Below are positions 1 to 64,000 of a DNA stretch of 64,000 nucleotides, one piece after another. The translations under genes and the position numbers were made by a program. The DNA comes from Daedaleopsis sinensis (lineage: Eukaryota; Basidiomycota; Agaricomycetes; Polyporales; Polyporaceae). The stretch covers positions 3,534,001 to 3,598,000 of the forward strand of contig CM066305.1 in NCBI GenBank assembly GCA_033807695.1, in the 5' to 3' direction. The notes beneath the pieces are model-generated. The model was not told where the DNA came from. It did no database searches and saw only the letters and a program-made list of their open reading frames with translations. Numbering within the stretch: the stretch's first letter is position 1; each line of letters opens with the position of its first letter.

Positions 1-649
1 AAGGCACCAGCACCACCGGTCGGGCGACCGCTACCCTCAGCGTAGATGGCAATGTCACCACCGACGACAATCGCGTTCCGGCCGTCCCAGGAGGCAGACT
101 CGATCCAGTTCACGGCGTTGAAGAGAGCGGCGGTGGAGCCGTAGCAAGCGTTCTTGGAGTCGACGCCCTCAATGTCGGTGTTGCCTGCCTCCGCGAAGTA
201 GTCCATGAGGTGGGTCTTGGTGGATTTTGACTTGTCGATGATGGTCTCGGTGCCGACGTCGATGCGACCAATCGACTTGGGGTCGATGTTGTACTTTTCG
301 ACGAGGCTGGTGACCGCTGGACGAGAGGTTAGGGGCGGCGGGCGGGGAGAGTTACAGGCACATACCGGTGAGTGCGAAGGAATTGATGTCCTCGCGGTCG
401 TCACAGCACGCCATGAACTTCTGGCCGAGACCGATGGTGTACTTGCCCTTGGGGACATTGTCGAAGACCTCGAGCTCCTCCTCCGAGATACACTGCAGAG
501 ACGAGTCAGGATGCGCGGGACTGGTGGTGCGTGCGCTGGACACGTACACGCTGCGGGAAGTACATCTCGACGGCGAGGATGCCGACGTCCTTGGGACGAG
601 GAGGCCCCTGGAGTTCCTGGCTGGTGGACGCGTTTACGGAGATAGTCAT
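1..649 (-). CDS. ERG13: Hydroxymethylglutaryl-CoA synthase, 3' truncated by window edge
   Basis: Condenses acetyl-CoA with acetoacetyl-CoA to HMG-CoA, the entry step of the mevalonate/ergosterol pathway in the cytosol. Exons on the minus strand are 649-548, 492-366 and 316-1 (continuing off the window), with introns of 55 and 49 bp. The N-terminus runs MTISVNAST, then an [11 protein letters not shown] segment and a [10 protein letters not shown] segment typical of the family. The third exon carries the [10 protein letters not shown] active-site block; its catalytic Cys is codon 134 (plus-strand bases 144-146). It is followed by [20 protein letters not shown]. The start at 649 is chosen because translation is in frame into the conserved N-terminal strand. 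Only about the first third of the protein is present. Family recognition is by eye but unambiguous. Confidence 0.93.
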
Positions 650-1056
650 TGTTGTGCGGGGCGGTGGGGAGATGAAGGACAGAAGGACGATGGCAATTGT
701 CGGAAGAAGGGTCGAAGGGGGGATTATAAGTAGTGGAACTCGGATGAGACCAGCTTCGGCTAATAATTTGTGGCGAACGTCGCTCGTACCACCACTATAC
801 TCGCGCCAGAAAACGCGCGCCCTCATTGGTCCGCGCGCCCGGAGCGCCTGCGCACTGGACCATCGGACGACGCTCCAAGTCCGTGCCCCTCCCAACTCGT
901 TCCATTTTCCACTCCATTCCCGATAGTGACAACAAGAACAGTGAGATTGCGTATGTATGATACAGCCCACACTACACCACAGATACAAGATCAATTTCAG
1001 CTCCCAGTACAATCCTCGCGTACCAATACAGTCATCCTTGCTTCCACCTCATGTCT
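650..1056 (-). promoter_or_regulatory. ERG13 promoter and eIF5B 3' flank
   Basis: This 407-bp gap separates the eIF5B stop from the ERG13 start; both genes read to the left. Reading the minus strand, a TTATAA box lies at 729-724, about 75 bp before the ATG, and a CCAAT box lies at 829-825. No supported gene is present. The overlapping ORFs seen here are antisense or frame shadows. Confidence 0.4.
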
Positions 1057-4000
1057 TCACTGCACGCCCAGGCGCTACAGGGCACGGGCAGATCAGATCT
1101 CGTTCGCGCTAGACATGCACCGGGGATACTCACCGACTTCAGCGCCTTGATCAACAACCATTCCTCGTTCGAAACATCGGCCTTGAACGACGTCTGCACA
1201 CAGTCCGTTCAGCTCGGAGCTCGGATGGCCCGTTCACCGGACTCACCTTGAGGACGTCGATGCTCTGTCGCGTGATGTGCGAGTACACCTCGTCCTTGTC
1301 GTCAAAGTGGCGACCAAACATCTTCGCAGACTGGTATACTGCATGCTCGATCTTCACCGCGACACCAGCACCCGCCTGTGACTTCTTGACAATCTGTGCA
1401 TGGACCGTCAGATGCGGTTCCTACTACAAGCGGAGAAACCGGCTCGTACGTCATATGGCTTGTGGTTAATCTGCAGCGAAGTGCTATTTCACGAGCAACG
1501 TGTGAGCTACACACGCGACGGAGAATCATGTGCTTACATCTTCCCCAGGGTGATGATCTCCTTCTTCTGCGTCTCCGGGTCGACCTTGACAACACACAGC
1601 GGAGTGCCGATACGCAGAGTACCGTCCAGGATGTCCACGCCGAGGATGATGGGGTCTCGTTTGGCGTAGGCAGCGATGATCTTCAGTCGACACGGCCACA
1701 CCGCATTAGGGGCGGCGTCTTTCCTCTTCGCTTCCGTTATCTCGTTGTTGTAGGCGGTGAATGCGTCAAACAGGTGGTAGATGATGTCCGCTGCACCGAA
1801 CTTTTAGTAAAACGCCCCGTCGGCTGCGCACAGCACGCACCCTTGAACAGCCGGATACCCATTTCCTCCGCCAACCTCTCCGCATCCTTGTCGACGGTGA
1901 CATCGAAGCAGAGGATGCACGCAAGCTCCTTGGCCTTCTCCAGCATCGTCGCAGCACGCATGACATCCTTCTTGTGCACAGGCCCGATGTTGATCCCGGA
2001 CACTGGGATCTTGCTCGACTTGAGGAAGTCGAGCAACGCCTCGAGCGAGCCGAGAGTGCTGGCTTGCACGCAGACACCGCGCCCGGACTTGTCGATCGAG
2101 TTGAGCAGGGTCGTCAAATCAGACATGACCTCGTCCATGAGGTCTTCCTCGTCGTCATCAGGCCCGCAGACAAGCAGTCGTGAACCAGCGATCGCCTTCT
2201 CGAGGTCGGGCGCGGAAATCTTGACACCCAGCGCCGCTTTCACCTCCTTGTGGTGGACATACGCAGACTGGAGACAGAGATCGTGAGTGGGTGAGGGTAC
2301 GCAGAATGCATCTATCACTCACCTTGATTCGCAGTTCGCGCAACGGCTGTGGAGTCAGGAGCGCACGCACTTGCGTGACGATCGGTCCGTTGAGGCCGCA
2401 GACGACGATCTTGTCTCCTTCGCGTAGGATACCATTCGACAGGACAACATCGATCGTCGTACCTAGACCTTCAATGACCTTCACCTCGAGCACTGTGCAT
2501 TCGAGCTCAGAAAGGTACATCAGCCGGTCGCTCATGCGCTGTTGGGTCAGGTTGACGAGGAGCAAGATCATGTCGGGAACACCTTCGCCTGTCACCGCAG
2601 AGGTAGGCACAATCGAAACGTTGCGCGCAAAGCTTTTGTTGTCGTAGTAGAGAACGGCGTTCAGACCCTGCTCGGCGAAGGCGACGGTGATCTTGGTCGT
2701 CCTGTCCTCAAACTCGCGTTGCACTGAACGCTTCTGCTGCGCGAGTGAGCTGCGGAAATCATTGTCGGGCGTCGCCTCCCAGCCATAGATACGGTCGATT
2801 TTGTTCAGCGCGACAATGAACGGCGTCTTGCGATCCCTCAAGAGTCGCAACGACTCCAGCGTCTGAGGCTCCAAGCCGTGCTGAGGGTGTACGGTTTCAG
2901 CTCGAATCGCATGCCACTCACGGTTCCACACGCACCATGATATCGACGACAAGGATCGCAATGTTACACAGGGAGCTTCCACGAGTACGCAAGTTCGTGA
3001 AAGACTCGTGTCCGGGAGTGTCGATGACGAGTAGACCGGGGATCTTGTACTCCTGCTTCCCATCCTTGTTCAGGACCGCCGTCTTGGTCCGGATGGCATC
3101 CACCGGGAAGTAAGTGGCACCGATCTGTTGTGTAATACCTCCCGCCTCGCCTTCTTGCACGTTCGTTTGACGAATCTATGCAGGCTTTTGTGAGCCTCGA
3201 TCTCCGAGCTGTCGTACGCATTCGGGCTTACCTTGTCCAAGAGCTTCGTCTTACCGGTATCGACGTGTCCAAGAATACAGCAGATAGGACTACGGAGATC
3301 ATCCTTGCTCCTTGCAGCCAGTGCCTCCTCGTGTGCCTTCTGTCGACGAGCCGCAGCCTCCGCTTTCCGCTGCGCAGCCATTCGCTGGGTCTGCGTAACG
3401 CCTTCGTCTGAACTGTCATCATCCGAGCTGTCCTCGTCGGAGGAGTCATCGTCAGAATCCTCCTCCGAAGACGACTCCTCTTCTGAAGAGGACTCTTCCT
3501 TCTTCGGAGGGGCCTTGGCAGCCCCGTTCGACGCTTTCGCAGGAGCTGCAGCGACCTTCGCTGGCGCCGCCGCAGGCTTGGAAGGTGCTGCTGCTGCCTT
3601 CGTAGGTACATCCTTCTTCGCTGAGGCCGCCACCTTTGCGGACCCATTCGCACTGGCGTCCTTCTTCGCAGGCGCAGCAGGTTTGGCTGGAGGAGGTTTG
3701 GACTCATCGTCGCTGCTCTGGTCCCACGAGTCCTTGACACCGTCACCCTTCGCTCCCTCCTCATCACTACTGGCTTCCCAATCGTCCTTGGCCGATTCAG
3801 ACGGAGCCTCTGGCGTTGCAGGCGCGGGCTCGGGCTCCGGTTCTGGCGGCGGTGTCGGAGCCTTCTCTCGTACAGGAGATGGATCGCGAGTACCCGGATG
3901 GCTGCTCCCGGCGACACTCGCCGGTGCCTTCTTCTTCTTGCGGTTGTCGTAGACCACTTTCTTGGGCGCAGGCGCACCTCCACTCTGCTGAAGACCCTCT

Positions 4001-5247
4001 ATTTGCACTCCTGAAGCAAGCAGGGCCTGTTTTCGGAGCTCGGCAGCGCGTTGTTCCTCCTTTTGCTTCTTCGTGAGCAATCGACCCTCTTTCTTCGCCA
4101 ACTCGCGTTTGGCCTGCAAAAACATGTCACTATGCGGAAACCTGAAGAATCCACACTTTAAACATACCTTCTCCTTCTCCTTCCTTCTGTGTTTCTCTTC
4201 CTCTTTGCGGCGCTCCTCCTCTTCGGCTTTCCTCTCCTCCTCCTCGATTCTCTTCCTCTCCTCCTCTTCTCTTCTCCGCGCCTCCTCCTCTAACCGCTTC
4301 TTCTCCTCCATCAAGGCCTTCAGTGCGCTGATACCAGCAGGTCCCTTCTTCTTGCCTGCGGCAGGAGGAGGTGCGGGTGCGGGCTCCTCGTCCTTCTTAG
4401 CCTTCTTCTTTTTCTTCTTCTTCTTTGCATCGCCGTCACCTCCGCCAGCACCGTCGGCCTCGTCGTCATCATCTGCTGGGGCGGCGGGGGTCGGTTCCGG
4501 CGCCGGGGCGGACGCCGGAGCTGCATCGTTTTCAGCCGGACCCTCTGCGGCCTTTTTCGCAGCAGCCTGCGCCTTCTTCTTGGCCTGTGTGACATGGTCT
4601 TAAGTATTGGGAGAGACCGCATGGATGTATCGCGTTACCTTTTCCTTCTCCTTCTTCAGTTTCTCCTTCTCCTTCTTAGACAGAACCTTCGGTCCGCCCT
4701 CGTCTGCATCGGCCCCGTCCTCATCGCCCTTGTCCGCCGCCTCTCCCGCCTCTTCCCCGTCCACAGTCGACTCCTCCTTCCGTGATGGAGCCTTCTTGTC
4801 CTTCTTCTTGTCTTTCTTCGACTTGTTAGACGAGGCCTTGAGGACAGACTGTAAGAGCGGGCGTGAGTATACGGTCACATGTGGTATGCACACAAGATGA
4901 GCCGACGACGAGTAGGGAAGAACGGCTATCCAGAGCATCCCAGTCACATACCATCAGACCACCGAAGTCCTCCTCCTCCTCATCCGCAGGGGGCTCCTCC
5001 ATCCCAAGTGCGGCGAAGGCGGAAATCCCGGCCTTGCCCTTGCCCTGGGGCTTGAGGTCACTATCTGACTCGTCTCCAGCAGCTGCGGATGCATCAGCGT
5101 TGTTTCCCGCAACAGATGTCCCTGCGTTTTCCCTGGATATGGGCGAGATGTGAGTCGGAGTACGGTGGGTAGGGTATACGCGAGGACGGACCAGAAGTCA
5201 TCGTCGTCCTGCTTCTTGCCTTTCTTTCCCTTGTTCTTCGGGGCCAT
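1057..5247 (-). CDS. FUN12: Eukaryotic translation initiation factor 5B (IF2-type GTPase)
   Basis: Ribosome-dependent GTPase that promotes 60S subunit joining at the end of initiation. There are thirteen exons: 5247-5180, 5132-4952, 4848-4639, 4584-4168, 4113-3232, 3175-2936, 2880-2323, 2267-1841, 1790-1538, 1483-1450, 1393-1247, 1193-1134 and 1074-1057. They sum to 3495 nt (1164 aa). The first half is a charged, low-complexity tail ([12 protein letters not shown] start, long K/E and S/D/E runs), as is normal for fungal eIF5B. The GTPase follows: G1 GHVDTGKT near residue 575, G3 DTPGHESF near 635, G4 NKID near 690, then the domain II/III segments. The C-terminal domain IV includes [10 protein letters not shown] and [13 protein letters not shown] sequence (here TRQSIDVLK) and ends LKSRLGVQ. 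The acceptor of the 1790 exon was chosen so that [16 protein letters not shown] is continuous. Upstream neighbour CCT2 reads in the same direction. Confidence 0.93.
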
Positions 5248-5497
5248 TGTACTGACTAGTGTGGGGTATGAGGAGTCGCTTGAATGGGTCTGCGAGCAGC
5301 AGGGATAGCAAAATCGTGGATGGACCGAGAGCGGAGAGAGCAAGACGTCCTCGACTCCCATAAGAAAAGCCGGAAGGCCGTGCCGCCGGTGCCGACATGG
5401 GCGCTTCACACTCACTCGGACTCAGACGGGGTCAGCTGCAGCGGTCTTTGCAAGCAGGTCTACGTGAATTACAATGTATGGCAGTTTACATCCAGTA

Positions 5498-7572
5498 CTA
5501 TACAGCTTCTCTCTTACGTGGCGTCGCCCTCAGAATGTCGTCCACCCTGGGAGCATGGTCAGCACGAATGCGCACACGACATCGCTAGACACATACCTCA
5601 AGATCATCTCCGCTGCTTCGCTCGCGCTGATCACCACCTGGCTCTTCAGCTTGTAGCTCTCGGTGACACCGAGCTTTAGCATCGATCCGATCGTGCCCTC
5701 GTTCATGTCTGTGAAGAGGTCAATTAGGGGGGGCGTGGACAGTCGACTAAACCATGACTCACCAAGACCAGCGTCGTTCTGACCCTCGTAATGCGCAGCC
5801 CTGAGCTTGGCGACGAGATCCGACGAGTCGTAACCCGCGTTGTCCGCGAGGATGGTCGGGATCATTCTGAGAGCCCTCGCGAAAGCCTCCGCAGCGATCG
5901 CCTTCTTGCCCTGCACCTTCCTTGCCTCCTCCTCAACCGCACAGCTCATGAGTGTTTCCGAGCACCCTCCGCCAAGGACGATACGCGTCTCCTTCACCGT
6001 TTGCGAGAGAACCGAGAGCGCGTCGTGTAATGACCGGTCGGCCTCGTCTATCATCTGGTTTGTTGACCCCCGCAGGACGACCGTGCATGCCTCTCCCGCA
6101 GCGACACCGGAGAACTTGATCAGCTGTTTTGCAATCCCTCGTCAGTGACTGATTCAGGCAGGACTGTTACATACGACACACACCTTGTCCTCCCCGATCA
6201 TGATCTCCTCGATCAACTCACACCGTCCGAGTTGTACAAGCTCGGGATGGTCGAACGTACTCGCGATTTCACCGCCAGTGACAAGCGCCAGACGCTCAAC
6301 ACCCTCGAAGTCTGCATGCTCGATGGTCAGGATGCCTTTCTCGGCGAGGAGCGACTCGGGGTAGTTGTAGATGAGTTGTCGGTTGACGAAGCAGTTGATA
6401 CCGTGAGATGCGATGGCTTCGACCTTTGACTTCATTTTCTCCTACTGGCGGTGTGAGATCGCAAAGCCAACACCAAGCGCGCCTGCGCGCACCTTCTCTG
6501 CCCGTTCAAGCTCGGCCAATTTTCCAGTGCTGTCTACCTTAATCTTTGCCCCGAATACTTTGATCTTGTCAGTGTCCATGGCTTGTTCGTGGTGTCAGGA
6601 TACGTTCTCAGTAACAAGTGGAAGGTAATGACTGACAGGTGTTGGCGATGAGGATCTTCGCATTCTCAAGACGCTTTGGGCAGTTAGTCCCGATGGCCTT
6701 GTCGAGGATGAAACCTGTCGATATTAGTAAGTCAATTCTGTCAAGCGTGTTTGCATTGCAGGGAGATCTACCTTCATCGAGGTACGAGTCGGTCAGCTTG
6801 CCACCAGCCTTCTTGATGATCTGAATATGCTCTAGATTTGTAGAGCCCTGCACACACCGATAGGTCAGAGATTATCACTACTAGAGCAGGAGTTAAAAGG
6901 TGAAGATATACTTTGAGGCGGAGAACGGCGTCTACAGCAAGGTTGGCGAAGTATTCCTTGTCCTGAGAGAGGACTTTTGAAGAAAGAGTGGTGCGTGCGA
7001 TGTTGACAAGATCTTGTCTGAAGCGTGCAGGATCGGTGCTGGAGGATGTTGCAGAAGGCGCGATTGGACTTGGAAGTGATTTGCAGACTCAAGGAGAGAC
7101 GCACCTGTTATCCTTAGCGGCCAATTCTAGTGCACGCAATGCAGCAGCACTCGCTATTCGGTAACCCTCAATAATAGTTTGGGGGTGTATTTTCTGAGCG
7201 ATGAGCTTCTCTGCTTCGCGAAGAAGTTCGGCGGCCAGGACGCAAACACTAGTTGTTCCATCTCCAATTTCATCGTCCTGAACTTTTGAGATGTTGACGA
7301 GGATCTTGGCGGCGGCATTGTCGAGCTGTATAGATTTGAGTATAGTCGCTCCATCGTTAGTCACGTTGATGTCTCCCGAGGACCCCGACTGGAGAATCTT
7401 GTTCATGCCCTTGGGTCCGAGAGTAGATTTCACGAGATCTCCGAGGGCAAGTGCACCGACGAAGGACGCGAGACGCGCATTCTCGGCCTTTTCTTCTGTC
7501 GCCTGCAAGAACGGTGAGCAAGCACGTCGGGACAGCCAAAGAGAGACGTACCTCTGCACCAAAGATATTCAT
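5498..7572 (-). CDS. CCT2: T-complex protein 1 subunit beta (CCT chaperonin)
   Basis: Beta subunit of the hetero-octameric TRiC/CCT chaperonin that folds actin and tubulin in the cytosol. There are ten exons: 7572-7552, 7502-7105, 7038-6912, 6847-6772, 6714-6637, 6581-6493, 6441-6184, 6123-5763, 5708-5597 and 5546-5498. They give 1569 nt, 522 aa, close to the family norm. It starts MNIFGAE, a CCT2 hallmark. It has STLGPKG near residue 35, NDGATIL near 57 and the nucleotide-binding GDGTTS near 87-92. Later come [24 protein letters not shown] and a C-terminal [18 protein letters not shown]. The acceptor at 7038 gives a 66-bp intron; an alternative at 7068 would leave a 36-bp intron, which is short for this genome. 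The start is 263 bp from the divergent PMT gene. Confidence 0.94.
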
Positions 7573-7835
7573 TGCGGTAGATCGTGAAGGGGCAGCTGGT
7601 GGAAGGAGGACTGAGGTGCGCGGCTACGAGACGCCCATTCTCGAAATATGCGCGTAGTGCTATGTGTCACGTGCGGGGCATCGCATACCACGTCGACTGC
7701 GCTGCGCGATGATCCAAGTCCCTCTCCTCCGCTCCTCGCTGTTCTCGACGACGACCGACTGCTCTTCGCTGGCATCTTTCTCTCCTTTCTCCTCGTCTTT
7801 CTTCCCTGGCGCGCCTCGTTAGTCTTCGCTAGGCC
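7573..7835. promoter_or_regulatory. Divergent promoter CCT2 / PMT1
   Basis: This 263-bp gap lies between the two start codons. It contains a palindromic CACGTG E-box at 7668-7673, a two-unit heat-shock-like TTCTCGAA nearby, and a pyrimidine-rich tract running into the PMT start. No clear TATA box is visible. The roles of these sites are inferred. Confidence 0.45.
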
Positions 7836-10800
7836 ATGTCTGGCAGCGTCCGTGCACGCGCTGGCAGGCTGCCCTCTCCCGTTCGCCATGCGCAGCCCGC
7901 TATCACCTCCCAACGCTTTCCCCATCCCCGACACGAACATCTGGACGCTGACGAGCGGCGCGAGGCTGCGTCCAAAGGTCTGCGCCCCGGGCGCCGGACG
8001 CACGCAACCGGCGGACTCAATCTCTCTCCCGGAGAGTGGAAACTGCTTATTGTCATCGTTCTCGTAGCGGCCGCAGTCCGCCTTTTCCGTATCTCCCAGC
8101 CAAACAGTGTTGTGTAAGTCTTACTTCCTACCGCATATATGCAATGACTATATGCGCATATATGCACACAGTTTCGATGAAGTTCACTTTGGCAAGTTCG
8201 CGTCCAAGTACATTAAATCCACTTACTTTGTCGACGTCCATCCCCCCCTCGCGAAGCTCCTCATTACGCTCGCCGGCTGGACTTTCGGCTATGACGGCAA
8301 CTTTGACTTCAAGGACATTGCAAAGTCAGTCGTACTTGCCTCTACTCAACGAGGGACCCAATTGACGTCATCGCAGAGTCTACGAGAATGTGCCCTTCGT
8401 CGCAATGCGCATGTTGCCCGCTCTCTTAGGTGTCGCCACCGTTCCTCTCGCCTACCTTACTCTTCGAGCGCTTGACTGTCGTGTCACCACCGCTCTCCTC
8501 GCATCGCTCTTCGTCACCTTCGAAAATGGCATGATCACTCAATCCCGGCACATCCTGCTCGACTCCCCTCTCATCTTCTTCACCGCTCTCACCACTTTCG
8601 CGTGGACTTGTTTCTGCAACGAAAACTACTATGAGGCATTCACCGAGGACTGGTGGATTTGGCTCATCATGAGCGGTCTCTCCCTTGGCGCTGTCGTCAG
8701 CTGCAAGTGGGTCGGTCTGTTCACGATTGCTACCGTTGGTCTGGGTACTCTCAAGCAGCTCTGGGATCTCCTCGGCGACCTTCGCGTTCCTCCTAAGCTG
8801 TTCATCAAGCACTTCACGGCTCGTGCACTCTGCCTCATCCTCATCCCCTCGGTCTTTTACATGTCCATGTTCGGCATCCACTTTGCGATTCTGACTAACT
8901 CTGGAGATGGAGACGGTTTCATGAGCTCCGAGTTCCAGCACACCCTTCGCGGGCGCGGCATGGCCGACACGTACGCAGATGTCGCTTTGGGCTCGGAGAT
9001 CACCCTTCGCCATGTCAACACTCAGGGCGGATATCTGCACTCGCATCCCCACAACTACCCTGGTGGCAGCAAGCGTCAGTTGTTAATTCTCTATCTCTTG
9101 CCTCTCACAAATCTGACATAATCTCATACAATAGAGCAGCAAGTTACCCTCTACCCTCACCGGGACACGAACAACGACTGGCGCATTGTGAATGCCACCA
9201 CCGACGGGGACCCATACACCAACTGGGCTGACCACGACATCGCATACATTACTTCTGGCATGCGTGTCAAGATCCGGCATATTCAGACCGAAAAATCGCT
9301 GCACTCGCACGACGTCCGACCTCCAGTTTCTGATGTCGACTTCCAGCAGGAGGTCTCTGGATATGGTATTCCTGGCTACGCTGGTGACTCAAACGATGAC
9401 TGGGTCGTTGAGATACACAAAGGCGACAGGCGAGACAAGGAGTCGTATAAGCGTCTTAGGACTTTGCGCACACAATTCCGCCTTAGGCATGTCATGACCG
9501 GTTGCTACTTGTTCTCCCACAAGGTCAAGCTCCCGGAATGGGCGTACGAGCAACAAGAGGTGACTTGCAACAAGCAAGCTGTCATGGCCAACTCGCTCTG
9601 GTATATCGAGACCAACCATCACTCGAAGTGTAGGTGCTCCCCATGCATATCGTCATCATGTATTGAACATCTCGTAGTGCCCGCGGACGCCCCCAAGGTC
9701 AACTACAAACTACCAGGCTTCTTCTCCAAGTTCTGGGAGCTCCAAAAAGTGATGTGGATCACCAACGCGGGGTTGACCGACCGTCACACGTATGATTCGC
9801 GTCCGGATGCTTGGCCACGTCTCCGCCGCGGCATTGTATGCGTCTTTCTATATGCTATATGCGAACTGCTCACATAGTGTAATTCCGCATAGAACTTTTG
9901 GGTCAAGGACCACCGCCAGATCTACCTGCTCGGCAACCCCATGATTTGGTACCTCAGCAGCGCAGCCGTTTTCGCGTACGCCGCCGTCCGTGGCCTCCTC
10001 GTTCTGCGTGCGAAGCGCGGCTGCCGCGACTTTGACAACAGTGAGCAACTTGCTTCTCCGCTTCATGCACTGTCTGAACATCGTCCTCATAGCCAAAGTG
10101 GTAAAATACGACACTCTTTGCGGATTCTTGTTCATCGGATGGGCTCTCCACTACGTGCCGTTCTACATCATGCAGCGCCAGCTCTTCCTGCACCACTACT
10201 TCCCTGCGCTCTACTTTGCCATTCTGCTCTCGTGCGCGTGTTTCGACCTCGTAACATCGACGCTGCGACCACGACTGCGGCTACAGATCGCGGCCGTGCT
10301 GCTCGTGATCGCGATCTGGAACTACTCGTACTTCAGTCCTCTCGCGTACGGCTTGCCGTGGACCAAGGCCAAGTGCCACAAGGCGAAATGGCTCAAATCG
10401 TGGGATTTCTCATGGTGAGCGCGATCCAGCTTTCTACAGGAGCTGTTGGCTCATTGTCACTCCAACAGCAATGATTTCCTGGATGATGTAAGTTTCGCAA
10501 TCGGTTCGTAGTGAACAGCGCTCATGCCGCCCACAGTACTCAGGATATAAGGGTACCGCCGTCGCAACACCCAAGGCGTCGTCCCCTGCCCTCGTCAACC
10601 AAGAAATCCCGGAAGGCCGCGGTGCGGTCGCGATCGGCGAGCCCGTGCAGATCCAGAAGAAGCCAGCGGCGGACGCGGACACGACGACGCTCGCGTTCGG
10701 CCAGGCGGAGCCCGGCCGCGACATCTTCGCGGATCACCCCCACAACGAGATCAAGAGCGTGGTGGGCGACGCCCACGCGGCCGCGGAGGTGCACAAGGAG

Positions 10801-11151
10801 GCGAACGCGGCGAACGTGGATAACGTCTATGCGGCGACCGAGGCGGCGAACGTGGGCGAAGAGGCGACTGTCCCCGCCGCAAGCTCCTCAGTCTCCGCGT
10901 CGTCGTCGTCGTCGTCATCGTCATCGTCCGAGCCGTCGTTGTCGTCGTCGTCGTCGTCGTCGTCTGCCGTCGAGAGCTCTGTTGCTGAGAAGCCTGCCGC
11001 GGACAGTTCGTCCGCGGCATCGTCCGACAGTGCGACAACGTCCGCGGCGGAGACCCCTGCGGCGAATCACGCTGAGGGCCCGAAGGGCGAAGAACAGGTA
11101 GAGGCGGAGCGTGTGCGCGCGGAGCTCTTCCCCGACGCCCAGAAGGAATGA
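7836..11151 (+). CDS. PMT1: Dolichyl-phosphate-mannose--protein O-mannosyltransferase, PMT1 family
   Basis: ER membrane enzyme that transfers mannose from dolichyl-phosphate-mannose to Ser/Thr of secretory proteins. Exons are 7836-8113, 8172-8324, 8377-9074, 9135-9629, 9678-9835, 9893-10040, 10093-10414, 10469-10487 (19 bp) and 10537-11151, giving 2886 nt, 961 aa. The first TM helix ([15 protein letters not shown]) is followed by the luminal [16 protein letters not shown] with the conserved Asp-Glu, then [13 protein letters not shown] repeats span about residues 330-510 ([38 protein letters not shown]). The C-terminal TM block contains IYLLGNP and [11 protein letters not shown]1 rather than PMT2/PMT4 is judged from the [10 protein letters not shown] and GYDGNFDFK wording. 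The last exon adds a Ser-rich hydrophilic tail of about 170 aa with TCG trinucleotide runs at 10900-10965. Confidence 0.92.
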
Positions 11152-11384
11152 TCGCCTAGTATACCTGCTATGTAAAACGACTGCACCTCCGTCTGTCTGT
11201 CTGTTCTCGACTCGCGCTTGTTATCGCTGCCTATGATATATATTGGAACTGGTTGTAAACGCACATCGCACATCGCACGGACCCTGTCATAGTATGTACG
11301 GTACTTAATTGTTCTCCCGAAAGCGTCCCAGCCGGATAGCCATCCCCGAAATACATCTCGCTCCTTGCAACTGCACTGCCCGCC
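11152..11384. other. Convergent 3' intergenic region
   Basis: This is 233 bp between the stops of PMT1 (+) and cyclin C (-). It holds AT-richer 3'-UTR-like sequence with a TATGATATATATTGG stretch. No gene is seen. Confidence 0.6.
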
Positions 11385-12842
11385 TCAGCCCGCCGCCTGC
11401 GTCCGCTCGAGCCGCTTGTTGATGGGGACAGACCTCCCGCTCTGCGGATGTGCGACGTCGAGCGAGCGCTGCTCGCGCATGTGCAGCAGCAGCTGCACGA
11501 GCTGCACGGGCGTCACGACCTCGTCCCCGTCCTTCTCCTTCTCCTTCTCCTCCTTCGCAGGGATGTCCGCGCCGCCCCTGCCCCGGCGCAGCGGGCGGTG
11601 CTGCAGGACGTACGCGGCGCGCGCGGCCTCGTCCTCGCTGTAGCGGTCCCAGAGCGCGTAGAGCGCGACGATCTCCTGCGCGACGGCCGCGACGAGCGGC
11701 ACGCTCACGTTCAGGCCTGCCATGAAGCCCACGATGTCCTGCGGCGCGTGCTGCCCCGAGGGCTTCTTCTGCGTGTACGAGGCGGAGCGGGAGGAGCGGC
11801 GCGTGGGCGAGCCCGAGTGGCTGTGGCTATGGCTGTGGGAGGACGTAGAGGCGGAGGAGGCGGCGGCGGTCTGCTGCTGGATGGCGGCGCGCGTGGGCGC
11901 GTGGAAGGCGAGGGTGAGGTAGATGGCGGCGATCGCGATCAGGTGCGGAGGGTAGAGGAGGCAGAGCTCGGAGCGGTAGGTGTCGTTGATGATGAACCTA
12001 GGCGAGAGGTGAGTGAGGGGTGTGGGCGAGAACAGAAGAGGAAGAAGAGGGAGACAGACCATGCCATCTGCAGGGCGCCCTCCTGGAGCTCGAGCTTGCC
12101 CTCGCCGGTGCCCCAGTAGCGCGGGCCGTCGGCATCGTCGGCGTCCGCCTCGCCGGCCTCGGCCTCGGGGAAGGCGGCGGCGCCCTCCTTGCCGCAGAGG
12201 GTCATGAGGGTGCGGTAGGGGTGGAAGACGGTGAGATTGCACTCGAGCTCGTCGACGAGGTAGAACTCCATCTCCGCGAGCTTGGAGTTGTCGGACGGGA
12301 ACGTCTTGATCCCGTATTCCTCGTCTGCGCGGGGGGTGAGCGGGACAAGCGAGGGGACACGGAGACGGGACGGACTCACTGGCGAAGAGCATGCGGGCCT
12401 CGGAGACGACGTTCTTGATGTGCACGGGGGACTCCTCGGCCTTTGCGGCGACATAGCAGCAGGCGGCGATGACGAGAAACGGGTCGGTCTCGCAGTAGGA
12501 GTTCTTGAGGTAGAACCTGCGGAAGAAGACGGTCGCGGTCGCGATCACGCGCTGCCGGAGCTGCAGTTTCTTCCCGAGCTTCGAGATGACTGCGGGGCGG
12601 GTGAGGGCGTGCGGGACACGGTGCAAGACGGGGCACGTACGGTTCGCAAAGAAGATGTTGAGGAAGGCGAGGTGGTCCGGGGTCTCGACGTACTGGACGT
12701 CGTCGGAGCGGGCCTGGGCGAGGGTGGACCTGTCGACGAGCCACCGCTTGCTGTGTGCGCACCGTCGGGCAGTCAGCGAGCGGGCAGCGAGCGAGAGCGG
12801 GGACACAGACTAGTGCGAGCTCGACCAGAAGTTGGTCGCCAT
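11385..12842 (-). CDS. SSN8: Cyclin C (Mediator CDK8-module cyclin)
   Basis: Regulatory partner of CDK8 in the Mediator kinase module. Exons are 12842-12811, 12750-12641, 12589-12380, 12324-12060 and 11997-11385, giving 1230 nt, 409 aa. It opens [15 protein letters not shown], the cyclin C signature at the N-terminus. The cyclin box follows: [20 protein letters not shown], then [20 protein letters not shown]. The second cyclin fold contains [20 protein letters not shown] and [18 protein letters not shown]. Compared with yeast and animal proteins it has an acidic insert after HPYRTLM and a His/Ser-rich disordered insert before the last helices, as is common in basidiomycetes. Convergent with PMT1 and divergent from MDH. 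Confidence 0.9.
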
Positions 12843-13063
12843 TGCGCGCGCGCGGACGTCGTCGGGGCCATCGGCGACGGGAGGAACCAGGAGGAACCTC
12901 GAGGCCCGCGCGAGCCCTCGCCCACCCGAGCTCGGCCGCCCGACCCGACCCGGCCGCGCTCAAAAGTGCTCCGAGCTCGCCGCGTCTCACGCTCTCTTCC
13001 CCACTTTTAACCCCCTCCTCGTCGTCCCTCCCGTCCCCCTCGCTCACGACCTCGACGCACGCC
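12843..13063. promoter_or_regulatory. Divergent promoter cyclin C / malate dehydrogenase
   Basis: This 221-bp shared upstream region is very GC-rich, becoming C/T-rich towards the MDH start. No canonical TATA box is seen; CTTTTAA near 13003 is the nearest AT-rich element. Confidence 0.4.
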
Positions 13064-14303
13064 ATGTTCGCCCGCTCCGCTGCCCGCTCGCTCTCCGCCC
13101 AGTCGCGCCAGTTCTCGTCGTCCGCCGCCCGCCAGTCCAAGGTCACCGTCCTCGGCGCGGGTGGAGGCATTGGCCAGCCCTTGTCCCTCCTCCTCAAGCT
13201 GAACCCACACGTCACCGAGCTCAGCCTCTACGACATCCGTGGCGCCCCCGGCGTCGCAGCGGACGTCAGCCACGTCGACACGAAGAGCGAGGTGCGTCTC
13301 TCGTGGTCTGTGCACGCGCTACGTGTCCTCATCCTGCGCGTGCCCAGGTCCACGGCTACCACGCCGACAAGCTCGACAGTGCCCTCGAGGGCACTGACGT
13401 CGTCGTCATCCCCGCTGGCGTTCCCCGCAAGGTAAGAATGCTCCTGCACGCCAGCCAGAGTTCAGATCGCTGACTTCTCACCCAGCCCGGCGTAAGCTTT
13501 CCACTCGTCTTCCGCGTGTCCCATGCCGTACTAACTCCGTCCCTAGATGACCCGTGACGACCTCTTCAACACGAACGCGTCCATCGTGCGCGATCTCGCC
13601 GCCGCCGTCGCCCGCGTCGCCCCCAAGGCGCACGTCCTCGTCATCTCCAACCCCGTCAACTCCACCGTGCCCATCGTCTCCGCCGTGCTCGAGAAGGCCG
13701 GGGTCTACGACCCCGCACACGTCTTCGGTGTCACCACCCTCGACGTCGTCCGCGCCCAACGCTTCCTCGCCGGCCTCTCCGGCGCGGACCCCAAGAACGT
13801 GCCCGTGACCGTCGTCGGCGGCCACTCGGGCGCGACCATCGTCCCGCTGCTCTCCCAGACCGAGCTCGGCAAGGGCCTCAGCGGCGAGGCCTACAAGGCC
13901 CTCGTCCACCGCATCCAGTTCGGCGGCGACGAGGTCGTCAAGGCCAAGGACGGCGCCGGCTCTGCGACGCTCTCGATGGCCTACGCCGGCGCGCGCTTCA
14001 CCGGCGACCTCCTCCGCGCACTCAACGGCGAGAAGGGCGTCGTCGTGCCCACGTTCGTCAAGAGCCCGCTCTTCGCCGACCAGGGCATCGACTTCTTCTC
14101 GTCCAACGTCGAGCTTGGGGTGAGTCCTAGCCCGCTTCGTCTGCGCGTCCCCCACTCACCGCGCGCGCCTGCAGACGAACGGTGTAGAGAAGATCCACCC
14201 TGTTGGGCAGCTGTCGAAGGAGGAGGAGGAGCTGCTCGCCGCGTGCCTGCCCGAGCTCAAGAAGAACATCGAGAAGGGCAAGGGCTTTGTGCAGCAGGCG
14301 TAG
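13064..14303 (+). CDS. MDH1: Malate dehydrogenase, mitochondrial
   Basis: NAD-dependent interconversion of malate and oxaloacetate in the mitochondrial TCA cycle. Exons are 13064-13291, 13348-13431, 13486-13491 (a 6-nt microexon), 13547-14119 and 14175-14303, giving 1020 nt, 339 aa. The first 25 residues ([17 protein letters not shown]...) are Arg/Ser-rich with no acidic residues, a typical matrix presequence. The Rossmann motif GAGGGIGQ is at residues 31-38. The substrate-binding loop PAGVPRKPGMTRDD includes Arg109. The catalytic His in [12 protein letters not shown] is His199. The Pro-Gly of the substrate loop is encoded solely by the microexon; without it the conserved loop would lack two residues. 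The C-terminus is [14 protein letters not shown]... Confidence 0.94.
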
Positions 14304-14516
14304 ACGGGCGGCCGGCCGTACCTTATAGCTCCTGTATTCGTGTGCGACATCGTGCCAAAAGCGCTGTTGTACATGTAGAATATATCGTGCTAGACACTTT
14401 TGGGTTCGTACACACGGACGGACGGCGGCTTGTGCGCGAGCGATGTGATGTGGGCTGCACCGGCTCTTCAGAGCGTATGCGACGGAGCGAAAGACGAGCA
14501 GACGTACTTGTGGTTG

Positions 14517-15098
14517 TTACCTGTGGCTCTTGCCCTTGCCTTTGACGGTGGTAAACCCGTCGTCGTCGACCTCGGGCTCGTCTCTGTGAGGCCGTCGGCT
14601 GGGATCGAGCAGCGGCGGCGCCTCGTCCTCGGGCCCCTCCTCCGCGTCCTCCTCCTCATCGCCGCTCATATCCTCCCAATCGCTATTATCGCCCGCAGCC
14701 TCCTCGACATCGACCGTCTTCCCCTTCAGCCTGTCCGCACGCTCCTCCCACTCCTTGAGCAGCGCGTCGCCGCCCTGCGCGGTCTGCGCCCAGAGGCGCA
14801 CGAGGTCCGCTGCGACGCCCTCCGCGCTGCCGTCCTCGAGCACGGTCTCGAACTCGTCCGCCATGACCTGCAGGAGGCGCTCCTCGACGTACGCGGCGTC
14901 CGGCGCGCCCTGCTGCTCGAAGTCGTCGACGAGCACGGACGCGAGCCAGGTGCGCTTCTGCGCGGACGCGGGGCCGCCCCAGCCGTGGTCGACGGCGATG
15001 CGGAGGGCGGGCCAGGCGGCGAGGCGGGCGATGACGCCGCGCGCGAAGAGCACGGACGTGTGCGGGGTGGTCGGGGTTTGCGCTGTCGAGGACGCCAT
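14517..15098 (-). CDS. TSR2: Pre-rRNA processing protein TSR2 (eS26 escortin)
   Basis: Single-exon gene of 193 aa. TSR2 proteins bind and deliver ribosomal protein eS26 to pre-40S particles and are needed for 20S pre-rRNA processing. The defining WGG motif is at residues 40-42 in [19 protein letters not shown]. It is followed by the acidic [20 protein letters not shown] segment, which is usual in the family. The C-terminus is acidic and then basic (DEEEDAEEG ... KGKGKSHR). Divergent from GRC3, another ribosome-biogenesis gene, across only 148 bp. Confidence 0.9.
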
Positions 15099-15246
15099 GC
15101 GCGGCGGTGAGCTGAGTACGAGTGAGGGACGAGGGCAAGTGCAGATTCAGATCCAGATCTCCCATTTTCCTGCGCAGTGCGCGTCTCCGAACTTCAGCCA
15201 CTTGCCCTCGTCCGCCACTTCCCCGCCGTGCTCACCGTCCGCGACG
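15099..15246. promoter_or_regulatory. Divergent promoter TSR2 / GRC3 with 14-bp inverted repeat
   Basis: GACGAGGGCAAGTG at 15128-15141 and its exact reverse complement at 15199-15212 sit symmetrically between the two start codons. Each gene therefore sees the same motif in the same orientation. No TATA box is visible. Co-regulation of the two ribosome-assembly genes is an inference. Confidence 0.55.
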
Positions 15247-17693
15247 ATGCTCAGTGCTGTTGCTGCACGCAAGGCCCGTCTCGCACAGGCGTCGGCCCCC
15301 GCCCCTCCCCCCGTCTCCTCTGCCCCCGCGTCGCCCCCGCCGCTCGCAGCGCGGAAAACCGCGCCCTCGTCCTCGAAGCGCAAACCCAGCGCGTCCAACC
15401 CCACTGCGAACAAAAGGCACAAACACGACCGAAAGAAAGCGGCACCGACACAGCCGGCGCGGTACTTTGCCCGGCCAGACGCGTTCGAAGTCTCGCCAGA
15501 GGCCATCGTCGTCGACGGCGAGGACGAGGACGATTCGGACCTCTCCGCCTCGGACAGGCAGGCAGCAATTGCCGACTCTGAAAACTCTGACGACGACGAT
15601 GTGGACGAGCCCGTCATCCTCGACGTTCCCGCCCCACCTGCAGTCGACCCTCGACCGTCCGAGGCTCTCTCGTCCTTCATCCCGGTCCCCAACCAGAACA
15701 TCTTCAGCCTCTCCCTGCCTGACCCTGCCACCGGCCGCTCTGCACACCAGACTGTCCTCCTGCTCCACGCGCAAGACACCCTCGCTCTGCTGGGCACCTA
15801 CTCCATCGCCCTTCTTCGTGGTTCTGTCGCGCTCGCCGGCGTCCCTCTCCGCGTCTCCCCCACTCCCCACCGCGTCTTCGCGCCCCGCTCTTCTCCGCTC
15901 CCGCTCATAGAGTGCCTCCCTTCCCGCTCTGCGTCGCAGAAGCCCGCAATACCTATCGCCCTCCCCGAACATGTCGCAGAAGCCGCTAAACAGTACGACG
16001 CCCTCGTCGTCCTCCGCGACCTCGACACAGGCGTCCAGGGACTCGGCCGAATATGCAGGACCTTTGACGGCTGCTTCGCGCCCTCCCGCTGGCACCGTAG
16101 CCAGCAGGGCTGTGACCTCGGACTCGATACCGCTTACCTTGTGCGTATTACACACGAATATATTTCTGCCCGCCCTCCTCACAGACGGTGAGCCGTGCAG
16201 GTCACCCGCCACACCTCCGACCTCAATCCGCTGGTGGTGCCCAGATCATGGGATGCGGCTCTCTCAGCGGCCCTCCCCGCAGAGCGCGACGAAAGCGAGC
16301 TTGCAGTCCGCGGATGCACGTATCTCGTCCGCGGGCCCAAAAATACCGGCAAGAGCACGTTCGCGAGGCTCGCGCTCAACCGCCTCCTCCGCAGGTACGC
16401 AGCCAGTCTGCGCCTGCTCGCGAGCCGTTCCAACTCATCGACTGTGCAGATTCCGCCGTGTCGCATACCTCGAGTGCGATCTCGGGCAGTCCGAGTTCAC
16501 CCCTGGCGCGATGGTCGCCTTGAACGTCCTGGAGCAGCCCGTTTTCGGTCAGCACGCTCTGTTTTGACAGCGCACACGGATGTCTTACCCTATGTTCAGG
16601 TCCACCCTTTACGCATCCCAGCGTCCCGTATGCTGCCCACTTCGTCGGGGCCACCTCGCCACGCAGCTCGCCCGCCCACTACCTCGACTCCATCCAAGCC
16701 CTCGTTCAGCTGTACCAGATGGACGTCCGCGATGCGCCGCTTGCTGACGAGGATGTGACCGAGCCCGACGACGATCGTGTCGCGTCCTTCATTCCTCTCG
16801 TGGTCAACACGATGGGATGGACAAAGGGCCTCGGTGCCGACCTCGCGCAGAAGATCGAAGAGATAGTGGAGCCAACGGACATCTTCTCCTTCGATCCCCT
16901 CGCGCCCGAAGACGACTGGCGATCTGCAGAACACCCGTCTCGCGCGGGGCCACCTCCTCAAGGGCCCAGGATGCACGTCCTCGCGCCGGCCTCCTGCCCC
17001 CCCTCCCCGCACTACACGGCCGCAGACCACCGCACGCTCTCCATGCTCTCCTACTTCCACGCCGTCTTCCCGCACGACGCCGTCCCCGTCCCCTCCGCGT
17101 ACCCCAGCCCCCTCGCGGCGCGCTGGGACACGTCCCTCCCGCTCTGCGCGCAGCCGCCGTACGACGTCGACGTGCGCGCCGCGTTCGACAGCCTCGTCCT
17201 CGTCGGCGCGGGCATGGAGGACGTCGTCCCCGCCGAGCTGCCCCGCGCGCTCAACTGCGCGCTCGTCGCGCTCGTCAGCTGCGATCCCGACCAGCACCCC
17301 GACGTCTTGATACCGCCCGACCCCGACCCGAGCGCGTCTGCGCCCCTCCTGCCGTACGAACAGGGCGCCGCGCCCCCGCCGCCGCACGCCTCGCGCTGCG
17401 TCGGGCTCGCGCTCGTCCGCGCGCTCTCGCTCTCGCACCCCTCGCTGCAGCTGCAGCTGCAGCTGCTCACGCCCGTGCCCCCGCGCGTGCTCGCGCGCGC
17501 ACGCGTGCTCGTGATGGGCGAGGCGCAGCTCCCCGTCTGGGGCATGCTCGACTTCCGCACGCCCGACGGGGATGGGGACGGCGCGGGCTGGGAGCGCGCG
17601 CGCGTCCCGTACCTCCGCTGGGGCGCGACTGCTGGGGCGGGCGGGGAGCGGCGGCGCGTCCGGCGGAATTTGATGCGGCGGGGGCAGGTGTAG
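15247..17693 (+). CDS. GRC3: Polynucleotide 5'-hydroxyl-kinase GRC3/NOL9
   Basis: Nucleolar RNA kinase that phosphorylates the ITS2 cleavage product and works with Las1 in 25S/5.8S rRNA maturation. Exons are 15247-16140, 16201-16394, 16450-16547 and 16600-17693, giving 2280 nt, 759 aa. The N-terminal about 110 residues are disordered and basic, then acidic. The Walker A/P-loop GPKNTGKST is at residues 343-351. The Clp1/Grc3-type YLECDLGQSEF motif is near residue 373, then TPGAMVAL and the THPSVPYAAHFVGATSP segment. The C-terminal domain includes YTAADHRTLSMLSYFHAVF and ends in a very GC-rich, Pro/Ala-rich region. The start codon chosen (MLSAVAARKARLAQ) matches the usual short basic N-terminus of fungal GRC3. 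Confidence 0.9.
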
Positions 17694-18065
17694 GGTGTGG
17701 TACGCGTGCAGAGGTGTGCGATTAGCTAGCGCTGTAGGCTGATATCGGGAAGTAAGTAAGTAGCTGTAGATGCGGAGGGTGACCGAGACACTGGCAGAAA
17801 CAGAGGAGCTGCGTGCAACATACGATACGCACTGCGTACAGTATTACACCGTTCCTTCGGACACCCCAAAAATGTTGTCCCGCCTGTCTCCCGCTGTTGC
17901 TCCTTTGCTCACATTGAATACATGGTACGATTTAGAGAACTACTCACAGCAGTTCTGTAAATTCTATGTGGGATTAGGTGTTATGAATGAGATGCTCGAG
18001 ACCGATAGATGCAAAATGTTGTTATCAGGGCTTTCTGAGTCCCTCGGAAATGTCACATCATGAAT
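17694..18065. other. Intergenic, no supported gene
   Basis: This is the 3' flank of GRC3 and the transition from GC-rich housekeeping DNA to AT-richer repeat-laden DNA. A 97-codon ORF at 17770-18063 has no recognisable domain and I do not call it. Confidence 0.6.
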
Positions 18066-18436
18066 TAGGGGAGGTCAGTGGCGATTTTGAGGCGATTCTG
18101 GACAGATTCTTGGGAGGTGATGTTTGCGAAAGCGCTTTTGGATTTGTTCGGGAATCCGGCGCTTGAGCAAAATCGCCTAGAATCGTGGATTCTTTAAGAG
18201 CGAGTCCGGAGGAGCTTTTGCGACCCAAAAGCGTGATTCTGCATTTTAAGAAGCTCGGAGGGACTGAAGAGACCTCCCATCACAGTTCAAAATCAGATGT
18301 TGGCCCTAGGGAATCAATTGGGGAGGTCAGAGCAGGCCCCAATTTTGAGGGCTGCTTTTGCTTTTGACAGACGAAAAGCTTCCTGGAATCCTAGTACCCA
18401 AAATCTCGCCAAAATCGCCCACTCCAACCTCCCCTA
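18066..18436. mobile_element. MITE-like element with about 40-bp imperfect TIRs
   Basis: The left end reads TAGGGGAGGTCAGTGGCGAT and the right end, reverse complemented, reads TAGGGGAGGTTGGAGTGGGC. Both run on into GCGATTTTG-type sequence. The terminal TA on both sides could be a TA target duplication, as in Tc1/mariner/pogo elements. There is no coding capacity. An internal partial copy of the end (GGGGAGGTCAGAGC...) lies near 18320. It stops 44 bp short of the pogo pseudogene stop, but no matching end was found on the far side, so I treat it as separate. Confidence 0.55.
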
Positions 18437-18479
18437 TTATCTCACATGATCTAATCTAGCTGCCGACAAGTTTCTCCAA

Positions 18480-20697
18480 TCACTGTTCATCCTCGTCCTT
18501 GTCTGCATCCTCCTCCGACACTTTCTCGTCGTGTGCACCCTCCTTGGCCACCCAGAGCCTGGGTTCTGGAGGCAATGCCTCCAACCGACCCAACTTAGGC
18601 TTATCCCAACTCAGTTTCCGGCCCTCCCACTTGGCAGCATTCCGCTCTTCCATCCAACTGGATGTGTCCTTTGCGAATCTTTCTCGATGTGGTGCCACCT
18701 GCTCGTTCCGCTTCACACATGCTGTCTTCCAAGCTGCCATCTGGTCATCATAAACTTGCTTTCCTCTCTTCCGCTTCTCCTTGTCTTGCTCCTTCTGTGG
18801 CTGCTGCTCCTCAAACTCGGTCACCTTGGTGAAAAAGATGTCGTGCGTGAGAAGCCGGGGAAGGCCATCTCCTATCAAGCGTGCCTTCTTCTTCCCCCTC
18901 TGCTTCTCTTTTTCGTTCCATCTTCTCCTGGACACGGTCGCAATACACTGCTTGAAGTACAAGACCGGCCTGCATGGCAATCATGTCCTTCTTATGGTCT
19001 ACTTTTCTTTTTGCTAGGTAGAGTCTCGCAAAGCAGCAAGAAGGGCCGCTTCAAATTCATTTGCCGGCTCACGGCTCAGAAGGTCCGCATGGCAACACTT
19101 TGCAGGGGAGAGCATGGTTGGGACATATCTGGGTGTGGAGAAGGTGGGGGGAATGGGGGATGGGGATACAAGATGTGATGCAGACATTCCGGTGGGTGCA
19201 TCCATAACATTGAAGTGGCGAGTTGGTGTCTGTGGTGTCCACGGTGTGCGAAGCTGGCTGAGGCCTGCAATAGGATCTGATGATGCAGCTACACGCTGTG
19301 ACATCTCCTCGGAGATCGCCTGAGAGTTTGCAAGGATGGGACTACCCTGCCGTAAAGGTAGTGAGCCGTGACAGGATGATTCGAGACTCGGAGCCATCAT
19401 GACAGCTGAGATAACGTCACGGTTAAATGACACAACTCCTGTGGCTCGGAATGCGGCCTTGATGTTGCTCGAGGTGGGTGCCTTCACATGTGCTTGTGCA
19501 TAGACCTCAAGAAAGTTCACTTTTGACACCTTCTGCCCTTTCCGGCTCTCCCAGCTATCTTGAGCCTTTATCCACTCTCGCTTGAAGACACTGAAGATGA
19601 TGACATCAATGCCTTGAAATGCGTGGGTAGAATGGAAGGGGTAGCATAGGACATGGATATGGTGCTGTTGGGCATACTCAAGGAAGGTGTAGGAGTAGTG
19701 AGAACTGTGGCCATCAACGAGGAGAAGGTGGTGGCGTCCATTGGCCTTGTCTCTAGTGTGTTCATCAAACTGCTTAATCCACTCGACACCTATGGCTCTG
19801 TCAACATATCCATTGGGCGAGTGCCCTAGGCTGCTCGTTGTTAGTGTAAGTAATAAGTCTTTAAAGAATGAGTACTTACGACACCTTTAGGGGGTTGTTC
19901 TGGTGCCACTTTGTCATGAATGCATCTCCCTTGTAGATCACGGTAGGTGGAATGGAGGTTCTGTCTGCACAAATTGTTACGGCCACAGTGATGTTCTCTC
20001 GGTCTTCGTTTCTCTGCTGGTACTGAACCCTCTATCCAGTAGGTCCGAATACCTGCTCTTTCACCCCTACACCCTGCTGAACTCCTGTCTCATCCATTCC
20101 ATAGATGCAGTCTTCCGAGATTAGATCCTCTCCATCCTCACCCTGCAGTGTCGACTCTAGAAGGTCAAAGTATGCTTGTGTAGTGTGTGGGTTGACGGCA
20201 CGTGCACAAGGGAGTGGGTCCAATAGGGATGGAGCCTGGTAGAATGATGGGTGACAAACTGGTAAGTCCACTCATGCCTAACACATTTCTTTGGAAACTG
20301 TGAACCCAACCATGCCCTGCAAATCATGTCAATGTACTCTTTAAGACAGCAGTGATTGAGAGGGAATCCGCACTGTGCAGCATCAACAGCCAAGTCCACA
20401 ACAACCTCTTCCTCCTCCTCGGTTAGCCATCTCTTCTGGAAATTGAAGTCCCTGATGCTCTGCACCCCTTGGGCCCGGTCCCATACCATACTCTCAGGAA
20501 TCTTGATCTTCTTCTTCGTCTCTGCATAGCACTGCTCAACAGCATCTCGACAGATGTGACGGCTCAGCCCCCTTTGGTTCTCCTTTGGCAGCTCCTGGTC
20601 TTCCACATATTCTTCGGCTGCTTTGTTGACCTAGGTATCCTTTAGCTGTGATGCCTGTTGATTCTTCTTAATTTTCGGAACAGCACGACAACCCATA
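18480..20697 (-). pseudogene. Decayed pogo/Fot1-like (CENP-B-type) DDE transposase
   Basis: Reading the minus strand: an N-terminal MGCRAVPKIKKNQQ start near 20697, a CenpB-type helix-turn-helix (WLTEEEEEVVVDLAVDAAQ ... CRAWLGSQFPKKC), then the DDE_1 catalytic core. The core has MDETGVQ, LLLVDGHSSH and FQGIDVIIFSVFKREW, and a long charged C-terminal tail ends at 18480. One typical intron remains (about 48 bp near 19832-19879). Lesions visible: an in-frame TAG after LKDT (20628-20630), a frameshift near 20200, a stop after FGPTG near 20033, a stop at 19014 and another frame change in the tail. The element is dead but still easy to classify. Confidence 0.82.
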
Positions 20698-22369
20698 GTA
20701 GCAAGATTTGAGCCAAACGAGGGGTGAGAGCGAGATTCAAGAGTTGACGAGAGTAGGCGACCGGGAACCTGCAACTGACGGACATTTAGTAGTCCAACCC
20801 AATATGGCAGGTATGACAGAGTGCCTAAGTGCCAAACACCCCACAGACCACCCATCTTCATATCAACAACAGTAGTGACTACACTGGCCCAGATACACAA
20901 ACAAAGTTAATGATTCTCTTGCTAGAAGGGTAACAAGTATTAGTTTGCTATTTTCCCGCTGCTGACCGAGTTTTATATATGCATTACAGGGGTGCTAAAC
21001 ACAATGTAGGCCCTTCCGGGCCATAAATATTTCTCTGCAGATTGCTTTACTACAGTCTTTGGCACAGTATTTGTGTATGTCATGTATAATACATGTAGGA
21101 ATATATGTATAGCAAGGGATCATAACCGTCTGTGCCGGGGTTCCTTGCATAGGGCTGCACTAGATTCTTGTGCGTCACAATGTATGGGATAGCAGGTGGG
21201 TCTGCGAGCTGAGATTGCAAGGGTCAGGTGAGGTTGCATAGCTGGACAGATTGTGAGATGGATGTCAGGTATAAGATCTCAGATTGCATGTACTAGACTT
21301 TTATGTCTGACCCTACTCCGACTCTTGACCTCATCCAGCCATAGCTAGCTATGATGGACATCTGAAATAAAATTCTCTGTGTGATTATACTATTACACAT
21401 ATGGTTGATCTGTACGTATCTACTAGGAGACCCCTAGACTCCCCTTACCTCACCATGTACCAGCCACCACCCTGCCTCTGCCACCCACAACAGTGTATGA
21501 GGCCTGAGTATATACATCAGGGAAACTGTTTCAGGCAGTGAAATGCTGTAGCAGCACCATTTTCTCAGGAGCAGCAGCAGCGCTATGTGGCGCTTCTGCA
21601 ACCTCACTGATGCACTGTAGCGTGCCATTGCTTTGCTAGGCTCCCAATACTAGTAGTCTTATTACCTTCAAGCTAATACCACACTGACAGACCAACTTGA
21701 AACTCGTATCTTGCGCGCTTTTCCTTGCATTAACTGTACAACAAGTCAATTGGACCCCCAGATGTTCCCTGTAAGTTCAATCTCCGCTTTAATGCCTCTG
21801 TGGACAGTCTGAGATGACTTCGTAAAATTTCCTTCCTCTCCCCCCCATCTCCCTCTCTGCTGACCTGCTCGAGTGCTGCTCCTCTCTCGAGTCTCTGTTC
21901 ATTTTGCTTGGTGAGTCACATCTCAGTACTTTGTCTGTCTTACAGTGCTAGTCAGTGGTCCCCCACCGCCAGCCGAGGCTACTCACATGGAACCACCTCT
22001 CCCGGTGCACCAAGTTTCATTGTTTGAGCCCCACCGTGCTGCGTGGTAGGCGCAACCACGCTGATGTTCGTCACAGACTCGGAGGCACATCAGCAAAACC
22101 CACTTTTGGTCTTAGAATCTCTTAGCTGACTTATTGTCTTATACATGCTTGTCCAAGGCAATAAGTTGTCTAAGAGTGTAAGACTACAATTCACCCCCTC
22201 TACTTATCATACTTATTATCTACTTACTCCCTTATTTTTACTTTTTTCACCTCAAATAAGGACATTAAATCATTTAAGTCATTTAAGGCGGTCAATGCAG
22301 GTCTTTCACATAGAATAAGATAGATGGGGTTTTTCCTGATGCACACAATGTATATGACACTATCTCGTA
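20698..22369. other. Gene-free AT-rich stretch
   Basis: About 1.7 kb with scattered stop codons in all frames. Short ORFs (20631-20900 minus, 21434-21628 minus) show no domain. No terminal repeats, tRNA or coherent exon chain were found here. Confidence 0.6.
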
Positions 22370-22830
22370 CACACTGCCCTGGGCGGGCTAGGCCTCTTTG
22401 CCGGGCAACTGATCAAGGCTTGTGGTGTGACGGTCATCTGCATGAGAAGCACACCTGAGAAGGCAGCAATTGCCAAGGTGCATGCGTAGACTGGTACAGT
22501 GTCTTTCACAAGGACAAGGACACTGCCCAGTACGTGATCAAGCTCACCAATGGCGGGGGCATGCATGCAATCTTCAACGAGGCTGGGCAGGATTCGTGAG
22601 TCCTGTTGTCCTCTTTCCCCTTCTTTTCTTTTCAGCAGGGATGTGACACTGACACATTCATGCTTGCATGCAACAGCCTTTCCCCCACCCCATGATACTT
22701 CATGGTGGACTTCAAGATGGATGGCCCCAATGGCTTCCTATTTCCGTTGGGGCTGTATCACCATTTCTCTGCCCAAGCTCATCGACAAGATCATTCGCCT
22801 TCTCCACCAGATTTGAGTCTGAGTTTCGGC
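22370..22830 (+). pseudogene. Relic of a zeta-crystallin/quinone oxidoreductase (MDR superfamily)
   Basis: One frame reads ALGGLGLFAGQLIKACGVTV then CMRSTPEKAAIAKVHA before a stop. This matches the Rossmann fold of NADPH:quinone reductase (GGVGxxxxQLAK...GTTSTxEKAxLAK). A second frame continues with YVIKLTNGGGMHAIFNEAG (family: VxxxTxGxGVxxVFDxVG). A third, around 22690-22790, has a degenerate VSVGAVS-like stretch. Multiple stops and frame changes show it is non-functional. Confidence 0.6.
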
Positions 22831-23007
22831 CCCGAACTTATGACCTACTGATACTTACACTCGCTCGTCTTGTTGATCTCGCTAAGACTGAACTGAACAA
22901 CTGTCCCTCACATGTGGTCACTGTAAGCCCGGCTGTGGGCTTAGCACAGTGCCTGGAACAGCATATATATCCCACACTTGGTGAGAAGGTAACTTCTTAT
23001 TAAGACT

Positions 23008-23053
23008 GCCTTTTGGCGTAGCAGTTAGTGCGTGGGATCTAGCTAGCTTACAG
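23008..23053 (+). repeat. Left half of a tRNA-derived (SINE-like) sequence
   Basis: GCCTTTTGGCGTAGCAGTTA followed by GTGCGTGGGATC resembles a tRNA acceptor strand plus an A box (TGGCNNAGNNG). The sequence stops abruptly at 23053 where the inverted repeat begins. A B-box-like remainder occurs directly after the partner repeat at 54343, and its AGGC could pair with the initial GCCT. Assignment is inferred from box motifs. Confidence 0.5.
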
Positions 23054-23782
23054 TCACCACTTATCTATAATATACAGACCAGTGGCCCATAGATTATTGT
23101 GACCTTGGCCCAGCCAATGTAGCAATGCCAGAGGCCCAGGACCCAATTACAAGGTACAATTTATAAAAGCATTATGTTGTGGATGAGCCAACAGGGAGCA
23201 ATATAAAATGCAAAAGCTATTGTAATAAGTTCCCCATGGCACATTTTACAAATGAACAAAGTGATGTCAAATGTCCCTAAGGCTGTGTTTACAACACACC
23301 CCTAGTGTTGTGAATGGTCCCCTGTGGCACATTTTTAAACAGATAGAAGGTTGTAATACATCCCGGAGACCCTGTTTACAACCCACCCCTATTGTTGTGA
23401 ATGGTCCCCTGTGGCACATTTTTTTAAACTGTTGGAGGGTTGTAATACATCTCTAAGACCCTGTTAACAACTCACCCCCTGTGTTGTAAATAAGCCTCAT
23501 GGTGCATTTTTAAACAGATAGAGGGTTGTAATACATCCCTGGGTCCCTGTCAACAATTACACACCCCAATCGGTGGGGTATAGGGTGCCCTATCAGGAGG
23601 GTAACCCCCATACTGATTGCCCTTTGAGATGGTCAAGCTATCAGTATAGATAAGAAACTGTTATCTGAAGAGATAACAAGGTGATCATATCATTATCAAA
23701 GGTCCAAAGATTTGATAACAAGCCCTAGATACCAATTACAACACTCCAGTAGGAAAGCCATAGCATATGTCTTTCTAACAGT
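23054..23782 (+). repeat. Left inverted-repeat arm (L-H-U-A)
   Basis: Sub-blocks by comparison with the right copy: L 23054-23556 (inverted in the right copy), H 23557-23626 and U 23627-23752 (both direct in the right copy), and A 23753-23782 (inverted). L ends with about three tandem units of roughly 88 bp from about 23299, each containing GTTGTGAATGGTCCCCTGTG or a variant. The right copy has one unit fewer. H has a short hairpin (ACCCCAATCGGTGGGGT). Confidence 0.75.
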
Positions 23783-24890
23783 ACCCGGTTCATGCCCATA
23801 TACTTACTGGTCACAGAGATACACACATGCTCTCCTACTCCCCCTCCCCCTACCCCAATATTGTTTGCGGTAGATCTGCTCACCACATGCATATATCACT
23901 GTCAAATCTTGAGAGTATGGTCATACATATTGCTATCTACTACCGTTGAGTTTCCAGGCTTATCGGACACAATTTACTCTACCTAATGGCTTATCAGTGT
24001 TTCCCCTGATCACACTGATCTCACAGGTTTGGGAGACCTATTCCACAGATCTCCTACCAACATGAATAGTCATTATATGTGTGAACAATGTGCAAAAAAC
24101 AGAATGTCAATATGTGGAGAATTGGTGAAGTAACTGTCCAAACAGCGAAATGTGCACTGTTTGACACTACAGCTGTACATGGCTGCACACACTGCTTGCC
24201 ACTGTAGCTACAAAACCACCTCCTACAGCTAATTCAGGTGTCCTGTGACCAATTCTACATGGATTCCTATGGTTCTCTTTGCAACATGTAGCTATATCTC
24301 TCCTCTTTATTATCTGACATTACGATTGATGAGTATACGAAGAAATCGTCCTTTATGGACGACGTTCCCAGCCAAAAGTGCAACGCGAACCTGAGCCCGT
24401 GGGAAATAACTTTAGTCTCCGAAAGCCCAGAGTAAAGGATTACATAAACGCCAGTAACAAAAAAGTAAGTAACTGATCTAATGGGCAAACCCCATGCTAG
24501 GGTTGGCCTGGCTCGCACGGGAAAATAGTAAGCGCCTGCACTGCCACCAAGCGCCCTCTATCCTGCTGCTTAGGGTCGTAGATGACCTGGTGTGTGTATC
24601 GTGGCTGCGGGCAGACCCTCAGAGTCTGCCCATCATCACTGCCAGTCTCATTCTGCCTTCTCTATCAACTAGTCCGCAGTGGCTGTCAACCGCATTTCAC
24701 ACAGCTGTAGAGTCTAAGCAGTCCTGCTTTCCTGTTTTCAATATCCAACCATTGTTAGAGACACACCATCTATTTGCAGTAAAGTAGCAGACACGTTGCA
24801 GAGATAAGCACAGAAAGCAAAAGTAAGCGATACAAAAATTTCGAGCTACATGCAGTAGAGATACATCTGTCCATGGTGCTAACCAGAGTC
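23783..24890. other. Gene-free stretch inside the left end of the large block
   Basis: About 1.1 kb with no coherent coding signal. It holds the 3' flank of gene A and a minor ORF (24267-24518 minus) with no domain. No further repeats pairing with the right side were seen. Confidence 0.5.
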
Positions 24891-27559
24891 CTACTCTAAC
24901 AGCTCTTCACAAGCACGCCGCAGGTTAGAGGTGATGACATGCGCGGGACGATACTGAGTCAACGCTGATTTCCACTCCCCAATGTTTAGCAAACTCGCGT
25001 GCCCTTCCTTGATGTCCTTTAATCTGCGTTGGAAGTAGCTCTCGTTAAAGCTTGACCAGATCCCATTGTCCATGCCCGAACTGCGCCACTGTGCCTGCCG
25101 CGGCCACCATGATACGTTCTCCGTCTGGCCATGCTGATCTATAATAGGTCCATTCATGTTAGCCTGAGTATCATACCGCCACAATGTTAGCACACCACAC
25201 TTACCGGTGTAGAGCGTGAACACGCCACTGAACACATCCTCCTCTTCCTCAGTCAGGACGTCGTCGATGTAATACATCTTGTCCTTTGTCTGGATCAGGG
25301 CGGCATGCGCTGCGACATTGTCCGATGGTCCCACAAGGACACTCTGCTGAATCTCGTGCAAAAGGCCATTGTCGTAACCCAGTACGCTCATTGCAACCCG
25401 CCAGATGATACCGCCACGCGTGAAGGCCGCACGAATGTGAGGACGCTGAAGAAGCTCCATCACTCGCAGCTCGAACGCTTGATAGTCGAGAGGTGTTGGC
25501 TTAAAACCCGCGCGTCGATAGGTCGGAAGTCTGTAACCAGGCAGAGCAAGGTCCAACGAACCACGAGCTTCGAAGTTTGCAGCGAGACGGACGGTATGAA
25601 AAGGGAGTCCCACGTCCATGAGGTGCATGACGGCCTCTGCTGCCGTCGTGATGCTCTGTCTCCTCAGCAGGTACACAACCACCACTGCTTCAACTGCCAG
25701 CAGCCAGGGAGGATACTCGTCCCGGGTGAATTGAATGAAGTAGAGATTGTGTAGCGATGCGGCAGTGATGTTCGCCCGAGTTATTCGCAGTATCCGTTCT
25801 TGCAAGCCTTCCTGCTCGAAGAGGTATGACTCGTGGCGGGGGTCAAGATCCCAGCAGTCGCGCGTAGCGTCCGTGTATAGAGCGTTCTTGATCATAGCCC
25901 AGGCAAATCCTGCATAAGTGGTCTTGGCAGACGCGTCACCCTCGACCTCGCTGCGGATCATCCCGAAGCACCTGTGGACGTTGGCGTAGAACTGGAGATA
26001 GTTTACCCCGTGGTAGGTAGACATGGTGGGATGAACACCGAAGAAGTCCTCGACAAATGTGTTGGACACCGTGACAATGACACTCTTGGTAGCGATTTGG
26101 CGGCAGATTAGCTCGAGGTCGGACACGATTGCGGAGTGGACAGTGAGGTGATGGAGAGCTCCTGCGGCTGAGACTTGCTCTCTAAGTCCCTCGGCGTCCA
26201 TGTTCTCGTCGGGCTCCATACCGGTTGCACCTAAGTCCCACGTATCGTACAGCCAGCAGTAGTATCTCTGGTCCTCGCGGTACGTTGCCCAGAGCCCGGG
26301 CACTGTGCAGGCCGGTACGAGAACTCGGATGTCAAGGTCTGCCCACTGAGGGCGTATGTCGACGTCGAGGTCACGAGCGGTAGCCCATGTATACACTCTC
26401 AGCCAGGGTGGGGGAGGACCATCTATGGAGGCTTGGGCTTGCCGACGCTGACGACGTTCACGTTGCCAGTCGGTTTCCTTGGCTTGTGCTGCGCGGGCCT
26501 GAGCCTCCAATCGCACGATGAACTTTCGGCGACTCTCTCCTGGCTGCTGATACGGACCTACAGGCCTGAGCGCGTCGACGTTGACGGAGGGTGGGTGAAC
26601 GAACATCTGGTTCTTGTGGAAAAGGACAAACACATCTCGTCGATGAGGGTAAGGGGGGTTCAAGAACGCGGCAACTCCATCATCTGCCACGGGAAGGAAC
26701 TGCTGCATGACCGGATAGCGTGCGCAGATCTTGCGAGCGGTATCCTTTAATCTCCACCAGATGAATAGGGGGATGTGGGACCTCTTGAACACGGGGAGAT
26801 GATCGAGAGCGGGGCAGTTGAGCGGGTCAATGAACACTCCAACACGAAGGCCAGGTGCGAATTTGGAGACGACAGAGTGCTGGAGGGCATCAAGCCACAG
26901 ACTGCTCATACCCTTTGACTCGAGAAACGCAACCCATGTGTGTGCTGTGGCAGGAGTTTTCACCCAGATGGCTATTGCCATGGAACATCGTGCAGCGAGG
27001 AAGAAAAAGGACTCTCTAGCACAGCGAATGGCCCTTGCTGCCTTTTGTGGGGTCCCATGGATGTCGAGATAGCCACGCTCACTGGGATCGGGCCAGTACT
27101 GCACGGGGACCATTCCACTCCTTTCGCGGTCGTGGCTTTTGAAGATGAGGAGCTCGAACGCGACGTGACAAAGCAGTGTTTCGAGCTGCTTCCACATCTG
27201 CCTGATCTCCCATGCAAGTCCCCACTCGTTCTGAGCGTACTTGATGGGGCGTAGGGCTTTGTCATCAAGAGCGAGTCGTGAGAGAAGAATGTCGGTAGCC
27301 GTGCTCGAGCGGAGAAGGTATGCCATCTCTGGGAATTCGGGCGTGAACCAACGAGGGGTCTGCATTTCTCTAAGGGACTCGGGCAGAGTAACCTTGGGAT
27401 TGGGAAGGGCGGGGATGGTGATATGGTCGGGGACATTGATGACAGTATATACAGTCTTGTCAGCGTCGCTGAAGGTGTGGATATTCTCCCTCCTATGCCA
27501 GTTAGGTGAGTGATTAATATCGCCACAGCAGAGGGATGATCATACTGTAGGACCGGCAT
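24891..27559 (-). CDS. Gene A: uncharacterised 849-aa protein
   Basis: Exons are 27559-27546, 27492-25205 and 25138-24891, giving 2550 nt, 849 aa. The 66-bp intron at 25204-25139 is open in frame but has a perfect GTAAGT donor, a GCTAAC branch site and a TATAG acceptor, so I remove it. I do not recognise the family. No signal peptide or membrane helices are evident. There is a charged Arg/Gln/Ala-rich coiled-coil-like stretch around residues 310-350 (RLEAQARAAQAKETDWQRER). Features include GVFIDPLNCPALDHLP and YYCWLYDTWDLGATG. Codon use and intron style are like the host genes, and there are no disabling mutations over 2.5 kb, so it is likely under selection. Upstream in-frame sequence could hold another exon beginning near 27611. 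Confidence 0.65.
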
Positions 27560-28160
27560 ATCGAGTTCTGTGCGTTTGAGGAGGAGACGTGGAAGGAACA
27601 GGGCGAGGGACTGTCAAAGGTTAATATTTTTCAAACAATTGCTTGCAGCTAGTATTCTCACAGTCGTATTGTGGGTGACTGAGTGGCCTCTGGTGTTAAT
27701 AGATGGCCTGTGGCAAGACTAACACGGGATATCTTACCGAGTCTTGATGTACTTACCGTTCAAGACTTTAATGATGCCATACATTCAACCAGAATGCGTA
27801 TACTGAACGCTTACCTTGAATCACGATTGTATGCACTATAATCCTTCGTACTCACAACACTTGAATGATGGGGAAACACCGGAGTCTTGTTGCCAGAATG
27901 CCAATACAAAGTTTCCTACTACTACAATACTCCGGGTACGGGTTGCTTGAGGGATAGATCTACGTTCTACAGCCGTTCATACAAGCTGGTACAACGTAGT
28001 CTATATCGCGAGTGGACCGGACGGGGAGGAAGAGTGAGGGAGCGAGGGCGAGAGGACGGTAGCAGTGGTGATGGCGAGAGGCTGGTGGAAGTGGTGATCT
28101 CGGGCCGGAGGTTGGTCGTCAAGTAGAGCGAGTGGCGGGAGTTGTCGGGTGGTGAGAGAG

Positions 28161-28290
28161 GCGACAACGGGGTGGGAGAGATGGAGGCAGGAGTGAGAGA
28201 GGCAGAGATGTCGGCAAGAGAGGCGAAGACAGCGGCGAGAGAGGCGGAGACAGCGGCGAGAGAGGCAGAGATAGTGGGGAGGGGCACGGA
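28161..28290 (+). repeat. Purine-rich tandem repeat
   Basis: About four to five imperfect copies of a 21-bp unit around GGCGAGAGAGGCGGAGACAG. It is strongly strand-asymmetric (G/A on plus). Confidence 0.7.
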
Positions 28291-28486
28291 AGGTGGCGGG
28301 AGAGGCGGGATGATGGTGGCGGAAGGGAAGGAGGGATAGGCGCCAGACTGTTCCATGGAACAGTCCCGTAAGACACGCTGAAAGCGCCTGGAACCTTCTC
28401 GATGGTTCTAGAAGCTTCCACCCACTTGAGCTCCGGACTTCGAGCCCGGATCCCGGCCTAGACGGCCAGAGATGCCTCGAGCCGCC

Positions 28487-28606
28487 TAGAATGTTCTAGA
28501 ATGTTCTAGAACATTCTATGGCACGTGAGCTCTGGGTCTCGAGCCCGGCTGCAACCAGACGTGCCCAGAACCTTCGAGAACCTTCGAGAAGGTTCCATGG
28601 CACGTG
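28487..28606. promoter_or_regulatory. Duplicated heat-shock-element array plus CACGTG module
   Basis: Positions 28487-28518 hold six alternating GAA/TTC pentamer units (GAAtgTTCtaGAAtgTTCta...), followed by TGGCACGTGA (E-box 28522-28527). Positions 28568-28595 hold six more units (GAAccTTCgaGAAccTTCga...), again followed by TGGCACGTGA (E-box 28601-28606). A weaker third copy lies at about 28390-28420 and a GTTCCATGGAAC palindrome at 28350. HSF trimers bind such inverted nGAAn arrays; the target gene is unknown (A or B). Confidence 0.55.
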
Positions 28607-28669
28607 ACTGGAGAACTTCGAACTTCGAAGTCCGCCTTTCCTCTTGTCTTCCACCACCACCACTCCCCC

Positions 28670-28945
28670 TCCCAGCTCGTCGTCCTCTGCCCTCCGCTCG
28701 TCGTCCTCCGCCCTCCGCTCGTCGTCCTCCGCCCTCCGCTCGTCGTCCTCCGACTTCCGCTCGTCGTCCTCCGCCCTCCGCTCCTCGTCCTCCGCCCTCC
28801 GCTCGTCGTCCTCCGACTTCTGCTCGTCGTCCTCCGCCCTCCGCTCGTCGTCCTCCGACTTCCGCTCGTCGTCCTCCGCCCTCCGCTCGTCGTCCTCCGC
28901 CCTCCGCTCGTCGTCCTCCGACTTCCGCTCGTCGTCCTCTGCCCG
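28670..28945 (+). repeat. 21-bp C/T-rich minisatellite
   Basis: About 13 copies of CGCTCGTCGTCCTCCGCCCTC and a CCGACTTC variant in a non-random order. The period is a multiple of 3, which explains the long multi-frame ORFs through it. It is probably non-coding. Confidence 0.85.
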
Positions 28946-29530
28946 AGTCGCCTCGTCACCTCGCCTCGCCCTTGTCGCCTCGCCCTTGTCGCCTCGCCTC
29001 TCCCTCGTCGCCTCTATCCGGCTTGTGCTCCCCCACCAAGCTCCGTATTCCGGCTGGCCTTCAACAGTGTCGGGTTCGTTGAACGGCCCGAGACTTCGAC
29101 CACTCCTGAACGTACCCGGTACCCCAAGGCCTCACTCCCCATCCCTCCGCGACTGCATAGGCTGCAGGAGTGCGTACACAGCACGCCAAGGTGAGTAACC
29201 TTTGTTCTATTCGGTAAGTTGTTCGTATACTAACTGAAAGCCCACGGTCTGTTGCTTCCCATGTCCTCTATCTACCTTGCACCCATTGTTCTTTGCCTAT
29301 AAATGCTATGTCATACCTTCTGTACGAACGTTATAGTACACTCTATGCCCTTTAGACCGACCGCTTCAACCTTTGAATCTCAGGTATGTGACTTCAACAG
29401 TTTCAACGCTTCATTGAAGGAGGCTTCAAATCTTGTAAGACAGTACTGTAAGTACACTCTCTGAGTCTTAGTACGATGTCAAGGACCTATAGTCGGTCGA
29501 TCTCTATCATGTATTAGGGAGAAGCAATCC

Positions 29531-29599
29531 TATTGGTCCGTGCGGGAATCCGTCGTTGATGGCCATCAACGACGGATTCCTGGATAGACCAATCAGGTG
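29531..29599. repeat. Perfect 36-bp palindrome within a longer hairpin
   Basis: GGAATCCGTCGTTGATGG (29547-29564) is followed with no spacer by its exact reverse complement (to 29582). Outer arms CCTATTGGTC (29531-29540) and GACCAATCAGG (29589-29599) also pair. Confidence 0.85.
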
Positions 29600-30036
29600 G
29601 CTCAGACACTAAGCACAGAGGTGCTTTTGTCTTCGAATCTGGCTGCCTTCATGAGCCTCAGATCTGTTACACACTTCTCGTCTGCTCAGTGTACATAGGT
29701 AGTATTAGAGATATAATACCGAATAGATGTGTCTATGATACACCAGGGCCTTAAGTGTAACTGAGAATTAACGAGCATTACATCAGGTATAGTGTCGATT
29801 GCCCCTGCTTGCTGATACGCAATCGATCCGACACTTTGCCCTGTTTTTTCCCCTTGAACGATACGCCCACTGCACTGACTGGTCACGCTTTGCCCTCTCT
29901 TCCTGTCGCTTTCGATCAACGGCAAACGACTTGGCCCTCTTCGACCTTGACCCTCATCTGCCAGGTCCCTGCAAACTCTCTAGCCTCCCCTCTTGCACTT
30001 CCTCCACATCCAACGACTCTGTCCTTATCAAGCACA

Positions 30037-33000
30037 ATGTCCCCTGTTGACGAATATTCTGATATGCCCGAGCTAAGGGACGTATCAGACGACTCCTCCG
30101 TCGACGAACGTGAGTCTCCACCTCCTCATATGTGGTTTGCGTTGCCAATATCGGTGCTTCAAGCCCTCAGCCGCCTCTTTCTCCATCGTGGTGTTGATGT
30201 CAATAAGTCTGGTGATCCTGAAGGTGAGTCCCCCTATCTCCAGCGTGTTCTTTATGACCTACGTCTACCACACAAGCCCGCCGCCGTATCCACCCGCCTT
30301 CTGGCTCGGAAGCCATTGTCCTCCCTGGTCGTCATGGTCGTCTGCCCGTTATGTACCGTGTCAACTCCCACCCCCAGCTCTCCCATGTCGACGGTGTACG
30401 CAACATATACATCTACCTGGAGGACACTGACCCAGACTCTATGCTGGAGTACCTGGAGTTCGTCGAGCAGCTCGTGCTGCCCGATGGTACCCAGAAGGGC
30501 GTTCAGGAGGCAGGTAAGCTCTGTTGATCCATGCCGCTGCTATATATGTTATACTAATCATATGCAGGCTACTTGGTAATTGCCCCGGGCGATTACATAT
30601 TTGCACGCGATGTCTGGGGCTCTGGCAAAGCTGAGGACGATGTTGTCCAGGCATGGGTCACGCCTGAGTAAGTTGTTTGTGTTTGTGACAAGCTATATCA
30701 TTCATTCCTTTCCTCCAGAGGTCTCATCGTCGGTTCTCTGGCGGAGGAAATGTCCGCCGCCAGGGATGCTGTTCTCGGTACTGCTGAAGACAGGTCCCCC
30801 CAGAAGGCAACCATCGTCAATGGAGAATATGTCGGCGGGATCGCTTGGGAGCGCGACAGCAAGGCAGTCAACATACACAACTCTGAACGCGCGTACAGCC
30901 TCGCCCAGAGCTATCAAATCCAGAAGAACCTGGCAGGTCCGACTGTGGGCGCGAAGATCCCTGCCACAGAGCCTACTGAGCATAACAACCTTCGGCATCA
31001 GACCATCCAGGTACGTCACCATACACTGTAGACTCTGCATACATATTTATATCTTTGCTTTACAGGCTGCGGCTCCTATCGCTATCACTAGTCTCGAGAG
31101 TGGCCCGCGCGGCCTCTGCGATGCCCTCCGTCTACAGGCAGAGGTCACGAACATGCCTCGTGTCGGGTACGAGGGGAACTACGCCTTCCCCACCATGCAA
31201 CTCAACATTGCGTCGACTAAATCATCGGACACCCTGGCCGGTACGTACAGGGTTCATCTCCTGTCATGTGCTGTGAGGCTAACGCACAATATTGTTAGCT
31301 GCACACTTCAAGGACGACCTTGGTCAGTTCGCGGGCAAGCACGTCGACAAGCATGACTCCGCTGGAGGTTACACATGTATGATCGCGATGAACGATCTCG
31401 CGGAGGGGGAGGACCCTGGTTACTTCATGATAGCGGAGCTCGGGGTTGCGATTGGTACGGACGAGTCTGAGCCCATCATTGTCCTGTAATTGTGCTTACT
31501 GTATGTTGCTATATTGTTTCAGTACTCAACGGTCTCGTCAGTTGCTGCTTTTCTGGGCTGCGCTATCACGGTGGCTTCCCCCCCACTGCTCCGGCTGGAG
31601 TTACGCCTCCCGACTGGTCCTACCGCTTTGTGGTGGTGTGCTATCCATCCGCCTCGATCCTTGATGGCTCGTCGCTTGTGGCCTTTGGTGCTCTACCTAA
31701 GGGAGAGCTTCTGGCTATCACACCTGAGATGAAGGATCCTAGGTAGATACATGTATGTTCTAGTGCTCGCATGTGTATTAACGGTTGAATGTACCAGTTA
31801 CGATCATGTGAAAGCTGGTACCAACTGCGCGAACTGGATCGCCGATGGTCCTTGTCTCACCACACGTCAAGCATACTTAGACTTCATCTATCGCGCCAGT
31901 GGAGAGCTTGTCTACTACCTCACGAACCAAATCCCTTCAGACATCCAGTTTGAGCTCGACTTTGACGTTCTACGTCAGTCTATGTCTCTGCTAGATGAGA
32001 GCGGCGGGCGCATCACTCCCACGGCGTGGGATTTACATCCAGGATCGTCACACAAGTCTGCGGTCTTTGACTGCTCTCGCAAGGACAGTGTCAAGTTGTG
32101 GAATGAGCACAAGAAGAAGCTCGGCAAGTTCATGCCACATTATGTCTTCACCGAGACCAAGCCCGGTACGTCTCATGTTGAAATGTGACATATTATCTTG
32201 CACTGACATTGAATAGATGAACACCCCCGGCTCAAGAACGCTCGCACTGGCCGCTCTACACACAGTTCGTCAATAGTGAGCTATGTGTGATACAGGTCAC
32301 TGACTACCTGTATTTTCAGAGACTGCGAAGGCAAAGCATCCTCCTGCTGCGAAGAAGCCACTGCAAGATGATGCTGCAGACTCAGGAGAAGACGCGGACG
32401 AAGACCAGGATGAAGACGATTGGCCTGAAGAAGACGAGCTCAACCCCTGGCAGTCTGACGACAGCGAGAATGACCATGCAGCACGTCTCGCGCGTCCCAG
32501 CACTCTCGAAAAGGGGAAACGAAAGGAGATATCCTTGTCAGATGAGTCTAGCAGAAAATCGAAGAGACTCCGGATGAACTCTGCCCAGACGGAGCAGGGT
32601 ATGTGATGTCATTGCCTGTTATCACTGAGACTAATGTAGACTTTAATGTGTACTTATAGACTACAACGGGCTTGTTCCTGGGGCAAGCGAGCAGGCCGGG
32701 GGCTCTGGATCATCGGGAACACTGCACATCGAAGTTGGCCATGGGATCTTGCAAGATGTTCATGAGCCGCGTCGCGTCCGTGTTCTAGCTGTTAAGCGTT
32801 AGTCCTTGTGTATGGCGCGACTATGTTGAACGCACTAATGCATTTGCTATAGCCAATTCTGATCAAGTCAGCTTCAAGGAGAGTGCCATTGCAGCATCGA
32901 CGTTCGTTGAGCGCAACGTGAACCCCGATCCAAGTATCGGTGAACCATTTGCATTGTCAGACGTCCCTGCCTCGCAACGTACGTGCAATTTTGTTGTTGT

Positions 33001-35062
33001 ACGTGATAAGAGCTTATATATTATAGCAGGTCGTGGGTTTGAGGATACCGTTCTGCATGTGTTCACGCTCCCGAGACTTCAAGAGCAGCTCGCATGTCTG
33101 AAGCATCTCGCTGTCCGTGTTGAGGAGCTGAATAACTCTGAGTACCAGACGCCAGGCATCGACTCCTTCTTCGACAGCCTTCAACATGCCCCAAGAGCAT
33201 CCTTTTCCTTTGCTCGGGACGTTGCTGAGCTATGGCACGTGTGGTCCCTCCATGAAGAGCTCTTAGAAATCGCAGATCTGACTCTTGCGGTGGAGCGTCG
33301 TCGTCTAATGGTCTCGAATGCTGCGGCTTGGTTGTGGCTGACGCAGGATTGCATGGCACATACACGCGCTGTTGTCGCTGACCTCCAGATGCCCTCGAAC
33401 TCGCCCGTTCGACAAACACCTGTCCTGGATGATTGGCTCGCCACCCTTGTGCGCGACATTTACGCCCTCTGGTCCACACGCCAGGGGGGTGATCTGCTAG
33501 CTTCCCGCTATCTACCAGGACTCTCAGTCGTCGAGGAGAGTATTCACGTCCCTCGAATCTCTGCCAACCAATCCCAGGTTGCTGACGCAATCTGCGTTGA
33601 AGTGATCAAGATCATCCGCAACTGGCTCGCTTTCCCATCCAATACCCAGCTCCTCTCCGCATACTTCGTCGTGTACCTCGTGGCAACGTTGAAGAACGTT
33701 GATGTCCTGCTATTCTCAGACATCTGGCACTTCCATCAAAGCATGAAGACTCTGCTGTTTGGGCACACTGGAGTAAACTTGAATTCCATCCGACACCAGT
33801 CGCTCAAGATCTCGTTGCTCACTCCTCTTCTTCAAGCCCTACGAGAGTGTCCCGCCGCCGATCCGTGCACCGAAGAGGCGGAGACTCTGCGTCAGATCAC
33901 AGCAGCGGTGACATGCTGTAGCCCTACGCTTCAGGGGTTCGCACAGGCCATTGAGACTCTTCTCAACATCAGCAGTGGATGCCCAGATGCCCCGTCCATT
34001 GCGATCCCTGGCTTGTATCGCAAAGCGACGCGGCAGCTGCTAGATGGGTCATCCAAGCGTCTCCAGCCAGGCGAGCCATCAGGATCTCAAGCTCCCGGTC
34101 CTCTTCCTCCTATGCTCCCCCCGGCAGATGGTGTTGTACCACAACAGTCTCACCTGTGCCTTCTGGCTCTCGTCCGCGACCTTATACCTCTTGCACGAGA
34201 TCCCACTCATACTGCGACCACTCCCTCACAACGACTCGTATCGTCTCACCTTGACCACTATCTCCCTTTCCGCGAACACGCCCCGACTCGTCAGACTGTC
34301 ACTAGTGAAGGCGGCCCTTTTCATCATTCACTTGCCTCTAAGCCCGGTGGATTTGCAAGTCAGGCCATGTCCCGCGCCCTGCTCTTTGACTCCCCAGCAA
34401 TTCACCAACATCTCACGAAGGGATACTTTGCTGATGTCGCTGCTTGGAGTGACTTCATCATGAGTCAGGGGTATGATGGAACACTCCATAGCATATCGGG
34501 CTTGGTCAACATCTCTTGCTATGGGTCAGCGCAGTGGCCACGGGTCCAGACTCTCACCGACGTCTCGCCGTACTTCGCCCGTGAGGCTGCGTGGCACACA
34601 CTTCTCAAGTCTGGACAAGTGCAGTTCACTGTATGCCTGGACTGGTTGCAACTCACTTACCCCGGCGTGCGCGAGGGTGGCCGTGACAGACCTGTCAAGT
34701 ATCTCCCGCTCCTAGGTCCGCTTACCGCCTATCTGCTCACCGCAGACTTGGTGTACTCTGGACACGTTGCAGCTCCTACTGTGACCGAGTTAGGTGTCAT
34801 CATCCACAACAACAATCTCGGCTCTCGCAACTGCTTAGGCATCCTCGCCCCACAATGCTCGTCCACCGCCAATGTCACCACTATCGTCACTGCATTCCAA
34901 GAAGTCTACACGTTCCTGTCAGATGCTCTTACTGCAGAAGAGAAGGCCGCGATCACATTTGATCCAATCATGGTAGAGCATCTTCTCTGCAAGTACCAGA
35001 GAATCCAGTGTCGTCTAGGTACTGTTAAAAAGCCGAAGAAAGGTGGGAAGGGCAGGAAGTAG
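30037..35062 (+). CDS. Gene B: 1434-aa protein with 2OG-Fe(II) dioxygenase core
   Basis: Fourteen exons: 30037-30109, 30164-30223, 30277-30513, 30568-30667, 30719-31010, 31066-31240, 31299-31454, 31523-31742, 31798-32165, 32217-32264, 32320-32598, 32660-32797, 32853-32978 and 33030-35062, giving 4305 nt. Residues about 310-410 read as a double-stranded beta-helix dioxygenase. They show HVDKHDSAGG with the His327-x-Asp329 pair, then GYFMIAELGVAI, then RYHGG with distal His380, then WSYRFVVVCYPS with Arg399 at the usual 2-oxoglutarate-binding spacing. Enzymes of this fold hydroxylate or demethylate; the substrate cannot be told. Basidiomycetes are known to carry expanded TET/JBP-type members linked to transposons, and this could be one, but an AlkB or prolyl-hydroxylase-like type is not excluded. 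An acidic, K/R-containing disordered linker (about 577-690) precedes a helical C-terminal region of about 680 aa of unknown family, ending KKPKKGGKGRK. Confidence 0.65.
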
Positions 35063-35186
35063 ATTGATAGGTGGCCGGGCAGATGTAAGTAGATTAGAAA
35101 GATGTTAAGTGTAGACTGAACGAACGTGCTGAATGTAGTGGTATGTGCGAGAATGTAGACAACTGGTAAGATACTAGAGCAGAGAA

Positions 35187-36512
35187 CTAAGCTATAGTTG
35201 ATGTGCGCATAGTGACATCTGCGTGAGAACTATCATCATCATCAAGACAAAGGCGCTTCATCGCCGTTGGAGGCGACCCTCCCTCCTCACCATCATCATC
35301 ATCATCATCACTAGACCCATAACCAACCTTCCGTTTGACCTTCTTCATAGGGGACACTGGAGCTCTTGCTATCGCCTGGATTGCTGCAATATTGTAGTCC
35401 TGGCAGAGGGTGTGTGAGCAGACGTGAAGGTCATTATACGGTGAGTACATACCACTTCCGCCGTTCTATGAAGAAGACAAACAGCCCGAAGCTTGGGGAT
35501 GAAGACGTAGTCGTGACGGGCGACGCGGATTGCTTGGAAGCTGACTTGTACTTCGACCATATTGCTCAGGTTGAGGAACTCTGGCTTGTAGCGATCATAC
35601 CTAGGGCTGGCGAGGACGACGGAGGCTTGTATCAGGTATGTAAGCACACAATTGGGCTGGTGAAGGACTCACCGACTGTTCTCAACGTCGTCGGCTCGGT
35701 GCAGGATACGGGTCCAGTACTCCACGTGGTTCTCCATCGTGTGGACCTCGGACCGTAGGAGAGGATGCAAGATATTGAAAGGATCGACAACATTCTCCAA
35801 GCCATACTCCCTCTCACCTTCAGCATCCTTTGCAGGGGTGAGGATGCGGTTCGAGAATGACAAGGTGAGACTCTCTCCCCCATCACAACCCGGTGCCCAA
35901 GTACGAAGAATGCCGCCGCGGCTACCTAGATGCATCTTGAAGGCGTGATATATTGCTCCTACGCCTCGGACGCCAGCATGGAACTGCTCGCAAGCCAAGC
36001 CCGTCAGGGTTACGGACTGTTTGAGGTCGTTGAGGCGGTTGTGGTTACGAGGAAGGCTACGCATACTGTTGAGCATTCTCAGGCAAGTCAGAGAACATCA
36101 CAGACGTACTTGTGTTGACGGATTGGCGGCAAGTTAGCATCTAACAAGTACCCCTGCAAATTCAAAACAACCTCCTCAACATCTCCAACTCGCTCCGGCT
36201 CAGTGTAGACAAGGATCAACTGACGACCCCCACGCTGCTCTCGAACCTGAGCGAACCTGGGGAACTCAATGTTCTATGACTCCCAGTTAGTAAGTTGACT
36301 TCAGAGAAACTGAAGAGCACTCGAGACTCACCCCGCCTACACTTGCCAGCTCTCGGTATGCTGGAGCATCATCGTGCTTTAACGAGTCCTTCAATTCCTG
36401 CTCAAGGAGCGTACCTGCCTGCATAGTGAGTCTTGTCCAAGCGGAGAGTTCTAAGATATGACAATGTACGGTACTTCAGAGGATCAGTGCGGAGCTGAGC
36501 AAGATACGACAT
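35187..36512 (-). CDS. Gene C: uncharacterised 349-aa protein
   Basis: Six exons: 36512-36470, 36414-36332, 36273-36110, 36065-35673, 35606-35453 and 35399-35187, giving 1050 nt. It starts MSYLAQLRTDPLKYR. Mid-protein features include QLILVYTEPERVGDVEEVVL and LACEQFHAGVRGVGAIYHAF. The C-terminus has a basic patch (PMKKVKRKVGYG), then a run of Asp (DDDDDDGEE), suggesting a nuclear protein. The intron between 35673 and 35606 has an alternative (donor GTCGGT, acceptor ACAAG) that would add five codons at each choice; both keep frame. Convergent with gene B (124 bp between stops) and divergent from gene D. Family not recognised. Confidence 0.6.
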
Positions 36513-37275
36513 GGTGTCAAACGAGAGGTGGAACTTAACGGTAAAGAGGGAAGTGGATGCAGATGGGATGGGGAGAAAGAGCTAAGTCCTTCAGGCTCTG
36601 CAACCTTGGTATATGTGACACACCGTGCGCCTGCAATTCCGGCACAGTTAGGCCCGATGGTGTCGCTTTGGTCAGCATTGCCGTCTGGACACTGTTTCAT
36701 GCAACGCATGCTGACCATCTGAGTAGTTACGCGGACCGCTTGGCTCTGAAATCTGGCCCGAAAGGTTGGATGGGAGCAGACCCTGTTCAGTTACCCGACT
36801 CGCTTATTTGGGAGGATCGGTCACTCTGTCCATGCTTGCAGCGTACTCTTCAAGCTATTTCCTTCTCCACTCTATCCCCCCCCCCCCAAGCTTACTCTGT
36901 ACATGCTCAAACGTACTAGAGATTCTCCAAAATTTTGAAGAACTTGCACCGGTGGAGGGTGGATGCTTGTGGGTCATTGCCACGTCTCTCAACAACTCAT
37001 ATCGCGTAGCGGAGTGCCGGTCTGACCACGCCCTCGCATATTTTGAGGTCTGCACTAGCGGGTTGCCTACCACCACGAACTCCTGGCACCGTAGGTGGCT
37101 GGCGGTGTTCTGGGTCTTGGTTTTGGGCTATATAATCCCTGCCTGACGCTGTTCCCTCAGAGTCCTTCGTTCTCGAACTGTATCTTCACGGTCCTCACAG
37201 TCTCCCTCACTGTTGCCCCTCAGCACCTCTTGCCTACTTCCATCATCTCTCACTACACCATCTGTGTTCACTGTC
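36513..37275. promoter_or_regulatory. Divergent promoter of genes C and D, TATA box at 37129
   Basis: 763-bp intergenic region. A strong TATATAAT box at 37129-37136 lies 140 bp upstream of the gene D start codon, with a C/T-rich leader (CTGTATCTTCACGGTCCTCA...) between. A C10 run is at about 36880-36892. The short ORF 36557-36919 has no support. Confidence 0.55.
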
Positions 37276-40161
37276 ATGTCCTCTCGCGCTGCTCGTACTC
37301 GCACTCCATCTGGCCGTGCTGCCGCCGCCAAGCCTACCCCTGTGAAGACTACGTCCACCAAGCCTGTCAAGACTACGCCCGCGAAGGCTGCTGCCCCTAA
37401 GGCCGCAGCCAAGGCCACTCCCACCAAGGTTTCCAAGGCTGCTCCAAAGCCTACTCCTGTGTGCGTATATGTTATTCCTGTCTAAGTACTCTTATCCTCA
37501 CTGACACTTTCATAGGGTGAAGCCCAAGGCTCGCGCACGTTCCGCTGGCAAGAAGCCCATCACGTACGTGTCTCCTCTTTATAAACCTCTACCTCGCTGA
37601 CTTACATCTGCTGCAGTCCTGAGATTGTTGAAGATGAGGCTGAGGAGGTTGACGAGGAGGAGGCGGCAAAGGAGGAGGAGGACCGTGGGGAAGACGATAA
37701 CGCAGAGGAGAGGTCTGGCGTGGACATCACTTCGTAAGTCTGTTCTAAACTTGTCATTTTTCTATATGCCAACATCTTCCAGGGACGACGACGTCAGCTA
37801 CGTCTCCGTTGCCAGCGATGACGACGAAGACTACCAGGAGGAGATCCAGGCCGTCGAGGAGGCTATCAAGAAAGTCACTACTGGCCGCAAGCAGGTCGCT
37901 CGCAAGGCCTCCACTCCCGAGAGTCCTAAGATTCGGTAAGTGAATATCTCTGCACTCTGATTCCTCTGCTGATGTCTATCTGCAGTCGCTCTCTCAAGAA
38001 GGGCAAGGTACCTGTCAGTCAAGAGAGCCCCTCCCCCAAGTATGTTCACATATAGGCTCTGACTCGTCTGCATACTAACTGCTCTACAGGAAGCCCAAGA
38101 ATACCCTCACGAGGAAGCCCACTTTTGCTGTGGCGCCTGTCAACACTCCCGGCAAGAAGCGTGCCAAAGAGTAAGTCTATTGCCGCCTTCTCTTCAACAG
38201 CATACTAACCTCTGTTTATAGATCCTACTCTGACGAGGACTCTGAACAGGAGTGAGTCGGTCTACTTATGTTGCTCGTTTATGCTGTACTGACTACTCAA
38301 TCTGTAGGGCGTCCCCTGCCAAGAAGGTTAGAGAGGGGTAAGTGTCGTGCCGCACGTTACATCACTCATCTCTGACATTCCACTTAGAACTCCTCCTTCT
38401 AACGAGGACTCGGACGTTGAGATGGTCGAGTACGCGTCTACAGCTTATCCGTGTACTCTTCTTGGGCTGACCAACACTTTTTCAGGGATCCCACCCCCAA
38501 ACGTAACCGCCGCGGCGTCCAGGTGGTGAACAAGGAGGTTCAGACCGCACCCCCTCTTCCCCGTGGTAATGCTGCCATTTGTGGAACACCGAGGAAGGTC
38601 AAGGGCACTAAGGCTCCGAAGTGAGACTATGCGATGCATCCATTAATTTCTACTTCTAACCGCGGGCAATAGCTCTGCCGACGCCTTTTTCAATCCTTCT
38701 GACGTTGACCGCTCCTCTGACACGTAATGCCCCTCCCTTTACTTTACATGATTCTCTCTTCTCATATCCTTTACACTTCTCTTAGATATCGACACCAGTC
38801 GAAGTTGTTTACCGACGCTTTGGATGAGTTTGCCAAGGGCGATGTCGCCCATGTTACGGAAGCGTATGTGTCACTTTTAATACACGTTGCATGTTCTCCA
38901 TCTCAACCGGGTGCTTTCTCCAGGATGCAGGATGTCCACATCGAAGATAATCTTAACGAGGGTATCCTTGACTTTGAGACTCCCGGAGCGATGTGCGATC
39001 TCTTGAGAGAGTCTTACAAGTCTCTTCCGGTTTTGCAGTGAGTGTGTGAAACTTCTGCTACGAATGTCATCTGACAATGTCTGGTAGGCCGTGCACGATA
39101 GATACCGGCAGCAACATTATGAGTTCTGCCCTCCTTCAGGATCATATCATCGACGGTCCCTACGATGTACACCCCCAGTAAGTAGCTAAGACCTTGGAGC
39201 TTTCCCATTCCTCACCTATCTATAGAGCGCTATTGGATCTTGTCATGTTCGGCCACAACAGCGCCGTAGACGACCCCTTCGTTATCAACCCAGCTCGCGC
39301 CAATCCTGCTCTGGCCAGGGCATACCAGTACCCTAACTGGAGAGGCTACTGCTTGGCTGCCAATGTCAACAGCATGAATCCTCACCGCCTCATCTGCGCC
39401 TCTGTGGTTGTGTGCATCGGGTGTCACATGATCCAAGCCACGCAGATGTCCACGACCCCGGTCCGCATGATCAAGGAGTTCTTGGGGGTACCCTTGCGTG
39501 GTGAACTGGAGCGTTCCATTGCGTTCTACGGTACGATCTTCGGTCGAGAGGTTCTTGGAGTCCAGAACTTTGGTGCTGGTATCGGGGAGAATCGTCAAGT
39601 CGGCCTTGTTTTCCGCACGTTCCCTGATACCCCCAACAAGCCCAACACCGGTACGTTTGCTATGCTATGTTGCGGTATACATGTACTAACCATATTGCAC
39701 CCAGGACGGTCTCTGGGAGGCATGGGGGCTAGCCCTGCTATGCTCCGCAAGGCTCAGACTCCCAAGCACACCAAGGCAGGGCCGGCACGCTCTCTGCTGG
39801 ACATGCGCGACAAGACCAGCTGGAGCGCCGCCGAGAACTGTATGTCGCTACTATCTTTATAGCATCTTTAGTATCTAACCAGTTCTCAGTTGCTATCTGG
39901 GATGCCCGAGCGTACTTCGGTCTTGACAAGGACGAGGGGCTGCAGTACTTGCATGAGAATGTAGCCTCTCTCCCTCGTCTTGACCAGGACCTAGAGTTCG
40001 GCGACCTTGCCATTCTCTATCACAGTGTCAGCACCTTCGACTACGCTGCCGGGGGGTCTTCAGGCGACAAGCCTCCTGCTTACAACGAGGCTGGCACGGT
40101 GTTGTCAATGAACTTGTACGGTGCAGCCCTTGTCGCCAAGTACGGTAGCAAGAGCATCTAG
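37276..40161 (+). CDS. Gene D: 679-aa protein, histone-H1-like N-terminus, unknown C-terminal domain
   Basis: Seventeen exons: 37276-37460, 37516-37563, 37617-37733, 37783-37935, 37986-38039, 38090-38170, 38222-38251, 38308-38337, 38388-38429, 38486-38620, 38673-38723, 38786-38863, 38924-39037, 39088-39177, 39226-39650, 39705-39839 and 39890-40161, giving 2040 nt. Residues 1-75 are Lys/Ala/Pro/Thr-rich (TTPAKAAAPKAAAKATPTK), like linker-histone tails. Then come an acidic block (EVDEEEAAKEEED) and several NLS-like basic clusters (TPGKKRAKE, TPKRNRRG). From about residue 400 the protein becomes globular (YQYPNWRGYCLAANVNSMNP, LGVPLRGELERSIAFYGTIF, DLEFGDLAILYHSVSTFDY). I do not recognise this domain. 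Introns 1-14 are all phase 2 and every exon from 2 to 14 is a multiple of 3. Likely nuclear/chromatin-associated by composition. Confidence 0.68.
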
Positions 40162-41059
40162 TTCTAGCTACATATTTCTTTGCTTTATCTTGCTCGTCTT
40201 CCCCTCTCCGTGGTATGTGTCTCAGTAGAGCTATGTATAACATCTTCAACAGACGTTCTCTTATGGTATTTTGTGCTCTTCTTCTACACAGCTCGCCGTC
40301 TACCACATCTCTCCCCTCCCTACGCATCTTCTTCTCTCACCCCCTCCGTAGTTGGTCAATGCACCATCCTGCTTGATGTATGGACTTTCTAGTCACCGCC
40401 ATGTAACGTGTTCTTGAACGCGCTTTACTTATACCTGACAAAATAAAGCGATTCATCTGGCCTACCCGGGATCCCCGTAAGAGTCTTTATACCGCCGACA
40501 AAGTAACGAAGTTTGGAGATTTATTCGTTGCTTCTGAGAAACACGGTCACATGATTTATGAACATGCACGTGAGAGTTGGTTCGAGTTGAGTTTAACGCC
40601 GCTTCCTTAGACTTGAACTGCTTTCCACATCGTCAACTAGACCCATTCACTGCTCAATATGCCTCAGTACTCACCGAAAACCCTGCTATCTTGGCTGTGG
40701 AAGAGCATTTTAATGCTCTTGATCAGCAAGGTGCTTGTAGTGTGCCGAGGAGCACCATACACCTCCGTGTCCAAACCAAACCCTATCAGATCTGTTATAG
40801 ATGTTGAGGTTGATAACATTTCTTGTACGCATTCCATATACTCCAATCCAAGGGTCTTTGCTAACTTACTTCCCTAGTAATCTACTCTACATCTGTCCCT
40901 ATACCCTGCCACTGTAACATTCTGCAGTGGTCTGGTTATGAATCGTATAGCGCTTCTTGTGCTTTGGGTTTTGCAGACGCCCCCTTGAAAAGTGCTGCGC
41001 CCTTTTTGGGCAGGGTTTTGGGAGGCACCCTCTTGGCAAGCACTCCCCCATATAATAAA
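40162..41059. other. Gene D 3' flank and Helitron leader
   Basis: Holds 3'-UTR-like sequence to about 40450 and then AT-rich sequence. A plausible Helitron 5' terminus (TCTACTCTACATCTGTCCC at 40884) and a TATAATAAAA box at 41051 precede the first in-frame ATG. The exact Helitron start is not proven. Confidence 0.4.
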
Positions 41060-44000
41060 ATGTACACACTTGAACCAGGTGTGCGGGCTCCATTATTATA
41101 TATAGAGTCTGAACTCTATTTGAACAAGATGTATAAAATCCGCACCACAATATCTGTTATAAGATTCCGATTGCATCAAAGTGCACGATACAAGCATGAC
41201 TTGAAAGTGCTCTTGCAACGTATTCTTACAAGTCATACTAACTATAGAAAACGGTCATACTTCAGCACAATCTATACCAAACAGTCTATATCCTCTCATC
41301 CTACCTGCTATGGTGGTGAACGTCCATCCAACCGCAGGAACAATGGAGGTAAAGGCACGACTAGATCATGGTCGATGGCTGAGTTGTTGCAGTACTCTAT
41401 TGTTGGAGATCTGCATGACAACATGCACTTCCGGTTTCTGTCATATAACTTGAAGAACTCGTTTGCTGCCAATTCAACAACTATTGGAGTCAATCTTCCT
41501 GTATCATTATTGTCATCTAAATTAACTAAACCAGCTTTGCTCGACGTCGCATTGAAGCATGGAATTTCCAATGTCAACATGCATCATTCCAAGAGTTATA
41601 TTGCATCGCAACTAGTGGTTCACCGCTGCATGGTGTGCCCTGAATATATCTCAGTGTTTCAGGCGATTGGTGTAGTCAAGACCTCCACTCAGAGATCTGA
41701 TGCGAGACGTAGTCAAAAACGGTCTGCCATAAACTCTGAGAAAGTTGCTTTTCCCCCACCTCCATTGACAGGAAAGTTAGAGGAGACTATTGTTCGTGAA
41801 TATGCAGAGGAAATTTGCATCAACAATTTCTTAGAATCTGCTTGCTGCGCATGTGGCATGCTTACTGTACACTCTGAACTTCACAGTATGGAAGACAAAG
41901 AGCTAGATCTAAGTCCATTAGTTCCAGATGGGCCAGTTATGCGACAAGAAAGAAACTCCAGCCATGACCCGATTGTAGAGATACCTGGGCCTGTGTTGCT
42001 ACCAGACTGCTCTGACATATGTAGTAAGTGTCTAAAGGATGTTGAACAAGGCAAGATGCCTAACGAAAGCCTTGCCAATGGCCTATGGGTTGGAGAAATA
42101 CCGCCTCAACTGCAAGATCTTAGTTGGACGGAGAAGATGCTCATATCTAGAGTGAAGCATAACATATGTATCGTTAAAGTTCATGTCTCTGGAATGTCGA
42201 AGATGAAAGCAAATGTGGTCAGCCATTCTCTGCCCATGCCTAAAGTATATAGCGTGCTACCGCCCGCTCGAGAAGACTTGGATGAGGTGCTGGCTTTCTT
42301 GTATATTGGGCCTAATGTACTTACCCACAAAGAGTTCAAACGTACTCCTATGCTTGTACGTCGGAACAAAGTGAAGGAGGCACTAGAATGGCTGAAGCTA
42401 AATCACACTGACTACGCCGATTTGGATATATCTTACTCAAACTTGGACGAATATCCTGAAGATGAGCCTCCTGTCATTGTGAACTATACTCAAAGTATGG
42501 AGTCTAATAAGGATCCGGAGGCCACTGCGGTCAACGATACCGAAGAGGATGAAGGAATAGAACAAGGAGACTGCCCATTTGTAGTCCATGGACTTACTGG
42601 GACAAACTTAAACAAACTTGCTGAAGTACGCCCGTATGAGATCACAGCTCGAGCAGTAGAACATTTCAAGTCCAATGGGAAAGCGTTGGGAATTGGACAG
42701 GCAAAGGAGCCAGAGAGCATCTATGATAACCCTCAGCTATACCCTCAGATGTTTCCTTGGTTATTCCCATATGGTCTCGGTGGGCTCAATAACATGTGCA
42801 GTCATGGGACCAAGGTTGTCTCTGAGGAGCGACGTAAACAACAACTGCTGATGTATCATGATAAACGTTTTCAACTAGAGCCACTATTCCCTCTGGTAGC
42901 CTTGAACCATGAACAAATCAAGAAGTCTACCACCGGTGGATATATCTTGGCAGATCGGCATAAATTTCAGGATATTGCACGTCGGATACTTAGTATTGAC
43001 CTACCTACATTGCGTGACCTTGTTGAGAGGATGAAATCAGGTCCCGTGAAAGCTGAGACTGAGGCAGAGAAGGAGTGCTTTAAAGTTCTCAATGACCTGG
43101 ACCATGTGAATCATCATGTGCAAGGTTCAATTACTAGCAAAAAGTATATGCGGAACGAAATATGGTCCATGGTCTCATACTTAGGAGCACCGTCTTGGTT
43201 TATCACATTTGCTCCAGCTGATGTGAAACATCCACTTGCATTATATATGGCAGATACCAATCAGACCTATTTACCTAAGTTTAGAACACAAGATGAGCGA
43301 ATGCGCCTCATTGCTAGTAACCCTGTCGCAGGAGCACGGTTCTTCAACGTTATGGTTCAATTATTCTTAAAACACGTGTTAGGTGAAGGCCTTGACAGGC
43401 CTGGACTATATGGTGATACTGCGGGATACTATGGAACAGTGGAGCAGCAGGGACGGCTTACTTTACACTTACACATGCTACTATGGATCAAAAACAGTTT
43501 GACTCCCCAGGAAATTCGTGAACGCATCATGGATCCAGACTCCGCTTTCCAAAAGGAGATGGTTGAATATCTGGAGAGTGTACACAAGGGGGAATTTCTA
43601 CAAGGAGATATGGAATCCGTGGCTGAGAGACTTGAGAAGGCCAAGATCAAAAATCCATTCCGTGTACCCGCTACAGAAAGGTTACCTCAGGTACTGCCGG
43701 TAAGATGTACACATGCTAGCAGATCAGATTGTGATGCCTGTACAGCCTATCATAAGTGGAGGGCTGAATATGAGGATGAGGTAGATGAAATTCTATATGC
43801 ATCTAATGTCCATAAGTGTACTACCAGGAACCGCAAAGACTACATATCTAAAGGTGCACAAAATGGATTACAAGAAGTGGATAACCGAGGTTGCACTGAT
43901 CCTGTAACCAAAGTCTGTAAAGCACGTTTCCCTCGAGATACTTTCACTGAAACTGCAGTAGATCCAGATTCAGGAGCCCTTATCATGAAGAAGGGAGAGC

Positions 44001-47000
44001 CTTGGCTAAATACATTTACCCCATCAGCCTCATATTTACTGAGATGCAATCATGATGTGACAAGTTTACTCTCAGGGACTGCTATAAAGTCAGTCATTGC
44101 TTATGTTGCAGACTACATCACTAAAACACCTTTAAAAACTCGTGTCATGTTCCAATCTATTCAGAAGGTGTTTGAGAGAAATGTTGAGTTAATTGGAGGT
44201 GACCGTACTGCCAAAGACAAAGCACGGTCACTAGTGACTAAGATGGTTAATGCATTGACTGCAACATCCGAGATCGGTGGTCCTATAGCTGCTATGTATC
44301 TACTGAAACATCCAGATCATTACACCGGTCACAAGTTCCGAGCATGCTTTTGGAGGGGATACGTGCTTGAGATCATGCGAGCATGGGAAGATTCAAAGGA
44401 CATATCACAAGAGGGTAGATCCACTGTGGTTGTGGATGCTGAAAAAGGTAATGCTGATGGACCAAAGAGAATTGTAGCATTATCACCAGTTATTGACTAC
44501 ATGAATAGGCCTGTAGAGTTTGAACACTTGAATGTATATGACTGGGTCCGGAGGTATCACAAGAGATCTATTCCTAAGGGTCGGAGAAAGACTATATTTC
44601 TACAGCATAATCCAAACGACGCCTATGAAACTGATGAGTTTGAAGACAACTATCATGTGGATGAGGGAATTCCAAGAAATCTGGCAACAGGCAATAGTGA
44701 TCAATTAGAAGATGAGGAACCTGAGGTCGCTGGAAATAGCGATGATGAAATTTCAGATAATGAAGAGACAACATGCTATGGTGGAGGTAAACTAATGCCC
44801 GCTGTACCAGATGATGACTCTGACGATGAGTTATTGCTTACATCCAAGACTAATGCCAAGCTTGAATGTGAAGTCCGCATTGCCATGGATAATCAGACCA
44901 GAGCCAATACACCCTCGTACTTTAACTTCTCAGCCAAACATCCACAGGCGAGAACACATGAGGTATGCCTGCTTGACGAGAAGGAGTCATTTGTACCCAA
45001 CTTTATTGGTGGAGCAATACCTAGAAAAGATGCCGGAAGTAGAGAGGAGTATTGCATGACAATGTTGACTCTATTCAAGCCTTGGAGGTCTGGTAGAGAC
45101 TTGCGGCCAAACTCTGAAACTTCATGGAGCGATATTTTTGAAAGTCACATATTCACCAAACGAGAACAAGAGGTTATGAAATTCTTTCACATTAGATATG
45201 AGTGCAATGATGCAAGAGATGACTTTTCGGCCCAACGTAAACAAGCAGAGAAAGGAAGTGCCAACCCAATGTACATGAGCAACAGTGACATGGATGAGAT
45301 TGACACTCAAGCTATTGTGTTTGATGCGGCCAACAGGGAGGATGATATAGTGAATGCGGAAGATTGGGATCAAGACAGCACCGCTGAAATATTAAGAAAA
45401 TCACGTATGGCCACTGCTGAGAATGTCATGAAGATTTCAGGTTGGATGGACCGCATGGATGGCCCTTCAGAAGAGCAGAAATCTACTCTGCCTAGGAGAT
45501 TAAGGCCAGATAACCCGGCCACAGACTGGAAAACACTGTTGGACAATCTGAGAAAAGATATCTTAGATGCAAGAGCAGCTGAGGCCAGCAAGAAGAAAGA
45601 TAATCCTGGAGACCAGTTACCTGAAAACGATGCAATAAATCAAGTAAAATTGGTGGACAAGCAGTACTTTTTGTCCAAAGAGTTTGAGGGCCATGATCCA
45701 CAAGCCAAGGAACTTATTGACAGTACTGTTGCTTCATTCAGTTTGAATGAGGAGCAAGAGAGAGTGTTCCGGATTGTTGCCAACCATGCTGTACAATCTT
45801 GCGGTGAACATTTGAAGATGTACTTGGGGGGTATGGCGGGGACCGGTAAATCACAAGTGATTAAAGCTCTATCTCATTTCTTTGCAGAGAGACAGGAAAG
45901 CTACCGGTTCATGTGTCTAGCACCAACTGGGTCAGCAGCCGCATTGATAGGTGGCTCAACCTATCACTCCATGCTAGGGTTCCGATCTAAAGACTCTACT
46001 GAGTCTATTTCATCCATTCAACAAGTTAGAGATCGACTAAGATTGGTGCAATATATATTTGTAGATGAGGTTAGCATGGTAGACTGTGGCAGTCTATATA
46101 AGATATGTGCCAAAATGTGTGCTGCAATACAAAATGACGGTGCACCCTTTGGAGGGATCAATATGATTTTTGCCGGCGATTTTGCTCAACTTCCTCCTGC
46201 AATGTGCGGGAAAGCATTATATGCCCATGATGTAGGGCGTGTAATTCATCGGACACATGATCACAATAAGCAAAAAGCATCTATTGGAAAGGCATTATGG
46301 CATCAGTTTACCACAGTGGTTATTCTTAGGCAGAATATGAGGCAGCGCTCTCAAACACCTGAGGATGCCAAGTTGCGGACAGCATTAGAAAATCTTAGGT
46401 ACCGGGCATGTACCAAGGATGATATTCAGCTGTTGAAGTCGAGAGTGGCTGGTCGAGGTCCAAACAATCCTAAGCTAAATCAACCCAACTTTTGCAATGT
46501 CTCAGTTATTACTTCGTGGAACTCTTATAGAGACAAGATCAATGAACTTGGATGCAAAAGATTTGCAAGGGAAAATAGAACAGTGTTGAAGTCCTTCTAT
46601 TCAATTGACAAACTTACTTCAGAGACTGACCCATCCGAGATAACTAAGAAAGTTCGTGCCAAGCGGGTGAATCCCAAGAGAAAGAATAATATTGTGAATG
46701 AGAAACTTCAGGACACCTTGTGGGGACTGTCTCATCATCTGACAGAGCATCATCCTGGCACACTTGAGCTTTGCGTTGGGATGCCTGTTATGATCAAAGT
46801 CAATGAAGCTACAGAATGTTGCGTCACTAACGGTGCAGAAGCAGTAGTCGTAGGGTGGACCACCAGACCTATTCCAAACGCTGAGGATAAGTTTGCATTG
46901 GAGACCCTATTTGTCAAGTTGACGGCCGCACCTACAACTGTAAAAGTAGATGGACTGCCTGAGAATGTTGTTCCTTTGACACATTCTAAGCGCAAAGTCA

Positions 47001-47443
47001 AGTGCAAAATGCCGAATGGACGTATTCTTGAAATTGAAAGAGACCAAGTCCCAGTTGTACCCAACTTTGCAATGACGGACTTTGCTTCACAAGGACGTAC
47101 ACGGCCATTTAATGTGTGTGATCTACAAAACTGCAGATCCCACCAATCGGTCTACACTTGTCTCTCTCGAGGTTCAACACTTGATGGAACTATTATTGTT
47201 CAGGCATTTGACTCCAACAAACTGACTGGAGGAATAGCTGGTAGTCTCAGGCAAGAGTTTCATGAGTTAGAGCTACTTGATGAGATCACCAAGCTACGAT
47301 ACTTGGGTAAAATTCCCCCGCATGTGGTTGGTATAACTCGCAATGAACTTATCCATTCATTCAGGTGGTGGAAGAGGGAGAAGTTTGTGCCTAGGACTAT
47401 GCATAGTGGGTCCAGTGGAGTAACAAGGAACCATTCCCATTGA
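41060..47443 (+). CDS. Helitron Rep-helicase (HUH replication initiator + PIF1-like helicase)
   Basis: About 2127 aa without stops. It nicks and joins single-stranded DNA ends and unwinds them during rolling-circle transposition. Visible modules: a Cys-rich N-terminal segment (ACCACGMLTVHSELH), a Helitron-like N domain (GGYILADRHKFQDIAR, SWFITFAPADVKHPLALY), HUH motif LTLHLHMLLWI near residue 803, and the two-tyrosine motif AYVADYITK near 1013. The SF1B helicase follows with Walker A GMAGTGKSQ near 1591 and Walker B YIFVDEVSMVD near 1665, GDFAQLPP, and C-terminal SQGRTRPFNVCDLQNCRS and YTCLSRGS. The start used is the first ATG; the frame is open further upstream and the true start may be later (several Met by 41377). 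Confidence 0.85.
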   Translation: MYTLEPGVRAPLLYIESELYLNKMYKIRTTISVIRFRLHQSARYKHDLKVLLQRILTSHTNYRKRSYFSTIYTKQSISSHPTCYGGERPSNRRNNGGKGTTRSWSMAELLQYSIVGDLHDNMHFRFLSYNLKNSFAANSTTIGVNLPVSLLSSKLTKPALLDVALKHGISNVNMHHSKSYIASQLVVHRCMVCPEYISVFQAIGVVKTSTQRSDARRSQKRSAINSEKVAFPPPPLTGKLEETIVREYAEEICINNFLESACCACGMLTVHSELHSMEDKELDLSPLVPDGPVMRQERNSSHDPIVEIPGPVLLPDCSDICSKCLKDVEQGKMPNESLANGLWVGEIPPQLQDLSWTEKMLISRVKHNICIVKVHVSGMSKMKANVVSHSLPMPKVYSVLPPAREDLDEVLAFLYIGPNVLTHKEFKRTPMLVRRNKVKEALEWLKLNHTDYADLDISYSNLDEYPEDEPPVIVNYTQSMESNKDPEATAVNDTEEDEGIEQGDCPFVVHGLTGTNLNKLAEVRPYEITARAVEHFKSNGKALGIGQAKEPESIYDNPQLYPQMFPWLFPYGLGGLNNMCSHGTKVVSEERRKQQLLMYHDKRFQLEPLFPLVALNHEQIKKSTTGGYILADRHKFQDIARRILSIDLPTLRDLVERMKSGPVKAETEAEKECFKVLNDLDHVNHHVQGSITSKKYMRNEIWSMVSYLGAPSWFITFAPADVKHPLALYMADTNQTYLPKFRTQDERMRLIASNPVAGARFFNVMVQLFLKHVLGEGLDRPGLYGDTAGYYGTVEQQGRLTLHLHMLLWIKNSLTPQEIRERIMDPDSAFQKEMVEYLESVHKGEFLQGDMESVAERLEKAKIKNPFRVPATERLPQVLPVRCTHASRSDCDACTAYHKWRAEYEDEVDEILYASNVHKCTTRNRKDYISKGAQNGLQEVDNRGCTDPVTKVCKARFPRDTFTETAVDPDSGALIMKKGEPWLNTFTPSASYLLRCNHDVTSLLSGTAIKSVIAYVADYITKTPLKTRVMFQSIQKVFERNVELIGGDRTAKDKARSLVTKMVNALTATSEIGGPIAAMYLLKHPDHYTGHKFRACFWRGYVLEIMRAWEDSKDISQEGRSTVVVDAEKGNADGPKRIVALSPVIDYMNRPVEFEHLNVYDWVRRYHKRSIPKGRRKTIFLQHNPNDAYETDEFEDNYHVDEGIPRNLATGNSDQLEDEEPEVAGNSDDEISDNEETTCYGGGKLMPAVPDDDSDDELLLTSKTNAKLECEVRIAMDNQTRANTPSYFNFSAKHPQARTHEVCLLDEKESFVPNFIGGAIPRKDAGSREEYCMTMLTLFKPWRSGRDLRPNSETSWSDIFESHIFTKREQEVMKFFHIRYECNDARDDFSAQRKQAEKGSANPMYMSNSDMDEIDTQAIVFDAANREDDIVNAEDWDQDSTAEILRKSRMATAENVMKISGWMDRMDGPSEEQKSTLPRRLRPDNPATDWKTLLDNLRKDILDARAAEASKKKDNPGDQLPENDAINQVKLVDKQYFLSKEFEGHDPQAKELIDSTVASFSLNEEQERVFRIVANHAVQSCGEHLKMYLGGMAGTGKSQVIKALSHFFAERQESYRFMCLAPTGSAAALIGGSTYHSMLGFRSKDSTESISSIQQVRDRLRLVQYIFVDEVSMVDCGSLYKICAKMCAAIQNDGAPFGGINMIFAGDFAQLPPAMCGKALYAHDVGRVIHRTHDHNKQKASIGKALWHQFTTVVILRQNMRQRSQTPEDAKLRTALENLRYRACTKDDIQLLKSRVAGRGPNNPKLNQPNFCNVSVITSWNSYRDKINELGCKRFARENRTVLKSFYSIDKLTSETDPSEITKKVRAKRVNPKRKNNIVNEKLQDTLWGLSHHLTEHHPGTLELCVGMPVMIKVNEATECCVTNGAEAVVVGWTTRPIPNAEDKFALETLFVKLTAAPTTVKVDGLPENVVPLTHSKRKVKCKMPNGRILEIERDQVPVVPNFAMTDFASQGRTRPFNVCDLQNCRSHQSVYTCLSRGSTLDGTIIVQAFDSNKLTGGIAGSLRQEFHELELLDEITKLRYLGKIPPHVVGITRNELIHSFRWWKREKFVPRTMHSGSSGVTRNHSH

Positions 47444-47520
47444 ACCCAGTAACAGAGGATAGCCCATGGACGGTAATCAAACTATCTAAGGCAGACACAG
47501 ATGCAAGCAAGCAAGCGGCC

Positions 47521-48561
47521 ATGAAACGTGATACCACAAATTTTGTCAGTGCAAAAGGCACTCAGGCATTAAATAATGTCAGCAATGCAGTGATCAAGCA
47601 CAGTGCGAAACGTAAACGTTCTATGGAAGAGGATGAGATAGACAATACATCAAAGAAAAAGGTTAGACAGATTAAAGCCAAACCGCCACCCAAGGGGAAG
47701 ACCTTTAGAGGAATCCCTTGGGATAAGGACAATTGGAGTTGTGCGTACGATAGCATGTTGACTATACTCTTATCAGTATACACAGAGTGCCAAGATGCTT
47801 GGAGAACAGGAGCATCACCACAAAGTGATGTCCTTCTCAAAATGGAGCAGGCATTCAAGCAATCTCTGGCCACACCGCCGACAATGACCGTCATTCAGGC
47901 GAGAAATCAAATCAGAGATATGCTGGGTTGTGAGAATCCTGAGTTGGCTGCCCGAGGGAAGACATATACTGATCTCTATGAGCTAGCTGAGAGACTACTA
48001 GCAGTAGATAGAGACATCCTTACCAAAACTAACATTTGCCGGTGCTGTGATTATAAGTCAGATGTTAATCATTCGTCACAAGTAATGTGGACATGTATAG
48101 AGAACACATGGAAGAATAATCCAGAGAAGTTAGGTACATATAGAGGTAAGACAACATCAAAATGGATACATGCATTGAGAACACAGCAAAGAGAAACTCC
48201 TTGCCCACACTGCCGTTATCCAATGCTAAGATATAGAGAATACAATGCTCGGCCTCCATTCATCTCATTCATCATTGATGGACACAAAATGCGATTGGAT
48301 TACCAGATTGTTTTTCCAGAAGTAGATCAGATGTATAGACTCTGTGGAGTGGTATACATTTCCACTGGAGAGCTCACCAAACACTTTGTGTGTAAAGTCA
48401 TTGACAAGTCAGGCGGTATATGGTTCCATGACGGTGCTCTCCCAGGCAATGCGGGTGAGAATGTTACATATAATGACAACATCATCCACCTACCTTATCA
48501 AAAGCTACAAGCTATCAAGAAGGACTATGTGATGACTCTAGCAATCTATACTAGACTGTAA
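47521..48561 (+). CDS. Helitron second ORF, cysteine-protease-like
   Basis: 346 aa from the first ATG; the frame is open from 47440 and overlaps the helicase stop by 4 nt. A basic N-terminus (HSAKRKRSMEEDEIDN) is followed by GIPWDKDNWSCAYDSMLTIL with candidate nucleophile Cys74. Paired Cys clusters (CRCCDYK, CPHCR) suggest zinc binding. GGIWFHDGALPG near residue 300 could supply the His/Asp, a layout like ubiquitin-hydrolase or OTU-type peptidases. The function is inferred. Comparable GIPWDxxNWSCAYDS ORFs accompany fungal Helitrons. Expression could be by a separate start or by frameshift from the upstream ORF. Confidence 0.6.
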   Translation: MKRDTTNFVSAKGTQALNNVSNAVIKHSAKRKRSMEEDEIDNTSKKKVRQIKAKPPPKGKTFRGIPWDKDNWSCAYDSMLTILLSVYTECQDAWRTGASPQSDVLLKMEQAFKQSLATPPTMTVIQARNQIRDMLGCENPELAARGKTYTDLYELAERLLAVDRDILTKTNICRCCDYKSDVNHSSQVMWTCIENTWKNNPEKLGTYRGKTTSKWIHALRTQQRETPCPHCRYPMLRYREYNARPPFISFIIDGHKMRLDYQIVFPEVDQMYRLCGVVYISTGELTKHFVCKVIDKSGGIWFHDGALPGNAGENVTYNDNIIHLPYQKLQAIKKDYVMTLAIYTRL

Positions 48562-48946
48562 TAGATTATTCCTCACAGAACACTTGTATTTAATCATACA
48601 TCAACTATTGTATTCTAATGTACTCACCCACTATACTCATCAATCGTACCGTGCCAGACCTGGCCTACTTCCCCACAAGTTGTGCATGGCTATCAGAGGT
48701 GGTAGGATAGCACAATTCACTAGATATTGGTCACAACTGATAAGAAAACTATATACCAGCAACATCACCGATAAGGGTAGCTATGCATGATCTGGACTAG
48801 GCTAAGTAATAGGAGGCTATTGAAGAAAGAATGATGACATTCAGTAATTGGTAGAGCAAGATATGGGGTAAATAGTGCTAAGATGTGGTACAAGGATAAG
48901 ATGTGTGTATCTCCATCACCGCTCAGTGTATGGGGATAGGTAGCAA
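48562..48946. other. Helitron 3' flank
   Basis: AT-rich, no ORF of note. A short hairpin (GCCAGACCTGGC near 48655) is the only structure seen. Confidence 0.4.
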
Positions 48947-49060
48947 ACTGTTAGAAAGACATATGCTATGGCTTTCCGACAGTGTCTTACACACCCCAAT
49001 TGGTGGGGTATAGGGTGTACACCCTATCAGGAGGGTAACCCCCATGCTGATTGCCCTTTG
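48947..49060 (-). repeat. Right arm, inner part (A' and H blocks)
   Basis: A' (48947-48977) is the reverse complement of the left-arm A block. H (48987-49060) matches left H in direct orientation and includes the perfect 18-bp palindrome ATAGGGTGTACACCCTAT. Homology stops at 49060 where an insertion begins; it resumes at 53810. Confidence 0.75.
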
Positions 49061-49883
49061 TATATAGATCAGTGGGCTGCATGGCCATGCACACTGCTGA
49101 TCCGAGGTGTATTATAATAGACACCCTTAACACAAAAAGAATCACATTGATTGATTAGGAATTGGTGGAGGTATACCCCGGACAATCTGGGGTAGGGTAG
49201 GAGGAGCACCGGTGCATATCTAGGGTTCCTGTGGATGGATCTGCATGTATGAGGGCTCTTTGGAAAGCCTTACTATAGCTCTTTCCAAGAGTACTTTGTA
49301 CCTGATGATGCACCCACCGGTTACTCAGCATTTACTATCCCAATAAAGCGACTATTTCTACCTATTGCAGTGCACTGAATGAAGGGAGTTGTACCTGCAT
49401 ACTGTACAGCATAGTAGCCATTCAGTATACAAGTATACCACAACTTGAATGGAGGGGATCCATCAAGAAATGAGGGAGGTAAGGGGTGAGGAAGTGGGCC
49501 CCCTTGGGGTAGCCCAGCCACCTACCTGCCTAAATGAGGTAATAAGGTGTGGTAAAAGGTGTCAAATAAGCACCCAGTTGCGTGGTACAGTTGCGGACAG
49601 TCAAAGTCGACAAAGGTGGTTTGGGACTGATTGTGGGCCAAAATGAATTATTTTTGGCCAAGTCTTCTCAGAAAAGGGTTCAGGATGGCTGAATGTGTTC
49701 AAAAAACCACTTCCGAAGTTTTTCCCATGAGAAATGATGGGCAGCCAAATTTTTGGACCATCTCAGAGACAAGCACCTAGTAAGGAACACTATATATGGA
49801 CTCTACTGTGGGTTCAAAATGTCTGCAATAGCCATCATTGCGGTCTTAGAGACCTGCCAGTGCTGTTTCTGTTCTCTTAAAGC

Positions 49884-52800
49884 TCATGCGGCCGCTGCTC
49901 CGGTCAGCCCCATACGGTAAGCATCCATAAAGCGCCAGCTCTTGTTCATGAAGCAGCGGATTACATCAACCAGACAGGCATCCAATACATTGAGTGCCGC
50001 CTGCTTGGCCTTGTCAAAGCTCTTCTTGATGACCTCCCGGTAGCGGTACTTCGACCAGCCCTAGTACTATAGTAAAGTTAGCACAGTACTATATTAGTGG
50101 GCTACAATATAAGCAATTGCACTTACCATCTCGATTGGATTGAGTTCACAGTGGAACTTCGGCAGAAATATGCACTCATGCCCTGTTTGCTTGATGACTT
50201 GCTCGAGCATTGACTCTTGGTTGGCAAAATCATCCTGCTAACTCAGGAGCCAAGCCATACAGCAGTCATTGTTGCTGACCGGGCAAACTGGTGAACACTT
50301 TGCTCGCAACTTCTTGACATTGAAGCCACACTCCGTGAGAACTTGCTGAAGACCCTTTGGTTCCACATTATCAAGAGTCATCTTCTGAGGCTTCCCCCGA
50401 AATTCAGCATGGATGTTGGTCATTGGAATGACTGTGTTGTGCTGCTTCCATGGCTTGCCCCCGTTTGACTTGTTCATCTCGAAGGTGCAAAGCACATCTA
50501 GTGCAAGAGAAGTGTGTGCAGAGGATTGGTCAAAGATGAAGAGGGTGACACTCTTGGGGGAGCCGACCACACATCCATCTACACACGGCCGGTCTAATAG
50601 GCCAGCCCGTGTGTAGACGGGCATGCTGTGCTGTACGACTTGCGGGATTGGTGGGAGCAGCACGAGACATGCGGGAGCCTGCATCACGCATCACTGCCAT
50701 CAGCGTGCGCAGACAGTTCGGAACAGCCTCCCGCCCGCCATGCAGGTCGGAGGTACGCCTTGCCACCCATCAGATGGCCCCTGGCTCAGAGCCTCGCATG
50801 CGCACTGTCAATGTACGGCTGGCATGGCACATGCGCTGAGATGGTATCTATACACATCAAGTTGTGGTGTGCTGGAAGTTATGCACACTGTACAGTGTAC
50901 GTGGTGGACACCAGAGGGATAGTAAGTTTGACACCGACACGTGCGCAACCGCACGAGCAACATCGGCAACCACACGAGGAACACCCAGCACTGGACAGGT
51001 AGGTAATGTCATAATGATGCGATACTGGTGATCAAAGAATTTCTAGCTACTACTGCAGATCCCTGGCCCCTTTTATATGGGACTGGCCTACAGACCAAGG
51101 CGAAAGCTGCAATCCAGAACACAGGAGGACGAGACAGGCGGGAGGATGTGCAACATTGGGTCTGGAGAGCGCGGCCGGGAGCCGGTGGGAAGCCATTTGG
51201 GATGGGCAGGTAAACTGACTACAATATTAGCGCTGTATGTTACTGCTATCATAGTGCGGCAAACTGAAGCTCTGCTGGCCCAAATCGTGCGGCAGGTAAT
51301 GCGGAACATGTATTGGAACATTTGGTAATATAATGAGGAATATAGAATAGGGACAGGGACCATGAGGGCCGGGGCAAGATAGGCGGGCCTGTCTGCAGGC
51401 GGGCTGGCCTAATAGATGGGCCGTGTGCACATGAGTGTGTGGACTATACCTTGGGGTGTGCTGTTTCAAAGATTTTGATTGCCTTCTTTACCTGTTCAAT
51501 GAGCTGATCTGTATTCCACCACGCATCACCATTAGATCCTGGATAGATGATCTTCCTTGCATTCTCGACAATGCTGCCATCCGTATCACGGAGAATGAGC
51601 CGGCTGGTGGCTTCCATGATGAAGTTCTGAGACATGGATAAGGTGTTCTTGTCCCTTCTTCTGTAGAATTGTTCCACCATGGGGTAGCCTGGTAGAGACA
51701 ATAAACTCTGAGCATATATATGCCATGATAACTAAAGAATAATCACTCACCATGCAGTACACTCGTAGTCATTATCGTGGAAGCAGCATTCATCGGGGAA
51801 TATGGCCATAATCCTCCGCTCACCAGGGGCCAGTGAGGCAGGGACATGTACAAGCTCAGGGCCCTCATACTTGTCCATGCATCTCTCATACTAGAGCATG
51901 TGGGGAAGGAAGACCTCATTGCAATAGGTCACCACATCCGAATGCTTGTGGCCATCCATGTACACACCTTTTAGCAAGATGGTCAGAGCCCATTCGAGCT
52001 TAACAAGCCAGCGGTGAGCAGTCCATACTGAAAGAGGACTGCGGATGGGGATGTTGAGGGAAGGGAGGATGACCGTGTTGAGGGCATGTCAGAATGACTG
52101 TGGTGTGACCATGCTGGCAGTCTGCACTATAAGCCAGTCCCATGAAGTACGCTCGACTGCTTCATCATGAAGATAGGACCGTCCCTCCTGTCTGCCACCA
52201 TGCTTTTCAGCAAGGAGTTTCTCAAAGATCTGATAATGATGTGCAAGGGCACGAACACAGTGTACGAAGTGGGTCCCCTCACCCTCGTGCCATTGTCGAG
52301 CTATCTCTATACTTGCTGCGATGCGACCAAAGCCCTTCAAGCATAAAGTGGCAAAGTTACAGAGGATGCTGAACTGATTGAGTTGTGCGAGGGTTAGGTT
52401 CTGGTGTGACTTCTTCATAGCGCACTGAATCTGGGTGCGGAGGATGTCCCATCCCCGTATCTCCTCTGTGTTTCCCCCACTCATCTTGTCCATGATGTCT
52501 TCCTCGATCTCCAAACCTTGTGCGTGTTCTTCATTCCAATCCTCGTCTTCTTCAGCATCAACGGAAGCCAGCTCTCGGGCATCAGCCGCTGGCTCAGCTT
52601 GAACCAAGGACCGCTCCAGCCTGTCAGACCCATTTGGCAGGTGAGCGTCTTCGACAACACTCCGAGTTGGTGAGCCTGTGTGGCCATCATCTGGCTCACT
52701 GATTGCACCATCAAGCAGCTGTGAAGATAAAACATAAGCTCTATATATATCCATGCATCGACTGCTTGAATCCTCACCATAGGGCTTGAACAACGCAAAC

Positions 52801-53642
52801 TCGGCAGGCCTGGGCTTGACACAGGCTCAGGCTCAGACGGCAGCTGACCGGGTTCTTCTGGTGGCTCCGGAGAGCCTGAAGGAGATAGCAAATCGGCAGC
52901 TGGTGAAAGAAGCATGGACTTCGGCTTGAGAAAGCTGTCAAGGTTGGTTTGATCTTGAATAAGAGACCGGTGTCAGTGTTGGGTACAAGCTGACTTGCTC
53001 ATGACATCGAGTCCCTTCTGGTACTTGGTTGGACGTGCTGGAGATGCAGATTAGTATGGACTCTGTCACAAATATTGTATTCCAAGGGAGACTGACACTT
53101 TTTTCAAGCAGCATTTTTCTTTCTCTGCCAAAGCACTTTGGGAGGGACCCACTCCTCATCGGCAAGGTGCTCAACGAGGAGAGCCATCATCTCTAGCCCT
53201 CCCACATCTCCGAGTTCCTCCCAATCCGAGTCCTCATCCAGATCTGTATCAGCCTCATCCATAGCAAGCTCAGGCTTAAGGCTGTCATGTATGCAGCAAG
53301 ACCTCCATTCCGGGTCCTCATTGTTGGCATCGGCAGCTCCAGGTGAGCTTCCACGGCTGTCAGTGTGCTCGGAACGCTCGAGAAGCTCTTCTCCAAAGGG
53401 CTTGGGCTGGTTCCGGAGCCTGGAGATATTTCTGGATCATTTCGGAGGACATCCATGACCCATGGTTGTAGGTAGGAGCTCAGGTGTTGTCGCTGCTCTC
53501 GACAATGAATTTCTCGATGGATTTCCGAGCTTTCAATGGAATCATGTACAGAATTGGTAATGCTATTGATTGCACCATTTTCTGGGTTTCTAGCACTAAA
53601 TTTGGCAGTACGGCCAAATTTTGGGCCCCGAAAACCTAACAC
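49884..53642 (-). pseudogene. Tc1/mariner-like (DDE_3-type) transposase, broken
   Basis: Minus-strand fragments in order: an acidic N-terminal region (53642-52480), NTVILPSLNIPIRSPLSVWT and LLKGVYMDGHKHSDVVTYC (about 52070-51910), and a first catalytic Asp in IMAIFPDECCFHDNDYE (about 51790). Then KIIYPGSNGDAWWNTDQLIE (51540), the second Asp in LFIFDQSSAHTSLALDVLC (50530), and the third acidic residue in CIFLPKFHCELNPIEM (50150), with KYRYREVIKKSFDKAKQAA beyond an intron and a terminal stop at 49884. Several stops and frameshifts plus a 0.9-kb insertion between the DAWW and DQSSAH blocks show that it is dead. Confidence 0.8.
50561..51449. mobile_element. 0.9-kb TIR element nested in the mariner-like transposase
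   Basis: It splits the transposase reading ...FETAHPK | SVTLFIFDQ... at a point where both flanks carry CTTGGGG (50553-50559 and 51450-51456), i.e. a 7-8 bp target duplication. The ends are imperfect inverted repeats of about 50 bp sharing CACACGGCC and TAATAGGCCAGCCCG (left) / TATTAGGCCAGCCCG (right, reverse complement). The duplication length suggests a hAT-like origin. Non-coding. Confidence 0.7.
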
Positions 53643-53809
53643 TTGACTTTTTTAGATAACAGCTGGTTGAAATCTACTCAGAGCTACATTGTCCGCATCA
53701 TTTACACTGTATCTACGCATCTAGCAGGTTTTAACACCCTATGTAAATGAGTCAAAAAGGTTGTCGACTTTGACTGTCCGCAACTATATTGATCCCAGGG
53801 TAGTAGATC

Positions 53810-54336
53810 AGATGGTCAAGCTATCAGCATAGATAAGAAATTGTTATATGAGATCATGTCATTATCAAAGGTCCGAAGATTTGATAACAAGCCCTAGATA
53901 CAAATTACAACACTCCAGTAGTTGTTGACAGGGTCCCAGGGATGTATTGCAACCCTCTATCTGTCTAAAAATGCACCATGAGGCTCATTTACAACACAGG
54001 GGGTGAGTTGTTAACAAGGTTTTAGAGATGTATTACAACCCTCCAACAGTTTAAAAATGTACCACAGGGGACCATTCACAACAATAGGGGTGTGTTGTAA
54101 ACACAGCCTTAGGGACATTTGACATCACTTTGTTCATTTGTAAAATGTGCCATGGGGAACTTATTACAATAGCTTTTGCATTTTATATTGCTCCCTGTTG
54201 GCTCATCCACAACATAATGCTTTTATAAATTGTACCTTGTAATTGGGTCCTGGGCCTCTGGCATTGCTACATTGGCTGGGCCAAGGTCACAATAATCTAT
54301 GGGCCACTGGTCTGTATATATATAAATAAGTGGTGA
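53810..54336 (-). repeat. Right arm, outer part (U and inverted L blocks)
   Basis: U (53810-53921) is direct relative to left U, with about 10% differences and a 14-bp gap. L' (53922-54336) is the reverse complement of left L, with about 220 bp apparently identical and one 88-bp tandem unit fewer. It ends TAAGTGGTGA at 54336. Confidence 0.75.
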
Positions 54337-54360
54337 TCACAGGTTTCGGACTCAGGCTAG
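54337..54360 (+). repeat. Right half of the tRNA-derived sequence (B-box part)
   Basis: TCACAGGTTTCGGACTCAGG resembles a Pol III B box (GGTTCGANTCC) and ends with AGGC able to pair with the GCCT of the left half at 23008. It begins exactly where the inverted repeat stops. Confidence 0.45.
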
Positions 54361-55039
54361 TATGATGATGGCAGCAACCAGTAGTGTAGACTTGTTGTAC
54401 ATTTTGGCCATGGTCTATGTAACGCGTAATGTATGCTCAATATTATTCTCTTGGCTGTGTCCTGGGCGTTCGACTTCCTTCCTTCCACCACACATCGACT
54501 TCATCATAACTGAGTGCCCCTTGTCGAAGGGTGATATTGGCTGTGTACCTGATCTCCACTGGCATTCAGTAGGAGCCGCATGCCGGCACCTCTGACTCAA
54601 GTTGTCATGACACATCATCTGATGTCACCGGCCGAAAGGGACACTATGAGCTCTTCCCTCAAGAGTACATACTAGTAGCACAATGTAGTATGAGATGCTG
54701 CTGTACAGTACTTTTGCACACCATCTGAAGTAATACAACACAGAATAATGTGGGAATAACAATAAATGGTTGTAGATTGATGTTATACAGCACTATATAT
54801 CAGGATCCAGAACTATAGAGGTATTACAATGGGCTGTAGTATGAGATGCACAATATAAAGCTGTAGACTGATGATATACAACATTATATATATGAATCCA
54901 GAACTCTGAAGGTTTTACAACCCCTGGCAGTAGCTGTAATAACCAGGCCAGGTTATATTATAAGACAATGATGACCAGTGCCAGCATAATCTACACAGCA
55001 GGTTGGTAGTATATTGTGATACAATAATGGCAGCTACAT
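54361..55039. other. Non-coding flank with a tandem duplication (54684-54925)
   Basis: Two copies of GTAGTATGAGATGC plus a 60-bp block (TGTAGATTGATGTTATACAG... / TGTAGACTGATGATATACAA...). The repeat period is somewhat irregular. No gene. Confidence 0.6.
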
Positions 55040-55268
55040 GTGGTAATATCGGCAGCCACTTACCACCACTTCCTAGGTGTTGTCGTAGACCAGAACCTCA
55101 AGTTCAGGGAGCATATGGCGCTCGCGCACTCGAAGGGTGCAAAATGGGTGGCCCTCCCCCGTCGGCTGGCAAAGACAAGGTATGGGCTCACACTGGGGAT
55201 CGTGAGGTGGCTTTACATAGCCATTGTGGTCCCCAGCATGCTCTACGCCTCCGACATGTTCCTTGTCA
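55040..55268 (+). pseudogene. LINE (non-LTR) reverse-transcriptase fragment
   Basis: One open frame reads YHHFLGVVVDQNLKFREHM, AKWVALPRRLAKTRYGLTLG and LYIAIVVPSMLYASDMFLV. This is the thumb/connection segment found downstream of the RT catalytic core in Tad/I-type LINEs (YxxLGVxxDxxLxFxxH...). The catalytic FADD region is absent, so it is a short relic. Confidence 0.65.
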
Positions 55269-58200
55269 GAGACTGTCACACACTTTCTGCTCCAATGCCT
55301 GACCTACACCTTCCACTGTGCCATCCATTACACCCCGCTCGGCTTCTCTGGCTGCACCATCAAGGTGCTCCTCAACTTAGACGACGGACTTCACCCTCTT
55401 TTCGGATATGTCAATGCAACCGAACATATCCAACAGACATCCAGTGCACTGCCAGCCTTGCATGACAATGAGACCTGAGACTCTATTTGCATTACCTTGA
55501 GATCCCCCGCTAATTCTCCCCCCCCCCCCCCACAGACACCCTTGACCCTCGGAACTGCACTCAATGAAGGGGCTACCTCTGCTGCTGCCCTTGGGCCCTC
55601 TCAGGAGAGGCAGCATGGGCAGCACTAGGCCCGCCACATGAGAATGGAGGATCCCTTTTCTTCTTTGTTTTTCCCTTTTTGGCTACAGCACGCACAGTCC
55701 CACTGCTCCAGGCATGGCAGAGTTTTGACGAGGGGCGGGGAACTGTAAATCATATCCCTAAACCGTATAAGAGATTGAAATCCTGCAGCAGGTTTAGAAC
55801 CCATGGCCCTACCCACTCGAGGGTTGGGGGCTGTGGGGACAGTGCGCGATGGGGAGCCCTTTCTTACTACTACACTCTGCTCACTCTTGGACATCTCTCT
55901 CTATCCACCCTCTCTTATTGTACTAGGCTTCGGTCTGTGGGTTGATCAGTAGAGGTCATCATCACCACCAGGTCCTGCAAACAGACCTGTGGCATTCAGA
56001 CTGGACAGACAACAAAGCCTTGTGCTAGTCAGCCTAGCTAAGGTCCTCTTGCAGAAGCTGGCTCTAGTAACAGCTCAAGGGACCAATCAACTGACCTCAC
56101 ATCTGTAGATGAAGGGCATTTAAACAAGACCTGCACAATATCATGTAAGGCTAGATCTTCAACCATCTTGTGCCACCATGTGAGCCATTAGAGTGTGGAA
56201 AATGTGCATCCAACCAATGGGAGGCTGTGAAATGGTACTAGCCATGCATCAGGCCATATTGCAAAAAACAATTTCAAGGACTATGAGTTTTGGGAGAGGC
56301 ATAGTGTGTTTACAAATGCGGACGACAGCCCTCAAATTCAAAGTGTGAGAAGGGTGAGATAGGTCATGGTAAACAGAGGCATCTATACATTAGCTGACAA
56401 GGATCACTGAATGGTTTCATTTGATGACTAGAGTTGCAAGGGCGGCACTGGCGACAGCTGCCAGGTGAGGTAAGAAATCTTGAATATCATATTGGTTATG
56501 CCCAAATTCACTGGCATAAAGTAACAGAAGGATAAGGCTAGGCATGGTAGTGGGGGCCCAGCAAGAGCAAACTGTCCCTAACAAAACTGTCCCTGGCACT
56601 CACTCACTCTAGTCAGACTTTAAGTTGGGGGATCTCCACAATACCACCCTCATACTGCCCAACAGGAAATGTTGCTGTAGGACCTCCATTGTTGCCATCC
56701 CAATGAAGTTGAACATCCACCTTGTATATTATAACTCTACCAAGCCAAGGACCAGGGTTTTTGTACAGCCAGATCCCAGCATCAAACACTGCCTTATACT
56801 AGCTGTAGTACTCCAGATATACAGCCTTCAATATTTCAGCAAGAATGAGGCAACAGTGCAGAAAGCTTAGAAATACTCGTGTACCTTTACAAGACTATGA
56901 GCATGTATAGCCCACCATGTTCTCTGAGTGCAAGTGAACAGACATGTTCAGCATACAAGTAACAAGGAGATGAAGTTGGTCCCATTGGAATGGCCTTGCA
57001 TTGTCTATGAGTAGACAAAATGAAGTACACCACAGTGCTCATGTATCTTTTCTCCTGTCGCTGGGTTGTGGTAGGTGTGAATATGCATTTTTAGCACCTC
57101 TAAATCTTGCTAATGATGAATGTCAGAGTCAGGCACCTTGGGTTGTTTGAGGAGGGAAGACCCCCTGGAATGATAGGGCATAAAAAGAGAGATATAGTAC
57201 TGTTTGGATATATCCTGCCAGTGGGAGCATGTCAAAATGTAGTTAGATTTAAAATAAGGTAGTGAATGTATACAAGCTGCTGGATCTTTTTCTTTGCTGC
57301 CATGATCTTCTTCACAGCCTTAGCTTTTTGTGCAGCTGTGATATGTGCTGTCCACTAGGCTAAGTCTATTCAAGAATTTAATTTTGGTATAAACCTTTTG
57401 AGGACATGTTGGGCCATGTCATGTGTGAATGTTGTTTTTCTCAAGTTGACAGTCACTTAATATAACACAAACTGATTAGATATTCTATCCTTATGACTAT
57501 CATCACTACAACAACGCTGATGCTTAGATGTTGAAGGAATGTCCAACTCTTGTACTAAAGGTGCAACTTGCTGCTCAATTCCAAGATGCGTACACAGCAT
57601 ACACACCAGATCTCTACAAATCTGTCTACTTCACCAATCCTGGTACCCGTTACGGTCAAAGGTACAGCAGGGCATCTAGGGTTCCTTTTTCACCTAGCGC
57701 CCTCACTGGTTTGCCTCATGCCTCCTCGCGCTGTCTGTGTGAGGTGTTTAGTATGCCTCGTGCTGCCCAGTCCCGATGTTCAGCTGCTGCATGGCAGTCT
57801 AAGTATCCCATGAGGCCCTTTTCCTCATCAGTTGCAGATAGATTACTTGTACCAGTGACCACCTCATATAGATAATGGCACACATGTCTGTGCATGTATT
57901 TAAGGACTCTCGCACTGGAGCTGGAACTCCAGTGTCGAGTTGATTTTCCACCCACCTACTCACAGCATCCGAGTCCCCTTCTCTTGCTCTCCCTCAATGC
58001 CTTTTTGGGACTGTTCGTAAACACCGGAATCTAGGCATATCATAACACAACACCACCACTTCCCTTTTTGGCACTACTCGCTTCTGCGAACTCTCCAGCA
58101 CAAGTACATATCTATGCCAACACATCTCTGTCCCCTCTGTGTGTGCTCGCTGACTAGTTATATAGTGAGCAGCCCTTCCTCGCCCATCTACATCTCCTTC

Positions 58201-59525
58201 TGGGAGACTTCCCGGTCCTCCTCCCTGCTCTACTCCCCAGACATCCTTGTCCCCAGACCACTTCCTCCCCCTCTTCCCATCCTCTGGCCTGACATCCAAG
58301 TGTTCCACGGCCCGGTAATCAAGTTTGTTCACGGCTTCCACAAACAGCTGTACAATGTCTGCCAGGTTGTCCTTGAGATCCTTTCCCCCGCCAGTCTCCA
58401 GCTCTCCAAAAACGAGCAACACATTCCTCCCGGACCGTGACCAGCTCTGCAAGAGCTGAAGCGTACAACCTTGGTATGCAAACCTCACTCTTCTGCATCT
58501 ACCCCGTACTCACCACCCTTTGGGATGCCAACTGAGATTCTGATCTCCATCCAACTCTCTGCTACCTCACCAAGCTGCACTCCAAAAACCACAGGTACCC
58601 CCCCTACATCCTAGTACCCTCCCTGCTTGATGAACACCTCCTCTACACCGGCCACACCGCTCAAAGTGTCCTTGACATCATCTCCACGCATCACTTCATT
58701 GACACCCATTCGTATGTCGTTGGTGAGTTCCATCACACCAGGCTCAACATCCACAATGTCTATGCAAGCACCACTGCTATCCCCCTGCATCCTTTTCCAA
58801 TTCTTCCATGCTCCGCCGCTCATTCCAGTTGCCTCACTCAGTGTAACTATTTGCATCAACTGGGCACTGAATGGCACGCTTGAGCTCACCATCTATGACG
58901 ATATCGAACACCTTATGACATTCAACAACTACAACCCCGTCACTAACACGTGCAAGTTCAATCAACTCCCCCTCACGTACCATTTCGGGCTGCTCCTGTA
59001 TGTCATACCTCCTGGCGAGTACATTAGGTTTTTTCAGAGCTGCTGTATGTACCTTCATATACTCCCCTCTCGCCATCACACCCTCTCGCACTTTGTGCTC
59101 TAAGGTTCAGATAGCCACTTTGGCAGAACCTCCATCACCACAGTAGTTAGCTGTACTATAGAGTCTCTATCTTTGTGTTCCAATCCTTGTATGTTTAACG
59201 GCCAAGACTACGACCTGTTACTAACTTCATATTCACCATGTCCGACTCCGACTCTGAATCCACAACTGCTCGCACCTTGTGCATTGGACGGTTCCACTGT
59301 GTTGACAGAGAGATCAACTACCACCTCAACTCTGAGAACGAGCTTGACACCTGTCACCTAAACCCCTGCCCAAACCGATACAGCGACACAACCTCACAGC
59401 TTGACTTTGTTTTCAAGAACTGGCCCGAGTGCTCCGCAATTATTCGACCAGCATCTACCCATCCAACCCCAGCCATCGAGCACATCACTCTCTCTGCACC
59501 ACCACTCTCTGCTTAGACTATCGAG
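55269..59525. other. Repeat debris, no supported gene
   Basis: 4.2 kb with short, broken ORFs. A possible degenerate coding stretch at about 58590-58800 (ILVPSLLDEHLLYTGHTAQS...) and a 92-codon ORF at 59238-59516 have no recognisable domain. A small hairpin (CACTGGAG...CTCCAGTG) lies at about 57912. C-runs occur at 55513. A tRNA-like pair of boxes on the minus strand near 55800 is too degenerate to call. Confidence 0.5.
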
Positions 59526-60300
59526 GTGGAACCAGAGATCTCACCCCTCACCAAGCGGTTTGACAATCTTGATATCAACCCCGATCCACTCCACAATGAC
59601 CCAGATCTCTACATGCTTGTCGCATTCTCCGCACCTTCTGAGCAGACCATTGCTATGTGCACCACATCCGAAGCTTATCCAAGTGCAAGAGGAATGTCGT
59701 CATCAGGAATACCGACACAACTATCTATGATGGCATTCACAACAAACAATGTCAACAATCTGCTCAGAGCAATCCAAGGCCTTATCACCTAAATGCAAGC
59801 CAATGCTGTCGCATCTACACAAGCTGCTGTACAAGTGAGCCATCAAGCATTGAAACCTAAGAACCCGGAGCCATTTGCAGGTGACAAGTCCAAGTCCAAG
59901 ACATGGAAACCTGAGATGATGATATATGTGTAAGGCTAGACGGATGCCGACACCATCAAATATGTTCTCTCGTTCATTCGAGGCAGCAAGGCGATTGACT
60001 CATGGAAGAGCACATTCTGCGACACGCACTGCACTGGTACGCCAGCAACATGGATGCTTGCAACTATCTCCAACTTCTGGGATGCACTCAACGAAGTGTT
60101 CCTGGACCCGCACCAACAACGTTGAGCATTTAATGACCTCACTCAGTTGATGCAGGGCAACAAGACAGCACATGACTTCTTCATTGAGTTCGAGCAACTC
60201 CTTACCACAGCTGGACCAAAGACGACAGAATCATCGGCCATCGAGCTTATCTTGCAGAAAGTCCGCAAAGACATTCTGCAGGACATCTACTGAGCAAAAG
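59526..60300 (+). pseudogene. Ty3/Gypsy-type retrotransposon gag remnant
   Basis: The frame reads KPKNPEPFAGDKSKSKTWK, then TIKYVLSFIRGSKAIDSWKS, FWDALNEVFLDPHQQ and AFNDLTQLMQGNKTAHDFFI. This matches the Retrotrans_gag layout (F.G...... W....F......A..L..L.Q....). In-frame stops before 59793, near 59931 and 60124 and at about 60291 show decay. No protease/RT domain was found downstream. Confidence 0.7.
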
Positions 60301-61335
60301 ACAAGCTCACAAGGAGTGGAAAGAGCACATCATTGATCTCGATGATGCTGATTGTTCTTTCAATCTGCTCACCAAGTACCCGACAAGCACATCACGATCA
60401 CAGCCCTCAACCATGTACACTCGCTTCAACCGTCCCGTTCTGCCTTGTCCACCACCGTCTCAGCTGCTATATGACCCCAAGGCTGAACAAAGGGATGGAA
60501 CTGGAGTCACATATGGTGGCCACAGATAACCTAGATTGGTTCAAGGTGCAGAGATGCTGCAAGCCAACGTGCAATGCTCAAAGGGATGAGAAAGGCACAT
60601 GTGGATCACTGTGGCACATTCCAAATCGCCCCAACCAGACACTGCGTGCCTGGGAAATGGTAGAGCATGCCTCCCGCTCGCCGCACTGCCTCCTGCTCCC
60701 GTCGACCTACTGCGCCTCCTGTTCGCCACATAGAAACACCTTCGTTGCGTTGGAGCCGTCCGTCATCTTGCCTATTCTGTGTAGAGTCTTGAATCATCAT
60801 CTGTAGGGTTAGAACCATCCCATCTGTGTCTGGACAACACGGCACCCGTGACATCTCCCCCCAACTGGAATCCAACCCTCCTGGGTTGCTGAACTCTGCA
60901 ACACTGATGTGTCGACCGCGTGCTTGATGACAGCCTCCTCCATCGATTCTCGCCTCAATAAAAGGCACAGGGTATGGGCCTCCAACTCCAGGTCCTGTTG
61001 TCCACAACTTCACAATGTTGATGCTCGCTCGCACCTGTCTCGTCTTCTGTCCGCTGCACGAATACAATGTCTTCACGATGGCCCCCTCGTCCATGATGGA
61101 CGGCCTCCTCATGGTCTGGTCCAGGTTGCACACCAATGTCCTCTACATGTGCCTGACAGAGCGCGTGCTCAAATTGATTGTACATGTCTACTACTTTGTC
61201 ATCCTCTTCACCGGTCTGCCGACTCTTCGATAGGCGGAGTACTGCGAATCTGAACCATTCGGGAACTGTGACGTCCGGGCTGTAAAACTGTTTGGCGAGA
61301 TTGTCTTGCGCGCTGCTGCCCTCCACGAGAGGCGA
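60301..61335. other. No supported gene
   Basis: Short ORFs only. A minus-strand 318-codon ORF (60955-61911) overlaps the plus-strand ORF at 61336-62046 and has a shadow-like composition. Confidence 0.45.
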
Positions 61336-62046
61336 ATGTGGACTCCCAGCTACACTGCCATGGTACAACACGTCCACCACGCACTTATCCACGAGATCAC
61401 CTGGTACCGCTGGGTAGAGCTCCATTGCAAATATGATGAGCTCCACAAGAACACCGGTGTCAATCGAAACTCCCCTCTTCTCGAGCTTGGCCTGCCTGAG
61501 GACTCGCACACTCTCGCCATTGATGATCAAGTGGAGTGTTGCATCCGACTCTACTATGTCCCAAATGCCGAGGTGTTTGCACCGGACTGGGTAGCCGCCA
61601 TGTACGATGATTCCGATACTGAATACCCCGTTCCGTCTTGGATCACCGTGCTTGGCCATGGCCGCAATGCCCCAGGTGTTGACCATCCTGTCACCTTCCC
61701 TCCGGTACCTGACAACGATGACGCCGAGAGCCTGCCCTCCCCGCCTGAACTTGATGCGAGTGTTCACACCTTGATTGACAGGATCCACCATTCCTATCTC
61801 ACCACCTGCGTTCGTCTGCTGGCCGCTGCTTCTACCATGCTTGACTGCGTCAAACAGGAGCAGGCTGCTCTGGGACACCAGCATGCATTTAGTTCTCTTG
61901 TCGCCGGGCACCTGCTTCGTGACATTGTGAGGGACATTATCGACAACACCACCCTGTACGAGCTGTCACAACACTGGAACCAGAAGGTCTTACACCTGCC
62001 GCACGGTGTCACAGTGCATGAACTCGGGTTGGAGGGGCAGGTCTGA
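61336..62046 (+). CDS. Hypothetical ORF, 236 aa
   Basis: Open from about 61237; the first ATG gives MWTPSYTAMVQHVHHALIHE. The sequence looks protein-like (LLELGLPEDSHTLAIDDQVE, then APDWVAAMYDDSDTEYPVP and a helical C-terminus), but I recognise no family and see no intron or promoter signal. It may be a fragment of a retroelement or of a captured gene in this debris field. Confidence 0.3.
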   Translation: MWTPSYTAMVQHVHHALIHEITWYRWVELHCKYDELHKNTGVNRNSPLLELGLPEDSHTLAIDDQVECCIRLYYVPNAEVFAPDWVAAMYDDSDTEYPVPSWITVLGHGRNAPGVDHPVTFPPVPDNDDAESLPSPPELDASVHTLIDRIHHSYLTTCVRLLAAASTMLDCVKQEQAALGHQHAFSSLVAGHLLRDIVRDIIDNTTLYELSQHWNQKVLHLPHGVTVHELGLEGQV

Positions 62047-62559
62047 TGTGATCCTTGTATGTGTAGATTGGCACTTGCTAGGCCTGCATCTGCCTCGAAT
62101 CAGTGTAACCGGTCATAGAATTGCAGCAGCATATCGTCTACATTTTTGCCGGTTGACGGACCCCGGCTGCGAGCAGTTGGAGCTTGATCGTGCTCATCTC
62201 AGCACAGTCAACCATCGAGCAGGAGTGTCTGCACCGCCATGTGCGTTCGTCGACACTGATGTCTCTGAGTCTTCGGCATACAACCCCTTCCCGCTCCCTC
62301 TAATTGTGCTCTTGCTCCGCTGCTAGAGTTGTGCTTCTTCTCGTCATGTGTAGTGTACGGCCAATCAATCTCCTGGGATTGATCTCCGGTCCGAGGGTTT
62401 GATTCCATCAATGCCTCGCCAGCACTTGTGTGCCGCATTTGCACCTCATGCTTGCCACGTGTTTGCAAGGTAGGTAGTGGTTGCCTGTCTCGTCATTCTC
62501 AAGGCTTCTTCTCTCGTCCCCCATCTCTCTCCTTTCCCTGTCTGCTTGCCCCACGTCAT
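62047..62559. other. No supported gene
   Basis: 513 bp between two unassigned ORFs; nothing recognisable. Confidence 0.5.
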
Positions 62560-63333
62560 GTCCAGCTCCTCCAGTCTTCCCGCTCCCCCTGCACTGAATC
62601 TCATTGTCTCAGAAGTGGAGCTGCTTTCTATCTTCGGCTGGAAGTTTGTGGCTGCTATTGATAAGATCGTGTGGCTGAGCACTACCTCCGATGGCTCGTT
62701 CAATGTTCTGGTGCTTCCTGTCCATCTGCAGCTGATCGCCCTGTCCAGAGTGGATATATCAGCTGTTCCTCAGTGCCAGAGGCAGTCATACTTGAAGCTG
62801 TCTTCCAGTTTACGCGTGCTTGTGCTCATTGTGAGGCAGCGCTGTCTCCGACACTCCAGCGGTCCATCTTCACCAGCCTGGAGTTCTACTGGCGTTGGAT
62901 GGCGGAGCTGGTTTGGCATTGGGCCTTCCTACGCACAACTGATCTCTATGGGGTTATCAAGGTGGAGGAGAGTGCAGATCTCGGGTTGTCGGATGTCATG
63001 TTCGAAGCCATGTCACATTGTGACGAGATGGAGAAAGCTGTGCGGCTTTGTGCCGATATGGTTAAGACCAGGCGGTACGACCTCGATTTTCTTAACACCT
63101 TCGAGCTCTTGCCACTGCCCACTTTCGAGTCCTCCACCACGCTCCTCTCTGCCTCCGCCACTGGCGGAAGCTCAACACCCTCGCCCTCCACCGCTCTCAC
63201 CTCCTTGTCCGTCCATGATATTTCTATGTCGATTGAGGTGCCGGGTTCTGCTTCATCTGCTCCTGGCACCGGTTCTGACACTGCCCTCGTCGTCGCTCCC
63301 TCTGCCCCACGCCCAACTTGCAAGAGGAGCTGA
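62560..63333 (+). pseudogene. Frameshifted ORF of unknown family
   Basis: MSSSSSLPAPPALNLIVSEV... is in one frame to about 62668. The sequence then continues sensibly in another frame (AEHYLRWLVQCSGASC ... LEFYWRWMAELVWHWAFLR ... stop 63333). The shift coincides with a GTGT dinucleotide repeat, suggesting a 2-bp insertion. The C-terminus is Ser/Thr-rich. Gag-like origin is possible; not identified. Confidence 0.35.
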
Positions 63334-63856
63334 TTGATCGTCCCTGTGGACATCATGCGTACACCCTCCTCCTCCTCGACGGACAGTCTTGTCATGTCAA
63401 CCCCGGTTGCCCCTCCTCGTCCGAAGCCCGTCGGAAAGGGCAAGGCCAAGATCGATTCTCTGTCGAAGAGTGTGGGCGTGACCTTCGAGGGGCCGGTGCA
63501 TTCTACCAACTGCCGAGGCTCCTTGTTTCGTTGCTGACCGCTCCTATCCAGTGCTATGTCTGTTGAATGCAGATGCTCGATGAGCAAGCCGGTGCGTGAG
63601 TGCCCGGATAGTTATCTAATTGATTACTAGTTTTGTACATATAGCTAGCACTGCTGTACAAAAATTTCCCGCACGTTTGCGACGGGGGCTCCCTGCTCAC
63701 CCCGGAACGATGCTTTGTTCCAACACAAACATGCTGTATAGCCCCTCCGTCTACTCTCTGCTTCGTGCCATTCCCATCTGGGTCCTAGTCGCTTGAAGAA
63801 ACTTGAAGAACACCTGAAGAAACCCCCCCCCCCCTTTCCTCATCCTATCCCACGCT
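63334..63856. other. Leader upstream of copia-like gag
   Basis: A short ORF (63334-63537) and a C10 run near 63823 lie here. A TGGGTCC motif at 63779 could be part of a primer-binding site, but no LTR end was confirmed. Confidence 0.4.
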
Positions 63857-64000
63857 ATGTCCGACTCTACTGCAGCCGAATCAGAACACCGCTTTCCCAA
63901 GCTCAATGACGTTAACTACATTGAATGGGCAATGTGGATGGAAGCTGACCTTATCTGCCGCAAGCTGTGGGACGGTATCGTCGAGATCTCGATTGACGAG
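63857..64000 (+). CDS. Ty1/copia-type gag N-terminus, truncated by window edge
   Basis: The 48 codons visible include HRFPKLNDVNYIEWAMWMEA, then LICRKLWDGIVEI. These match the start of copia gag polyproteins (F..L...NY..W...M...L....LW). The ATG at 63857 is preceded by a C/T-rich leader. No lesion is visible, so the element may be intact beyond the window. Confidence 0.65.
   Translation, partial: MSDSTAAESEHRFPKLNDVNYIEWAMWMEADLICRKLWDGIVEISIDE

What the first reader, a model, noticed from the sequence alone, without database searches (positions are those of the whole stretch)
23054..54336. Candidate 31-kb giant transposable element carrying four host-like genes
Inverted arms about 30 kb apart share an apparently identical ~220-bp stretch (left about 23088-23310, right about 54089-54310). 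Both start TCACCACTTAT at the outer edge and are flanked by TTACAG/TCACAG. The interior holds intact multi-exon genes A-D rather than ordinary transposon genes. Giant cargo-carrying elements are established in Ascomycota (Starships, with tyrosine-recombinase captains); a TIR-bracketed equivalent in a basidiomycete with unknown genes would be new.
Basis: partly seen in the sequence, partly recalled or inferred. Interest (0 to 1): 0.88.

Follow-up and report, generated by a model that had tools for sequence, protein, structure and literature searches.

The report
Giant gene-carrying Helitron inside another transposon
The 31-kb 'element' is a small decayed mushroom transposon into which a 24-kb rolling-circle transposon has inserted; the big one carries its own set of genes, probably including a DNA-demethylating enzyme, and its relatives are scattered through the same genome.

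Summary
The inverted arms are real, but they are the terminal inverted repeats of a short non-autonomous KDZ-type transposon (cargo-free copies of 3.2-3.4 kb; an 11-kb relative has a KDZ transposase ORF). Here it is split by a 24,360-bp Helitron-like element (24320-48679) and a 4.2-kb TA-flanked insert. Empty sites fix the Helitron's ends: six relatives are continuous across the insertion point, and 33 of 40 scored matches to a sister copy's joined flanks cross the joint; no target duplication. Pairing ends by coordinate gives 18 copies, mostly 24-30 kb; gene BC was found in 18, gene A in 16. Three copies read in full share gene order A, BC, D1, D2, RepHel. BC's N-terminal part models, at low confidence, as a TET/JBP dioxygenase. 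The window copy looks like a mosaic: 85% identical to the C10 copy from 35222 on, almost unalignable as DNA before; trees support this only partly. The TIR-bracketed giant is refuted, but a giant multigene rolling-circle element is there: a new variant of Helitron2-like elements.

The parts
23045..24319 (+).
   Evidence: alignment (23053-23560, 23776-24321); ends; CpG observed/expected 0.13 for 23045-24321
24320..48679 (+). Helitron-like element, 24,360 bp, TTACGATTGATGAG...CACAAG, followed by T, no target duplication
   Evidence: sister-copy empty site
24321..24333 (+). 5' copy of the 13-nt asymmetric terminal inverted repeat, TACGATTGATGAG
   Evidence: all 12 five-prime ends looked at start TTACGATTGATGAG
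24346..24362 (+). Possible 5' hairpin TCGTCC-TTTAT-GGACGA, seen by eye
   Evidence: sequence; not folded
24894..27539 (-). Gene A, unknown family, open frame of 882 codons; start codon not determined; an in-frame 57-nt stretch near the 3' end may be an intron, because the gene is broken there in most other copies
28612..29020 (.). 21-bp tandem repeat between A and BC
   Evidence: family D1
30258..35062 (+). Gene BC, multi-exon, approximate model: N-terminal TET/JBP-like dioxygenase part, C-terminal part of unknown fold
35220..36273 (-). Gene D1, approximate; minus-strand pieces 48-65% identical in protein to the C7 copy
37276..40161 (+). Gene D2, multi-exon, approximate model; no Pfam family for the C7 version
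40865..47443 (+). RepHel open frame: DUF6570, Helitron_like_N, PIF1
47407..48561 (+). C-terminal part of the same protein in the C7 and C10 copies, put out of frame here; protease-like only by a recalled Cys/His motif
48636..48648 (+). 3' copy of the inverted repeat, CTCATCAATCGTA
   Evidence: exact in 8 of 10 three-prime ends printed, one change in 2
48653..48664 (+). 3' hairpin GCCAGACCTGGC, 15 nt before the end
   Evidence: exact in 10 of 10 three-prime ends printed; differs in the C7 subfamily
48680..49587 (+). Middle piece of the KDZ-type transposon
   Evidence: CpG observed/expected 0.20
49588..53786 (.). 4.2-kb insert with TIRs of about 26 bp (25 of 26 match) and a TA duplication; Tc1/mariner-like by its ends
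   Evidence: sequence; five ORFs scanned, none with a Pfam match at E up to 0.01
53787..54345 (+).

Best explanation
This is a nest of three transposons. Shown: the ends, the empty sites, the gene content of three copies, the many relatives. Inferred: the giant moves by rolling-circle transposition driven by its RepHel protein (nick at the 5' TT end, peel off one strand, stop at the 3' hairpin and CACAAG, join in front of a T without target duplication). Inferred: A, BC, D1 and D2 are long-standing parts of the element, and BC, a TET/JBP-like dioxygenase, most likely oxidises methylated bases on the element's DNA and helps it escape silencing. Inferred: elements exchange cargo half and replication half, giving mosaics such as the window copy. 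The window copy is probably no longer autonomous, because a frameshift separates RepHel from its C-terminal part.
For: KDZ pieces and breakpoints; empty site continuous in six loci, one of them the source of the probe; C10 empty site, 33 of 40 scored matches cross the joint, 7 at the top score; shared ends in 12 of 12 five-prime and 10 of 10 three-prime ends; RepHel domains; 18 end pairs with BC in 18 and A in 16; same gene order in three copies; dN/dS 0.15-0.26 for A in the 11 of 15 pairs where it could be computed; TET/JBP entries at ranks 1-21 of the PDB fold search; two copies identical over 2001 nt whose flanks differ; identity jump at 35222.
Against: The window's KDZ target duplication agrees at only 4 of 7 bases. 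The TET model is weak: pLDDT 56, TM-scores below 0.5, no sequence-level match. No function was tested. The RepHel tree does not reject grouping the window with the cargo clade (p 0.274), and the BC tree does not quite reject the RepHel grouping (p 0.0645). The dN/dS values rest on saturated dS. A lone BC gene without A, RepHel or the ends exists at C8, so BC is not found only in this element.
Confidence: 0.8

Rival explanations
1. No recombination: A and BC simply evolve much faster than the D-RepHel half, which would explain why the window and C10 copies differ in one half and not in the other.
For: Among C4, C7, C9 and C11, A is only 43-60% identical in protein while RepHel DNA of C4, C9 and C11 is 79-81% identical to C7. 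The RepHel tree does not reject the cargo grouping (p 0.274).
Against: The window's A is closer to C4 (55%) than C4 is to C7 (45%), against the RepHel grouping; the A tree rejects the RepHel grouping (p 2.7e-4); the identity change at 35222 is abrupt and falls just past the BC stop; dN/dS of A is low where computable.
Confidence: 0.25
2. The TIR-bracketed 31 kb is one giant unit moved by a KDZ transposase.
For: Both TIRs are present in the right orientation, and a KDZ transposase ORF exists elsewhere in the genome.
Against: The family is cargo-free elsewhere; the 24.4-kb insert has its own ends, empty sites and relatives outside KDZ arms; the KDZ ends are decayed here.
Confidence: 0.03
3. BC and the other genes are passengers or host-serving genes (for example regulating host DNA modification), not tools of the element.
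For: A lone BC gene exists at C8:3391000-3399500 without A, RepHel or ends, with two near-identical lone copies by score.
Against: BC lies in 18 of 18 and A in 16 of 18 end pairs, and gene order is the same in three copies at 34-51% protein identity.
Confidence: 0.2

Closest known systems
TET-positive transposons of fungi, including Helitron2 of Agaricus bisporus (PMC12730594; abstract, passages and sections 3.2 and 3.4 seen)
   Same: A Helitron2-like element of a mushroom that encodes a TET/JBP-like enzyme, proposed there to counter methylation
   Different: Those sections report PE-type enzymes (hallmark HxE) from A. bisporus transposons and only Kyakuja as TET-positive in Polyporales; BC has HxD, gives no sequence match to solved CcTet and is joined to a large C-terminal part. 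The size of that Helitron2 was not seen.
HELPO1 Helitrons of Pleurotus ostreatus (PMC4289320; passages seen)
   Same: Basidiomycete Helitrons carrying 1-4 extra genes, several of unknown function
   Different: There the extra genes lie downstream of RepHel; here upstream, with one gene set kept across subfamilies and 24-30 kb in length. The review PMC6431247 (passages) gives 14 kb for fungi but up to 39 kb for maize Helitrons with gene fragments.
FoHeli / Helitron2 of Fusarium oxysporum (PMC5148889; abstract and passages seen)
   Same: Asymmetric terminal inverted repeats, hairpins, no target duplication
   Different: 5-11 kb; ends TCAG/TGCCT...; no comparable gene set in the passages seen
Helentrons with VTD or OTU deubiquitinases (PMC9741609; passages seen)
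   Same: RepHel joined to a further enzymatic part
   Different: Those carry a C-terminal AP endonuclease; no endonuclease was found here, and the protease reading of the C-terminal part has no library support
KDZ transposons (PF18758)
   Same: The arms: a relative with the same ends has a KDZ ORF (E 4.5e-34) and 7-bp duplications
   Different: The window copy is non-autonomous, broken and decayed
Starships of Ascomycota (recalled; search listing and abstract start of PMC12134995 only)
   Same: Large fungal mobile elements carrying whole genes
   Different: Tyrosine-recombinase captain there, RepHel here

Membership tests
Helitron superfamily | RepHel protein (Rep plus PIF1-type helicase) | tested here: met
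   Helitron_like_N 3e-33 and PIF1 2.1e-25 in 40865-47440
Helitron superfamily | Insertion without target duplication | tested here: met
   KDZ site and C10 joined flanks, 33 of 40 scored matches cross the joint
Helitron superfamily | Hairpin shortly before the 3' end | tested here: met
   GCCAGACCTGGC 15 nt before the end; 10 of 10 ends printed; by sequence, not folded
Helitron1 (canonical) | 5'-TC and CTRR-3' ends, A^T target | tested here: not met
   TT...CAAG ends; base before the element A in 7, G in 4, T in 1 of 12; base after it T in 10 of 10
Helitron2 | Asymmetric terminal inverted repeat | tested here: met
   TACGATTGATGAG at 24321, its reverse complement at 48636
Helitron2 | Hairpin at both ends | tested here: inconclusive
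   3' clear; 5' TCGTCC-TTTAT-GGACGA seen by eye at 24346-24362
Helitron2 | RepHel groups with Helitron2 proteins in a tree | not tested
   No reference RepHel sequences were held
Helentron | AP endonuclease domain | tested here: not met
   No such family in P0001 or P0002; the C7 and C10 RepHel frames were not scanned whole
TET/JBP dioxygenase | Fold | tested here: inconclusive
   Ranks 1-21 of the PDB search are CMD1, CcTet and NgTET, best E 3.2e-5, but pLDDT 56 and TM below 0.5
TET/JBP dioxygenase | HxD...H metal residues and a later R (recalled motif) | tested here: met
   HVD, RYHGG and YRF in the window model; in alignment A1 the D is missing in P0011 of 8 rows
TET/JBP dioxygenase | Oxidises 5-methylcytosine | not testable with these tools
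   Needs an enzyme assay
KDZ transposon (the arms) | KDZ transposase in the family | tested here: met
   PF18758, E 4.5e-34, in an 11-kb relative with the same ends
KDZ transposon (the arms) | Target duplication at this copy | tested here: inconclusive
   4 of 7 bases agree; 4 of 4 other single-element pairs are perfect
Starship | Tyrosine-recombinase captain | tested here: not met
   No recombinase family in A, P0001, P0002, P0004, the C7 BC and D2 models or a D1 piece

The most novel reading that the evidence does not exclude
A lineage of giant rolling-circle transposons in mushrooms carries a fixed counter-silencing kit: a new type of TET/JBP enzyme (HxD, with a large unknown C-terminal part), three further unknown proteins and a RepHel with an added C-terminal part. 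Its members swap cargo half and replication half, so it evolves by modules, much as some phages do.
Probability: 0.38. Interest if true: 0.78.

Novelty: new variant of a known kind. Interest (0 to 1): 0.62.

Why it matters
Capture of full-length genes by Helitrons is described as exceptionally rare, and fungal ones as reaching 14 kb (PMC6431247, passages). Here 18 end pairs suggest a family of mostly 24-30-kb Helitrons that keeps a gene set across deep divergence, so the extra genes look like working parts. A TET-like enzyme unlike the types described in the sections read of the survey found (PMC12730594) makes transposon escape from DNA methylation testable. Copies identical over 2001 nt with different flanks point to recent movement, so a living system may be at hand.

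Tried and rejected
Rejected: the single TIR-bracketed giant; the TTACAG/TCACAG duplication; Polinton/Maverick, considered from memory because of long TIRs (7-bp duplications and a KDZ relative instead; no polymerase or integrase); two separate genes B and C (one gene in the models).

Led nowhere: the first gene-finding script chained everything together; the second ran BC through into D2 in the window, so gene limits there are approximate and lean on comparison with the C7 and C10 copies. Fold of the BC C-terminal part: pLDDT 46, not searched. Library support for a protease: none (weak rows such as RING2 at E 0.28 and NolB at E 0.0044, below its cut-off, were read as chance). Other weak Pfam rows also read as chance: PUB10_N 0.041, Pox_VP8 0.09 and Pannexin_like 0.52, Rpc31 0.039, ABATE 0.16, UreE_N 0.19. 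The C3:2511221 relative: the piece upstream (L064) is Gypsy-like and shows no similarity. Gene A: one distant relative, P0005, unnamed source. The A1 profile search gave 6 proteins, 3 of them new. In the three protein searches only about 8000 candidates each were scored.

Dropped before counts: L013/L014 from the duplication count; 5' or 3' ends without a partner from the 18 pairs (for example C8:2824570, C3:1753548, C11:298598); rows under 60 nt or 78%; rows under 30 aa, rows whose match began more than 11 nt from the 5' end or stopped more than 9 nt short of the 3' end. L032 and L034 were missed and added. L023 matches the KDZ empty-site probe only in part.
Full report
What was checked. The arms exist: 334 nt and a further 140 nt, each 95% complementary, about 30.5 kb apart. 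But the arm is a genome-wide repeat, 86 matches in the host's 51.6-Mb, 24-contig assembly, a lower bound. Complete short copies have the arms at both ends of 3.2-3.4 kb (L009, L010, L011). There the end reads CACCTGTGG-TCACCACTTAT, and 4 of 4 single-element pairs, an 11-kb relative included, have perfect 7-bp target duplications (L013/L014 left out because its flanks mirror each other). An ORF of the 11-kb relative matches KDZ transposase at E 4.5e-34. In the 3390-bp copy the longest open frame is 143 codons. So the arms are KDZ TIRs of a non-autonomous branch.

The nest. A 3390-bp family copy aligns to the window as el 9-514 at 23053-23560, el 1298-1837 at 23776-24321, el 1836-2733 at 48680-49587 and el 2732-3389 at 53787-54344. 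Apart from a rearranged, deleted stretch near the left TIR, the family sequence is continuous but for a 24.36-kb and a 4.2-kb insert. Six loci run across the 24-kb insertion point without a break: L009, the source of the probe, L010 and L011, and L012, L017 and L018, which are 2.3-kb relatives; L023 matches only in part. The 4.2-kb insert has TIRs of about 26 bp and a TA duplication; five ORFs scanned gave no Pfam match.

The giant. Its ORF at 40865-47443 has DUF6570, Helitron_like_N and PIF1. Its first 681 nt match 38 places, mostly over the first 43-236 nt, and its last 300 nt match 26 places. All 12 five-prime ends looked at, the window included, begin TTACGATTGATGAG. Of 10 three-prime ends printed, 10 have the exact hairpin, 8 the exact 13-nt inverted repeat and 8 CACAAG (the others CGCAAG and TGCAAG), and 10 are followed by T; these were picked by similarity to the window. 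The C7 subfamily differs: GCCAGGAATGGC and ACCAAG. The joined flanks of the C10 copy gave 40 scored matches of 79 candidates; 33 cross the joint, 32 of them over all 344 nt, 7 at the top score. So there was neither duplication nor loss. For the C7 copy a paralogous stretch at C4:2074260 spans the joint at 89%, with about 11 extra bases somewhere in it.

The family. Pairing 5' ends with 3' ends by coordinate and strand gives 18 pairs. Subfamily II has ten: nine of 24.25-24.51 kb, one of 33.5 kb. Subfamily I has eight: 24.4 (window), 26.9, 27.3, 27.3, 28.2, 28.2, 30.4 kb, and one of 56.1 kb that encloses a subfamily II copy. A was found in 16 of 18 (not in the pairs at C10:3106983 and C9:1545285), BC in 18 of 18, RepHel as a match of at least 600 nt in 16 and of 75 nt only in 2 (probe from subfamily II). 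Only three copies were read in full: window, C10 (L029-L031) and C7 (L049-L051). All three have A(-), BC(+), D1(-), D2(+), RepHel(+); for C10 the strand of D1 rests on DNA similarity to the window. In C7 RepHel and the C-terminal part form one frame of 2638 codons; C10 has an in-frame stop near the start; in the window a frameshift near 47410 separates the two parts. Two C7-chromosome copies are identical over 2001 nt, but the flanks of one are not found at the other, which points to recent movement.

The genes. BC relatives: 8 proteins in one search, from Lentinus brumalis, Cerioporus squamosus, Earliella scabrosa and Daedaleopsis nitida, all Polyporales, and one from Pluteus cervinus, Agaricales. 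P0006, P0008, P0011 and P0012 carry both parts. Whether they lie in Helitrons is unknown. A model of P0009 (pLDDT 56, pTM 0.61) has TET/JBP proteins at ranks 1-21 of the PDB search, best E 3.2e-5, but TM-scores are below 0.5. Sequence searches were blank: no Pfam family worth the name for A, BC, D1 or D2, no PDB sequence for P0009 at E up to 10. HxD, H and R are present in the window model. The protease reading of 47407-48561 is a recalled motif without library support.

Constraint. dN/dS: A 0.15-0.26 in 11 of 15 pairs, BC C-terminal part 0.14-0.25 in 10 of 15, RepHel 0.074 in 1 of 3; in the other pairs dS could not be computed, and where it could it was 2 or more except for RepHel (0.80). This argues for selected genes, roughly.

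Mosaic. Window and C10 align at 85% over 35222-41048 and 41346-48680; upstream only the first 233 nt align (77%), and A and the BC C-terminal part are 33-34% identical in protein. Trees: A puts the window with C4, C7, C9 and C11a (100/100; with C4 96/96), BC likewise (100/100), RepHel with C10, C6b and C11b (100/100). Tests: A rejects the RepHel grouping (p 2.7e-4), BC does not quite (p 0.0645), and RepHel does not reject the cargo grouping (p 0.274) (8 rows each, RepHel rows of 281-510 aa). I read this as recombination just past the BC stop; the trees alone do not prove it.

Composition. CpG observed/expected: 0.13 and 0.20 in two KDZ pieces, 0.24 in L009, but 1.0 in the L015 part of the 11-kb relative; 0.43-0.51 in RepHel and the C-terminal part; 0.82 in D1 (window only); 0.62-0.78 in D2; 0.84-0.96 in A and BC. 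This fits methylation-driven decay of the old KDZ pieces. The contrast inside the Helitron is unexplained and may be codon use.

Literature. PMC12730594 (sections 3.2, 3.4): Helitron2 with TET in Agaricus bisporus, PE type marked by HxE, Polyporales TET-positive only for Kyakuja; that the A. bisporus Helitron2 enzyme is PE type I take from its abstract and section 3.2.3 together. PMC4289320 (passages): HELPO1 with 1-4 captured genes. PMC5148889 (abstract, passages): FoHelis of about 5-11 kb with ATIRs. PMC9741609 (passages): deubiquitinases in Helentrons. PMC6431247 (passages): up to 14 kb in fungi, 39 kb in maize. The listings (open-access library, only the top rows of some) showed no title or abstract start describing a 24-30-kb Helitron with a fixed gene set; supplements, preprints and subscription papers were not seen.

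Verdict. Ordinary part: the arms are a KDZ transposon with nested insertions. Unusual part: a large, recently mobile, multigene Helitron2-like family with a probable TET-like enzyme. New variant of a known kind.

Noticed in passing
window 58001-60000: Strong GC skew (-0.335 over 2 kb), not explained.
   Followed up: no
L013 and L014 (C6:3607700-3626100): Two KDZ copies with their flanks mirrored about 16 kb apart: a palindromic duplication or an assembly artefact. A subfamily II Helitron 3' end lies at C6:3621712.
   Followed up: no
L065:1631-6851 (C8:3391000-3399500): A lone BC gene without A, RepHel or Helitron ends; near-equal scores at C4:3880181 and C9:429941 suggest a second mobile carrier of BC.
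   Followed up: partly
G000:C12:2543883-2599995: A subfamily I end pair that encloses a whole subfamily II pair (2555497-2579950): one giant nested in another, by coordinates only.
   Followed up: no
L045 (C10:966450-967700) and C12:2517563-2522836, C8:2800292-2805565: Short elements of 1.05 and about 5.3 kb with the Helitron ends: apparent non-autonomous derivatives.
   Followed up: no
window 24894-48558: CpG is depleted in RepHel (0.43-0.51) but not in A and BC (0.84-0.96), also in the C10 and C7 copies.
   Followed up: partly
window 28612-29020: Array of a 21-bp unit between A and BC.
   Followed up: no
L064 (C3:2521500-2529499): A Gypsy-like retrotransposon lies upstream of a Helitron 3' half whose last 300 nt are 94% identical to the window's.
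   Followed up: partly
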